From: Tetracentron sinense
Taxonomy: Eukaryota > Streptophyta > Magnoliopsida > Trochodendrales > Trochodendraceae
Length of the DNA stretch: 64,000 nt
Assembly (NCBI GenBank): GCA_015143295.1
Contig: CM026559.1
Location: 20,846,826 to 20,910,825, forward strand
Reading direction: 5' to 3'
Made by a program: the position numbers and the translations under genes. Within the stretch, counting starts at the first letter, position 1. Each line of letters begins with the position of its first letter. This document shows positions 1-64,000 of this stretch, one piece after another. The notes below the pieces were generated by a model. It saw only the letters and a program-made list of their open reading frames with translations. It was not told where the DNA came from and did no database searches.

Positions 1-400
1 CGATAAGGACTTTGATTGAAAAATGTTACATCATGGTGAAGTCCTTTTAGTAATAAAAGGATGCGAAGATAATTGCAAGAACCCAAACAAGATGACAAAA
101 CAATTCAAAGCGCTCCATTCGACTGGAACTTCATGATTAGACCAACTTATAAGCATTTTCATGGACCATTCAACATTTTCTCAATCTGGCCATTAATTGT
201 TGTTAAATGAGGGATAATGCTAGCAACACTTTTTTTTAAGACTCACTCTCATTGTGATTTTGGATAGAGCCTTAATTGTGTCTTTCTGCAATCAATTTCC
301 TCTGCCAGAAGCCCGACATCACTCTTAGCATGCGTGCATGACACGTGGGAAGGCATTAAACCAAAGAGGTGATAGCTAGCCTTGCATGTCCCTATAGAGA

Positions 401-703
401 GGTACATGCACACCTTCCAAGCTAGCCACGTTTCTTTTATAACACTCATTAACTATGGTTTAGATTCACTCATCCTTACGGTTAAATATAATCTCATCTT
501 GATTTTTAGAAACAAAATTTTTTTTTTAAAATTAACTTTGCTTATGATCACTCACTCATGTACGTGGTAATTTTTTAAAAATATTTTTTTTCTAAAAACC
601 AAAGTTATATGATTTAAATCCTAAGGATGAGTGAATCTAAACCACAGTTAATGAGTGTGAAAAGGGATACGTGGCGAGCTTGGGAGGTGTGCATGTACCG
701 CTC
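401..703. mobile_element. Inverted-repeat MITE core inside foldback copy 1
   Basis: The arms match in opposite orientation over roughly 80 bases. The left arm reads ggtacatgcacacc, ccacgt, then acactcattaactatgg and tttagattcactcatcctta; the right arm is its reverse complement, ending near 703. The inner arm sequence recurs in at least five other places in the window (3.2, 11.3, 11.9, 40.6 and 60.0 kb), which marks it as a dispersed MITE family. Internal sequence is AT-rich and non-coding. Confidence 0.6.
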
Positions 704-727
704 AACCGAATTTGCAATGCATCCTAT

Positions 728-880
728 CAACTCTTTAATTAACTGCCTTGCCCCGACGCCAATGCCGAAGAAAATCCAACTCTTTAATTAACCGCCTTCC
801 CCACGACGACGTCGGTGCCAAAGAAAATCCAACTCTTTAACTAACCGCCTCCCCACCACAACGTCAATGCCAAAAAAAAT
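728..880. repeat. Short tandem repeat, ~60-bp unit, three copies
   Basis: Three imperfect tandem units each carry aactctttaa(t/c)taac, a cgcctccccac-type block and a ccaaagaaaatcc-type block. The related copy near 11.6 kb has only one unit, so this is a local expansion within the foldback repeat. Confidence 0.6.
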
Positions 881-967
881 CCCTTTCCGTGTCGTTCTTT
901 TCCATTATTATCGTAAGACAATAGCGCAAGTGGAAACCAATACATGGGCTTTCAAGCATTAATTATA

Positions 968-1135
968 GGGAAATGCTTTTGAGACCGCATAAGGGCCGAG
1001 ACCTCCGAGACCTCGCGCACGTGTGCGGGATTTCAGGTGGGGCCCACCATGTGATGATGGGCCCACCTGAAATCTCGCGCACATGCACGAGGTCTCGGAG
1101 GTCTCGGCCCTAATGGGGTCTCAGTAGCAAAGTCC
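968..1135. mobile_element. Mutator-type MITE, 168 bp
   Basis: The element is flanked by a perfect 9-bp direct repeat, TTAATTATA (959-967 and 1136-1144), the target duplication length of Mutator-like elements. Its ends are inverted (GGGAAATGCTTTTGAGACC against GGACTTTGCTACTGAGACC). Nearly the whole element is a GC-rich hairpin: 992-1047 pairs with about 1058-1112. It has no coding capacity. A relative with the same terminal sequence lies at 40871-41035. Confidence 0.85.
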
Positions 1136-1144
1136 TTAATTATA

Positions 1145-2489
1145 ACAGGGATAGTGCTAGCATCATTTTCCTTTTGATTGGAGCTATCTCGTGTTTGGGA
1201 AGGTTCCTGGAAAAAACAAGAGTCTTAAGTCAAGCCTCTTGCAGTATTTAGGGTGCTGCAAATTACTTACCAGCCTCAGGCAATTGCCAGGTACACTTAA
1301 AAGATGGAGGTGGAGACGAACAGACCTTACTGAAGCACATCATCCAGATTGAGGTATGTGTTCCAGCCTAGACTTACGACTAGCTAGTGTCTCCTATGCT
1401 TCATGCCGTTCGGTGCCGCGTGGCATAATTTGGGCCAATTGATTGATCACCCTCTCATGAACCCCCCAACCCAAAAATCAATCTGATACAGACCCTCCTC
1501 GCCATTTGATTTAAGGTTTCATATCATTTCCTTCATCTGTTATCGACATCATTTATCTCTAGTAGTTGCTAGCGAAGAGATTGCGAGCAACCCTCTAGAG
1601 GTGTCTAATACCCCTGTGCATGCCATCGGAAGTGCACCGCGGTTGGCAGATTCGTCCCTCACAGGTGACATGTGCGTGTGTACTTACCACAAGTCTTGGT
1701 AAGTCCTTTCTCTTACCTTCAAAATAGGCAAGTGTGCTTGAAGGCCATTGGGACTAGCACTCCCCTCGTCTGAAATAGCTTTAAACTCGCTAATAGACAA
1801 GTGGGTTATTTTGTTAGGCCACTAAATTTTATTTTTCTTAAGAAACACAAAGGAAAACTTGTATCAATCCATTCACCATCCTAACTAGAAGGGCGGTTTT
1901 TTCAGATTTCTGGTAGTATGGTTTTCCTTTAGGCTCCGTTCTTTTGGTAGAATTTTCAAAGTCTAGAACTTTCATTGTTTCATGCCTAATTTTACTTAAT
2001 GTCTAGAAGTATATTATTCCATAGAGGGCAAAAATTCTACAAATATAGAACTTTCAAGTTCCACCAAAATTTTTAGCTTTTTTAAGATCCATAGATGTGG
2101 AACTTCTAATTAAATTGAACTTGATAAATCCGAGATACCATTGAGTAAAAGGGTTAGAAACCCTCTCCCCTCTCTTCCCAGACTCTTGCCTCTTGTTCCA
2201 AAACAATAATGTTCCAGACTTTTAAAAGTTCCACCAAAAGAACACAGCCTCAATGGCGTTACATGAGCCTTGATCTTTGTATGATTGACTGTTCTGAGAA
2301 TAGTCAGAATATCGGATGGCTATCTATAATCATTGACTGACATTATAGCCAAACATCTCCTTACTGGGATCTGCTAGAAGGATAGCCTGCGAGCCCACCA
2401 GGCCACCATTGAGTGGAGGTTAATTATTTCTTCTTGTATTTGATTGGTTCTTTTATCTTATCTTTCAAACTTGTAAACCCTCATTGTAG
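1145..2489. other. Upstream region of the kinase gene; no recognised exon
   Basis: About 1.3 kb with no recognisable gene. An open stretch of roughly 70 codons without a start (about 1491-1703) ends at a good donor (TTG|GTAAGT), but its translation resembles no ectodomain I know. The motif agtatttagggtgctgcaa (1243-1261) recurs at about 11007. Any promoter or 5' exons of the kinase would lie here, but no TATA box can be assigned. Confidence 0.4.
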
Positions 2490-2529
2490 ATGTCGATGGA
2501 CGACGGCGCTATTCAGGGAATAATACTCG
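2490..2529 (+). CDS. Probable first coding exon of the receptor-like kinase
   Basis: ATG at 2490 opens 13 codons (MSMDDGAIQGIIL) plus one base, followed by a consensus donor (CG|GTAAGT, intron from 2530). The one-base overhang fits the acceptor at 3861-3863: joining restores a Gly codon and makes one continuous hydrophobic stretch, ...AIQGIILG then AVAIAIALVL. This phase-1 fit, the extension of the membrane segment, and the start codon together support the exon. It follows an acceptor-like ttgtag (2484-2489), so it could instead be an internal exon with more 5' exons upstream, but none were recognised there. Confidence 0.6.
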
Positions 2530-3863
2530 GTAAGTTCTTACATTTATGTTTCGATAATGATTTTACGACTAAAATGTAAATATTAACGTGGAAGAGCTTT
2601 CAAGTAAAAGATGAATTTTCACTTTTGATTGGTTGAATCTGAAAACAGTATGAAATTTTGTTTTATTTTAATTTTTTGTGTTTTCGGACTAAAAAAAAAA
2701 TTAAAAATTAACAAAGTATATTTTTAATCTTTGTCAACTCCCTGTTTGAACAATTGTCAATGTTTAGAATACATGGTAAGACGAATATTTTGTCATTTGA
2801 AAAAGTCAAATTTTGAGACGGAACTCTGCTTTCCGGCGAAAAAATTGAGCTCCCCTTTTAGTGTAAATCCAGTGACAATTTTGTAACTTTGGAAAAGACA
2901 TAGACAATTTTGCAAAATACTTTCTTTCCACAATTAGAAGATCGCCACCACCATAGGCAAAAGGGGAGCTCCACTTTTCCACTATGAAGCAACTCTGTTT
3001 GTATTTAACTAAAAAGTATATTTGTCATTTTAAAAAATACATGTGACTACGGGTATTTTCTGTCATTTTCAAAAAAACTGTGGAGAATAAAGGTATTTTT
3101 GAAAATATCTTCAAAGAGTGGTAATTTGAAAATTGAAAAATCCTTAACGAAACTGTGCATTCGGCTATGTGGTCCGTCCTCATTGGCCCACACCCTCCTT
3201 TTTAACACCCATTAACTTTGGTTAAAATTCACACACCCCTAAAGATTCATCCATCCAACCTTGGTTTTCCGAGAGAAAAAAATTAATCTTAATTTAGTTA
3301 ACCTTAACAATAATTGAAAACAGTGTTAAAAGGGACACGTGGACTGGCATTCAGCTACATAGCCAAATGTGCAGTCCGCTAATCACTACTCTTTGAAAAT
3401 ACACTCACGTGAATGTTATTTTGAAAATATGTGAATAGTGGTACTTTTGTCATTTTGAACATATATTTTAAGAGTAGTATGTCATTTTGAAAATACACAT
3501 GGAGGGTTATTTTTTATATTTTAGAGAAATACAAAATGGAAATTAGTAATTTTGCCATTTTTAAAAATATATTTAAACAAGCAATATTTTCCTAAGATGA
3601 TGCCTGAATATTAAAATGTATGCCATTTTTCACAAATGCTTTCGATTTTCCATAAAATGTTAAAACAATTTATTATTTTTAAAAGATTTTAGGTGCATGT
3701 TTGCACGTGAAAAATCACATTTTCTGTTGTCATTCGTTTTCCCTGCATCGAAACAAAAGGAACCTTAGAAAGAAAAAAAAGGAAAAAAGAAAAAACATTT
3801 TCAGTATTGATAGACATTACAGAGAGCTGGAGTCCTCACAAACAAAATTTTCATTGTTTTCAG
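2530..3863 (+). other. Probable phase-1 intron of the kinase gene
   Basis: Bounded by GTAAGT (2530) and a polypyrimidine-CAG acceptor (3861-3863), 1334 bp. It is AT-rich and contains the MITE at about 3150-3400 and several near-repeats of the phrase 'ttgtcattttgaaaatac' between 3020 and 3500, a low-complexity AT/GT texture without an obvious unit. Confidence 0.55.
3150..3400. mobile_element. MITE of the ccattaact..ggtta family, intronic
   Basis: The left end (actgtgcattcggctatgtgg, then tttttaacacccattaac) is matched in reverse complement by the right end (gttaaaagggacacgtgg, then agctacatagccaaatgtgcagt). The inner arms belong to the same family as the MITEs at 401, 11.3, 11.9, 40.57 and 59.95 kb. 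No open frame. It sits inside the likely kinase intron. Confidence 0.65.
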
Positions 3864-5110
3864 GTGCAGTGGCAATTGCAATAGCTCTTGTTCTATCTTG
3901 CTATTGTTATTTCTTAAGAAAAGATGAGAGAATCACTCGTAACAAACATGCTCAAATGAGTAATGGGACTGCAGTAAATTCGTGGCCTACCTTAAATGTG
4001 GTCCAAGTCTTGAAAGGTGATGCAGAAACAATGGAGAGGTTCCTCCAAGACATGGCAATGGAGAAACCCATCAGATTCTCCACTACACAACTCTATAATT
4101 TCACTCATAATTACAACACAAGGCTGGGTTCCGGAGGTTTTGGGGTAGTATACAAAGGAAAGTGTCCGAACGGAGTGGAGGTTGCAGTAAAGGTCCTTAA
4201 TAGGAGCTCAGATAAAAGAGTTGAAGAGCAGTTCATGGCAGAGGTGGGCACAATTGGAAGAACTTACCATATCAATCTGGTCAGACTCTACGGCTTCTGC
4301 TTTGATCGTGCGATGAGTGCATTGGTATATGAATACATGCCCAATGGGTCACTCGACAAGTTCTTGTTTAGTAAGACACCAGAGATTGAGTGGGAGAAGC
4401 TACACAAGATTGCAGTTGGGACAGCCAAAGGAATTGCCTACTTGCATGAGGAGTGCCAGCAGAGTATAATTCACTATGACATAAAACCCGGTAATGTTCT
4501 CCTCGACGGAAATTTCTCACCCAAGGTCGCGGATTTCGGACTTGCGAAGCTTTGTAATAAAGATAACACTCATGCGACTGACACAGGATATAGGGGCACT
4601 CCTGGTTACGCCGCCCCGGAATTATGGTCACGGAAATATCCCATAACACATAAATGTGATGTTTACAGCTTTGGGATGTTGTTGTTTGAGATAGTAGGGA
4701 GGAGGAAGAACGCCATTAATGGTAATCAATCAGATAGCCTAGCCTGGTTTCCAAGACATGTATGGGAGGAGTATGAGAAAGGTGAATTGGTGGAGCTGAC
4801 GGTGGCTTGTGGGATCGAAGAGAAGGATAGAGAGAAAGCAGAGAGAGTGTCTACGGTGGCCCTATGGTGTGTTCAAGACTCGCCCGAGGCAAGACCTCAA
4901 ATGAGTAGTGTGGTGAGGATGTTGGAGGGGGAAGTGGAAATCATGCCGCCTCCGAAACCGTTTCGATATCTATACTCGCAGGGACCATCTGTACTCGAGC
5001 CCATAAGTGGAAACGATACTGGTTCAAGTTCTACAATAACTGGAGGATCTAATTCATACGGGTACAAGGAATCTATCTCAATCGATATACAAATGAATAG
5101 TTCTTCGTGA
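3864..5110 (+). CDS. Receptor-like serine/threonine kinase, LRK10L/PR5K type (membrane segment plus kinase exon)
   Basis: This exon encodes the membrane anchor, cytoplasmic kinase and tail of a plant receptor-like kinase, a family that phosphorylates Ser/Thr at the plasma membrane. With the 2490-2529 exon the product would be 428 residues: transmembrane segment ~7-31, Gly-rich loop GSGGFG ~102-107, catalytic Lys (VAVK) ~123, helix-C Glu ~140, catalytic loop HYDIKPGN ~217-224, DFG ~237-239, APE ~264-266, and a Ser/Thr-rich tail after ~380. HYD in place of HRD makes it a non-RD kinase, as is usual in the LRK10L/PR5K group (HFDIKP), whose members are often linked to immunity. The frame is open upstream to 3701, but that Lys-rich stretch ends at a consensus acceptor (ttgttttcag, ending 3863) and reads as intron. 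The Cys-rich ectodomain usual in the family (full length ~600-650 residues) is not visible upstream. All key catalytic residues are present. The stop is at 5108-5110. Confidence 0.88.
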
Positions 5111-5460
5111 GGATGTTGGAGGGATAGTGTCTATGATTGGCACTGATTTGGTGCTTGGATGGTTTGACAGATCATTCCCTCACAATGTTTTATTTCTGTA
5201 AAATTATGGAGCAAGAAACAACTTCATTTCAACCTTGAGGGGAACATTCTCTTACATTGTTCTGGTAACAAGGTACTCAACGTTTATGTGGTTGGAGACC
5301 CATTAAATTCCCAAATTTCTTGTTGTAGATGAATTTTTGTTCATCTTTTTGTACAATTCACACGGTTAGGCTGCAACCCCAATTAGTAGTGTTAATACCT
5401 GTTAGTAGGCCAACCGCTGGGTTTTTAACTGTCACACCAACTTATGAAAATAGATCTCAC
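5111..5460. other. 3' flank of the kinase gene
   Basis: Probable 3' untranslated region and terminator area. Nothing else is recognised. No clear AATAAA was assigned. Confidence 0.35.
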
Positions 5461-5479
5461 TCCACCCAAGCGAAGGATT

Positions 5480-6340
5480 CACACTGCCACTGAGACCAAG
5501 GAGTAATACTAGTAGAGAACTGATTGATTGAATAACTTCGATGATCCTTACAATGACCCATAGTATTTATATAGATATGATAACAACTAAAGTTAGAAAC
5601 TAACCTCAATCAAATGTAATCCAATTTACCCAAATCAAATTTCATTCATTCAAATATACCTTGTGATAGATATGGTGTATCTCATCACATCTTATTATAT
5701 TACTATATTTTATTCTCTAATACTCTTCAAACACATGACAGTCAAGATCTTCATGAGTTTGATAAAAATAGAGCTTCGCTTGTCACAATAGATGAAAATC
5801 GGCTTGTAGATTGTTGGTTTGTTGGTTGCTTTGCCGCCGTAGATGTGAAAATTGTATTAAAATTGAGATAAAGCATAAATAAGCCTCACCGGCCAAAGTA
5901 AATGGCCTCTTGGTCTAAGGATACCGGCCTCTATGGGCCAAAGATGTGGAGCCTCTATAGGTTATAATTGTGGCAATATGGGCTTGTTGAGTTGATTCCA
6001 ATTGGACACAACTTAAAGTGGGCCTTTATAAGCCTAAAATATTAGTCTCTATGGACTTGAAAACAAGGCTTCTATGGGCCTGAGAAGTCGCCTCGATAAG
6101 TTTGGAGAAAGAAGCCTCTAATGGGCTTAGATAAAGGGGCCTCTGTGGATCAAAGGTACGACTCTTAGATGACCTAAACGAAGAGGATGTTTGTAGGCAA
6201 AAAGATAGATGGGTGACAGAAAAGGGAGAAAGAGTGAGAGCCAAAATCAAGGATTGAGCCAACTAAAGAATATGGGCCTAAAAGAAAAGGGCAAACAAAC
6301 TGAAAGTGGAAGAGTGAGTTAGAAATGGGTTGCAGCATCG
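5480..6340 (-). repeat. Dispersed repeat copy A, with copia-LTR-like promoter motifs
   Basis: Matches 8530-9360 in the same orientation, about 75-80% by eye (shared: gatgatccttacaatgac.catagtatttatat, gagataaagca, ggcctcttggtc, cctctatgggcc). Read on the minus strand it has a TATA-like ctatataaatac followed by cattgtaaggatcatc, like a Ty1/copia LTR promoter. The other half is built from degenerate ~30-45-bp units containing gcctctatgggcc. No reading frame of note; family uncertain. Confidence 0.5.
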
Positions 6341-6800
6341 AGGATCTGAACAAACAACACAATGTACCAAAGTCCTGGTGGAAGGGTCAGGACCTAGGTT
6401 TGAACCAAGTCACTTCTAAATAGACAACTATGTTGGTGCCAGTTTGCTCATGTATGATCTTCTACTGGGCTTGAAACGAAAGCATCTGATGAGCCTAATA
6501 AGAGAGCAGTCTCTAGGGGCCGAAGAAGAGAAGAGCATATGTGGGCCTATTGGGGCCAAAGAGAAGCAAGAACGGCCTCTGTGGGCAAGATATTGGGCCT
6601 CAACGGGCACTAAAAAAATGTGAAGTAGGGACAAAGAGCAAAATATGGGCCGGATCAAGATGATAAATCCTACTTCTTTCGTTTTCCATTTTTTTTCAAA
6701 GTACAAAGGCAGCAAGGAAATGGCAGTAAGGACGACAATTTTGGACACCTTCAAACAATGACGTATTTTGCGGCTTCAAACAACATTAAGGTACAGGAAA
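6341..6800. other. Continuation of degenerate 'ctatgggcc' repeats
   Basis: More copies of gtgggcc, cctctgtgggc and tggggccaaag units (6430-6620) show the degenerate repeat of copy A goes on. No gene is recognised. Confidence 0.35.
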
Positions 6801-6915
6801 CATGGAAAAGAAAAGAAATTTTCAGATTTCTAATACAATTCTTAGTTGTGTTTTGTCTCATTTTCTTTTCTTTTCCATGTTTTCACTTATTTTCTTGGCA
6901 ACAAAACATAGGGTA
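6800..6915. mobile_element. MITE fragment, 'ctatgtttggttgc' family
   Basis: Contains aacatggaaaagaaaagaaa and ends with ttttcttggcaacaaaacataggg. The same ends occur at 47959-48101 as a complete inverted-repeat element. The left terminus is missing here. Confidence 0.5.
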
Positions 6916-7095
6916 AGGGAATGGAGGGAAGGCATAGCGTCGGAGATGTGCTATGAGATTCAAAATAATATGAATATTTTTCTGGCAAGCACGATAGGTT
7001 AAAAACTAAAAAGAGAGAAGAATTAACACCAAGGATAGCTTCCATCATCTCTTCTCTTCTAGGGCTTTTTGGTAAACTGAAAATCGAGCTCGACA

Positions 7096-7547
7096 CAAGG
7101 TTTTTAATTTCGAAATTTTTGAAGATTTCAGCCAACCAACCCGAACCGAAATCCCAAAAAATTGCGGGATTTCGGCAAAATTTCGAAATCCGAAATATTA
7201 ATAATTTATTAATTATATATATATTAAAAAATAATATTTTATTAAAATTTTATATATTTATACTATTATTATTTTATTTTTAAAATTAATATATAAATTT
7301 TCAAAATTTCAATAAAAATTTCGAAATATTTTGGAATATTTTGAAATATTTCAAAATATTTCAGAATTTTAATAAAAAAATAAATAAATAAATTATTTTA
7401 AAATAAATAAATAAATCAGATTTCGGCCGAAATTCTGAAATTTTCATAATCCGAAATTTTGGCTGAAATCTGATTTTCGAAATAAACTCAGTTTCGATGT
7501 CGTTGGGGTTGTCCAAAACCGAAATTTCAACGAAATTTTAAACCTTG
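7096..7547. mobile_element. hAT-type MITE, 452 bp
   Basis: Terminal inverted repeats CAAGGTTTTTAATTTCG (left) and CGAAATTTTAAACCTTG (right). Flanked by an 8-bp target duplication with one mismatch, gctcgaca (7088-7095) and gctcgacc (7548-7555), the length typical of hAT elements. The body is very AT-rich with many copies of atttcgaaat-like words and a core of poly(AT). No coding capacity. Confidence 0.75.
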
Positions 7548-7555
7548 GCTCGACC

Positions 7556-8529
7556 CAACAAGGTTTTACCAATTCTGAATATAGGCAAAAAAAACTCAAA
7601 GAAAAAGAGTTGAGGATTTTCCCAAAATAGGCTCCAACTTTTGCAAAATCTTTAAAATAAATTTTAACTAATTTTTTAAGGTTTTGACACTTGTAAGCCT
7701 CGCACATGTGTGAGACTTAAACTTAGATGGACCAAAATGACCTTATCACTCACTCTCCAATTGTTCACTCTAGGAAGGAAGAATGTCATTTTTTGGGGAG
7801 AAAAAAAATCTCGTCTTCGTGTTCGTTTGAAAATCTGGTCATTCTCTTCCTTGTTCAACTCGACTCATCTAATATAAAGTAAGGATTCATCATCTTCTTC
7901 CTTAGTAATACATTCTCAGCGTTCATTAAGATTTTCTAGAAATCCATTTCAACATCTTTAATTTTGCTATTTTGTTGTTTAAGGTATTTTTTATGTATTA
8001 TGTTTTGTTAGAATTTTTGTTTTGGTCATATCTCTAATTAATTGGCTTTTGCAGTTTCAAAAATGTATGAAGAATGTTGTCTCCAAAATAAAAGGAAAGA
8101 TGTTCGAGAGTGTCGTTGCTGCATTTGAGTATTTAGGAATTATAAATTTATACATAATGATTGAGGATGTTGTAGATTTGTAAATATGTAAAATTATATG
8201 GTATATTGTATAAATTTGAAAGGTCTTTCAAATAAGAATGTAGGTTGGTGTAAAAATGTGATTGAATGATTATATGATGTATAAATCTAATAGTGTACTT
8301 AAATGATTTGTTTAAATGTTAAATTTGATTCTCCTCCCATATGGCCGGCGGCCATGGAAGACTCCATGGAAACCCTAACTCAATCTCAGAAATTTGGGCT
8401 GCTAACATGCACCTTTAGAAAAAATACTAATCGCTAACATGCACCTCCAGAGCTCTCTTGTGTGATAACATTTGAAACTAATTTTCGTAGAGGTATTAGG
8501 TCTAGGTAAGGGAGTCTTATTTGAAGTAT
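7556..8529. other. AT-rich intergenic sequence
   Basis: Nothing recognisable apart from AT-rich sequence and a short GC-rich block near 8340 (ggccggcggccatgg). No convincing gene. Confidence 0.35.
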
Positions 8530-9360
8530 AGAGAATGGATTCAATGAGACCAAAGGGTACTAATAGAGAATGGATTGATTGAAAAACTTGGATGATCCTT
8601 ACAATGACTCATAGTATTTATATAAAGATGATCAGAATAATTAATATAGAAACAAACCTCAATCAAATCAAATCTAATCTAATTTAACCAAATATCATTC
8701 AAATTCAAAATTAACTTGTGATTAGATACGGAGTATCTCATCATACTTTATTACTATACTATATTTTATTTTTCTAATACCCCTCAAACACATTACTGCA
8801 TGAGAGTCGAGAGATCTTCAAGGGTTGGATAAAAATAAAGCCTTGTTTGTTGTCATGGATGAAAATATGGTTATAGATAACGATCGTTGGTTGCTTTGTC
8901 ATCATGGAGATAGATATGGTACTGAAATTGAGATAAAGCACAAGTGAGGCTCACTAGGCCAAAGATAAATGGCCTCTTAGTCCAAGGAAACCAGCCTCTA
9001 TGGGACAAAGATGTAGAGCCTCTATGGCTTGTAATTGTGGCTATATGGGCTTGATGAGTTGATTACTACTTAGACTCAAACTTGAAGTGGACCTCTATGT
9101 GCCTGAAATATTAGTCTCTATGGAGTTGAAAACAAAGCTTCTATGGGCCTGAGAAGTCACTTCAATGGGCTTGGAGAAAGAAGCCTCTAATGGGGTTAGA
9201 TAAAGGGACCTCTACGGATCAAAGGAAGGACCCTTAGATGGCCTAAACGAAGAGGATGTTTGTGGGCAAAGATAGTGGATGATAGAAAAGGGAGAAAATA
9301 TAAGAGCCAAAGTCAATGAGGGCCTAAAAGAAAAGGGAAAACAAAGTGAAATGGGAAGAA
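8530..9360 (-). repeat. Dispersed repeat copy B
   Basis: Second copy of the 5480-6340 repeat in the same orientation, with the same minus-strand TATA-like block (8580-8625) and the same gcctctatggg-type degenerate units. The two copies are 3.05 kb apart and moderately diverged. They could be remnants of paired LTRs, but no primer-binding site was found beside either. Confidence 0.5.
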
Positions 9361-9690
9361 CGGACATCAAGAAGAACATCAACAAGAGTATCTTAGTGAA
9401 AATCCAGTAATCATTGCAGAGTAGTCAAAATTTATATTAAGCAATAGAGGTTTCCAACACTTTGATAATAAAGAGATGTTTACTGTCAAGTTAGCTTTAT
9501 AAGCTTCTTTGTGTAGTTTCCCATCTCCCTCATACCTTGAAACCATAGTCTTCCTTCAAGATTCCGAACAAGGTCTGAAAAGATTTGAAGGCTCACAAAC
9601 TCTCTAGCAGTTCAGACTAATCTTTTCCAGCGGAAGATCTCGGATACTAATATCTTCTAGATTTTTGGAATGGTTGAAGAGTCAACACTT
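9361..9690. other. Unassigned stretch before a LINE relic
   Basis: No recognisable feature. It may be part of the degraded LINE that is detectable from about 9.7 kb. Confidence 0.3.
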
Positions 9691-9699
9691 CATGCTTTG

Positions 9700-10345
9700 C
9701 TTCTTTGTTCGCATGCAAAGTGTGTCTAGTTTGGTGTTGCGATTCCAGGTTGGGACAGAACAGATGGCTATCTTTCTTTCGCTAAATGGTGGATAAGGAT
9801 TCAAGATAGGGAGAGCAAGAAGAGGGGCTTCAATGATTTTTTGATATAGGTCATTTCTTTGCTATGGTGTATTTGGAATGCTTGGAATGGGAAGCTGTTT
9901 GAGGCCGGGAAGATTGACTCTTGCGCAATTATCATTAGGAGTTTGCAGTAGAGATTCAAGGTGTTGCTATTACTACTAGGATCGTTTCTTTGGTTAGGAG
10001 TAGCATTCACACTCCCGGTTTGACCACGTTAAATTCTTGGTCTCCTCCTCCTCAAAGGTGGATCAAGTTAAATTGCATTAGGGTGGTGTCCTCTGCCGAG
10101 ACCATTTTGGTCACATCATTACTCTCAGAGCTTCTATTTGACTAAGTAGTCTAAACATTGTAACGGAGATGTATGCTATCCTTCAAGGAGCGCTCTTGGA
10201 GGTGGAGAATGGTTGACAAGTGGTTGTTTTTTAGTCAGATTGCCAAGAATTATTAAAGTCTGTATCGTATTCTCATCCTTGTTGTAGGGCTATCCAGGCT
10301 ATTACCCATAACATTAAAGAAGTGTGTTTGCTCGATTGGTTTGGT
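9700..10345 (+). pseudogene. LINE (L1-type) ORF2 3' relic, RNase H-like domain
   Basis: Fragments in several + frames recall the C-terminal part of plant LINE ORF2: a WCIWNAWNGKLFE-type stretch (~9855-9910), PPP(Q)RWIKLN (~10045-10070), and DCQELLKSVSYSHP followed by AIQAITHNIKE (~10240-10322). The order fits the RNase H-like end of plant L1 ORF2. Several stops and frame changes make it non-functional. A T-rich tract follows at 10490-10520. The upstream reverse transcriptase part is not seen here. Confidence 0.6.
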
Positions 10346-10559
10346 TAAGTTCACCTTTGCTCAAAGCTGCAGGAAAAGCTTTACATAGCTTTTCTGCATT
10401 TTGTTCTAGATGTTCTTCGTGTTCTAAGTTTGTTTGGGACCTTGTGATCCCAGTTTTCCTTTTGTCTCTTGTTAACTGTATTGCCATTTTTCTTCTTTTT
10501 TTTTTTTCTTTTTTTTTTACAGCTAAAGGACTGGACGTGGTTTCTTGAGCTTTACATTG

Positions 10560-11082
10560 AAGGGAGTAGTGAAAATTATCCACCCCCATGCACATTTCAG
10601 AGTCATCTGGTCTGCAATTAGTCGTGTCAAATGTAAGCAGCAACATCTCAAGTTCTTCAGCATCAACAAGACAACTTATCCCTCCCTAACAAAAAATTCC
10701 AGATAGAGATGGCTAGTTAAATTATCACGAAAAATCTTGAATTCTGCTCTGTTTAGTATTAGAGTGTCATGTTCTTACCGTTTATAGAATGTAAAAGATT
10801 AAATTGCGTATAACAATGAGTGCATACCCATGTGGTCAAAGCCAACAAAAGAGTAAACTCACGCACTCACTCCAATCCAAAAGGGGCCCGACTAATGGAG
10901 GAGTTGTGGACCACTTCCTGTTCTATTGAGGTTAACTGTCTTTAATAAAGATATGTGATACAGCCAACTTTGACTAGCAATCCACGGCGTGAATTTAATT
11001 AAAGACAGTATTTAGGGTGCTGCAAGTATTTAGGGTTCTATTTAGTTGTGGTCCTTTTGTGGACCACTTCCTGTTCTAGTCA
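10560..11082. other. Intergenic stretch, no gene seen
   Basis: No feature beyond two short direct repeats: ggaccacttcctgttcta (10909 and 11072) and agtatttaggg (11007 and 11026). Confidence 0.35.
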
Positions 11083-11690
11083 CCGATAAGAACTTGATTG
11101 GAAAATGTTAAATAGGGGATAATGCTAGCAACACTTTCTTTTAAGAGCTCTCTTTGTGATTTTGGAATGAGCGTTAGTTGTCTCTTTCCACTACCAATTT
11201 CCTAGAAGCCCGAGCATCGCTCTTAGCATGCGCATGACGTGTGGGAAGTCATTAAACTAAAGAGGTGATAGCTAGCATTACATGTCCACATGCACCTTCC
11301 AAGCTCACCACGATTCTTTTATAACACTCATTAACTATGGTTTAAATTCGCTCATATTTACAATTAAAATATAATCTAATCTTGATTTTTACGAACAAAT
11401 TTTTTTTTAAAAAAAATAACTTTGCTTATGATTCACTCACTCATGTAATTAATTTTTTTTTCTAAAAACCTAAGCTATATGATTTAAATCCTAAGGATGA
11501 GTGATTCTAAACCACAGTTAATGAGTGTGAAAAGGGATACGTGGCGAGATTGGGAGGTGTGCATGTACTGCTCAACGGAATGTGCAATGCATCCTATCAA
11601 CTCTTTAATTAACTGCCTTCCCATGCGTCAATGCCAAAGAAAATCTGTTGCCGTGTCGTTCTTTTCCATCTATCTATACTATACTAGCAA
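11083..11690. repeat. Foldback-type dispersed repeat, copy 2
   Basis: Shortened relative of 1-905 in the same orientation. It carries the same gggataatgctagcaacac motif (11116-11134), the same inverted MITE arms (acactcattaactatgg at ~11324, caccacagttaatgagtgtg-type right arm at ~11510-11530) and the same cgtgtcgttcttttccatc end. No coding sequence. Confidence 0.6.
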
Positions 11691-11874
11691 ACACCCCGTA
11701 CAATGCACAGATAGGTGAGAAGAATAAAGATTAAAAAGTGAAAAGAAAATGATCTATTTGTCACATTTTGATGAAATCATAGAAAATAATCCAAAATATT
11801 AAGAACGAAGAAAACTTTTTAATCTATGTTTTAAATTGAGTCCTAAGAAGGGGACCCTAAGGTGTCCTTCCTAA

Positions 11875-12030
11875 TTGACCGCAATGTGCCAGTGTCACTT
11901 TTAACACCTTTTTAACTATGATTAAGCTTAATTAAATTATGATTAATATTTTTTCTAAAAATAATGTTAAATGAATGAACCTTAGGGGCGAGTGAATCTT
12001 AACCACAGTTAGTCCATTTCCCATTTCTCT
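11875..12030. mobile_element. MITE fragment of the ttaactatggtta family
   Basis: Left arm cacttttaacacctttttaactatgatta and right arm gcgagtgaatcttaaccacagtta are inverted relatives and match the family at 3.2, 40.6 and 60.0 kb. The outer right end is not clear. Confidence 0.5.
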
Positions 12031-12248
12031 TTTAAATTCAATCAAGAAAAGCATAAAAGAATTAGAACAATATGTTTAATTTAATATAATTAATCTTAGT
12101 TAGTGTGAATCTACATTTATTAATTATTGATGTAATTTCTCTTTCAAAATTTTGTTCTCCAAAAAAAATAAAAAGTGGGAGGAGTTGTACTCTCAGTATT
12201 CTTAGTTAATGCAAATGCTAGGATACACATTTATTCATTCTCCATTTC

Positions 12249-12557
12249 TAGGGCTGTCAAGGGGTCGTATTCGGACTGGATCTGCCTAGATCCGAATCCG
12301 ATCCGATTACATTTTGTCCGATCCGAATTATGTTAATTTTTTTAAAAAAAATTTATTTTAATAATATAAAATCTAATAATACCTTAATTAACTCTAATTA
12401 ATGTTAATTTTTTTAAAATTAATATTTTATACATAGAAAATCTAAGTAATATATTTAAAAAATTATTATAATCGGATTAGATCACATATAGGATCCAATG
12501 TCCGGCTAATCGGATTGGATCGGATCCGGATCATGATCTGATCCATTGACAGCCCTA
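12249..12557. mobile_element. hAT-type MITE, 309 bp
   Basis: Terminal inverted repeats TAGGGCTGTCAA and TTGACAGCCCTA. Flanked by an 8-bp target duplication with one mismatch, tccatttc (12241-12248) and tccattac (12558-12565). Subterminal regions consist of overlapping atccgatccg / ggatcggatccgg words, a subterminal repeat layout typical of hAT elements. No coding capacity. Confidence 0.85.
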
Positions 12558-12838
12558 TCCATTACCGATAGTAATGGGTGCCCTCTTTTTATCTTTCTCC
12601 ATACCGATCATAGAATAACAAAATGATGGGACGGGCGTTTCCTTCCCTCATTACCGATGGTTACACGGTAGACTATCAGTAGATCCTCACCCTAATGGGC
12701 CCCAATTTGAGTGGAGTGGCGTATCATTAAAAGTTACAATATAAAACACATGAGCGACGTCCAATGAAAAAGGATGCAAATGATCAAGTCGTCCCATTAC
12801 CAAACAGATAAACAATATTACAGAAGATGAATTTGCAT

Positions 12839-12941
12839 AATATTATCATCTATCAAGATAGTACCTTGCTTCAGTTAAACCAAAATGGTTGAGCAACATA
12901 CCCCGCTGTGAGTGACAACTAGCTTGATAGATGATAATATT
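12839..12941. repeat. Perfect 19-bp inverted repeat (stem-loop)
   Basis: aatattatcatctatcaag (12839-12857) is repeated exactly in reverse complement at 12923-12941, separated by 65 bases. Function unknown; it could be a small MITE or a remnant of one. Confidence 0.7.
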
Positions 12942-13418
12942 CAATCAACACAGTCTACTTTAAACGTACGCACAATCCCAGACCTAATCTATCCAAACAT
13001 AGATTGTAAATGTACTCACAGTCTACTCCCAATTTATCCAAACATAGATTAGGAGTAGGAGTTATAAGAGGAATATAAGAACACAGTCTACTGTAAAAGT
13101 ACTATGAAAGGCATAAAGTAAAACCAGAAACCAAGAAGAGACTAAAGCTCAGGGACCAAATCCATGGTGATATGGTGAGACAATCACTGAACGTGGAAAT
13201 AATATAAAAATGCAAAATTTTCCTTTCAGCCTTCTCTCTCTCTTTTTCCCGCAAAAGAGACAAAAATAAATAAAGTTAATAGAAATCCAATCAACAATCA
13301 ATCAGTCTCTCTCCGTTTGTTGATGTGTTTGTTCTTCGAATCAAGCAAAACTCTTTAATTAACCCCTCTTCAGTATCATCTCTGCCTACTGGGCTGAATG
13401 TAAATGTTTGATATTGAT

Positions 13419-13421
<3 letters not shown>

Positions 13422-13470
<49 letters not shown>
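13422..13470. repeat. (CT)n microsatellite
   Basis: An uninterrupted run of about 24 CT units. Frames across it encode only Arg-Glu repeats on the minus strand and are not genes. Confidence 0.95.
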
Positions 13471-13472
<2 letters not shown>

Positions 13473-14879
13473 AGATTTGAAAGGGAGGCAGGAGAGAGAG
13501 GAGATTTAAGACAAGTGTTGTAACCACCAAGCACCCACATGTGAAGGGGTAAAGATACAAAACGTCTCCATAGTTGGCCTCAAGTATAATAGCACTATGT
13601 AACCGTTAGGCAACAAATTCAAAGAATTGAGCCAAAGAATGAGGAGACAAACAATGTAACCGGTCAAACCAAAAGAAAAAAAAAAATGTAACGGAAACAA
13701 TTAAGAGCAATGAGTGAAAGGGGAAGGGAGGAATCAAGGTGGGTCCCATAATTTTATTTGGTGATTGTTGCTTGGCCTCACGAATGAACTTACTTGGCAT
13801 CAAGAGAGATAAATACGTGGCATCATCTAGGAAATTGATGTGGCATCCTCACAGCTCTCTATTTCTTTGTTTTGTATGTCACATCATCTAGCCTCTGCTA
13901 AGTAATAAAACGTAACGCATAAACACACGAGTCTTCTCCTCTCCCAATGAAAAAGCACACCTATTTCCAAGAACCTATTTCCAATGAGTTTGTCATCTCG
14001 AAAAAAGAATGATTTTTTTTCAATACACTTGGGGTATCTATTGTTACAATACCCATATATCCCAACCATCCAATCTAAAGATGGACGGTTGGGATTTGTT
14101 TACAAGTTGGTTAATGAGTTAAGTGTTTTCGCATGTTTTTTTTTTATGCAAACAAGTTGCATAATAGGTAACCGGTGAGCATGAAAGAGGAAACCAGTTG
14201 GAGGGAACGTGAAAACTGAGCTCTTGGTTTCTTGTCACAGAGCTCTCTCTCTCTCTTTTGTCACAGAGCTCTCTCTCTCTCTTTGCTCTCTCTCAAGTGC
14301 ATTTGGTATTGAAGGTGGAGAGGAGAAAATTTCTTTTTACAGAGCTATCTCTCTCTTTGCTCTCCCTCTCATATTACAATATTGTTGTTCTTCTATTGAA
14401 TAACATTTCTCTCTCTCAACCCCATTTGTTATCCAAGGGGGTGGGACAATGTAGTTGATGGTGAGCACTAAACCTCCTTATTCTTCTTCCTATTCTTACT
14501 CCTTTAGAAGGAAAAACTTGTTTTTTGAGGGGAAATTAGGTGTGAGCACTTAACTTGTTATTTGTATTCTGAATAAAAACATTTATTTTTACTCCTTAAT
14601 CTAATTACAAACTCATTTACAGGAGACATACTTGAAATTTTAGGGGAAATTAGGTGTTAATAATGATCAGTTGTTTTCCATTGCTATGGACATAGTTGTA
14701 CAATCATTTATCAATACGTGGTTTGAGATTAATGAAATAGAAATGCTATATTTAATTCTCAATGTTCCATATATGAAAGGTGGTGGTTAATTATGTTAAA
14801 AAATCAAAATCTCCACGTGTTGCGCCCATTCTTGTGTCTCTAGAAAATTTGAAGTTATTGCAATTGGGTTAAAAGACTT
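13471..14879. other. Intergenic stretch with CT-rich minisatellite
   Basis: Contains a short duplicated block, tgtcacagagctctctctct (14234 and 14259 approximately), and related gagctatctctctcttt runs to 14420. A palindromic block at about 14060-14095 (ccaaccatcc.atct / agatgg..ggttgg) may be a MITE remnant. No gene recognised. Confidence 0.45.
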
Positions 14880-17800
14880 ATCTTAATGAAAAAATCGAAT
14901 TTGGGCTACTTGGAGTTGCACCTCAGTTGTATTTTCCTCAATAGAGTTGCACCCAAGATGTTTTTCACTCCTTCAGATATATTAAAGCTTTTCATCAAAG
15001 AAAATGGGGTCATCCTTAAGGAAAATCAGAATTTTGACTCTTAATATCAATTTCGGTGTGTTTATAAGGCCTCAGGGCTAGTTTGAGTTGCACCTTAGTT
15101 GCACCCAAGCCTTTTTCAACTTCTTGTGATATATTGAAGCCTTTCATCAAAGAATAAGAGGTCATCTTTAAGGAAAAATAGAATTTGGACTCTTAATATC
15201 AACTTGGGTATGTTTACGAGGCTTTAGGGCTAGTTCGAGTTGCACCTCAGTTGCACCCTCCTCAATACAGTTGCACCAAGGTATTTTTCGCTCATTAAGA
15301 TACATTTAACAATTTCATCAGGATAAATAGGGTCATCTTTAAGAAACATCCGTATTTTGACTCTTCATGTCAACATGGGTTTGTTTACAAGGCCTTAGGG
15401 CTACTTGTAGATGCACTTCAGTTGCACACTCCTCAATAGAGTTGCACCCAAGGTTTTTTTCACTCCTTGTGATATATTAAAGTCTTTCATTAAATAAAAT
15501 AGGGTCATCCTTAAGGGAAAAACCGAATTTGGACTCTTAATGTCAACTTCGGTGTGTTCACGAGGCGTTAGGGCTACTTAGAGTTGTACCTCAGTTGCAC
15601 CCTCCTCAACAAAGTTGCACCCAAAGTTATTTTCACTCATTGGGATACATTTAAAAATTTCAATAGAAAAAATGAGGTCATCTTTAAGGAAAAACCGAAG
15701 TTGGACTCTTAATGTCAACTTCAGTATGTTTACGATGCCTTAGGGCTACTTGGAGTAGCACCTCGGTTGTACCCTCCACAATAGAGTTGCACTCAAGGGT
15801 TTTTCATTCATTGCGATATATTGAATACTTTTATCAAAGAAAATGGGGTTATCTTTGAGGAAAAATCAAATTTTGGATCCTTAATGCCAACTTCGGTATG
15901 TTTACGAGGCCTTCGGGCTAGTTCGAGTTGCACCTCAGTTGCACCCAACTCAATAGGGTTGCACCTAAGGTTTTTTTCACTCATTCGGATACATTTAACA
16001 ATTTCATCAGGAAAAATGGGGTCAACTTTAAGAAAAATCCGTATTTGAACTCTTAATGTGAACTTGGGTTTGTTTACAAGGCCTTAGGGCTACTTGTAGT
16101 TCCACCTCAGTTGCACACTCCTCAATAGAGTTGCACCAAAGATTTTTTTAACTCCTTTCGATATATTAAAGCTTTTATCAAATAAAATGGGGTCATCTTT
16201 AAGGAAAAACCGAATTTGGACTCTTATGTCAACTTCGGTGTATTCACAAGGCGTTAGTGCTACTTGGAATTGCACCTCAGTTGCACCCTCCTCAATAGAG
16301 TTGTACCCAAGGTGATTTGCACTCATTGGGAAACATTTAACCATTTCAATAAAAAAAATTGGGTCATCTTTCAGGAAAAACCGAAGTTAGACTCTAAACA
16401 TCAACTTCGGTGTGTTTACAATGCCTTAGGGCTACATGGAGTTGCGCCTCGGTTGCACCCTCCCCAATAAAGTTGCACTAAAGGGTTTTTTCACTCATTG
16501 GGATATATTGAAATCTTTCATCAAAGAAAATGGGATCATCTTTAAGGAAAAACCGAATTTGGACACTTAATGTCAACCTAAGTATGTTTCCAAGGCCTTA
16601 GGGCTAGTTCGAGTTGCACCTCAGTTGCACCCTCCTCAATAAAATTGCACCCATGGTTTCTTTCACTCATTATGATACATTTAACAATTTTATCAGGAAA
16701 AATAGGTTCATCTTTAAGGAAAATCTGTATTTGGACTCTTAATGTCAACTTGGGTTTGTTTATAAAGCCTTAGGGCTACTTGGAGTTGCACCTCAGTCGC
16801 ACCCTCCTCAAAAATAAAATTGCACCCAAGGTTTTTCTCACTCATTAGGATACGTTTAACATTTTTATCTGAAAAAATGGGGTCGCCTTTAAGGAAAAAC
16901 CAAATTTGAACTTTTAATGTCAACTTTGGTTTGTTCACGAAACGTTAGGGCTACTCGGAGTTGCACCTCAGTTGCACCTTCCTCAATAGAGTTGCACCCA
17001 AGGTTATTTCTACTCATTGGGATACATTTAACCCTTTCAACTGAAAAATTGGGGTCATCTTTAAGGAAAAACTGAAGTTGGACTCTTAATGTCAACCTCG
17101 GTGTGTTTACGATCCCTTAGGGCTACTTGGAGTTGCACCTCGGTTGCACTCTCCTCAATAGTTTTGCACCCAAGATTTTTTTCACTCCTTGCAATATATC
17201 AAAGTCTTTCATCAAAGAAAATGGGGTCATCTTGAAGGAAAAACCAAATTTGAACTCTTAATGTCAACTTCGGTTTGTTCCCGAGGCGTTAGGGCTACTG
17301 GAAATTGTACCTCAGTTGCACTCTCCTCAATAGAGTTACACTTAAGGTTAATTTTACACATTGAGATATATAAAACCGTTTCATCAAATAAAATGTGGTC
17401 ATCTTGAAGGAAAAATCGAATTTGGACTCTTAATGTCAACTTCGATGTGTTCACGAGGCTTTAGGGCTACTTAGAGTTGCACCTTAGTTGCACCCTCCTC
17501 AATAGAGTTGCACCCAAGGTTTTTTTTCACTCCTTGCGATATATAAAAGTCTTTCATCAAAGAAAATTGGGTCATCTTTAAGGAAAATCCAAATTTTAAC
17601 TCTTAATGTCAACTTCGGTGTGTACACGGGGCGTTAGAGCTACTTGGAGTTGCACCTCAGTTGCACCCTCCTCACTAGAGTTGCACCCAATGTTATTTTC
17701 ACTCATTGGAATACATTTAACAATTTCAATAGAAAAAATGGGGTCATCTTTAAGGAAAAACTGAATTTGGACTCTTAATGTTAACTTGGGTATGTTTACA

Positions 17801-19250
17801 AGGCCATAGGGTTAGTTCGAGTTGCACCTTAGTTGCACCCTCCTCAATAAATTTTCACCCAAGGTTTTTCACACTCATTGGGATACATTTAACCCTTTCA
17901 TAAGATAAAATTGGGTCATCTTTAAGGAAAATCCGAATTTGGAACATCAATGTCAACTTTGGTTTGTTTACGAGGCCTTTGAGCTACTTGTAGTTGCACC
18001 TCAGTTGCACCCTCCTCAATAAAATTGCACCTAAGGTTTTTCTAACAAATTGGGATACATTTAACATTTTCATCAGAAAAAATGGGGTCAACTTTAAGAA
18101 AAAACCGAAATTGAATTCTTAATGTCAACTTCGGTGTGTTCACGAGACATTAGGGCTACTTGGAGTTGCACCTCAGTTGCACCCTCCTCAATAGATTTTC
18201 ACTCAATGTTATTTTTACTCATTGGGATACATTTAACACTTTTAACAGAGAAAATGGGGTCTTCTTTAAAGAAAAACCAAAGTTGGAATCTTAATGTCAA
18301 CTTCAGTGTGTTTACAATGCCTTAGGGTTACTCGGAGTCGCACCTCGGTTGCACCTTCCTCAATAGAGTTGAACCCAAAAATTATTTCACTCCTTACAAT
18401 ATATTGAAGCCTTTCATCCAAGAAAATGAGATCATATTTACAGAAAAACCGAATTTGGACTCTTAATGTCAACTTCGGTGTGTTCACAAGGCGTTAGGGC
18501 TACTTGGAGTTGCACATAAGTTGCACCCTCCTCAGTAGAGTTGCACCCAAATTTTCACTTATTGGGATACATTTAACCATTTCAACAGAAAAGATGAGGT
18601 CATCTTTAAGGAAAAACCGAAGTTGGACTCTTAATATCAACATCGGTGTGTTCACGATGCCTTAGGGCTACTTGGAATTCCACCTCAGATGCACCCTCCT
18701 CAATAGAGTTGCACCTAAAGGTTTTTTCACTTATTGAGATATACTGAAGCCTTTCATCAATGAAAATGGGGTCATCTTTAAGGAAAAACCAAATTTGGAC
18801 TCTTAATGTTACCTTGGGTATGTTTACGAGGCCTTAGCGCTAGTTCGAGTTGCACCTTAGTTGCACCCTCTTCAATAGAGTTGCACCCAAGGTTTTTTTC
18901 ACTTCTCATAATATATTAAAGACTGTCATCCAAGAAAATTGAGACATCTGTAAGGAAAAACTGAATTTGGACTCTTAATGTCAACTTCGGTCTGTTCACG
19001 AGGCGTTAGAGCTACTTGGGGTTGCATTTCAATTGCACCATCCTCAATAAAGTTGCACCCAAGTTCATTTTTACTCATTGGGATTCATTTAACCCTTTCA
19101 ACAGAAAAAATTGAGTCATCTTCAAAGAAAAACCGAAGTTGAATTCTTAATGTCAACTTCGGTGTATTTACGAAGCCTTAGGGCTACTTGGAGTAGCACC
19201 TCGGTTGCACCCTCCTCAACGAGTTGCACCCCAAGTTTTTCCTCACGCAT
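14880..19250. repeat. Satellite array, ~172-bp monomer, about 25 copies
   Basis: A conserved phrase, ggactcttaatgtcaacttcgg, recurs at about 15533, 15703, 15877, 16047, 16217, 16389, 16561, 16733, 16908, 17080, 17252 and on to 19140, giving an average period of ~172 bp. Each unit also has gttgcacctcagttgcaccc, ctcctcaatagagttgcaccc and ggggtcatctttaaggaaaaa. Two monomer types exist: A (cattgggatacatttaac) and B (ccttgcgatatattaaag). They alternate strictly for ten units (about 15.1-16.75 kb), then less regularly. Units differ at perhaps 10-20% of positions, so the array is not newly amplified. Short open frames in it are chance. Confidence 0.93.
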
Positions 19251-19254
19251 ACTC

Positions 19255-22191
19255 GTGTTTTACAAAATAATATTGTAACTCGTGACCCTAGTGTCACTCA
19301 GATTTGCGGGCTATTGACCCTACCAAGGTTCCAACATTTCAAGTGATTTTCACCATCTAGATCATCCCAATCATTTATCCTAACATCCGGTTAACGTGGT
19401 AGATAAACGATCACGCTCTATCCTTGAGTCCACAAGACATGTCCCAATTGGGCCTCGCTCATGCACAAACCCTTCCATTTGAGTCACGACTCAAACTCAT
19501 CCACCAATCGAGACTTTCCCGATTTCACGACCAATCATTGGGTATGTCAACCCAAAACCTTAAATACGTATTTGCCATAACCCGTGGCCGTTTCACCTGA
19601 TAGCTACCAGCAACTGAACAACTCCTCTGACATATCACTCTGCCAAGAACAATATATTTGACATATCAATTTATATTGTCCCACTATGGGAACACCAACA
19701 CACACAACCATATTTTTCAGGAACACATCTGATCACCAGGATACACATCTGATCGTCAGGATACCCAATTGATAGCCAAGAAACTCATCCAGCCTCTCAG
19801 GAAAATGAAACACATCTGACAAGCCAGGGACACACCTCTGACTACCCAGATAGCGAGGAAACTCATTCAACATACAAGGATACCACATCTGACATGCCAG
19901 GGATACACCTCTGACTACCAAGAAACACCTGAGTACTAGGAAACACCTGCTTACTAGGAAACAACTGATATATCACTCTATCAGGCAAAACACCTCTGAC
20001 ATGATACCCTTGTTAGGAAACACTTTTGACATATCAGGAATCACACCTCTGACATGACAGGAACACTCACCTGATTACCAGGAAACACCTTTGAAAATAT
20101 TCATGTCAGGCAAAACACCTCTGACATCAAATCTAGTCAGGCGCAACGCCTCTGACATCAAATCTAGTTAGGCATCACACCTCTGACATCTCACTAAATC
20201 TAACCTCTATTGTAATGTACCTTTCTCTGCAAAAAAATCATCCCTCAAGGCAACCATCCTACAATATCACAGCCTCTATTGGGTGTATACCTGCCGACAC
20301 AGGCCAATGCTCCTTCAAGGTAGTATCATTGAGTTCTTAAACTCAATACATCACTTGATCTGTCGACCCCAATCCAAACTTGAGCACATAAGCCCGATGT
20401 CATCCTAACTCTCTCTACTATTAGTCACGGAGGAACCATGCCTCTTAGCAAACCCGCCTTTCCAGACCTAGTTAAAGAGGAACCACAGATAGCGTTTCAC
20501 ACAGGTTAGGTTTTCTAAATGTAGGAAATCTCAAATTATTCAAGCCTTGATTGAATAATTGAAACAGTTGGGCCTGACACCCATGGACCAAGTCCAAGGT
20601 ATATTGTTCCGATGTAGAACATTACCCAGCCGATGAACCATTTCATCGTCTTACCATGTTCAAACAACATCACATAGTTGTTTTGATAAGGAACATATTC
20701 AGGCCAATGGGTCCATCCATCTCCCTACAACATTCAAACAACATCCCATCACACAGAGATATTTGTTCCAATGTGCAAACTAGGCCAATGGACCTAACAT
20801 TGCCTTACAAGTGTTCAAAAATCATCACATCATACAAGGTGGTTCCAATAGGGAACATATCTGTGTCGATGGGTCCATCCATCACCCTACAAACACTCAA
20901 ACAACATCACATCATACAAGGTTGTTTCGATAGGGAACTTAACCAGGCCAATGGACCTACCATTGTCTTAAAACATACATCACATAACATTCGTCCTGAT
21001 AGAACTCTAGGTGATTTGTTTGTTTACGATTGATTGCACCATTGATCACTTGCCTACAATCAATCGCCATATCACTACGATCGATCATAGATCACTCTGA
21101 GCCTAAATTCTGAGTTGTACACAGCCTGAAACCGAGGCCTACACCCCTTTGCTCCATTTCCACTCTTTCTCATCCCTTCCATACACAATCCACCAGTCTC
21201 CGACCCTTTTCATCTATGCCATACATTATCCATGTCATTCCACATACAAAATAACTTAAATAAAGGCAAAAGAGAAGAGAGAGGAGAGGTATTTTGCCTA
21301 TTACATGACTTTCATTGCTCTAGATATTGAAATGGTCATCGCCAATGTTCTCAGAACGCCAGAAAACCTCTAGGTGAACCACCTTTCTCTCTCTTCTTTT
21401 CTCTCTCTAGACTCAAATTAGGCAAATCTTCGGCTCTTATCTGAATGAAAGAAAATGAAGGGCTTGGCCCCTATTTATATAGGCCAAGGGAGGGGTGAAG
21501 TGTCCCACTAGGTGATTTCATCAATGACATCATTATGTGATGTCATTGATGACATCACATATGTTGACTATTTGACGGTTTTCTCACTTTTTTCGTGTAT
21601 ACGGCCTCCGAAACCCCACTAAACAGCGAACGATGATGCCGAAACTTTAGGTGACCAAACTAGGGGAAGTCAATCACCCGCTATGAGAATTTTGAGGAAA
21701 AATATTGAGTTTTGACAGTAAAAAGCAAGTCCAAAAGAAAACTACAAAAGACAATAATTTCTTGATTTTGGACACAAAACACGCTGTCGTTTCTTCGTTT
21801 AGATAATGAACATCCAAAACATTAGACAGTCATCTATACGATCTGTTGACACACTGTGATGTGAGTTTCATGGATTTCTATTGGAGAACTCGGTAAATAT
21901 CGAGTCCCAACTAAACTTTCGACAAACTGTGAAATTTCTGATTTTTTTGATTTTCTCGCGTACAAGGCCCCCGTAGTCTTGCGAATCGATGTGGGAAGAA
22001 ACCGGTATGACAGGTGATCATCCCGATAGCGGACCAGTACGTTGTGTGCGGTTTCCAGAGAAGAACATTGAAGTTTTATTGGTGCAACTCAGTCCCGAAC
22101 AAAAACCCACTTTCCACAAAATTTTCAAACACTGAACTAATTAACCCACTTTCCACATAATTTTATTTTATTAAAATTCTAGGTCATTATA
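19255..22191 (-). repeat. Left (3') LTR of the gag-only element, truncated
   Basis: Aligns with 30570-33804 over its whole length: ctctatccttgagtcca, gacacacctctgacta-type repeats, the accagg-aaacacct minisatellite (19720-20190), and the end tattaaaattctaggtcatta. The first ~400 bases seen in the right LTR are absent; the satellite array ends where the match begins. Open frames inside (for example near 20.7-21.0 kb) are non-coding LTR sequence. Confidence 0.75.
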
Positions 22192-22499
22192 ATCTCCCCT
22201 CCTTACAAAAATTCTGTCCTCAAAATTTGATCAACTTGTATCTTCCAACAGTGGAGTACTTCATACTGCCAATTTCACTATAAGGGTACGAGAGTTCTAC
22301 GTAGTCTAGTAGTATTTCATCCTCATATGCACTCAAACACATTACAAAATATATTGATTCTATTTAAAAATCTTTTAGTCTTTACATACATATTAACAGA
22401 GGACGAAAATACAAAACACACATCACAACAATGTCTACTATGGCAAAACAAAAAGTGTCTAAAGTTTATCCCTGATGATGTCAACATTGTGCCGGACTT

Positions 22500-23450
22500 C
22501 TTCTTGTGATATTGTGAAGACACTGCCCTTTTTGTTCTCGCCTAGCTTTAGATTCAAATCTGGGCAATCCCTTTTGATGTGGCCCGGCTTACCGCACTGA
22601 TAGCGAACCCTAGCTTTATAGGCTTTAGTTTGTGGGTCTCAATCACCACGCCCAAAATTTGATGACTTTGCTCTTACTAAAGCATTTTCTTTGTGAAAGT
22701 TTTCAAATTTTCTCTTATTGCTGTAGTCTTCCAATATTTCTTTTCTCATTGGTCTTTCGACCGACCTCTTTTCTCTAATGGCCAATGATTCTTGTATTTC
22801 TTTATGTACCTTTTCAATTCTCAAAGCTCTATCTAAATTTTTTGAGAATGATGTAAACCTTTGAATTGCTAGTTTTCCTTTGATTGTTGGCTTCAATCCA
22901 TCTTCAAACTTGTCAACTCTCCATTATTCATCCTCAACAAGTCTTGTTGCAAATCGGGAGAGCTGGTTGAATTTTTTATCATAGTCGCTGACAGACATGC
23001 TACCTTGAGTCAGCTGAAGGAATTCCATCTCATTTGTCTTCCTCATGGAAACCAAAAAATATTTCTCATAAAATAATTCCACAAAATTTCCCCAGGAGAT
23101 AGGCTTTAGATCCTCTGAAACTGTCCTCTCGACGGTAGTCCACCAATGCTCAGCCTCTCCTGACAACATGAATATTGCTAACTCTAATTTAACCTCTTCT
23201 GGGTATGTCATTGCCTGAAATATCTTCTCAGGTTCTCGAATCAAGTTTTCAGCCACTAATGGATATGTGGCACCGGAGAACGATGTCAATTGAAGTTTCC
23301 TGAACTTCTCAAGTCTACTACTGTTCCCATGTTCTTGCTCTGGAATAAGGACACGATTACCACTCTGTTGCCATTGGATCAACTCTACTAGAGAGTGATG
23401 GCCTTGAATGCTCCAGCCAGAGTATTTCCAGGTGCTCGTCTCGACGGCAT
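22500..23450 (-). pseudogene. gag region of the gag-only element
   Basis: Minus-strand protein similarity to plant chromovirus gag: a capsid stretch with AEHWW and TQGSMSVSDYDKKF motifs (~22924-23382) and a CCHC-type zinc knuckle with CGKPGHIKRDCP (~22560-22605). The same motifs appear in the young Tekay-type element (56.3-57.6 kb). Treated as a fossil; several interruptions. Confidence 0.8.
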
Positions 23451-24042
23451 CGTATTCCTATCACAAAATAACAACGCTTTATTATCTCGTAATAGGAACA
23501 TCAAAATCAAATTATCATCCAAAATAACTCACCAACCTATCCTAATTAGTTTAATCATGCTTCCAACCTGATTATGTAGAGCCCTGGAATTTGCGTTCAC
23601 TATTCATGTGAATAGGGTAGTTAATAGTGCAATTGCAAAGTGTATGTGAAGGACTAAAGCCTTCCACGGGTCCTTGGTTTGAGGAAAGTGAAGTGAGGGC
23701 TTACGTGTGTATGTCGAGTCTCAAAACAAGAGTATAATAATACTCTAAGTATCTAAAAGCATAGGGTATAAAATATCCTAAGTGTGTATGTAGAAACCCT
23801 GGAACTCAAGTTCCTAGTTGGTGAATAGTGTAGGTGAATAGTGATTTTAAGGCCTAAAAGTCTTCTAGGTAGTTTGGGGTGTGATGAAGGAATGAAAGAA
23901 TCGCAATCAAAGTATATCTGTTGTGGGAGTGTAAAAGTCAAGGTAAAAGAGTGAAGATACTCTAAGTTAGCTAAGGGAAGAGTGAAACACTCTAAGAGGA
24001 AAAAATGGAGAAAAATGAAGAAAATGGCCAGTTATGGTGAAG

Positions 24043-24277
24043 GCCGGTCGAACCTCCTCCAGTCGGTCGACTGCCTATTGCTGGTCGACCACCCATCCCA
24101 GCCGGTCTACCGATTGTCCCCAAAAATGGCCAAAATGAAGAAACAGTAGGGTTTTTGTTACAGCCGGTCGACCGCCCATCCCAGCCAGTTCACCGACCCT
24201 TAGTAATTTGGGGTTTTTCCCCTTGTACGTGAATTTTAAGGGTAGATTAGGGTTTTTAAAACCCTTGGCTTATAAAT
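24043..24277 (+). promoter_or_regulatory. LTR promoter module: palindrome cluster plus TATA box
   Basis: Repeated ccggtcgaccg-type near-palindromes (24043-24207) lie just upstream of TATAAATA (24270-24277). Downstream comes a gtgggtttagggttacaacaccctaa hairpin-like block. The same order occurs in the other Tekay-type LTRs of this window. Confidence 0.55.
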
Positions 24278-25324
24278 ACCCACCAAATTCGTGGGTTTAG
24301 GGTTACAACACCCTAAGGGGAGATTTTTAGAAACAAGTGAGAGAGTTAGGGTTTTGGAAGGGGTTTTAGCAAGAGATCAAAGGTGAAGCAAGGATTTCTC
24401 CATTTAAGCTTGGATCTCACTTCCACAAGCCTTCTCAAGTTCTTCCTCCTAAGTTTTTCAAGGTAGATACATTATACTAACTTTCCTTGTCATGATCCAT
24501 TAATATGTGTTCCTATTATTAGGTTCCTTTTTGTAAAAGTAAGATGTAAACCATGTTTGTAATGAAGTTAAGGTGTATAACTTAATATGTGTATACTAAT
24601 GAAATGAATGGAGTAAAACCAAGGTATAGGATCTTGTTTTTGTAATGTAAGCTTTGATGCATGTGTTTGAATACATGTAGGGCATATAGCCTAAGGCATA
24701 TAACCTTGTATGTGTATACAATTGAAAAGCATAAAATGAAATCGAGGTTTATGGCCTTGTATGTGTAGCTACTTGCTACTAGCTATCTATGATAGGATTC
24801 ATCTATGAAAAAACAAGATTTAAAGTATGTGTTGTGACATATAGAGTGTAGATACACTCTATCGTCTACCATGTTATGATTTCAAGTATTGGATCATAGT
24901 TTTTATGAAAAAGAGTAGATACTCTCTACCAGTTAGCTATGTTATGATGTTAAGGAAAGTGAAATAGAATGAATGGTTGTTGGATGAAATAGGCTAAGTA
25001 GCACATGTGTATACTATGATACCTCCATGAATAATGCTCCATAATATGTGTTGATGTTCTTACTTTATGATGATCACAATACTCTATGCATTGTATTCAA
25101 TGTTTAAAATGCTTTTTATGATATTATGATGCTCACACGTACTCTATGATACTCACAACCACTATGTACATGTATGAGGTAGGATCAAGATGTTTCATAA
25201 GACTCATAAGTAAAAGATTATAAGAAAAGGTTCATAAGCTTCATAAGTAAAAAGATCATAAGAAAAGTTTATAAGAAAGGAAATGCAAGCTCATAAGAAA
25301 AGAAGTCAAAAATATAAAGCATGA

Positions 25325-25607
25325 AAGGATGTTAGTGTACTATGACCAAGTACGGGCACTAACATTTGTTTCCAAGAATATGAGAGGACACTAGTATACT
25401 ATGACCAGGTACGGGTACTAGTGTCTATCTCCAAGTAAAAACGATGTAAGCATAGGAAGGATACTAGTGTACTATGACCAGGTATGGGCACTAGTATCTG
25501 TTTCTAACAAGTATTAAAGGATGTTAGTGTACTATGACCAGGTACGGGTACTAACATCTGTTTCCAAGTATATGAGAGGACACTAGTATACTATGACCAG
25601 GTACGGG
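25325..25607. repeat. LTR minisatellite, left part
   Basis: Imperfect tandem units of about 60-95 bp built around ggacactagtatactatgacc and aggtacgggtactagt. Four to five units here; the array resumes after the nested element at 28876. Confidence 0.8.
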
Positions 25608-28600
25608 TGAAACAAGGCTTTTCGGTCGTTGAAACGAATCACCCTATTTCAATACTTTAATTTAATCCGAATCCTGCATACATATGAAAATGGTATAGGG
25701 TGTGTGTCGGATGTCGAATCCTCACTCGGGGTTAGTTAGTTAGTGCAACAAAGAAAATAAAAATAATAAACTAAAGTAAAGATTAAAATGGTGGAGTGGT
25801 GAGAATGATGGAATAATGGGATTTTTTTAAAAACACTTTTGTTTGAGAAATTATTAAGGTCTACCACTATCCATGAAACAAGCATAAAACATAATTAAAC
25901 ACGAGTACTAACACGAGTTAACTACAAGAGAATCTGTAGCCTAGACAGACGTGTCGCACAATGGCAAGCTTAAGTACGTCCCAGACTAGCCGGATCAGTC
26001 AAGTAGTTTGACAAGTGTATTCCCGAAGAATAACTTGGGCTAGATTGTGTTCCTAAGTCAACAAGCACAGTTAACCAACAAGATTTTGAGGAGGCCAATT
26101 AAGAGCTTAGTATACGAAAGTAGTAGGGACCTGTGGGTATGTTAGGAAACAGGGACCCGCGCTCGTGGTCTTATTCAACTCAAAAATGAAGGATTCACTG
26201 ATTTTGTGATGGTCCTATGAACACTGAGCTAAATTTGGCTCTAAATCTTGGTTCATTTTATTAAATTGCTTTCGGGTTCACACAGTTGGAGTGATGAGGT
26301 GGGTGATGAAATCCCACCAGTTTCAAGTAGAGCTGGGTTTGCTCTTTTAATTAATGTATTTTTTGGCCATTCACACAGTTCGAAAAAGTTGTACAAAAGC
26401 AAATAAACAATCACCACCTAGATGCTCAGTCAACACCCGGGATCGCTTTCAAGCGAGGTATAGAACACGTACCTACCCGTGGGCTATGCCACGGGGTCGC
26501 CTCCGTGAGGTAGGGAGGGGTAATGGGCTTGGGCCCACTCCGAGCTAGTACTCCCTACTCACACTCCTTCCCTATGCACAAGTTAGTGCACAATAAAATA
26601 TAGGTCAAGTGATTGGGAATTATTTTTGGAAGGTGGTTGCCTTTAAGGGGTTGCACACAACATTCAGTTAATTAGGCAGATTAATTCATTTCCAAATTTG
26701 GGTTTTAATTCAAACTTAGTAGTTTTCTAAAGTAGGGAACTACTATTTCTAAATTTTCCCTCAAGTTTTGGAAACCTTCCAATTCAAATTGGTGAAATCA
26801 GGGCAAACTTCCCAAAATGGAATTGGGTTAAAGATAGACTTTTTCCACTACAAAGATTTAGAAATTTTTTGAAAATTAGAAATTTCTAAAAAAATATGCT
26901 AAATCTCTAAAAGATATGGGAAAATGCCTAAAATTAACAAAATTCTTATTTGAAAAGTCTCCAAAAGTAATAATTCCCAAAATACTAATCACCTAAAACA
27001 AAACAGAATGTAAATCAAAACCTAACACTTTTTTTTTTGCTGTTTTTTTTTTTTTTTTTTCGTGCTAGGGTTGCTAAGCCCTTGAACACATATCTAAAAA
27101 TAAAAATAAAAAATATAGAAAGTCCTAAATTATTACAAGTTGCACTCGGCCATCCGAGGCTTAAAAAAAATAAAAATAAAAATAACCAAGTAGAAAAGAA
27201 AGAGAAGAAGGGGATCCCAAATCCCTTGCTATATATATATATATATTTTTGTTTCCTGAAAATTTTCTTCTTTCTTTATGCACTTCCTTCACCCGACCGG
27301 CAACGGCGCCATTTGAAACAAGGTTTTTCGGTCGTTGAAACGAATCACCCTATTTCAATACTTTAATTTAATCCGAATCCTGCATACATATGAAAATGGT
27401 ATAGGGTGTGTGTCGGATGTCGAATCCTCACTCGGGGTTAGTTAGTTAGTGCAACAAAGAAAATAAAAATAATAAAATAAAGAAAAGATTAAAATGGTGG
27501 AGTGGAGAGAATGATGGAATAATGGGATTTTTTAAAAAACACTTTTGTTTGAGAAATTATTAAGGTCTACCACTATCCATGAAACATGCATAAAACATAA
27601 TTAAACATGAGAAAAAAAAAACTAACATTTATTTAGAATGATTCATTAAATTAAAAAGTACTTACAACACTTGAAGACAAAGAAATTGCAAGAACATTCG
27701 AAAGTAAAGCTGTAAAAATGATGAGATGAAGAGCTTTCTTCTTCACTTTCTTTCTTTTTCTCCTTCCTTTGCAAGAGTCACCAAAGATGAAGATATACCG
27801 AGAGATAGAGAGAAAACAAAAGATCCGTAGGTGAGAGAGAAGAGGTAAGATGATAGAGAATGGGGTAAGAGAGAGAAAAGGGGTTGAGAAATGAGAGAGA
27901 GATGAGAAGAGAAGTTAGGGGGGAAGGAACCATTTTTTAGAGGAAGAGATGGTGTAGGTTATATAGGATCATAGTTAGGGTTTGGAGAGAAAGAAGGTGT
28001 GATGAGATGGACGGCTAGGATTTCGTAAAGAAAAAGAGAAATTAGGGTTTCACTTTTGAAAAGTGAGTTGTTAGGATGGGAGAGAAATTAGGAAAATAAG
28101 TAAGAAATGGAAGGGGATTAGGGTTTTGAAAGAAAATGAGATGGGTGGCTAGGATTAGAGTTTGGTGATATGGGTGGCTAAGATTTACTAGAAGGTGGTG
28201 GGTAGGTTTAGGAAAAAGAGATGGGATTAGGGTTTTTAAACTAACTAGGGTTTTGAAAAGTAAGGATGGACGGCTAAGATGATAAAGGTTGACGAATAGG
28301 ATTAGGAGAGAGAGATTAGGGTTTTGAGAAATAAAAGAAAAAAAGAAGAGAAAATGATGGCAGGGGGTTTTGAACCCTGGTCTCTAACACAGACTCCCAT
28401 AGATTTCACCAACTAAGCAAGCTTTTCTCCTTTATCTTGTATAGTGATCTTTATTACTCAAGTCCTCTTTCTTGGAAATTGACTCTTCAGCTCCCTAGGC
28501 CTCATTATGTAATTGTGATCTCTTGGCTTAGCCCATACTTGGCCTGCATCTACTTGGTATAGCCTGTTGGCTCTTTAGTCTTCAGTAATGGGCTTTGATG

Positions 28601-28875
28601 CTTAACTACGGCCTCCAGTCCTTGAAAATCGTCTAGTTAGGGTTCCTAAGACAGTTAAAACACATAATGAGAGTTTATTGAAATGACTCAGTATCTAGAC
28701 TTTCAGAAATGTGTTTAAACTATGCAAATATACCATTTTTACCAGAAATGTGTGTGTTATGCAATGGAGGGAACTCTTACGTAGAAAAGTTTGTAAAAAT
28801 GTAACTTTTACGTAAAAGAGTGCGATAATGCTAAAAGGATAATTGTGAAAAACAAACACTTTTAAGCGAATATCA
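25608..28875 (-). mobile_element. Tat/Athila-type LTR element relic, nested
   Basis: Flanked by the 5-bp duplication ACGGG (25603-25607 and 28876-28880). On the minus strand, a 1562-bp 5' LTR (28875 to 27314) starts TGATATTC and ends CCTTGTTTCA, followed by a primer-binding site tggcgccgttgccggt (about 27311-27296), matching tRNA-Asp as used by Tat/Athila elements. Only a ~298-bp piece of the second LTR remains (25608-25905). The ~1.4-kb interior has no recognisable protein. LTR pieces are ~97% alike by eye, so insertion is fairly recent. Broken. Confidence 0.8.
27314..28875 (-). repeat. Complete LTR of the Tat/Athila-type relic
   Basis: 1562 bp with ends TG...CA on the minus strand. Its first 298 bases (in + order) are repeated at 25608-25905. 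Adjacent to the tRNA-Asp-type primer-binding site at 27296-27311. Confidence 0.75.
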
Positions 28876-29260
28876 ACGGGTACTAGTATCTGTTTTCAAG
28901 TAAAATAAAGAATATGAAAGGATACTTGTGTACTATGACCAGGTACAGGTACTAATATCTGTTTCCAAGATAAGTAAGAAATGATGTTTAGTATACTATG
29001 ATCAGGTATGGGCACTATCATCTATTTGCATTCAAGTAAGATCATAATAAACTCACAAGCAAGTTAACAAGAATATGAAAGGATGCTAGTGTATAATGAC
29101 CAGGTACAGGCACCAGTATCTGTTTCCAAGATAAGTAAGAAAAGATGTTAGTGTACTATGACTAGGTATGGGGACTATCATCTGTTTCCAAGTAAGTAAG
29201 AGAGGATGCTAGTATACTATAATCAGGTACTGGTACTAGCATCTGTCTCAAAGTAAGTAC
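28876..29260. repeat. LTR minisatellite, right part
   Basis: Continuation of the 25325-25607 array: about five more units with gtgtactatgaccaggtac and gcactatcatctgtttcca words. The nested element splits one array. Confidence 0.8.
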
Positions 29261-30150
29261 AAGATAAATTAAAAGAATGGTCTCATAAGCTAAGAATCCA
29301 ATAAGACATATAAGGAACCCACAATATTCATAAGATGTATAAGGAACTCACAATACTCGTAAGATATTTGAAATACATTTTATTAAAGTGTGAACTTAAA
29401 GTATGATTTTCGAGATTATGCATTTGTTATCTTAGTCTTAACTTTCGTACTCTGATTATTTATATATTATGATGAATTGTATCCTGTATGGCATATTAAT
29501 GTATTGTAACATGGTTAGTTAGTAGTATAAATATTTATACGCTGAGTATTAAATACTTAGTTGAACTATTATTTTGGTAGGTTCCAGGTTGGACGGTCGT
29601 GCTGCAGAGCCATAGGTCGAGGAGGTTCATGGAGAGCAGGAGCTTGCTTGGGATTATCATGCAGATGTTAGGGGCCTTAACATGTGACCTTATGGTTGAG
29701 TTGAGTGAGAGAGATATGTATTTTAGGATTTTGTTTTGGGGATTTTCATGTAGGCTTGAGTTGGTAACTCAAGTATTGGACCTTGTGTATATTTGTAGTT
29801 TTTAATAAGTCTTTTGTCAATGTTATCACTTAGAAGAACTTTTATATAGAAGAAATTTTCAGGTTCACTATTTGTTATGCCTTGTATACGCTTTGCAGGA
29901 TGGTTTGAAGTATAAGTCACGTTGCCAAAGTACCATAACTCCTAGGTGGTATTTTGGGGCGTTACAGATTAGATTATCTTTACACTCTCCAAGAGATGAT
30001 CTCTATCTCTAGCGTTTTGTACTAAATACAAACATACAGCTCCAAATCCCTAACGGATTCGAAACAGCAATGTACGAAAAGACTAATTGAGTCTAACATA
30101 CAATTAATCCCTATATCGAATAAGATTTTTTATGATGTTTATTGTTGTTA

Positions 30151-30166
30151 GCTCTGATACCAACTA
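30151..30166 (-). other. Primer-binding site of the gag-only element
   Basis: gctctgataccaacta reads TAGTTGGTATCAGAGC on the minus strand, the initiator-Met tRNA complement used by many plant LTR elements. It directly abuts the LTR starting at 30167, which fixes the element's orientation. Confidence 0.85.
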
Positions 30167-33100
30167 TGACGTCCCAAACCCGCACCTAAGGAATCATGTT
30201 CCGAGACGCATGCCTGTTTATCATTATCATGCAAACGGAAGACTTTGCCTGCGAAAATACAGTAATTTTCAACTTTTCTTATGAGCTTACATAAGCAATA
30301 ATAAATAATCATCACAATAACCCATCATAAGCAAATACGTTGCCTCATTGGCTACAATAGCCTTTACTTTTGGCTCCACAATTGTGCCGGTACACTTTCC
30401 TGACTCTATCAAGCGTAGCTCCTTGCCAATCCGCAACCACTTCAGAATATGAAGACATAAAATGAGGGGAGTGAGCTATAGAGCCCAAGAAAATCCAAAG
30501 TCCATCTAGACTATTTTTCACTTAATAACATTCATCAATAATGATATAGTAGTACAGTGAAAATCTCATATTATAATAATATCGTAACTTGTGACCCTAG
30601 GTCACTTAGGGCTATTTCACCCTATAAAAGGTTCCCAACTTCCAAGTGTTTTTCACCGTCTAGTTCATCCAATCATTGTCCTCAACATCAGGTTACCATG
30701 ATAGATACCCAATCATGCTCTATCCTTGAGTCCATAGACTCAATCGACTGGGCCTTCGCCCATGCACAACCTCTATCTTGAGTCCATAGACTCAATTATC
30801 CACAAATCAGGACTTCTCTTGTTTACGACCAATTCTTGGGTATGCTAACCCAATTAACCTTAAATCTTTATTTTCTATTACCCGGGCCTTCAACCAATAG
30901 TTGACAGGAATAGAACAACTCTTCTGACATATCACTTTATATTTTCCCACTGTGAGAAACACCAATACAGACAACCACATTTGTCAGGAACACATCTGAT
31001 CACCAGGATACACATCTGACCGCCTGGATACCCAACTGATAGCTAGGAAACCCATCCAACTTTTCAGGAAAATGAAACTCATCTAACAAGCTAGGGACGT
31101 ACCTCTCACTACCCGGATCATCAGAAAATCCATCCAACATACCAGGATACCACATTAGACATACCAAAGATGCACCTCTGACTACCAGGAAACACCTAAC
31201 TACTAGGAAACACCTGCCTACCAGGAAACATCTGACATATCACTTTGTCAGGCAAAACACCTCTGACATACTACTCTTGTCAGGAAACACATCTGACGTA
31301 TCAGGGTTCACACCTTTAACATGTCAGGAACACTCATCTGATTACCAGGAAGCACCTCTAACAATGTCCATGCCAAACAAAACACATCTGACAATATCCA
31401 TGCCAGGCAAAACACCTCTAACATCAAAACCTGTTAGGCATAACACCTTTGACATCAAATCTTGTCAGGTACCACACCTCTAACATCTCACTTAATCTAA
31501 CCTCTATTGGAATGTACTTGTCCCTGCAGAACATCATCCTTCAAGGAAACTATCCTGTAACATCACTACCTCTTTTGGGTGCATATCGACTGACAGAGGC
31601 CAATGCTCCCTCAAGGTAACATCATTGAGTTCGTAAACTCAATACATCACTAGGTCCGTGGACCACAATCCAAACTTGGGCCCATAAGCCCAATGTCATC
31701 CTAACTCTCCCGACTATCAGTCACGAAGGAACCCCGGCTCTTAGCAGACCCACCTTTTCAGACCTAGTCAAAGAGGAACCACAGATAGCATTTCACAGAG
31801 GTTAGGTTTTCTAAACGTAGGAAATCCCCAATTATTCAAGCCTTGCTTAAATAATTGAACCAGTTGGACCTCACGCCAGTGGACCAAGTCCGAGGTATAC
31901 TATTCCGGTGTGGAACATTACCCGGTCGATGAATCATTTCATCGCCTTACCATGTTCAAAAAATATCACATCACATAACACAATTGTTCCGATAAGGAAC
32001 ATATCAGGGCTGATGGGTCCGTCTATCTCCCTACAACATTCAAACAACATCCCAACACATAGGGATTCTCCGAGGTGCAACTTTACCAGGCTAATGGACC
32101 TACCATTGTCGTAGAAGTATTCAAAGATCATCACATCATACAAGGTGGTTCTGATAGGGAACATATCTGGGCCGATGAGTCCATCCATCATCCTACAAAC
32201 ACTCAAACACCATCACATCATACAAGGTTATTCTAATAGGGAACTTAACCAGGCCAATGGACCTACCATTGCCTTAAAACAAACATCACATAACATTCTT
32301 CATGCAAAGATGACTTCACAACACCTAGAGGGGCCGACATAGGCCCCTTGCAAAATCTGCATTAACTGTGATCGATCGTACCATCGATTACACCTACAAT
32401 CGATCGTACTTTGCCTATGATCAATCGTCCAGGGTCCTGATAGAACCCCAGGTGATCCATTTGTTTACGATTGATCATCTTGATTGATAGCACCATCGAT
32501 TTGTATGCCTACAATCGATCGCCACATGACTACGATTGATCGCAGATCACTCTGAGCCTAAATTTCGAGTTGTACACAGCTCGAAACAGAGGGCTACACC
32601 CCTCTGCTCTATTTCCACTCTTTCTCATCCCTTCCATACACAATCCACCGGTCCCCGACCCTTTTCATCCATGCCATACATTATCCACTCTAGTTCACAT
32701 ACAAAGTAGCTTAAATAAAGGGAAAAGAGAAGAGAGGGAGACGGATTTTACCTACTACATGGCTTTTGAGGCTCCGAATGTTGAAATGGTCATCGCCAAT
32801 GCGATCAGAACGCCAGAAAACCTCTAGGTGAACCACCTTTCTCTCTAACTTCCACTTTCTCTCTCTAGAATTCTCTATTTTTCTCTCTACTCGCTAATCA
32901 AGATGCTAGGAAGAAAAATAGATGTCGCCAACGCGTCGGCACGTCAAAAGACCCCAAGATGGACTCCCCTTTCTTTATCTCTCTCCTCTTTCTCTCTACA
33001 CTTTCTCTCTCTAGACTCAAATTGGGCAGAGTTTCGGCTCTTATCCGAATGAGAGAAAATGAGGGGCCTAGCCCCTCTTATATAGGCCAAAGTAGGGGTG

Positions 33101-33804
33101 AGGTGTCCCACTAGGTGATGTCATCGATGACATCATTGTGTGATGTCATTGATGACATCCCACATGTTGACTATTTGATCGGTTTTCTCAACTTTTCATG
33201 TATACGACCTGTGAAACCCACTAAACGACGCACAATGATGCCAAACTTAAGGTAACCGAACTTGGGGTAGTCAGTCACCCGTTATACAAATTTTGAGAAA
33301 AAATATTGAGTTTTGATAGTAAAAAGCAAGTTCAGAAGAAAACTGCAAAAGCCACTAATTTTCTGATTTTGGATGCAAAACACGCTGTCGTTTCTTTGTT
33401 TGAGATAATGACATCTAAAACGTCAAACAATCATTCGTACGATCTGTCAACACGCTATGGTGCAAATTTCACAGATTTCTATTGGAGCACTCGGTAAATA
33501 TTGAGTCCCGATTAAACTTTCGACAATCTATGAAATTCCTGGTTTTCTTGATTTTCTCACATACAAGGCCTCCACAGTCTCGCGAATCGATGCGCGACGG
33601 AACTGGTAGGAGAGGTGATCGTCCCGATAGCCGACCAGTACGTTGTGTGCAATTTCCAGAGAAAAACACTGAAGTTTTATTGGTACAATTCAGTCCCGAA
33701 CAAAAAACCACTTTCCACAAATTTATCAAACACTGAACTAATTAACCTCAGTTAAGGACCTGTAAACCCATAATTTTATTCTATTAAAATTCTAGGTCAT
33801 TACA
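30167..33804 (-). repeat. Right (5') LTR of the gag-only element
   Basis: 3638 bp; + strand begins tgacgtcccaaaccc and ends aggtcattaca. Contains a minisatellite of accaggaaacacct / ctctgacatatcagg units (30960-31490), a cluster of atcgatcg words (32366-32550) and a minus-strand TATA-like block at about 33085 (cttatataggcc). No protein is expected here. Confidence 0.75.
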
Positions 33805-35154
33805 AAGTAGAAGCTGGGATTTTTCGACGTCCCAGATGCATCCACAATGCCCCTGTCATCATCCGGAGACCTATCACACAAGTAGTGGGTAAAATCCATT
33901 CCCCTCTCTTCTATTTCCCTATTATTTAAGCTACATTTTATGTGGAATGGTTTGTATGCGATGGTATGTGAATAAAAAAGGGTCAAAGACCCAGAATGAT
34001 GTGAAGGGAATGGTTGGGTGATGGGGATGGATGGAAAGTGGGTAGAGGTGTGTAGACCTCAGTCTCAGTAAAATAGAGTTTTGATGAGATTTATGCTCTG
34101 CGACTGATCGTGCGATCAATTGTTATGTGATTTGTTGATTCGAATGGTTTGGAATGTCTTGGAATGGCGAGTTTGTGTGATGGATGGTTTGGATGGTGAA
34201 TCCATGCATGAAAAAAGGTTGTGAGACCCTGTGTAAGACCAAATATAGGTGAATATGGTGAAATGGGATGTGTGATTGTGTTTAAGGGTTGTGAGAACCC
34301 ATAAATGGGAAAAATGTGATGCATTGCTATTCAAATCTGTGTTTAGAGCAATGGAAAGGTCCATGAGCCCAATAAGGTTCCAAATCGGAATAATTTCATC
34401 TTGGACTTTGGCCCGTGAGGCACAAGGCCCAATTTTTGATGTCATATATTCCCTTTCATTTATTAAGGGCAATGGGAGGACCCATTGGCCCGGCTAGGTT
34501 CTAAATTGGAACAATTATATTGGCTAATGAGTCTATGGACTTCGAGGTGAAGGCCTCAGCGAGTAACAACCTGATTGGAGAATGAGTCAATGGACTCTGG
34601 GGCGATGGCCCCTATAGGTGAAGGCCTAGTGCTTTTTATGTTGCCTTGTGGGGTAGTGACCTTTGTATAGTAGGCATGTCCTGTGGGGATGATGACCTTT
34701 ATATAGTAGGTATGTCCCTATAGAGGTTTGCCTTGAGGGATGGTGATCAGCGGTGGTAGGTATGTCCCAATAGAAGTTGGATAAATGAATGTTGCCTTAA
34801 GGGGTGGTGATCTGCGGTAGAAGTTATGTCCCAATAGAGGTTGGATAAATGAATGTTGGCTTGACGGGTGATGACCTCTATACTTCGGTATGTTCCAATA
34901 ATAGCTTAAGTGGTAGGGATCTCTATGCTTTGGTATGTTACAACAAGACTTTAAAGGAGGTGTTTCCCAAGATAGGTTGAGGAATAAGGATCGTTGTACT
35001 TAGGTATGTCCCAAGACAGGTTGAGGAATTTGTATCATTGTAGTTAGGTATGTCCCAATAGAGCTTGGTTAAAGGTGCCGAATACCATAATAGGGTGATG
35101 ATCTTTGTACCTAGGTATGTCCTGTGGGGGCAGTGACCTTGTACTCAGGAATGC

Positions 35155-36487
35155 TGTTACAACTTAATTTAATCCAAATTAATAGACATAAAATCAAGGG
35201 TAAAAATAATATATTGCAAGTGCACAAGTGACACAATTGATGTATATGGTGAGCACAGGGTCGAATCCACAAGGATTGACTATTGTGCAACAAGAATTAA
35301 GGAAACAAAATCTAAAAAAGAGAGATTTAAAATCGGTTTTCCACTCAATGAGAATGGAGCAAAAATTACTGAGAATATAAAGCACGAGAAAGAGGTCTAA
35401 GACTTCAGGAAAATCCACCTATCCCTCCTTATGCTTAGATTTGGATGAAAACGCATCTAAAATTAAATAATCTAGATGGAAAATATTACGATTAAACCAC
35501 TGATTATTAATCCAATTGAATAATCATAGAAATTAAAAAATCACTTTGTATCCAACTCATAGGGGATCCAAGCATTCCATATGTCATTAGATCATATGAA
35601 ATCAAAGAATATATAGAGGGGAACAATTAACCAAAATAAGAATAATCATTCAATTAAAATTAATAACTAAATCATCCACAAAGTCTACATAAGTTGGAAT
35701 AAACTTCAAACCTCTAACCTTAGAAGGGTGTTTAGCCAACCATGATTGGAGTTGTCATCCTCCTTAATGGTTTTCTAAACACTACAATAAAAAAAAAACT
35801 CAAATAAAAAAAAAACTAAAATAAGTAAACTAACTAAAAGACAAGAAAGTAAGAGAGAAGAGAAGAGAGAAGAGAGAACCCAAGCCAAGAGAGGGAGGAT
35901 AGGGACGTCCCCCAAGGGTTTAATAGGGCTGGACGTCCAGCCCTTCTCTTCTTTTAGAAATTTCTCTCTTTCCTTTTTCTGAAGCTCTATTCTCTTGTAA
36001 AAGAAACATGACACCACACTTTTGACTTTCCCTTTTCTTTCTTCAGTATAATGGAAATATCTCAAGACCACCTTGTTGTACTTTCTCTATATTTGAAGTA
36101 TTCACTCATGTGCCAAATCTTTCTCCAACTCCTTCCTCTTTTGTCATGGGCCTTGGATTCTTTAGAATTTGGGCTTGAGTCTTGGGTTCTTTGACTATTT
36201 GACTTGGATTAGGACTTTAAATCTTCTTGAATCCCGAGAGTGGTCCGAATTAAGATTCCTGTAAAAAAAAATACATGTAATAAGTTTCTCTTAAGAATGT
36301 TTTGTATGCGACCTTTCCGGGCATGCATTAATGCATGTAACTATTCCATAAAAATTAAGAGAAAGAGGACAACGCAATGGTGAGAAGAGAATACACCACT
36401 TTACGTGTAAAAATGAAGATATAAACTAAAGAAGTATGATAATGCTTATTTAAATAAGAATAATTAAGTAAAATTAAGCACTTATCA
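35155..36487. mobile_element. Solo LTR, probable Tat/Athila type, 1333 bp
   Basis: Begins TGTTACAACTTAATT and ends GCACTTATCA. Flanks are aatgc (35150-35154) and tatgc (36488-36492), a 5-bp duplication with one mismatch. Contains the phrase cacagggtcgaatccacaagg seen in Tat/Athila-group LTRs, and purine-rich agagaagagag tracts. No internal coding region. Confidence 0.65.
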
Positions 36488-36836
36488 TATGCCCTGGTAA
36501 AGATTGAATATGATGTTATACCATAAAGGATGATAACTTATTTACTTTGGTATGGTCCAACAATACTTTGAAGGGTGAGGACCTTTGTACTTCGGTATGT
36601 TCTAACAAGACTTTGAGGGAGGCGTGTCCTAAGACAGGTTGAAGAATGGGGATCGCTATACTTAGAAATGTCCCAAGACAGGTTGAGGAATGGGGATCAC
36701 TATACTTAGGTATGTGCTGAGATAGTATAAGTTGTGGGTTGTGTGTTGAGTCTAAGGACTCAAGGTTGTACGGAGTCCTCCATGACTGATAGCCCGAAGT
36801 GAGTGGAATAATATCCATAAATCTTCTTTGACTAGG

Positions 36837-39047
36837 TGTCGCGACCCAAAACCCACCCTAGGAGTTAGAGTGAACTTTGGACGACTAATCATGACTTACA
36901 TGACTTACTTGACCAACCAACCTACAAAACCCACAGAGCATATACAATAGAGGATAAAAACAGCGGAAACATACTTTAACATGGTACAGCAAAAGTCTAC
37001 CAAACCTCTATGTATATACATACGTAAATCCAAGTTTATACAAGAAGGAAACCAAAAGAAAGTGCGGACATGCCCGCCAAAATACATGGATATATCTCTC
37101 TCAACTACCTACAGCTATATCACTCAGAATCTACAACCACCTAATGGTAAACCTCTACTGGAGGTTCCTCCAAAGGTTCCTCGACGTACTCCTCCTCCAC
37201 CCAAGGGCTCAGAGCACAGACATCGAATGGAGCAGCCGCTCCGCTATCACCTGCCGACATAAGAAGTACAGCTGAGCATGGAATACTCAGTGGGTACCAA
37301 ATACTAACCAATAGTTATAGCATAAAATGGCAATACATAAATCAGGAGCAATTCAAATATGTAAAACGGGAACAATTCATGTCATACAAGGAAGTAAAGC
37401 AATTTATAATCATGCTTACATTTCGTAAAAAGCCGATAAAACCTCTTGAAATCATGGTGTGCTTTGAAGGCTTTTCATGTTTGTCTTGCTTGATCTTGTC
37501 GAGCGTGTTGTACGTGTCATGCCATGCCATGCGTGTCATGCATGCTTGCTTGTGATCATGAAACTTGTGAGATACACTTGCGAGATGCACTTGAGAGCGA
37601 AGGGAGACCCTTCATTATGCAATGCACTTGAGAGGGAAGGGAGACCCTTCTTTATGAGATGCACTTGAGAGGGAAGGGAGACCCTTCTTTATGCATGCAC
37701 TTGTGAGTGAGGGGAGTCCCCTCGTGGAATGTTGGTTCTTGTTTCCTTGCGAAAAACGAGATAAAACATATCGTAGGATATGTTCCACCTCTAAACCTCG
37801 CTCTTGAAAGTACCGATAAACCATGTCATGCATGCCGTGCTCGTGGAATAGCGTGTATACTTGCATTGGAATTTAAATATGACATTTGGGGATTTCACAA
37901 TATATGGCAAATCACAATTTTAACAATAAGCATTTATGACATTATAAGGAAAACAAGGGCTCACACTATCATAAGCCCTACTAAGTTCATGAGTAATTAA
38001 GCATGCATTTTCTTAATCTATCCTTCGTTTTATTCACCTTGGCATTTCATCAAGCATAGGGTGTGTCCATTATTTATTTAAACCTAAATCATGCTTTTCT
38101 AGGTGGGTTATACTCACATCATACATGTTTGTTCATTATGGATACAATGCCCTCCCCATTTCATTCATCACATCATTTCAATCGGCATCCAATCGCCAAT
38201 AACCATCTCCATTCACACCATCCATACATCCCAAAATCATAGCACATTTAGAGATAATGGAAAACAAGGAATAGGGAAAGAAAAGGGAAGAAAATAAAGA
38301 ACTCTAACTAGGAGGGTAGCAAAAGGTACCGACCTTGACAAATGAGGGAAGGATCTCTCCTCCAAAACGTGCGTGTAGATGCTGCCCTAGCTTGAGGAGA
38401 GTGCTCCACGAGTGCTTGAACCGGAATCTTGAAGAAATCCAAGCTTGAGGTGATCTAGGGTTCACAAACCCTTTGATTTCTTCTCAAAAATCAAACCCTA
38501 GGTTAGGAAAACCCTTCTCTTCTCTCTTCCTCTCTAATATCCTCTAAGTGTGGTAAATGAGCCCTAAAGGCTCGAGCAATCCTATATAGGAAAGGGTTTA
38601 ACGCCCAAAAGATGAAAACGCCCTTAATGAAATTTCTGCAAAAACACGAAGACCGAGCGATCGGTGTTTATGACCGATCGATCGGTTGCCTACCGAGCGA
38701 TCGGTGAATTGACCGAGCTCTCGACCAAAAATCAACTCTCTGGAAAATTTCCCCATACAAATTTTTCGATCAGTCGATAGCTACCAATCGATCGGTTTTG
38801 GACCGATCGATCGCTCCATGGACCGAGCGATTGGTGCTCTGCAGGTCCAAACTGTTTTGGCCATATCTCTTGACTCGTTAGTCGGATTTTGATGATTCAA
38901 CTTGCGTTGGGTTTGTACTTCGATAAGGAACATTTCTGACATTTCAGAATTTCAAATTTCTTCCTTATTTATTAATTGTACTACTTTAAAGGTAAATTGG
39001 CTACAAAAGTGCCATGTATTAAGCATGAAAAAGTCTGGGTCTCTACA
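36837..39047 (-). mobile_element. Tekay-type solo LTR, 2211 bp
   Basis: Begins TGTCGCGACCCAAAA and ends TCTCTACA, flanked by the perfect duplication CTAGG (36832-36836 and 39048-39052). Same family as the LTRs at 50873 and 57900. Contains a cluster of accgagcgatcggt-type palindromes (38646-38835) and a minus-strand TATA-like cctatatagg (38580-38590). In the left part are three gcacttgagagggaagggagaccc units (37580-37720). Confidence 0.85.
38580..38835 (-). promoter_or_regulatory. Palindrome array and TATA box of a solo LTR
   Basis: At least seven gaccgagcgatcggt / accgatcgatcggt variants lie just upstream (minus strand) of a TATA-like sequence. Same layout as in the full-length element at 50.9-59.8 kb. 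Confidence 0.55.
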
Positions 39048-39957
39048 CTAGGTCCGTGACTGATAGTTGGGAGTGGGTTGAATAATATCCATTGATCCTC
39101 TTTAACTAGGTCTGTGACTGATAGTCTGGAGTGAGTTAAATGTTATCTATAGATCCTCTTTGACTAGGTCAGGAGTGGTGATGTTTGTTTAGTCCTCCGT
39201 GACTAATAGTTGGGAGTGAGTGGAATAATATCCATAGATCCTCTTTGACTAGGTCAAGAGTGCTGATGGTTGTTTAGTCTCCCATGACTGATAATCGGTT
39301 TCATTGGGTGTAGACCCGGTTGGTTAGTAATTGAGTTTATAGACTCAAGGGTAATTGTTGTACATGGGTGAAGGCCCAATCGACCGAGTCTGGGGACTCA
39401 GGGATAGAGCGTGAGCTATTTGGAATAGTAACCTGGTGTCGTGGACAAAGATTAGATGAATTTGACAATGGAACAACACTAAGGGGTTGAAGACCCTAGA
39501 TAGAGTGAAATAGCTCTGAGTGACCTCGGGTCACGATTTATGATACTATTTACTGCTTTATTATTCTGCATATTATTATAATATGAGAATTGAACTATAC
39601 CGCTATATCATTATTGATGTGTATTACTATGTGGAAAATAGTTTAGATAGATTGTGAATTTTGTTGGGCTTCATAGCTCACTGATGTTTCATGTCAGCAG
39701 ATTATGATGTTGCTGTCCAGTGAATAGAAGGTCCCGACAAATTGTTTGAGGCTTATAAAGACTACCGTAGCAAGTGAAGATAATGCATTTGTTTATGATG
39801 AGTTATTGTGATGACCAGTGTTATTGATTATGTGAGCTCATAAGAAAAATTTAAAATTTTTCGTAATTTTGGCGGGCAAAGTCTTCCGCTGCATGGTAAT
39901 GATGAGTGAGCACACGTCTTAGAACATAATTCCCTAATGCGTGGGTTCGATTCGTCA

Positions 39958-40382
39958 TGACAAGTATGATGTATTCTGTATGACATATCTATAGCTTTTG
40001 ATGAGCATGATGTATCCCCGGAAACGGAAAACACAGCTTCTCTCTAATCTGCAAATTAAAGGTCAGTTTCGAATAAAGGATGACTTAAGTGCACTGTTTT
40101 TTAATGGGGAGTTGTCGGTTTTGGTGTTTGTGTCAATTGCATAATAGAGTCATGTGATTGAGGAGCCGTCTCCATAAAAACTCCTTCACGAAAGTGCATA
40201 CACAAGTGTATGCCTGAGTGCATGAGATTCAGATATTCCAACTAATGCTACAGAGAGTGCATTAGTTGGGGAAGCTACTCAGACAATGAAATGTATATTT
40301 AGTTAATTTCACACTCTGATTATACTCAATAAAATTCCATCACCCTCTTCTTCCCCAAAACATATCTAAGTGATAAGTGATC
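39958..40382. other. Intergenic stretch, no gene seen
   Basis: A short direct repeat (gtgcatacacaagtgtatgcctgagtgcat, 40193-40222, partly palindromic) is the only structure noticed. Confidence 0.3.
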
Positions 40383-40566
40383 AGGGGTGGAGCCAAGGGG
40401 CGGGGGCCATGCCCCTTCCCCCCCACAATTATGTTTTAAAACATATTACACTATCGGTATATATATTTTTAAAAAATACATAATATCTCAATTTTCTATA
40501 TATATAGTGGCCCCCCAAAAAAAATTGTATTTTTTTATATGTATAACATAAAGGGATTGATTCTTT

Positions 40567-40740
40567 AGGCGTCCATGTGTCCATTTTAACCCTCTTTAAC
40601 CCTAGTTAAAATTTATTAACTCAAGATTTAATAATTTTCTAAAAACCAATGGTAGATGCATAAAACCTAGGGGTGAGTGAATCTTAACCATAGTTAATCG
40701 GTATTAAAATGGATCACACGTGTCAAGCTGAGGAGGCACG
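40567..40740. mobile_element. MITE of the ttaacc..gttaa family, nested
   Basis: Left ggcgtccatgtgtccatttt and right aaaatggatcacacgtgtcaag are inverted repeats; inner arms aaccctagttaaaattt and gtgaatcttaaccatagttaa match the family members at 3.2 and 60.0 kb. Confidence 0.6.
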
Positions 40741-40870
40741 CGCGTTCCACTGGGTGGAATGTGCGCAAGGAAAAATAATCTTCATAATATGAAAGTATAA
40801 TTACGTTTATTTATATAATGGGTTTATCAAAATGGGGACCTTATTTTTCATTTTATGGACATTGTTGGAA

Positions 40871-41035
40871 GGGAAATGCCATTGAGACCGTCCAGGGTAG
40901 ACACCACCCGAGACCTTTCCCAACAGCATGGGTATTCAATTTTTTTTAAACCTCCGTGCACTTTTTTTTTTCTCCATAATGTTGGGAACAGTCTCGGGGT
41001 GGTCTCCACCCTAGATGGTTTCAATAGCATTTCCC
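40871..41035. mobile_element. Mutator-type MITE, 165 bp, nested
   Basis: Inverted ends GGGAAATGCCATTGAGACC and the reverse complement GGGAAATGCTATTGAAACC. Flanked by a 9-bp duplication with one mismatch, ttgttggaa (40862-40870) and ttattggaa (41036-41044). Relative of the 968-1135 element, sharing the gggaaatgc..ttgagacc terminus. Confidence 0.8.
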
Positions 41036-41329
41036 TTATTGGAATGCTTTATTAACAATTTTTTTGACCACGTTGGATCCATTACCTAGAAAAATTTGTT
41101 GGTATACACCACCGAACCCCCAAGGCTCCATACCTTATTCTTATTAATTTTCTTCATATATGTACTTTGGCCGCCGAAGGAAATATTCCTAGCTTCACCC
41201 CTACATGTCCCCTATCTCTTAATACCTAAACAATTAGGTGCCAGATGCTTATGAGGAGTATACTAGTGAAAGGTATAATTGGTGTTTGTTGACCTAAAAA
41301 AAATTATTCTCTCTTTGGAATTTCTACTT

Positions 41330-42500
41330 GTGAGTTTTTTTCTTGGTACCAACAGAGTTCGGAAGGTCAAAAACTCAGTTATTTGGGTATCTAAGGAAAA
41401 TAATACTATCTATAATCAAAGCCTGGAAAAGGCTCTCTCTTATCGCAGGCTAAGAGAGATATCATGATTAAAGCAGTGGCACAATCAATACTTTGCTATG
41501 CAAGGAGCTACTTCAAAATTTCATCCACGTGGTTCGGTCTCATTAATTCAGCAATCTCCAATATTGGTGGGGCCAAAAAGAGGAGAAAGGACGAATACAC
41601 AGGGGTAGCTTGAAGAAAATGTGTTATTCAAAATCAACCGAGGGACTCGGGTTTAGAAATATGGATTTTTTCAACTAGGCTCTTTTAGCAAAACAAGCCT
41701 GGAGATTGAAAACAATGTCGAATCTTCTTTGTAGTAGAATACTTGAGTCTCTTTATTTTTTCAAAGATGATTTTATGCAAGCCAAAAAAATTAAATAGAA
41801 TCTTGGGGTTGGAAAAGTATTCTTCACGTTCAAGATCTTCTTCAGCTAGGTATGCAGAGACAGGTGGGCTCAGGTCACCCTATTGACCCTTGGAAGGACC
41901 CATGGGTTCCTAACATGCCGAACTTCCACATCTTATCTTCAGACCTGGCAGGTTGCCCTATTATGAAATTCTCTCATCTTCTTGATCCTATCTCAAAACA
42001 GTGGAAAACTGATGTTCATGGTAATCTCTTCTCCAATACAGTGGCTTGGGAGATTCTGAATATCCAACCAAGTGCCCTTGGTGTTAAAGATTCATGGGTC
42101 TAGAATTTCGAAGCTAAAGATAATTTCAGTGTTGAATTGGCATATTTCCTGGCCACAAGGAATGATCCTTGGAAGCAAAAAAAATGCATCCTCATCTTCA
42201 GAAAACATCCCAAGCCTGAGATGGAGCTCTTTATGGAAGATCCTAACCCCCCCCCCAAAAAAAAAAAAAATTGCTCATTTTTATGTGGAGATCTATTTCA
42301 AATATTCTGGAGGTAGGAGTGCATCTTCATAATAGGAAAGTTGTCATTGATCTGATGTGCAAAATGTGAGGGAACGAAGCTAAATCAGGTTTTCATTTAT
42401 TCCTTGAATGTGATTTTGCAAGAAGTGATCGGTTTAGATTGCTAGTTTTCTATCTCAATGATAAGGGTATCGTCGAAAAATTATGGAGAAGTGGTCGGAT
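41330..42500 (+). pseudogene. LINE (L1-type) ORF2 relic: post-RT region and zf-RVT-like part
   Basis: Consecutive + frames give fragments typical of plant LINE ORF2 after the reverse transcriptase core: LSYRRLREIS and a WWG.KK region (~41440-41620), SWGW then LQLGMQRQVGSG and DPWKDPWVPNMPNF (~41800-41930), and a zf-RVT-like stretch (AHF...RSISNIL) near 42260-42330. Many frame changes and a poly(C)/poly(A) tract at 42247-42270 show it is dead. The N-terminal endonuclease and RT core are absent. Confidence 0.7.
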
Positions 42501-42785
42501 ATGCACCTTTGTTGGAGACATATGCTGATGGAAAGTCTAGTACAGAATACTGCACCTTTGTTGGAGATAATATCATTACTTGAATGAGTAGAAACAAAGT
42601 GTGGTGGTAAGTCTAGTGTAGAGGTTGAGTATAAGGCAATAAACCCATAGTGTGGCTGAATTTCTTTGGTTAAAAATCCTACTATAATTTGGGAATTAAA
42701 TTAGAAAGTCTAGCTAATGAAGTTGTTCTATTGCAACAAGGCGATCATTAGCATTACTCAAAATTCGGTTCAACATGATCATACT

Positions 42786-43078
42786 TGTAAGAATTACTAT
42801 AGGATCGTCGATCCAAATCATCGAGAAGAGGCAGTAGTGGATGTAAACCAACAACATAGGTCAACCCCCTAAAACCAGATCTGGGTGATAGACGCTTATC
42901 TGAGAGAGTATCTTTTTGCATACTCTTGTCTCTCTTATAGAAAATCACCCATAATCGATGCCTTTATGGCTATCTGTAACCGATGCCTTTATGGCTGTTG
43001 TTACACTATCTGGCCAAGGGTTTCGGATCCCTTCTTGATGATTAAATAAAATGGCTATTACAGCCAACAATTCTAATA
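42786..43078 (-). repeat. LTR (3' side) of the 3.7-kb element
   Basis: 293 bp, near-identical to 46222-46516. Includes a short internal duplication, aatcgatgcctttatggctatctg followed by aaccgatgcctttatggct. Confidence 0.9.
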
Positions 43079-43589
43079 CTCTCACCTGGCTTTAAGAGCC
43101 ATTTTGTATAACATTTACCGTAGCCTTGTTCAATCAACATGTTCGACAGACATTTTTTCGTTAATGATTTAACAATAATCATTTCAGATGATGGGATCTG
43201 GAAGAATATAATTTCTCTTTCCCAGTCACATCTCTAACACATTGTTATGCTTAGCATATTAATTTCGGTTCAGTTCTCAGAGTATAAATTTTATGGATCC
43301 GTCGGCCTTTACCAACTTCAATTTATCAATGAAATGTTTTAACCAGATGACTTTTCAAGCAATACCATAACATGGTTACTCTGCTTTAACGAAGGTCTAT
43401 TTCTTGTTGATCTACAACACCTCTCTAAGGGTAAACATATAAACGGATATTAACTTTCATTTTGTCTAGATTATCACCCTAATTAGCATTTTTATATACC
43501 GAGTAAGATTATGCTTGCCTAACAAGCTTTTCCTTTTGACTCATATTTTAAAGTCGTATTTATGGTCTTACCCTAAAAGGGTTGCAATT

Positions 43590-44010
43590 TTGGTTTTTCC
43601 ATGCTATCTAGCGGGTTCTCCCAAAATTCTTTTCTAGACCACTAAACCATTTGGTTTCTCCATGCTAACCAGCGGGTTCTCCCAACATGCTTTTTAAGTG
43701 CTAAGACATTTGGTTTTTCCACGCTAACCTGCGGGTTTTACCAAAATGCTTTTATATGTATGTCAACATTTCCACTTTCACATATTGATCATCAATCTAT
43801 GAGGTCTTTACCACGCTCTACAGCGGATTAACCATCATATCTGTATCAAGTCATGAGATTTTCAATGCAATACATGCAAATTTCTATCAAGCTTCCATTA
43901 TCAAGTTATGAGATTTTCTCACATTAACCTAATGGGTTTGCTCTTCATACTTGCATTCTGATTACTAAGTCATGAGGTGATTCCACGCTATTATGTGGAT
44001 TTGTCCATCT
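43590..44010. repeat. Degenerate tandem repeat inside the 3.7-kb element
   Basis: Three clear units of ~60 bp at 43590-43755 each read tttggtttttccatgctaac.(a/t)gcgggttctcccaaaatgctttt. More diverged copies (ttaccacgctctacagcgga, gattttctcacattaac) continue to about 44010. Non-coding. Confidence 0.7.
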
Positions 44011-45411
44011 TGCATACTTTTTGACTATAATTCATTTCATGTTATAGGCGTCATCCTATATTTTATAATTATTATCTATCAAAGTATGAGGTTATTTCAC
44101 ACTATCATTCGTGTTCCTCCGTCATATATATATGTATTGATCATCATCAAAATCATTTACATATAGATAATTCAATAGTCACATTACACTCCCACTATTC
44201 TATACATGTCTATATGGACAGTATAATAGCCCACTGTTAATCAATTATCAACATGGATCAAATCTAAGTTTTCTAGACTTTTAAACCAATGTGATTCATT
44301 ATGTTACTTGTACACTAAGTTTCATATTCGTGTCTATCACTTTATCACTAGTGTACTCATCTAGTCATAATAAATTCATATATGACAAACTAACATAGCA
44401 TGCAATATATATAACGAAAGAAATTAATTAACTGATAACATAAAAAGTTTGAGTATCGAAAATCTAACCGTTCATTGGTAGTGTTACCAATGTGTGTGTT
44501 CAATATCTGATTTTTTGAACTGCAACTCTATTTTTTTTTGGTGTGTTCTCCAAATCTCCAAGAGCACACCGATTCAAACGAAACTTTACACCAAAATCAC
44601 TTTTGATGTGTATGGGCCCCTTTATTGCTGATATGCACCAGAGAAGAGTTCAAAGTACTTATGTGATAGTTGGTAGTTGTTCCCTTTTAATATAATGAGC
44701 GTGTAGTTTCTGATGGCTCACAAATCGGAGCCCAAACGAGCACAATATCACCAATAGAGTCATGATGGGCCTGAATACGAGTTAGGCCCACAATAGTATA
44801 ATAAATGAACTGAAACAACCTAAGGCACATAGATGGCCCTTGATGCTGATGCTATTATAATGGTTCATGGCTTTAAGATACTGCAGGAAGTATCGTATCC
44901 AAAACCCTTCAATTTTATCCTTTCACCTCTTTCACCTCTTTAATTCCGTCATTGAATGGGAATTATAGGATACAGGATGCTTAACTTATACCTTTCTTCA
45001 TCCTCAAGAAAGGTAACCTCCCAAAAAAAAATTTCTTTTCTACAACCTTCCACTATGGAAGCACATGTCACCTTTTTGGTTTTTACCATAAAGTGTTGAC
45101 CGTATACACTATATTTGCACAACACCGTAGGAGAACCAATCCCATTCTTATCTGTGCTCCCCTCTTTAATTCCTTGTTAGTGAAGACATCTTTAAATTTG
45201 TTCCTTTCTTCATCCTCGAGACATCAACAGAGGAAAAACGTTATAATCCCTTTTATTTTCTATTCAGTTTCAAAAATAAAGTGAGTAAAGTCCCTTGAAT
45301 CGGGGACGTTTCCAATTGAGAATCCTTGGCTGGAATCTCATCATTGAAGGAAGGGATCGGTTGGAAATCTTCTGGCAGCATGACCGGGGAAGTTTCCAAT
45401 TAGAATTGCAG

Positions 45412-45516
45412 TGGTCATCACCTTCCGGCCACTTCGCTTTCGGGTTCTACCCGCAAGGGAATAGCTTCGTAGTTGGAGTTTGGTTGCTAGATAATCTCAA
45501 TCACAGCGTCGTTTAG
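45412..45516 (+). pseudogene. Fragment like a G-type lectin S-receptor-like kinase (B-lectin start)
   Basis: The + frame reads WSSPSGHFAFGF, YPQGNSF, VVGVWLLDNLNHSVV, matching the start of the bulb-lectin domain of LECRK/RLK1-type proteins (pattern SPSG.FAFGF....F..GIW......TVVW). It lies inside the non-autonomous LTR element and on the opposite strand to it. About 105 bp is recognisable; the rest of the lectin and kinase gene is absent nearby. It looks like a captured host exon piece. The identification rests on memory of the family. Confidence 0.55.
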
Positions 45517-46221
45517 AGTTTCTTTGCCTACTACCCACAGGAGTTTCTTTGCCTACTACCCGCAACGAAAGATATGGAATAGCTAAGGGAAATAATTGGT
45601 CTCACGTTTCCTACAGAGTTGTGATCTGTGGCGAGCCACATCTCAGATCAGCCAATGTCCAAACCCGAAATTAATCCCCAAGGAACTATTAGATCATGTT
45701 AGATCATCGTCCAACATCATTGTATTCTAAATCCAAGGGTTTGCACCATTTCCATTTCAAATTGAAATCACTTTCATCTCAAGAACTCGAGATCCAAGGG
45801 TAAAACCACCTTGGGTCCATGGCTGCTTAACATTCTCAGTACAGAGATGGATTTTTGCAAGGGCCATCCAGGGCCACTCGCATATTGAGAATGACGTGAT
45901 TGAGAACAACGTGACCTAAGTTAGACCATTCAGGGAGAAAATAATAGATCAGGTCTGAAAAAAATTATCGGGCATTGCTCTCATTCCTTATCCTATTTGC
46001 ATACATGGGATGGCAACACCAGGTCACAATAACACCAGATCAGTACTCTGAACACAACCAAATCTGTGCAATAATCAACGGTGAAATGAGTGACCTCCAT
46101 TACGAGTCCATTACAAGCTCCGGCATCCATCACAAGCCTCATCTCTTCCTGTGGGCCGTGGTTCTATGTATTGGAAAGATCTTGGGGCTGACCACTACCT
46201 TGTGTGAGCTCTGATACCAAT

Positions 46222-46516
46222 TGTAAGAATTACTATAGGATCGTCGATCCAAATCATCGAGAAGAGACAGTAATGGATGTAAACCAAAATCCTAGGTCGA
46301 CCCCCTAAAACCAGATCTGGGTGATAGACGCTTATCTGAGAGAGTATCTTTTTGCATACTCTTGTCTCTCTTATATAGAAAATCACCCATAATCGATGCC
46401 TTTATGGCTATCTGTAACCGATGCCTTTATGGTTGTCGTTACACTATCTGGCCAAGGGTTTCGGATCCCTTCTTGATGATTAAATCAAATGGCTATTACA
46501 GCCAATAATTCTAATA
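46222..46516 (-). repeat. LTR (5' side) of the 3.7-kb element
   Basis: 295 bp; adjacent to the primer-binding site at 46209-46221 and followed by the target duplication ATACT. Confidence 0.9.
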
Positions 46517-46770
46517 ATACTAAACAAATAGAAATCGACATGGACTTCATCATAGAGCAGAATATTTATCAGAACTTATGTTTTCTATTTGTTACATTCA
46601 AATACCATTTTGTCAATATTCTTACTAAAGGTGTAGTGAAGACAACCTTAACGTATATTTTTAGCAAGCTGATTATGGTAAATAATAATGATGTAGGTAA
46701 ATTCTATAATAGATGTTTAACTAGAAATTCTTACATGTTTCAAGGATCAAAAGTATTATGTTAATAATTA

Positions 46771-47197
46771 AGTAAAAGAGTAAATTATCATAATATAATA
46801 TTAATTTTAATTTTAAAAAAGGCTTGCTACAAGCTGGGCTCAGGGGGCTTCAAATTTCAATTAATTAAAATTTTAAAATATATTTATATTTTTAGAATAT
46901 AAATTAAATCATTTAAAATGAATAAAATTAATTATAATGATTTAAAATTTATTAAGTAAAAAATATTTGATAATTATCTTAATTAATTTTAAGACTAGTA
47001 AAGTATAATTTAAGCAAATTATAAAAAAAAATTTGATTTAAGAATAATTCAAATACAAAATAATTTTGGAAGGTCGAGAAAGTAAGATAGTCAAGTTATA
47101 AAAGATTTGTGTCAATTTTCATGGACATATGAGTTACAATATCATTTCCTGGGTTAATTGGAATTTATATAAATTTGGAGCATCTAACACCTGAATT
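46771..47197. other. Very AT-rich spacer
   Basis: Long runs of attaattttaa-type sequence with no recognisable feature. Confidence 0.35.
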
Positions 47198-47667
47198 TAG
47201 GGCTGCACAAAGCCCGATCAGCCCGTTTGTGCGGCTCAGCTCGGTTTCGCCCGGTTCGGCCCGAGATCGACTTGAATTTTAGGCTTGATCGGGCCAAACC
47301 AAGTCTAAAAAAAAGCTTGAAAATTCAATCAAGTCGAGCTCAGCCCAACCCTTGATTGATTCGGTCCAACTCGATTGAGGCTCGGTTCGGCACGAGCTCG
47401 GTTCGAATATTATTAAAAAATTAAAATATTATTTATATATATCATTATTGTATATAAAATATTATTATTTCATTTATATTTTTTTTAAAAAGTATTCAAG
47501 CAGAGCTCAAGCCAAGCCAAGCCAAGCCCGGCTCGAGCTTGAATAAATTTGGGCCGAGCTTTCAAGCTTGATTTTGGGCCGAGTCAGGCTTCTGGCCTAG
47601 AACAAACCCTTTCAAGCCAAGCCGGGCTTGGCCTAGCCTTGAACAGCCCGGCCCGAATACAGCCCTA
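47198..47667. mobile_element. hAT-type MITE, 470 bp
   Basis: Ends TAGGGCTGCAC and ACAGCCCTA are short inverted repeats. Flanks cctgaatt (47190-47197) and catgaatt (47668-47675) are an 8-bp duplication with one mismatch. Subterminal sequence is dense in ggctcgg / gccaagcc words, the core AT-rich. An open frame at 47549-47755 runs through the element's end and is not a gene. Confidence 0.8.
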
Positions 47668-47958
47668 CATGAATTGGAATTCATATCCTCCAATTCCAAT
47701 TCTCACCCTTCAGTTCCAAACGGCCACTTATGAGAATTGGTTCTTTCTCACTTGAGGTTCAAAGAAAATACCTTCTTGATTTTGGCTTCATATAATGGTA
47801 GAGATAGTTTTGTACTCTTTGAACCAGAATTAATGTTTAAGGTGGATCAATTCACACATTTAAAATGATGGGCCACCTCTTGATGGACGACAAACCAGGG
47901 AAAAAAACATCAACTGGATGGTAAAACTCCGACTAGTCTAGATGAATAGTCCTTAACC

Positions 47959-48101
47959 CTATGTTTGGTTGCTGAGAAAATAAGTAAAAACATGGAAAAG
48001 AAAAGAAAATAGGGCAAAACACAACTAAAAATTGTATTAGAAATCCAAAATTTTCTTTTCTTTTTAATGTTTTCACCTATTTTCTCGGCAACCAAACATA
48101 G
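47959..48101. mobile_element. Small MITE, 'ctatgtttggttgc' family
   Basis: Inverted ends CTATGTTTGGTTGCTGAGAA and TTCTCGGCAACCAAACATAG around a T/A-rich core with cctattttc / gaaaatagg words. Related copies: 6800-6915 and a left end at about 49017-49060. Confidence 0.75.
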
Positions 48102-48409
48102 CATATAGCTGTAGACGTTGGTTCGCAAAATATTGATTGCTTTGGCTGATTGGGGTTGTTTGATCGGGTTTCATTTTCTTTAATGATGAAGCATGTAGCT
48201 ATGTTGAAACTAGAAATCCTAGACGTGACTAAGTTTCCATGTTGATCTCGTTTGAAATCTGTGTATTAACGTCCCAAAGCCTACCCATTATGTTGTAGGC
48301 CCTTGTGCTAGGGTGGTGTCAATTTCTTAGGTTCATATTAATGTGGGTGAGACTAAGGCTTGGCTCCTTGAAGCCCGGGCGATATATTTACTTATATATA
48401 GTTATTAGA

Positions 48410-49240
48410 GGTTTACAATGGGCGGGTTGGGTTGGGCTGGGCTGAAGCCATTTTGGGCTCAGATCGTCGCCATGCTTAACCTAGTTCAAACTCAAACTCA
48501 AACTCATTCTAATACATGAAGCCCAAACTCGGCCCATGTATGATATTATAAGTGGTTGGGTCCGGGCTTCCCCATACTCCACTCAGTTTTCAATCAGACT
48601 ACTTGTTTTAGTCTTTTTTCCATTAGAGCACGACTTTCCAATTTACTTTGTTGTAACAAATCGTACCTATAGCTGAATTGACTGCCTAGGTGAACTGAGA
48701 TGGTGGTTTAGGTGAAATGACAATCTAAGTCATGAGTAAAGGGACATCTTTGAATCAATGTGAATATGTGATCCTAAGGTTGAAGCAGCAAGTAGGAATG
48801 CATCTCGGAGGACTACAAAGATCTTTGCTCATAAGTTAATCCCAATACTCAGGGGAGGGGGAATGAAATGGTGGGGGGTTGAAATAGAAAAAAGGCATTC
48901 CACCTTAGGTACCATCGATGTAATAAAAAATAAAGCCAATTGTCAAATCACTTTTATGTCAAATTGGTTGTACCCTCATTCCCTCCTAGTTAGATCTAGT
49001 GGAATCTATTTACCCTATGTTTGGTTGCCGAGAAAATAGTGGCAAGAATAAAAAATAGGAAATAAACATATTAAATTTCGGGCTGGGCTGGGTTAATTCT
49101 TTATTAAGGTTTAGCCAAACCCAAACACTTAATTAAAATAGAAACCAAATCCCGCCCAAACCCATGTAACCTTAGCCTAGCCTGCCCATACTTTGGACTG
49201 GGTTGTGCGGGCCATGGGCCAACCAAATGTACAGTCCTGA
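48410..49240. repeat. Relic with 'gggctgggctg' subterminal repeats
   Basis: gggcgggttgggttgggctgg (48421-48441) and gggctgggctgggtt (49080-49094), then cccaaacccatg and gggccatgggcc (49140-49220), look like subterminal parts of one or two hAT-like elements of the kind seen at 47.2 kb. The middle (48620-49010) is unassigned. No clean ends were found. Confidence 0.35.
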
Positions 49241-49587
49241 TAGTTATGTATTATACATAATTTGATCTCTTTATATATACTAGCAGGTGGCACGTGCGAT
49301 GCACGTGAGAGCGAGGGGAAGGAGTTAACCATAGTTAATAGGAGTTAAAAGGGACACGTGTTAACCCGGAGGTGCGATTGAACTCTCCCCGAGTTCAATC
49401 GTGATTGGCAATGATTCTGTTCTTTAAATAGATAGATGAGCAAGGTGTAGTTTGGGAATTAAAGTAAAACATAAAAATCAAAGTTTTGTTTTATGTAAGG
49501 GGGGTTTGGGAATTTTGGAAAAATTAGGCTACACCTGCCTCTCCCATTATAATAGTAAAATAAATAAATATATATATATATATATAG

Positions 49588-50002
49588 AGGTACTAATGAA
49601 CCATGCTCATTAAAGCTTTTAATGAGCGACTGCTCTAGAAAGTTGACATATGGTAATCTTGTTTTGAATCCGATGTTTGATTCAAAGGTGGGTTTATTGT
49701 GAGACACGTATCAAAATTCAGTTTGATTGGGCGTATTTAGACCATCCAATTAGACCCTAGTTTATCAGCAATATCCCCCAAGATAGAGTTCACTAGACCT
49801 TATCTAGGTTATAGAAATGGTTGATCTTCTCATCTTTAAATCGGATGGTCTATAAATGTCTATTTGAGCTGATTTTTTACCACATGTCTCTTGGGAGACC
49901 TATCTTGATATCCAACAGTTGAATTTTAGAGCAACCCGCCACATGCCACGTTATTAGGGGTCGCTCATTAAAGGCTTTAATGAGCATGACTCATTAGAAT
50001 CC
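49588..50002. mobile_element. Foldback MITE, first of a tandem pair
   Basis: Left gctcattaaagcttttaatgagc and right gctcattaaaggctttaatgagc termini, each palindromic itself, flank inverted arms about 190 bp long (for example tttagaccatccaatt against gatggtctataaa). About 415 bp. Preceded by a (TA)n run at 49568-49586. Confidence 0.75.
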
Positions 50003-50017
50003 TACTATTCATAGGGA

Positions 50018-50425
50018 AGGATATGAATGAGTCATGCACATTAAAGCTTTTAATGAGCGGTCCTTCTAAAAAGATGACATGTGGCAATCTAGTTTTAAAT
50101 CCGACCGTTGGATGTTGAGGTCCATTGAGAGACACATGTAAAAAAATCAGTCTAATCGAAGGTATTTAGACAGTCGATTAGACCCTAGTTTATCAAAATT
50201 AAACCCTTAGGGTTCATTACACCCTATCTAATTTATAAAAATAGTTAATCTTACAATCTTCAATTCGATGGTCTATAAATGTCTGATTTAGCTGATTTTT
50301 TTACCAAGTGCCTCACGGTAGAGCTGTCTTGACATCCAACAATTGGATTTTAGAACAACCCACCACGTATCACGTTATTAGGGACCGCTCATTAAAGGCT
50401 TTAATGAGCATGATTCATTAGAATG
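50018..50425. mobile_element. Foldback MITE, second of a tandem pair
   Basis: Same family and orientation as 49588-50002: atgagtcatgcacattaaagc at the left, gctcattaaaggctttaatgagc at the right, arms including gacatgtggcaatct and accgttggatgttga. The two copies are 15 bp apart and differ at many positions, so they are separate insertions or an old duplication. Confidence 0.75.
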
Positions 50426-50432
50426 TTACTTA

Positions 50433-50833
50433 CTATATATATATATATATATACTAGTAATGTTGCACATGCTTTGCACATATATATATATATATATATT
50501 AATTAAGTTATAATAAATTAGTACATTTTATTAGGGGTGTATAGTAACTATAGGTAGCTAAGGACTTTCTAATAGAGTGCTTCTAACTCTACTAATAGAG
50601 AGTCCTCATTTAATTCAACACAATATAGAGTTCTTATCCATAAAACTAGCAAAATAAATATTTAATTGGTAGAGTGGGTCACATGGGTCCCACATAATAC
50701 TACCCATTATAATTATAGACTATATATTATAACTTTTTTTTTTTATAAATGGTGAAGGGTAAATATGTCCAAGTAAAGTTTTGCATGCTCCTTTTACTTT
50801 TATTAGTAGAATGATATATATATATATATATAT
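50433..50833. repeat. AT-rich spacer with (TA)n microsatellites
   Basis: TA runs at about 50434-50453, 50480-50500 and 50814-50834. Between the first two is atactagtaatgttgcacatgctttgcaca, a motif related to those at 11671 and 49275. Confidence 0.8.
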
Positions 50834-50872
50834 AGAAGTTATACGTAATATAATATATTTATTGAGTAGAGA

Positions 50873-52751
50873 TGTCGCGACCCAAAATACCCCCTAGGAG
50901 TTAAGGATACTTTGACTCGTGACCGCCGTATCATACCTCCAGTATGATACATAAGGCACACGTGGAAACCTGTCAGAGTACCTGAATATACATAGCGGAA
51001 ACGAAATACAATGCACAGCGGAAAATAAAATACTAAACATAGCGGAAGCAAAATGAATACTCCTATAACTTGGCTCAAGTAAGAACCAACAAGTATACAT
51101 GTGTGAGAAACCCAAAAGTGGAGTGGACAAACCCCACACTCACATAACAAAATGACACAAGTTCTAAGTCGGTCGATCAACAGAAATCGAAGTCACGACT
51201 CCTATCTAAAGCACCATCGTCATGATAGTGATCCATGGAAGGCTCCGGGTCATGGTACTCTTCCTCGACCCAAGGTTCTTCGCCACACAAATCGAATGGA
51301 ACCCGAGCACCTGCCGATCATAACAATATCGACTGAGCATGGAATACTCAGTGTATACAAACTAATAACAATAAAGCGGTTAGGCATGGAGCATACAAGA
51401 CATGGAGAATGAAATCCGTAAAATCCTTAAAGCATGGAAACCGTGAAAACATATGTGAGATAATATTCGAAACCAAAACTGTAACCGTGTGAGTCAATCG
51501 ATAATCATAGCCTTATGAGTTCTTGTGAGTTCATGGAGTTACTTAGAGTCATTATGATCCGTAGAGACATAGAGCATAGAGCAATAACCTTAGAGCATTT
51601 CCATAGAGCATAACCTTAGAGATCTTAGAGCATTTCATTGTGATCCGTGGAGCTTGTGAGACGATCTTAGAGCATTATCATAGAGTTTCCTTGTGAGCAT
51701 GGTATGATCCTTAGAGCTTGTGAAACGATCTTAGAGAAATCATAGAGTTACTTAGAATCATTCATTATTCTTCTTTTCGTGAAAAACCTTTATTTGTACT
51801 TTGAGAAATCCATGGAAACCATCGGTTTATGCGAGACATGCGAGCATATGCACTTAATAAGAGAAATCATCGTATTTAAGCATAGAATCCCTTAGAGGTT
51901 TTTTATCAAACACTTAGAGTACATCATAATAGTAACCTTCATCCAAGTATATAATCACACATTTTCATACATAAAGTTAGTACATATAGATAGGGCATAG
52001 ATAAGAAGAATCATATCTAGTAACTAGTAGGATTGCAAGATTGTAGTAGAGTGTATCTACCTTAGAGAAATCAATGAGTTTGACTCCCAATTGCTGGAAC
52101 AAGCAATAACCTTGTGTTCTTGGTTGAGAATCACCAAATGGAAAGGAAGAACTTGATCTTCCACAAGCTTGAACGATCACCAAGTCCTCTCCTCCTTCTC
52201 CTCTTCAAATCCCTCAAAAACAATGCACAAAGGGTTTGTGAAACCCTAAGGCACGAACCCAGCCCTTTTATAGGCAAAGGGTGATGGTTAAAGTCTTAAA
52301 CACCCTTAATGAAGAAAATCTGCGTATGACCGATCGATCGGTGGTATGGACCGAGCGATCGGTGGCTTACCGGTCGATCGGTGTTATGACCGAGAGATCG
52401 GTCAAAAACACACTCTCTGAAATTTTTCCCCATACAAAAAGTTAACCGTGCGACAGCTATCGAGCGATCGGTAGTTGACCGATCGATCGCAGGTAATGAC
52501 CGAGCGATCGGTCGACCCCTGTTTTGCTGAAAAACTTGTTTACACCACTCGAATATTCCCCAATGCACTTCCAACACTCTTTTATGCTTTCAACGCATTC
52601 CCTAAGGACATATAGACCCATTGGAACATATACGCCATAATTCCAAACACATATATTAACATAAGACTTATAAGTGTACAAAACCACACTTGGGCACTAT
52701 TCACACACTATTCATTCTTAGTGAAATGAAATGAAGTTTCGGGGCTCTACA
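50873..52751 (-). repeat. 3' LTR of the Tekay-type element
   Basis: Begins TGTCGCGACCC and ends GGGGCTCTACA. Contains the palindrome cluster at 52328-52512 and a TATA-like sequence at about 52264. Also carries repeated ttagagcat / catagagc words (51550-51770). Small open frames in it recur in the other LTR and are not genes. Confidence 0.93.
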
Positions 52752-52843
52752 TCCCTCCCCCCTTACAAGAATTTCGTCCTCGAAATTAGAACGATGCCAA
52801 AAACATGACAAGAACAAAATACACACAAAACTAACGAGGAAAA

Positions 52844-53135
52844 CTACTCAAACAAGTGAGGGTACTTTTCCTTCACTTCCGTTTCTCGCTCCCATGTAGC
52901 CTCTTCCTTGGAATGATGCTGCCACTTCACTAGGACTAAAGGGATAGTCTTGGTTCGCAACACTTGATCTCGACGATCCAGAATCTGAACTGGTTGTTCA
53001 ACCAACGTAAGATCCTCTCGAATCTCAACAGGATCAAGAGCGATGACGTGAGACGGATCCGAAATGTATTTTCTAAGCATAGAGACATGAAATACATTAT
53101 GGACCGCTGCCATGTGAGGCGGTAGTGCTACCCTT
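52844..53135 (-). pseudogene. Integrase C-terminal tail with chromodomain
   Basis: Minus-strand reading shows VFHVSMLRKYISDP followed by a chromodomain-like VLVKWQHHSKEEATWERE, the signature of plant chromovirus integrases. In the family this domain is thought to steer integration to particular chromatin. Confidence 0.85.
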
Positions 53136-56100
53136 TAAGCAACCTCACCAACTCTTGTGACGATCTCAAATGGTCCCACGTACCTAGGACTGAGCTTTCC
53201 CTTCTTCCCGAATCGCATGATTCCCCGACTCGGCGAAATCTTCACAAAGACCCGATCTCCAACTCGGAACTCTAAATCTCTGCGGCGTATATCCGCATAG
53301 CTCTTTTGCCTATCCTGAGCACTTTTCAATCGCTCCCGGATAATTTTGACCATTTCTGCGGTCCACTCTATCAACTCAGGACCAAGAATTTTCCTCTCAC
53401 CAACTTCATCCCAGTATAGCGGTGATCGACAACTCCGACCATACAGAGCTTCAAAAGGTGCCATCTGGATGCTTGCCTGATAGCTATTGTTGTAGGCAAA
53501 CTCAACCAACGGCAACTGTTCCTCCCAACTACCCCGAAAATCCAGCATACAAGCTCGGAGCATATCCTCCACTACTTGGTTCACCCTCTCCGTTTGTCCA
53601 TCGGTCTGAGGATGGAAGGCGGTACTGAATTTTAAACGAGAACCCATAGCATCCTGGAAAGTTTTCCAAAACCTGGAATTAAACCGAGGATCTCGATCAG
53701 ACACGATAGAAACTGGCACACCGTGCAGTCGAACCACCTCCTTAACATATAGGGCTACCAACTGATTTGCATTGAAAGTAGTTCGGTACGGAATAAAATG
53801 TGCAGACTTAGTCAACCTGTCCACAATCACCCAAATAGCATCGGAGCCCTTCGCCGTTCGCGGCAAACCCACAATGAAATCCATCGAGATGTTCTCCCAT
53901 TTCCACTCCGGAATAGGAAGGGACTGCAAAAGACCTGCCGGCCTTTGATGTTCGGCTTTTACCTGCTGGAAAATCAAACATCTGGCGATGTACTCAGCGA
54001 CTTCCCTCTTCATGTTTCGCCACCAGTAGTGCTTCTTGAGATTCGGGTACATCTTAGTACCTCCCGGATGTACCGTGTACTTTGATCGGTGAGCTTCATT
54101 CAAAATTTCATCCCTCAAAACTGTGTCGGCGGGGACACACAACCTGCCCTTAAATGTGATAGCACCATCATCATTTAAAGCGAACTCCTGACTGCCGTTA
54201 CTCGCTGACTTGTCTCGGTAAGCAAGCAACTTAACATCTGAATTCTGTAACTCTTTGATCTGGCTCAGGATCTGTGGCCTAACCACCACGTTGGACATTA
54301 TCGGCCCATAGGTGACATGCCTGAGAGTAGTGTCCAAATGACACATATCATGTAATAACTTCCTCTCTTGCACTCTCAATTGAGCCATAACTCTGTAAGG
54401 TTTTCTGCTAAGAGCATCGGCTACCACGTTAGCCTTACCCGGATGGTACTGGATGGAACAGTCGTAGTCCTTCATGAACTCCATCCAACGACGCTGCCTC
54501 ATATTCAACTCCTTCTGGAGGAAAAGATACTTCAAGCTCTTGTGGTCTGTGAACACCACGAACTCTTCTCCGTAGAGGTAGTGACGCCAAAGTTTCAGTG
54601 CAAAGATGACTGCAGCGAGCTCTAAGTCATGTGTGGGGTAATTCTGCTCATGCTCCTTCAGCTGACGGGAAGCATAGGCGACCACCTTTTTATGCTGCAT
54701 CAAAACACATCCAAGTCCCACTAGTGAAGCATCACTAAAAACTTCGAAACCACCGCTCCCAGATGGAACTGTAAGAACAAGAGCCGAAGTAAGCTTCTTT
54801 TTCAACTCCAAGAAACTAGCCTCGCACTTATCACTCCAAGTGAACCTCGTGTTCTTCCGTGTGAGATAGGTAAGCGGAGCTGCTAAACTTGAAAATCCTT
54901 CCACAAACCTTCTGTAATATCCTGCCAACCCGAGGAAACTACGAATCTCGGTGACACTCTTCGGTCTTTCCCAATTCATCACCGCTTCAATCTTTGCAGG
55001 ATCAACTGAAATACCTTCAGCAGATACCACGTGTCCAAGAAAAGACACCTTGTTCAGCCAGAACTCACACTTGCTCAACTTAGCATACAGACTATGCTCT
55101 CGAAGTGTCTGTAATACCAGACGGAGATCTCTCGTGTGATCCTCCTGTGATTGTGAATACACAAGGATATCATCTACGAACACGATCACACATTGATTGA
55201 GAGACGATCTGAACACCCGATTCATCAAATCCATGAATGCTGCCGGTGCGTTAGTCAGTCCAAAAGACATGACCAAAAACTCGTAATGACCGTATCGAGT
55301 TCGGAATGCTGTCTTCGGAATGTCCTCTTTCTTGATCTTCAACTGATGATAACCAGATCGAAGGTCAATCTTGGAGAAAAACTGTGCACCCTTCAATTGG
55401 TCAAACAAGTCGTCTATCCGAGGCAATGGATAACGATTCTTGATCGTGACCTTGTTCAATTGCCTGTAATCAATGCACATATGCATCGATCTGTCTTTCT
55501 TCTTCACGAAGAGAACCGGAGCTCCCCAAGGTGAAACACTTGGCCGGATAAAACCAAGGCCTTGCAATTCTTCTAACTGCTCTTTTAACTCCTTAAGCTC
55601 AATAGGGGCCATCCTATACGGAGCTCTTGAAATCGGAACTGTGCCTGGAGCTAGCTCAATCGCAAACTCGATTGCACGATCGGGAGGCAATCCCGGCAAG
55701 GTTTCTGGAAAAACATCTATATACTCACATACCACTGGAATGGGTGTGGAGTCTCGCACTTCTACACCCTCGAGACTAAGAGCTACAAAGCGGGCAATGT
55801 CTCTTCTCTGAAGTCTCCTGAAATGAAACGGCTTTAACCCCACGGGTTTAAAATGCACCACCTTCTCGAAACACGCCACGTGTCCATGGTGAGTTGAGAG
55901 CCAATCCATACCTAGGATGACATCGAAATCCCAATCCTGAAATCCCAGAAGGATCAAGTCGACTGGCAACTCGTGCTGCATGACTTGTACAACACTATCA
56001 GGATACACTTCATCTGTCTCAATGGATTTTCCCAGTGGAGTCAAAATGGACAACTCCCTAAGTAGCTTGCTTGGCTCGGACATAAAGCCTTTGGCAAAGC

Positions 56101-56170
56101 TTGGTGAAACGAACGAGTGAGTGGATCCTGTGTCTATCAACACTCTTGCCAAACATTCATTTACGAGCAA
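53135..56170 (-). CDS. pol region: protease, reverse transcriptase, RNase H, integrase
   Basis: A 1011-codon open region. In order on the minus strand: aspartic protease ([13 protein letters not shown], near residue 10), reverse transcriptase ([11 protein letters not shown] and FVDDILVYS, ~270-360), RNase H ([14 protein letters not shown], ~490), integrase zinc-binding region ([17 protein letters not shown]), and catalytic core (IVSDRDPRF, ~830). The domain order with integrase after RNase H places it in Ty3/gypsy. Part of the 50873-59779 element. Treated as a fossil element part. Confidence 0.95.
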
Positions 56171-56271
56171 CGAACCTGAGAATTTGAATCATCCCAGTTA
56201 TAACACAACTGTACATATAGATACAAACATCGCAAAACACCACATAGGATATATATATAGATACGAACAAA

Positions 56272-57585
56272 TCATGGCAATATTAGAACTTCGACAAAGA
56301 CTAGTTCGCGCGTACCTTGCACAACATCATCAGATGCCTGTGCGTCTCTATCAGTCATGGCAAAGACTCTGCCCTGGTTCGCCTGACGAGGCTGCTGGGT
56401 AGGCTGCAAGGATCTAGAGGCCTGAGATGAAGACCCCTGAAGTGAATTCTGCCTGCCTGGAGGCCGAACTCCCTGTGATCCAGACTGTGACTGCTTGCGC
56501 GGGCAATCTCGAATCATATGGCCCATCTCGCCACAGTGGAAGCATCCACCTGACATTCTTCGGAAATCTCCAGTCTTATGCCGACGACCACATACGGCGC
56601 ACTCCTCAAATGTCTACGATGCGGAGGAAGCCGGAGGCATAACCCTCGTAGCTTGCGATGCCGTAGGACGCGGTGCCTGAGGCGCAAAAGAAGGTCTCTG
56701 AGCCGACATCGGCTGGGAGAACTGGTACGGTGCAGTCCTAGTCCTTTTCTCTGAAGAACTACTCGACTGACCCCTAGACATGCTCTTCCCGAAGCCACTG
56801 TCTCTTCTTGTCACGAAGTCTTCCGCATTCTTTTCGGCGATCTTCGCCTTCCCTACTATCTCTCTCCAAGACTCTACCTGGAGGATGGACACCCGATCTC
56901 GGATGAAAGCCTTCAAGCCCATCTCAAACTTCCTGACCTGTAGGTCTTCAGTAGCCACCAAGTGCGGAGCAAACCTAGACAACTCAGTGAACTTAGCCTC
57001 ATACTCGGCTACGCTCATCGACCCTTGCTCCAAAAGCATAAACTCTCTCGCCTTTTGTTCCCGAATAAACCTGGGAAAGTACTATTCCCTGAAAGTCTCT
57101 AAGAACTCCGCCCAAGTCTAGGGCACACCTGCCTTAGCAACATCTCTCTGCCTTTGGGCAGCTCTCCACCAGTGTTCGGCTTCACCCTCCATCACGAAGG
57201 AAGCCCATTCTACCCTTTGCTCATCGGTACAACGGAGAGCCCGGAAGGTCTTCTCCAACTGCATAATCCAAGACTCGGCCACCATGGGGTCCAGAGTGCC
57301 ATAGAATGTAGGAGGCCGCAGTCTCCTAAAAGCTTCGAGCCCCGCGGTGTGATGCACCGGTGTAGGCACAGGCGTGGACGGTGGGGTAGGCATAGGCCTC
57401 GCTGCCAACAATGCCAAAGTATCGGCTATGGAGTCCATAGCATTTGTGAAATACAACGGTTCCTCTTCTCTCGGAACTTCACTCTCGGCCCTCCGAGTAT
57501 GGTAACCACGACCCCGATTGCCACGTCTCATGATATCGAATCCTGAGATCAATTTGGCAAAACATGAGTCTAACTTGGATACCAA
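56272..57585 (-). pseudogene. gag region of the Tekay-type element
   Basis: Minus-strand parts: an Arg/Gly-rich N-terminus (MRRGNRGRG), a capsid region with AEHWW and LEQGSMSVAEYEAKF, and a zinc knuckle CFHCGEMGHMIRDCP. These are the usual chromovirus gag parts, lying between the primer-binding site and pol. Confidence 0.85.
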
Positions 57586-57899
57586 ACCTCACATATCATA
57601 TAGCAATTCAATAATCATGAAATGCTATACCGCACATAGTATACATCGAGGTATATATATATCATCATATAATTATACTTTAGAGCCTATACCAGAACCT
57701 CGCATAGGATCACATCGATCTTGGATCCCATACTGACCTAAGGATTCACTTGATACCGGTTATGTCGTGGTAACAAGCCTAAGACAACTGAGTCCTTCTG
57801 AGTTCTAAGTTCAACTCATAGGAATTACTTCCGCTTAGACCAAGCCTGAGTGACCTAACTAAGTCTGTCATTAGACATAACTAGCTCTGATACCAAGTC

Positions 57900-59779
57900 T
57901 GTCGCGACCCAAAATACCCCCTAGGAGTTAAGGATACTTTGACTCGTGACCGCCGTATCATACCTCCAGTATGATACATAAGGCACACGTGGAAACCTGT
58001 CAGAGTACCTGAATATACATAGCGGAAACGAAATACAATGCACAGCGGAAAATAAAATACTAAACATAGCGGAAGCAAAATGAATACTCCTATAACTTGG
58101 CTCAAGTAAGAACCAACAAGTATACATTTGTGAGAAACCCAAAAGTGGAGTGGACAAACCCCACACTCACATAACAAAATGCAACAAGTTCTAAGTCGGT
58201 CGATCAACAGAAATCGAAGTCACGACTCCTATCTAAAGCACCATCGTCATGATAGTGATCCATGGAAGGCTCCGGGTCACGGTACTCTTCCTCGACCCAA
58301 GGTTCTTCGCCACACAAATCGAATGGAACCCGAGCACCTGCCGATCATAACAATATCGACTGAGCATGGAATACTCAGTGTATACAAACTAATAACAATA
58401 AAGCGGTTAGGCATGGAGCATACAAGACATGGAGAATGAAATCCGTAAAATCCTTAAAGCATGGAAACCGTGAAAACATATGTGAGATAATATTCGAAAC
58501 CAAAACTGTAACCGTGTGAGTCAATCGATAATCATAGCCTTATGAGTTCTTGTGAGTTCATGGAGTTACTTAGAGTCATTATTATCCGTAGAGACATAGA
58601 GCATAGAGCAATAACCTTAGAACATTTCCATAGAGCATAACCTTAGAGATCTTAGAGCATTTCATTGTGATCCGTGGAGCTTGTGAGACGATCTTAGAGC
58701 ATTATCATAGAGTTTCCTTGTGAGCATGGTATGATCCTTAGAGCTTGTGAAACGATCTTAGAGAAATCATAGAGTTACTTAGAATCATTCATTATTCGTC
58801 TTTTCGTGAAAAACCTTTATTTGTACTTTGAGAAATCCATGGAAACCATCGGTTTATGCGAGACATGCGAGCATATGCACTTAATAAGAGAAATCATCAT
58901 ATTTAAGCATAGAATCCCTTAGAGGTATTTTATCAAACACTTAGAGTACATCATAATAGTAACCTTCATCCAAGTATATAATCACACATTTTCATACATA
59001 AAGTTAGTACATATAGATAGGGCATAGATAAGAAGAATCATATCTAGTAACTAGTAGGATTGCAAGATTGTAGTAGAGTGTATCTACCTTAGAGAAATCA
59101 ATGAGTTTGACTCCCAATTGCTGGAACAAGCAATAACCTTGTGTTCTTGGTTGAGAATCACCAAATGGAAAGGAAGAACTTGATCTTCCACAATCTTGAA
59201 CGATCACCAAGTCCTCTCCTCCTTCTCCTCTTCAAATCCCTCAAAAATAATGCACAAAGGGTTTGTGAAACCCTAAGGCACGAACCCAACCCTTTTATAG
59301 GCAAAGGGTGATGGTTAAAGTCTTAAACACCCTTAATGAAGAAAATCTGCGTATGACCGATCGATCGGTGGTATGGACCGAGCGATCGGTGGCTTACCGG
59401 TCGATCGGTGTTATGACCGAGAGATCGGTCAAAAACACACTCTCTGGAATTTTTCCCCATACAAAAAAGTTAACCGTGCGACAGCTATCGAGCGATCGGT
59501 AGTTGACCGATCGATCGCAGGTAATGACCGAGCGATCGGTCGACCCCTGTTTTGCTGAAAAACTTGTTTACACCACTCGAATCTTTCCCAATGCACTTCC
59601 AACACTCTTTTATGCTTTCAACACATTCCCTAAGGACATATAGACCCATTGGAACATATACACCATAATTCCAAACACATATATTAACATAAGACTTATA
59701 AGTGTACAAAACCATACTTGGGCACTATTCACACACTATTCATTCTTAGTGAAATGAAATGAAATTTCGGGGCTCTACA
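57900..59779 (-). repeat. 5' LTR of the Tekay-type element
   Basis: 1880 bp, ~99% like 50873-52751 by eye. Its inner edge abuts the primer-binding site (agctctgataccaa, 57885-57898), which defines it as the 5' LTR on the minus strand. Confidence 0.93.
59290..59545 (-). promoter_or_regulatory. 5' LTR promoter module: palindrome array and TATA box
   Basis: Seven or so variants of accgatcgatcggt / gaccgagcgatcggt (59355-59542) lie directly upstream, on the minus strand, of CTATAAAA (about 59300-59293). A gggtttcacaaaccc-type hairpin follows around the likely transcript start (59258-59275). Role inferred from position only. Confidence 0.6.
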
Positions 59780-59784
59780 AGAGA

Positions 59785-59937
59785 TGAGCTGACCTGTGCC
59801 TGACCAAGTTAATAATAAAGCTCGTCTGACCAAATCCAACTTAAAAAATGGTAGGGCTTGGGCCTATATATATTATGCCCATTTAGAACCGAGCCTAACC
59901 AAGCCCAATCTGGCCTGACCCTTTGACAGCCCTACAC
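59785..59937. repeat. hAT-like MITE right end
   Basis: gcctgacc / gggcctat / aagcccaa words ending in tttgacagccct, the same terminus as the hAT-type MITE at 12249-12557. No left end is recognised. Confidence 0.5.
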
Positions 59938-59944
59938 AAAGCCC

Positions 59945-60105
59945 CCCTTTTAACCTTGGTTAAGAAATTTTAACTCTTAGGGTTAATTTTTAAATATTTG
60001 TTTTCAAAAAACCAAGGTTAGATGGTTGGACCCTAAGGGTTAGTGAATCTTAACCACAATTAATGGGGATTAAAAGGAACAGTTGTTGACATGTGGGAAT
60101 GATTG
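59945..60105. mobile_element. MITE of the ttaacc..ggtta family
   Basis: Left cccttttaaccttggttaag and right cttaaccacaattaatggggattaaaagg are imperfect inverted repeats; same family as 3.2 and 40.6 kb. Confidence 0.6.
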
Positions 60106-60290
60106 AACTAGAAGAGAGTTCAATTGCAACTGAATATTATCCTAACTCTACAAATGTGGGAAAGCTAACAGCTATGAGATTATCCATGTCTGTTAGATGG
60201 AGATCTCATTCGATTCAATTGTCTCACAAGAAAGAGATGGGTTTTATAGGTAGCACCATGAGAGCTAGTGTTCTTAGTGGTTATTATTAG
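60106..60290. other. Short unassigned stretch
   Basis: The only open frame (60093-60290, 65 codons) resembles nothing known. Confidence 0.3.
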
Positions 60291-60905
60291 GGCTACATTC
60301 AAGCCAAGATGGCTCGTGAACTTTGGTTTGCTCGTTTGAGCCAACCTCAAGTTGGAAGTGTAGGCTCGAATTATCATCCAAGCCTTTGCTTGAATGTTTA
60401 AACAAGCTAAGCTTGAGCCAAATCCTATTGGATTTTGCTTGGCTCGAAGCCTTGCTTGTTTAGGGCTCGGTTCGGCTTGAAATATTATATATACGATAAT
60501 ATCCTTTATATTAATTATTATATAAATATAATAATAATGTTTAGCTTATAATATATAGTTTCAGGAATAAGAATAACAAGTTAAAAGCAATTTCCCTAAT
60601 CCCTAGCTCTTAATTTTTGATTAAGGACTATCATCAAATGTAATTTTTGTATATTATTGGATTAATTTTATGTATTTTATTGTATTGTAATTTAATAATA
60701 ATTTTTTATTAAATTCATGTAAAACTTATCTAAATAAATTTAAATTCGAATAAGCTTGAGCCAACCCGAGCTCGGCTCGGCTGAATGAAGTTTTGAACTT
60801 GAACGGTGCTCAAGCCTGTTCAAGTCAAGTTCAAGCCTAAACTTTTAAGCTCGAATCAAGCTAAGCTTGGCCAATTACTTCGGCTCGAAACTGGTCTAAG
60901 TTATT
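60291..60905. mobile_element. hAT-like MITE with 'ggctcg' subterminal repeats
   Basis: Starts near tagggctacattc and has dense gcttgagcc, ggctcgaagcc, ctcggctcgg words at both ends around an AT-rich core (60480-60740), like the 47.2-kb element. The right terminus is unclear. Confidence 0.5.
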
Positions 60906-60988
60906 ATCATATAAAACGGAGTCACTAGTAAATACTAGTTAGCTTCAAACATCTATTCTCTTCTTTGGCTTTTTCGTATGAATGGTTA

Positions 60989-63473
60989 TGTAGAACCCCG
61001 GAACCGAGTTCACTGGGCTATGAATAGTGCTGTGAATAATGCCAGTGAATAGTGTGTTAAGGCTTAAAACCTTGGGTTTTGTAATGGTTGTGTTATTATG
61101 CGGAAGAGGATTTTTAGATTCCAATTTATGTTCATGGTATTACAAATGTTTTAAAGTCTTAAGGGAGTTTCAATTTAATGTGTGAGAGTTAAAACATAAG
61201 TTTTGTAAAAAGTTCTAAGTGTGAAAAAGAGGGATGCCTTAGCATACCTCAACTTTAAGGAGCTCTAGAATTCTCACTGCTGATCAGAATTGAGTGATTC
61301 TTGAATTTTTGGAAAGGTATTTAAACCCTCTTTGAGGTTCATGCTAATCACATTTTTGGATTTTGAATCAGGGTTAAGTCAAAAGTCCGATTTCCGAAGT
61401 CGGATCTGTTGAAAATATGAGTTGCTGAAACCCATTTCCAGACCAGTCGGGTTTAGAGCCCATTTAGGTAATTAAAAACTAAAAATAAAGATTGGGCTAT
61501 TAGATACAAAATTGTTCTCCTTTCAATCATGAGTCAAACGCAAGTTGAATCGTCAAAATCCAAGTAGCGAGTCAACAGTTATGGCCGAAATACCAAAGTG
61601 GGTTAGCAACCAATCGACTGAACACAAATCTGGTCGATCGACCCTCCTTACCGGTTGACCGAACAGACCAAATTTTGTATGGTAAATATTTCCAAAGAGC
61701 TGATTTCAAACCGGTTAACCGATGGGAACCTCCGGTTGACCGAACCTCGCATTTCTAGCATTTTTTGGTCATTTTTAAGCCATTTCATTAAGGGTATGTT
61801 GATCTTTGACCACCCATTGCCCATATATACCCAAATTTCATGGGTTTGGGTTTCATAAACCCTCTAAGACACAATTGGAGAGATTTTAGAGAGAAGAAAA
61901 TGGAAGAAAAAGGTTCTTCTAGGGTTTGGCTTGTTAGGTCTTGAGATCAAGGTGGAAGCTCGACTCTTACTCCTCAAAGCTCGGAGTAACTCTTTCAAGC
62001 CTTCTCAACCCTTCTCAAAAGAGATTCAAGCTTTGCATAGTAAGTGATTCTACTACCTAACTTTGTTACTATACAAAGATGGAAAAGGTGATTAAATGGG
62101 TGAATTAAATAGAGATTAACCTTGCTATGATGCAAATAGTGAATATATGATTTGGGGTAAACTAGATTATGATCAAATGAGTAATAAGGGTTTATGATTT
62201 GGGGGTTTTTCAATAAGAGGGTTAATATAGCTATATTAGTAAGTGAATGTTAATATCTCTAAATAAATCATGATTTTAAATATGATGTGATAAACTAGGC
62301 TTAAAAGCCATGGTCTTGATGGTGGGATGAAATGAACGGAAATATGCTATGTTCTAGAATTATCTAATGATAGTACAATGCTAAGATGTCTTGTATGAAT
62401 TCATATGAATTGTTTAAGGTTTTCAAGATATGTATATATGATGATACTCACAAGCACTCCACACACGATAAGTTTTGCATGATCGAGGTTTTCACATAAG
62501 CATGTATTTCATGAATCATAAACAAGGTTTTTCTAAGGCAATTCATAAGAAAGAAGCATAAGCATTGACAAAGCCAAACTTTGGGTTGGTATCCTAAGAT
62601 CAGTTAGTTCATGCTCACATGGATCAAATCTAAGATCTTGCATAAACTCCAAGGATCAAAAGTCTCGCAAGGCCTTTCAAGAACTCGTAAGAATTTCATA
62701 AGTCTAAGATCTTACATATGACTCCAAGGATCATAAGCTCACAAGAAGCTCACAAAATCACAAGAAGGCTCACAAGAAAGCTCATAAGCTCACAAGAAAA
62801 GTTATAAGAACTCAAAAGCTCACAAGAACTCATAAGAAACCACGAGACTCATAAGCATTCATACGAACTCACAAGCATGCATAAGATAGTTGTTTGCCAT
62901 GTAAAGAACAAGTTTTATGAAAGATTTTCCATGACAAAGTTTTTAAGCATGAACTTGTGATTAGTATTTCTTTACGTAGTTGTGGTATGTAATATTATAA
63001 TTATCATAGCAGTGTTAGCTAGTAGTTTTGGGTCGCTGAGTATTCTATGCTCAGTCGTACATGTTATGTCGGCAGGTCAGTTCAACATCCCAACCCGGAG
63101 CCATGGGTTGAAGAAGAGTATGAGGAAGAAAGGGATCCGCCTATCCCGATGTAGTCATAGGAGGACAGAGACCTAGATAGGTGGCCCTATCTAGACTACT
63201 GCTGAGTGGAGAGTCTGTGAGGTTTCTTTTTGTATTTTGATAGGTGGGCATGTCTACCTCTATTTTTGTTATGTATGTACAAACTTGGAATACAGATTAT
63301 GTATAGAAAAAAATTTTGGGTTACGCTTCCGCTCTTTGATTTAAGTTTCCGCACTTCTTTATGTTTCCATTATGTTATGCCTTGAGTATTATTGCAGGAT
63401 GGTTTGGTATTAGATACGGCACATCACGAGCCAAAATATCCCTAACTCCCAGGGGGTATTTTGGGTCGCCACA
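60989..63473 (+). repeat. 5' LTR of the right-edge element
   Basis: 2485 bp. Includes a cluster of ccggttgaccgaac / ggtcgatcgacc words (61612-61746), TATA-like catatatacc (61821-61831), gggtttgggtttcataaaccc downstream, and a region rich in ctcacaagaa / ctcataag units (62690-62880). Confidence 0.8.
61612..61831 (+). promoter_or_regulatory. LTR promoter module: palindrome cluster plus TATA box
   Basis: ggtcgatcgacc and four ccggttgacc/ccggttaacc-type words precede the TATA-like catatata (61822). Same arrangement as in the LTRs at 24.0, 38.6, 52.3 and 59.4 kb. Confidence 0.5.
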
Positions 63474-64000
63474 GAGGTGATATCAGAGCCTAGGCTTTAG
63501 CTTTAGGGTCACTTAGAGTCTGATATCATGATTTAAACAAGGTATTAGACTTTAGGAAAAGAGTCATAGTATTCCAAGTATAGACTAATGATTTGGTCTT
63601 AGTCCATAACCAGTTGAAACCTAACCGAACTTAGTATCATATGCTAAAACCACAAATGGTATGCTTGTCTATTGTAGTATATACCTTGATGTATTACTAT
63701 TATATATCTTATGAATATGGAATGAGCTTGAAGTTATGATTGACATGAAGTTGGCTTCCAAGTTAGACTCATGTTCTGCTATTGTTCTCAGACTAAGTCA
63801 TAAGATGTAGCGGTCGAGGTCGCAAATACCAAACTCAGAACAATGGTAATAGAGGAGACCCTCCATCGAGTGATGAACAATCCGACATATCTCAGTTGTT
63901 AAATACTATGGTGGAAACCATCACCATGCTAGCAGCCCGACAACCTACTACTACCACTGCATTGGCAGACCCACCTCCTCCGCATCACACTTCAGGACTC

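Follow-up and report, generated by a model that had tools for sequence, protein, structure and literature searches.

Palindrome arrays upstream of the TATA box in long terminal repeats of Tetracentron sinense, a candidate promoter module of Ty3 and copia elements

Several long terminal repeats (LTRs) of Tetracentron sinense carry clusters of short CG-rich palindromes shortly before a TATA box, and this locus raises the question of what such clusters are kept for. The original prediction had placed five of them in the 64,000-nt stretch analysed here (GCA_015143295.1, CM026559.1; hereafter the window) and had proposed selection for either a protein-binding array or a structural signal.

Arrays of the window and the elements that carry them

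All five palindrome clusters were present where they had been predicted. They are given below with the features of the elements around them.

24043..24207, plus strand: palindrome array of the GGTCGACC type, in a different repeat family, without CCAGAGAG core
24271-24276, plus strand: TATAAA of the 24043 array, 73 bp past the last unit
~38583-38588, minus strand: TATATA of the 38646 LTR, 63 bp past the last unit
38646..38835, minus strand: palindrome array of an LTR in the same family as the window element (homology to LTR loci over ~37192-39055)
38736..38758, minus strand: core of the 38646 LTR
50873..52751, minus strand: 3' LTR of a Ty3 chromovirus insertion (the window element), by repeat pairing with 57900-59779
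52328..52512, minus strand: palindrome array of this 3' LTR, 56 bp in sense from its last unit to a TATA-like word
52413..52435, minus strand: core of the 3' LTR, with a single-base difference in CCAGAGAG
within 52847-53134, minus strand: chromodomain of the window element
53135..56188, minus strand: pol (protease, RT, RNase H, integrase), by Pfam matches
within 56617-57081, minus strand: gag of the window element
57884..57896, minus strand: primer-binding region TTGGTATCAGAGC, immediately interior to the 5' LTR
57900..59779, minus strand (the sense strand): 5' LTR of the same insertion, 98.9% identical to 50873-52751
59294..59299, minus strand: TATAAA of the 5' LTR, 56 bp past the last unit
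59355..59542, minus strand: palindrome array of the 5' LTR, ~240-425 bp from the LTR start
59440..59462, minus strand: core GTATGGGGAAAAATTCCAGAGAG, separating the two sub-arrays of the 5' LTR
61612..61746, plus strand: palindrome array with CCGGTTGACCG / CCGGTTAACCG words (homologous loci L040, L063)
61677..61699, plus strand: core GTATGGTAAATATTTCCAAAGAG of the 61612 array
61824-61829, plus strand: TATATA of the 61612 array, 78 bp past the last unit

The count of five array-bearing LTRs holds for the arrays; these represent four independent insertions and not five, because 52328 and 59355 lie in the 3' and 5' LTR of one element. The 5' LTR of this element starts with TGTAGAG, ends with CGCGACA and has the TSD TCTCT, as read by eye. 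Its pol region matched RVP_2, RVT_1 (6.1e-35), RT_RNaseH, Integrase_H2C2 and rve in Pfam, and the order protease-RT-RNase H-integrase together with the chromodomain identifies the window element as a Ty3 chromovirus. Its LTRs of ~1880 bp fall within the published Del range of 1143-4831 bp (PMC4029996) and, judged by domains and LTR length, the element likely belongs to the Tekay lineage. The LTRs end with GGGTCGCGACA, the GGG lying, by our own count, one position beyond the -8 to -10 of the U5 attachment-site type.

In sense orientation, a TATA-like word is found 56-78 bp downstream of the last unit in 5/5 window arrays, in agreement with the predicted position upstream of TATA. Among core-anchored segments such a word was detected by script in 30 of 64, and 50 of the 64 core-anchored arrays contained 6 or 7 units and one contained 9 (≤2 mismatches).

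Clusters were also searched in the window as at least three 14-mers within 110 bp, with at most one mismatched pair, varying the AT limit and using 20 Markov shuffles as control. With an AT limit of 0.6, four clusters were obtained (24066, 38658, 52335 and 59362), all of them at predicted sites, versus one in total for the 20 shuffles. With a limit of 0.75 there were four versus 7 across the 20 shuffles and, when no AT filter was applied, 11, of which 7 lay away from the predicted sites, versus 14 across the 20 shuffles. The clustering at the predicted sites is thus specific to CG-rich words. The 61612 site contributed just two words at the strict setting, and the window scan gave no CG-rich cluster in the possible LTR blocks 19266-22192 and 30575-33805. 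An AT-rich cluster at 19567-19669 was visible only without AT filter.

Words, spacing and core offset

At the genome scale, ACCGATCGATCGGT occurs 30,033 times versus 3 for its reversed control, and CCGGTCGACCGG 851 times versus 25 for the control. The core class of GTATGGGGAAAAATTCCAGAGAG was found at 22,113 places versus 8 for the reversed control (≤2 mismatches). Clusters equally common outside LTRs would speak against the original prediction; on this point, 45 of the 50 first-listed perfect words have a neighbouring unit within 250 bp, a count judged by neighbouring units. Of the remaining 5, 3 keep the layout in decayed form, one is a cluster of unknown context and one forms a loose pair.

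The idea of one fixed word was discarded, because ACCGGTTAACCGGT, the pure TTAA word, is not expanded and occurs at 3 places versus 11 for its control. The word types differ among arrays (GATCGATC, GGTCGACC, AGGGTCGACCCT) and the asymmetric word ACCGATCGCTCGGT is common, with 110/390 units; therefore, a single factor would need to tolerate variation.

Neighbouring units repeat every 19-22 bp despite differing spacers. Pairs of CCGGTCGACCG were present at 584 strand-wise places versus 0 for the control and, among the 100 matches listed, 92 of 93 distinct pairs were spaced by 18-22 bp when 16-31 bp were allowed; 60 distinct spacers were typed among the matches listed. For family 1, 66/94 distinct pairs among the matches listed lie at 19-21 bp and 26/94 at 38-40 bp, i.e. 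two steps. The third word, AGGGTCGACCCT, gave 184 pairs versus 0 for the control, with 49 of 50 distinct pairs at 20 bp (among the matches listed, counted by eye).

The position of the array relative to the core is also largely constant. Of the 98 modules scored, 85 have their first downstream dyad centre 17 bp past the core end; these modules were picked by match to the unit-word set, and related copies as well as the two LTRs of one insertion are among them. This count depends on the chosen word set, because unit matching replaced a word-free dyad scan with mixed results: of 107 cores, 56 had no downstream dyad of 5 of 6 pairs, and 19 of the 51 dyad-bearing cores had it at 17 bp, with mixed offsets. 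The word-free scan is messy because overlapping frames compete. As a check on the word-set-based count, an open-gap search for CCAGAGAG-N0-30-CCGGTCGACCG was performed genome-wide, which returned 142 places versus 0 for the control; among the matches listed, the gap was 11 (centre at 17) in 79/100 and 10 in 14/100. The CCAGAGAG core is missing in the 24043 family and in the copia locus L076. The expectation that words vary while the layout is kept is borne out by the 17-bp core offset, common to families with different words.

Divergence of the units and readings of the array

Divergence was measured on 12 LTR pairs: 14 candidates less 3 (L097/098, L099/100 and L101/102, left out for an identity of 0.87 or less), plus the window pair. 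The ratio of between-insertion to within-insertion divergence was 3.84 for units, 8.78 between units and 10.96 for flanks, with a unit/flank ratio of 0.36 (bootstrap 0.22-0.63). The bootstrap interval of units over inter-unit positions, 0.22-1.06, includes 1, as do the unit versus flank intervals for CpG only (0.29-1.49) and non-CpG only (0.27-1.16). Within LTR pairs, post-insertion changes were 41/1215 in units versus 120/4019 in flanks. The units mutate at an ordinary rate after insertion, yet diverge least between elements. Selection on the arrays, as originally put forward, is supported by the word counts, the spacing, the core offset and this low divergence of units between elements.

The module presents, in order, several palindromic units, a core ending with CCAGAGAG or near it, more units and a TATA-like word. 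As far as sequence can indicate, the arrays probably regulate the LTR promoter in cis, as an enhancer array that works at the DNA level and to which a dimeric factor of the host would bind. Each 14-bp unit (ACCG-R-T-Y / R-A-Y-CGGT) would bind one symmetric dimer of this host protein, and consecutive dimers would line up along the same face of the helix, the 19-22 bp steps corresponding to two helical turns. A second factor would occupy the core at a fixed distance, and dimers and core factor would jointly bring the transcription machinery to the TATA box. What selection maintains would then be the DNA word and the spacing, leaving the spacer letters free to drift.

An unlikely alternative is that CpG density itself is what matters, a dense CpG block escaping methylation or, once methylated, recruiting a reader, with the palindromes as by-product. 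The observed/expected CpG ratio is indeed 0.88-1.76 in the five arrays versus 0.59 for the window, and islands upstream of TATA are described for Sireviruses and monocot Del LTRs (PMC2829016, PMC4029996). Within LTR pairs, CpG changes were 24/476 in units versus 32/292 in flanks (Fisher p 0.004), which looks like lower methylation of the units, a result that picking recognisable units could bias. However, CpG density requires no dyad symmetry, 20-bp spacing or fixed core offset, and many other stretches of 200 bp in the window, some of them coding, hold at least 10 CpG without any CG-rich palindrome cluster.

The units could also fold in the transcript, as RNA hairpins that serve packaging, dimerisation or a function of the 3' end, or as sources of small RNAs. 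The genomic RNA does contain U3, at its 3' end. Sense folds of the five arrays beat dinucleotide shuffles (z -2.0, -6.3, -4.5, -4.0 and -2.4), but in three of the five the antisense strand folds about equally (z -1.4, -4.9, -5.5, -6.6 and -0.9). Changes of G.U type prevail at pair 5/10, with 30 units versus 14 of A.C type; they are not favoured in the outer five pairs, with 15 versus 22 distinct words and 59 versus 76 copies, and the cells for pairs 2-4 are 26 versus 58. Neither the 20-21 bp register nor the 17-bp offset has an evident role at the RNA level, and being a target of small RNAs, which are reported on maize Sirevirus palindromes (PMC10760457), would be a cost and no ground for keeping the units. 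These data give no support to a conserved RNA hairpin, which we regard as quite improbable. Of the two possibilities first put forward, a protein-binding DNA array fits better than RNA structure, because G.U-type changes are not favoured overall and the register is of two helical turns.

Just as improbable is a neutral minisatellite, a 20-bp palindromic unit spread by slippage or template switching and hitchhiking on family success: by eye, copies gain or lose whole units and spacers are similar inside one family, and concerted change inside arrays could likewise hold units alike, but the units diverge least between elements although their post-insertion change matches that of flanks, across families the spacers are unrelated but words and spacing persist, the distance to a core that is itself not repeated is maintained, and the array is common to two superfamilies.

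Carriers in two superfamilies and comparison with known systems

The putative enhancer array is also carried, with its palindromes, by Ty1/copia elements having a Sirevirus-type junction. The L068 type was assigned through a paired relative on C12, which is Ty1/copia (RVT_2 6.5e-48, gag_pre-integrs, Pol_BBD), and a copia gag was found for L081. The junction CA/ATTGG plus TATCAGAGC is exact in L132 and L081, and L130 has one change from TATCAGAGC, reading TATTAGAGC. With the anchor excluded, copia and Ty3-type cores share 19.2 and 21.8 of 39 positions, versus 12.5 and 12.7 in the shuffled comparison (8 and 0 of 5000 shuffles). Eleven of 16 L068-type pieces went into this comparison; the five left out (L113, L116, L117, L118 and L120) keep the layout, 4/5 with one anchor change. 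L071/L079, suggested as a Ty3 carrier by nearby protease, RT and integrase matches, was rejected and is not counted as Ty3, because its LTR looks like a solo LTR whose R-U5 resembles that of copia elements. The proteins tried for L077, L078 and L080 gave no family assignment.

For the module common to Ty3 chromoviruses and Ty1/copia elements, exchange of U3 sequence is more likely than independent origin. More specifically, one cassette, formed by two-turn arrays round the CCAGAGAG core, may have passed between Sirevirus-type Ty1/copia elements and Ty3 chromoviruses as a shared handle on one host transcription factor, its words changing symmetrically (GATCGATC, GGTCGACC, AGGGTCGACCCT) with the geometry fixed; we propose this tentatively, from sequence comparison, at a little short of even chances.

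Palindromic boxes before the TATA are already known in Sireviruses, where Bousios et al. 2010 (PMC2829016) described multi-copy palindromes in the upper LTR half, before TATA and in a CpG-rich block, as specific to Sireviruses among the Ty1/copia elements compared. The window array, ~240-425 bp into an 1880-bp LTR, likewise lies in the upper half with several dyad-symmetric copies, and the window arrays are CpG-rich with TATA close downstream. The Vitis box CGGTCGACCG sits within the GGTCGACC-type unit, and copia elements of this genome carry the published CA/ATTGG/TATCAGAGC junction. In contrast, the window element is a Ty3 element with chromodomain and not Ty1/copia, and instead of the CGG-CCG signature of the Sirevirus RM box its ACCGATCGATCGGT reads CCG...CGG; the GGTCGACC-type families do have CGG...CCG. 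RM arrays are defined by at least 8 copies per element, and the window type has mostly 6-7 units per LTR, with two LTRs per element. The window array therefore resembles an RM array in form, the element itself being no Sirevirus. The accessible text of Bousios et al. 2010 (PMC2829016) makes no mention of the two-turn spacing, the CCAGAGAG core or the core offset.

In the presumed lineage of the window element, Cruz et al. 2014 (PMC4029996) reported a similar CpG-rich block, variable in length, in the 5' part of long Del/Tekay LTRs, a poorly conserved region, with eudicot elements lacking islands; neither 'palindrom' nor 'dyad' occurs in its main text. A 2016 study, as cited in PMC10760457, viewed LTR palindrome clusters as cis-regulatory DNA on which opposing pressures act; it differs in dealing with copia elements and in stressing RNA structure and small RNAs. 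The accessible parts of PMC3414828, PMC11963269, PMC5738225 and PMC8282616 contain nothing on such arrays, and Ty3 chromovirus boxes, two-turn register, fixed core and sharing across superfamilies are absent from the literature found, as far as its text was accessible.

The Sirevirus boxes were described in 2010 as a Sirevirus feature, with no binding factor named in the text at hand (PMC2829016). Boxes of the same kind in a Ty3 lineage, in very high copy number and with fixed spacing and a common core, turn the question into one about a DNA-binding dimer of defined geometry, for which exact words and offsets are now available for testing. If the cassette has been exchanged, unrelated retrotransposons would share promoters, which bears on host silencing and on the rewiring of nearby genes by LTRs.

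Repeats of the window that carry palindrome arrays

The window (C9:20846826-20910825, in a genome of 1.161 Gb) holds five arrays of 14-bp near-palindromic units, each named here by its start coordinate:

50873-52751 and 57900-59779, minus strand: LTRs (98.9% identical) of one LTR retrotransposon, with arrays 52328 and 59355
~37192-39055, minus strand: LTR of a relative, homologous to LTR loci from the genome, with array 38646
61612, plus strand: array whose relatives are the genome loci L040 and L063
24043, plus strand: array in a different dispersed family

The retrotransposon with two arrays contains gag, aspartic protease, RT, RNase H, integrase and chromodomain, with TTGGTATCAGAGC as primer-binding region and TCTCT, read by eye, as target duplication. 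This element is a Ty3 chromovirus, and its chromodomain and LTR length point to a likely placement in Tekay/Del. In the 24043 family, the window copy and eight others scanned presented 0-3 CG-rich dyads per copy (L136, one of these copies, had none), the array size being variable. Judged by its TATA word and array, the 24043 repeat is likely an LTR. An inverted copy of this repeat (window 24000-24600), 99% identical, lies ~80 kb off at C9:20950983-20951583, perhaps through recent duplication.

Additionally, the window contains a satellite of near-nucleosomal length (15114-19195, repeat ~172 bp, ~20 copies in register) and a 475-codon open frame with a protein kinase domain (3683-5107; PK_Tyr_Ser-Thr, 6.8e-49), apparently a host gene next to repeats. 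Two long repeated blocks, 19266-22192 and 30575-33805, ~80% alike and 11 kb apart, are perhaps the LTRs of an older element; they are without a CG-rich palindrome array.

Abundance, layout and spacing of the units

The original prediction placed clusters of near-palindromes at five sites of the window. A strict cluster test found four clusters, all at these sites, against one from 20 shuffles together; the feature is real and non-random. With the AT filter removed, 7 more clusters appeared in the window, against a total of 14 clusters in the 20 shuffles. Genome-wide, ACCGATCGATCGGT occurred at 30,033 places and its reversed word at 3, CCGGTCGACCGG at 851 compared to 25 for the control, and the core pattern (the non-repeated word between two sub-arrays), with up to 2 mismatches, at 22,113 compared to 8. 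ACCGGTTAACCGGT, found 3 times against 11 for its control, is rarer than the control and not expanded. Taking a neighbouring listed unit within 250 bp as the sole criterion, 45 of the 50 copies of the perfect 14-mer that head the list had a neighbour; the remaining five comprised three decayed arrays of like layout, one cluster in unknown context and one loose pair. Locus L128 (C1:9169290-9169790) presents a perfect 14-mer cluster and related words in a context not recognisable as an LTR of these families.

Read in the sense direction, units are followed by the core (TTTTGTATGGGGAAATTTTCCAGAGAG type), further units and then TATA. The predicted position upstream of the TATA box was borne out, this box lying 56-78 bp past the last unit in the window arrays; a TATA-like word was present in 30 of 64 core-anchored segments, at 44-103 bp. 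In the same 64 segments, the start-to-start step of adjacent units was 19 bp (107), 20 bp (46) or 21 bp (100), and the commonest jump across the core was 71 bp (42). Open gap searches agree with these steps: among the matches listed, which form only the head of far longer lists, 92 of 93 distinct CCGGTCGACCG pairs fell at 18-22 bp in a search open to 16-31, 49 of 50 distinct AGGGTCGACCCT pairs at 20 bp, and the family-1 pairs (Ty3-type LTR loci) at 19-21 bp (66/94), 38-40 bp (26/94) or elsewhere (2/94).

The distance from the core end to the first downstream dyad centre was 17 bp in 85 of 98 modules (units, core, units), picked by unit words and including related copies; eight of the other 13 had a centre at 36-38 bp, one step further. 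An open 0-30 bp search after the core gave, among the matches listed, 79/100 with the gap corresponding to a centre at 17, 14 one shorter and 7 other. A dyad scan without a word model gave a less clear picture of this offset.

Arrays with this 20-bp step are also built from a third palindrome word, AGGGTCGACCCT (184 pairs, control 0); at L071 (C1:33808650-33809250) the word stands alongside CCGGTCGACCGA units in an LTR with a copia-like R-U5. In LTRs of family 1 and of L070, a further block that is conserved by eye, CAACGCAAGTTGAATC...TCAAAATCCGACGA...GAGTCAAAAG.TATGGCC, precedes the arrays by ~60 bp; it was not seen in the copia pieces aligned with L070.

Constraint on the units and the form probably recognised

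Divergence was compared within 12 LTR pairs and between their elements (66 comparisons of 12).

Differences in units, inter-unit segments and flanks
Within pairs: units 3.4% (41/1215); inter-unit 2.1% (18/865); flanks 3.0% (120/4019)
Between elements: units 13.0%; inter-unit 18.3%; flanks 32.7%
Between/within ratio: units 3.84; inter-unit 8.78; flanks 10.96

The units/flanks ratio is 0.36 (bootstrap 0.22-0.63), and unit and flank change within pairs do not differ (p 0.51); therefore, replicating lineages keep the units, which have no overall protection after insertion. The units/inter-unit ratio of 0.42 has an interval that spans 1 (0.22-1.06), and upon splitting units versus flanks into CpG and non-CpG positions both bootstrap intervals include 1. 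Concerted change inside arrays could account for part of the unit likeness. Within the 12 pairs, CpG positions differed about half as often in units (24/476) as in flanks (32/292; p 0.004), a hint that array methylation may be lower, though a bias towards recognisable units may produce the same deficit.

The original prediction had read the arrays as a selected protein-binding array or structural signal, which we judge sensible. The sense strands of the window arrays gave better folds than their shuffles, but in 3 of 5 arrays the antisense strand folded about equally well, an unavoidable property of palindromes. Maintenance of RNA stems should make G.U changes commoner than A.C changes; across the outer five pairs this preference is absent (15 vs 22 distinct words, 59 vs 76 copies). 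Pair by pair the counts are mixed, with 26 G.U against 58 A.C cells at pairs 2-4 and 30 against 14 at pair 5/10. These counts, together with the helical register, favour double-stranded DNA as the form that a putative protein would recognise.

Sharing between superfamilies and comparison with known LTR boxes

A 411-base piece of locus L068 gave 60 matches, several paired at 7-16 kb, and the interior of a pair on C12 encodes copia RT (RVT_2, 6.5e-48), gag_pre-integrs and Pol_BBD. The LTR/interior junction of this type, CA/ATTGG followed by TATTAGAGC (L130) or TATCAGAGC (L132, from C7), is the published Sirevirus junction, exact in L132 and with one change in L130. L081, which lies beside the L076 array, encodes copia gag and shows this CA/ATTGG junction too; the L076 array is without the CCAGAGAG core.

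L068-type LTRs present ~2-5 units, then a core segment of 47 bp in which the anchor holds the same position, and finally 1-2 units. Outside the anchor, 11 L068-type cores matched L070 at a mean of 19.2/39 positions (shuffles 12.5; 8 of 5000) and the family-1 locus L008 at 21.8/39 (shuffles 12.7; 0 of 5000), in effect a single comparison, since the copia copies are related. L070 is Ty3-like by similarity to family-1 LTR loci only, the Ty3 protein evidence being that of the window element. When L070 was aligned locally with five copia pieces, the matches were confined to L070 277-443, the module, with the exception of an 11-base match (E 0.56). We prefer the reading that the cassette was exchanged between superfamilies; convergence on one factor is possible.

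The arrays fall into an established class, that of palindromic regulatory boxes in LTRs. Bousios et al. (2010, PMC2829016) describe palindromic RM boxes that bear a CGG-CCG signature and precede the TATA box in Sirevirus LTRs, the Vitis box being CGGTCGACCG; these authors were unable to assign a shared binding factor to the boxes. A 2023 paper (PMC10760457) cites small RNAs on the palindromes of maize Sireviruses. Del/Tekay LTRs are reported to have CpG islands, with none in the eudicot elements of that study (Cruz et al. 2014, PMC4029996), in whose main text a word search found no mention of palindromes. In an open-licence library with few subscription papers, we found no description of comparable arrays for LTRs of Ty3 chromoviruses, nor of a two-turn register combined with a fixed core, nor of arrays shared across superfamilies. 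Compared with the known LTR palindromic boxes, the lineage, geometry and breadth of these arrays look new.
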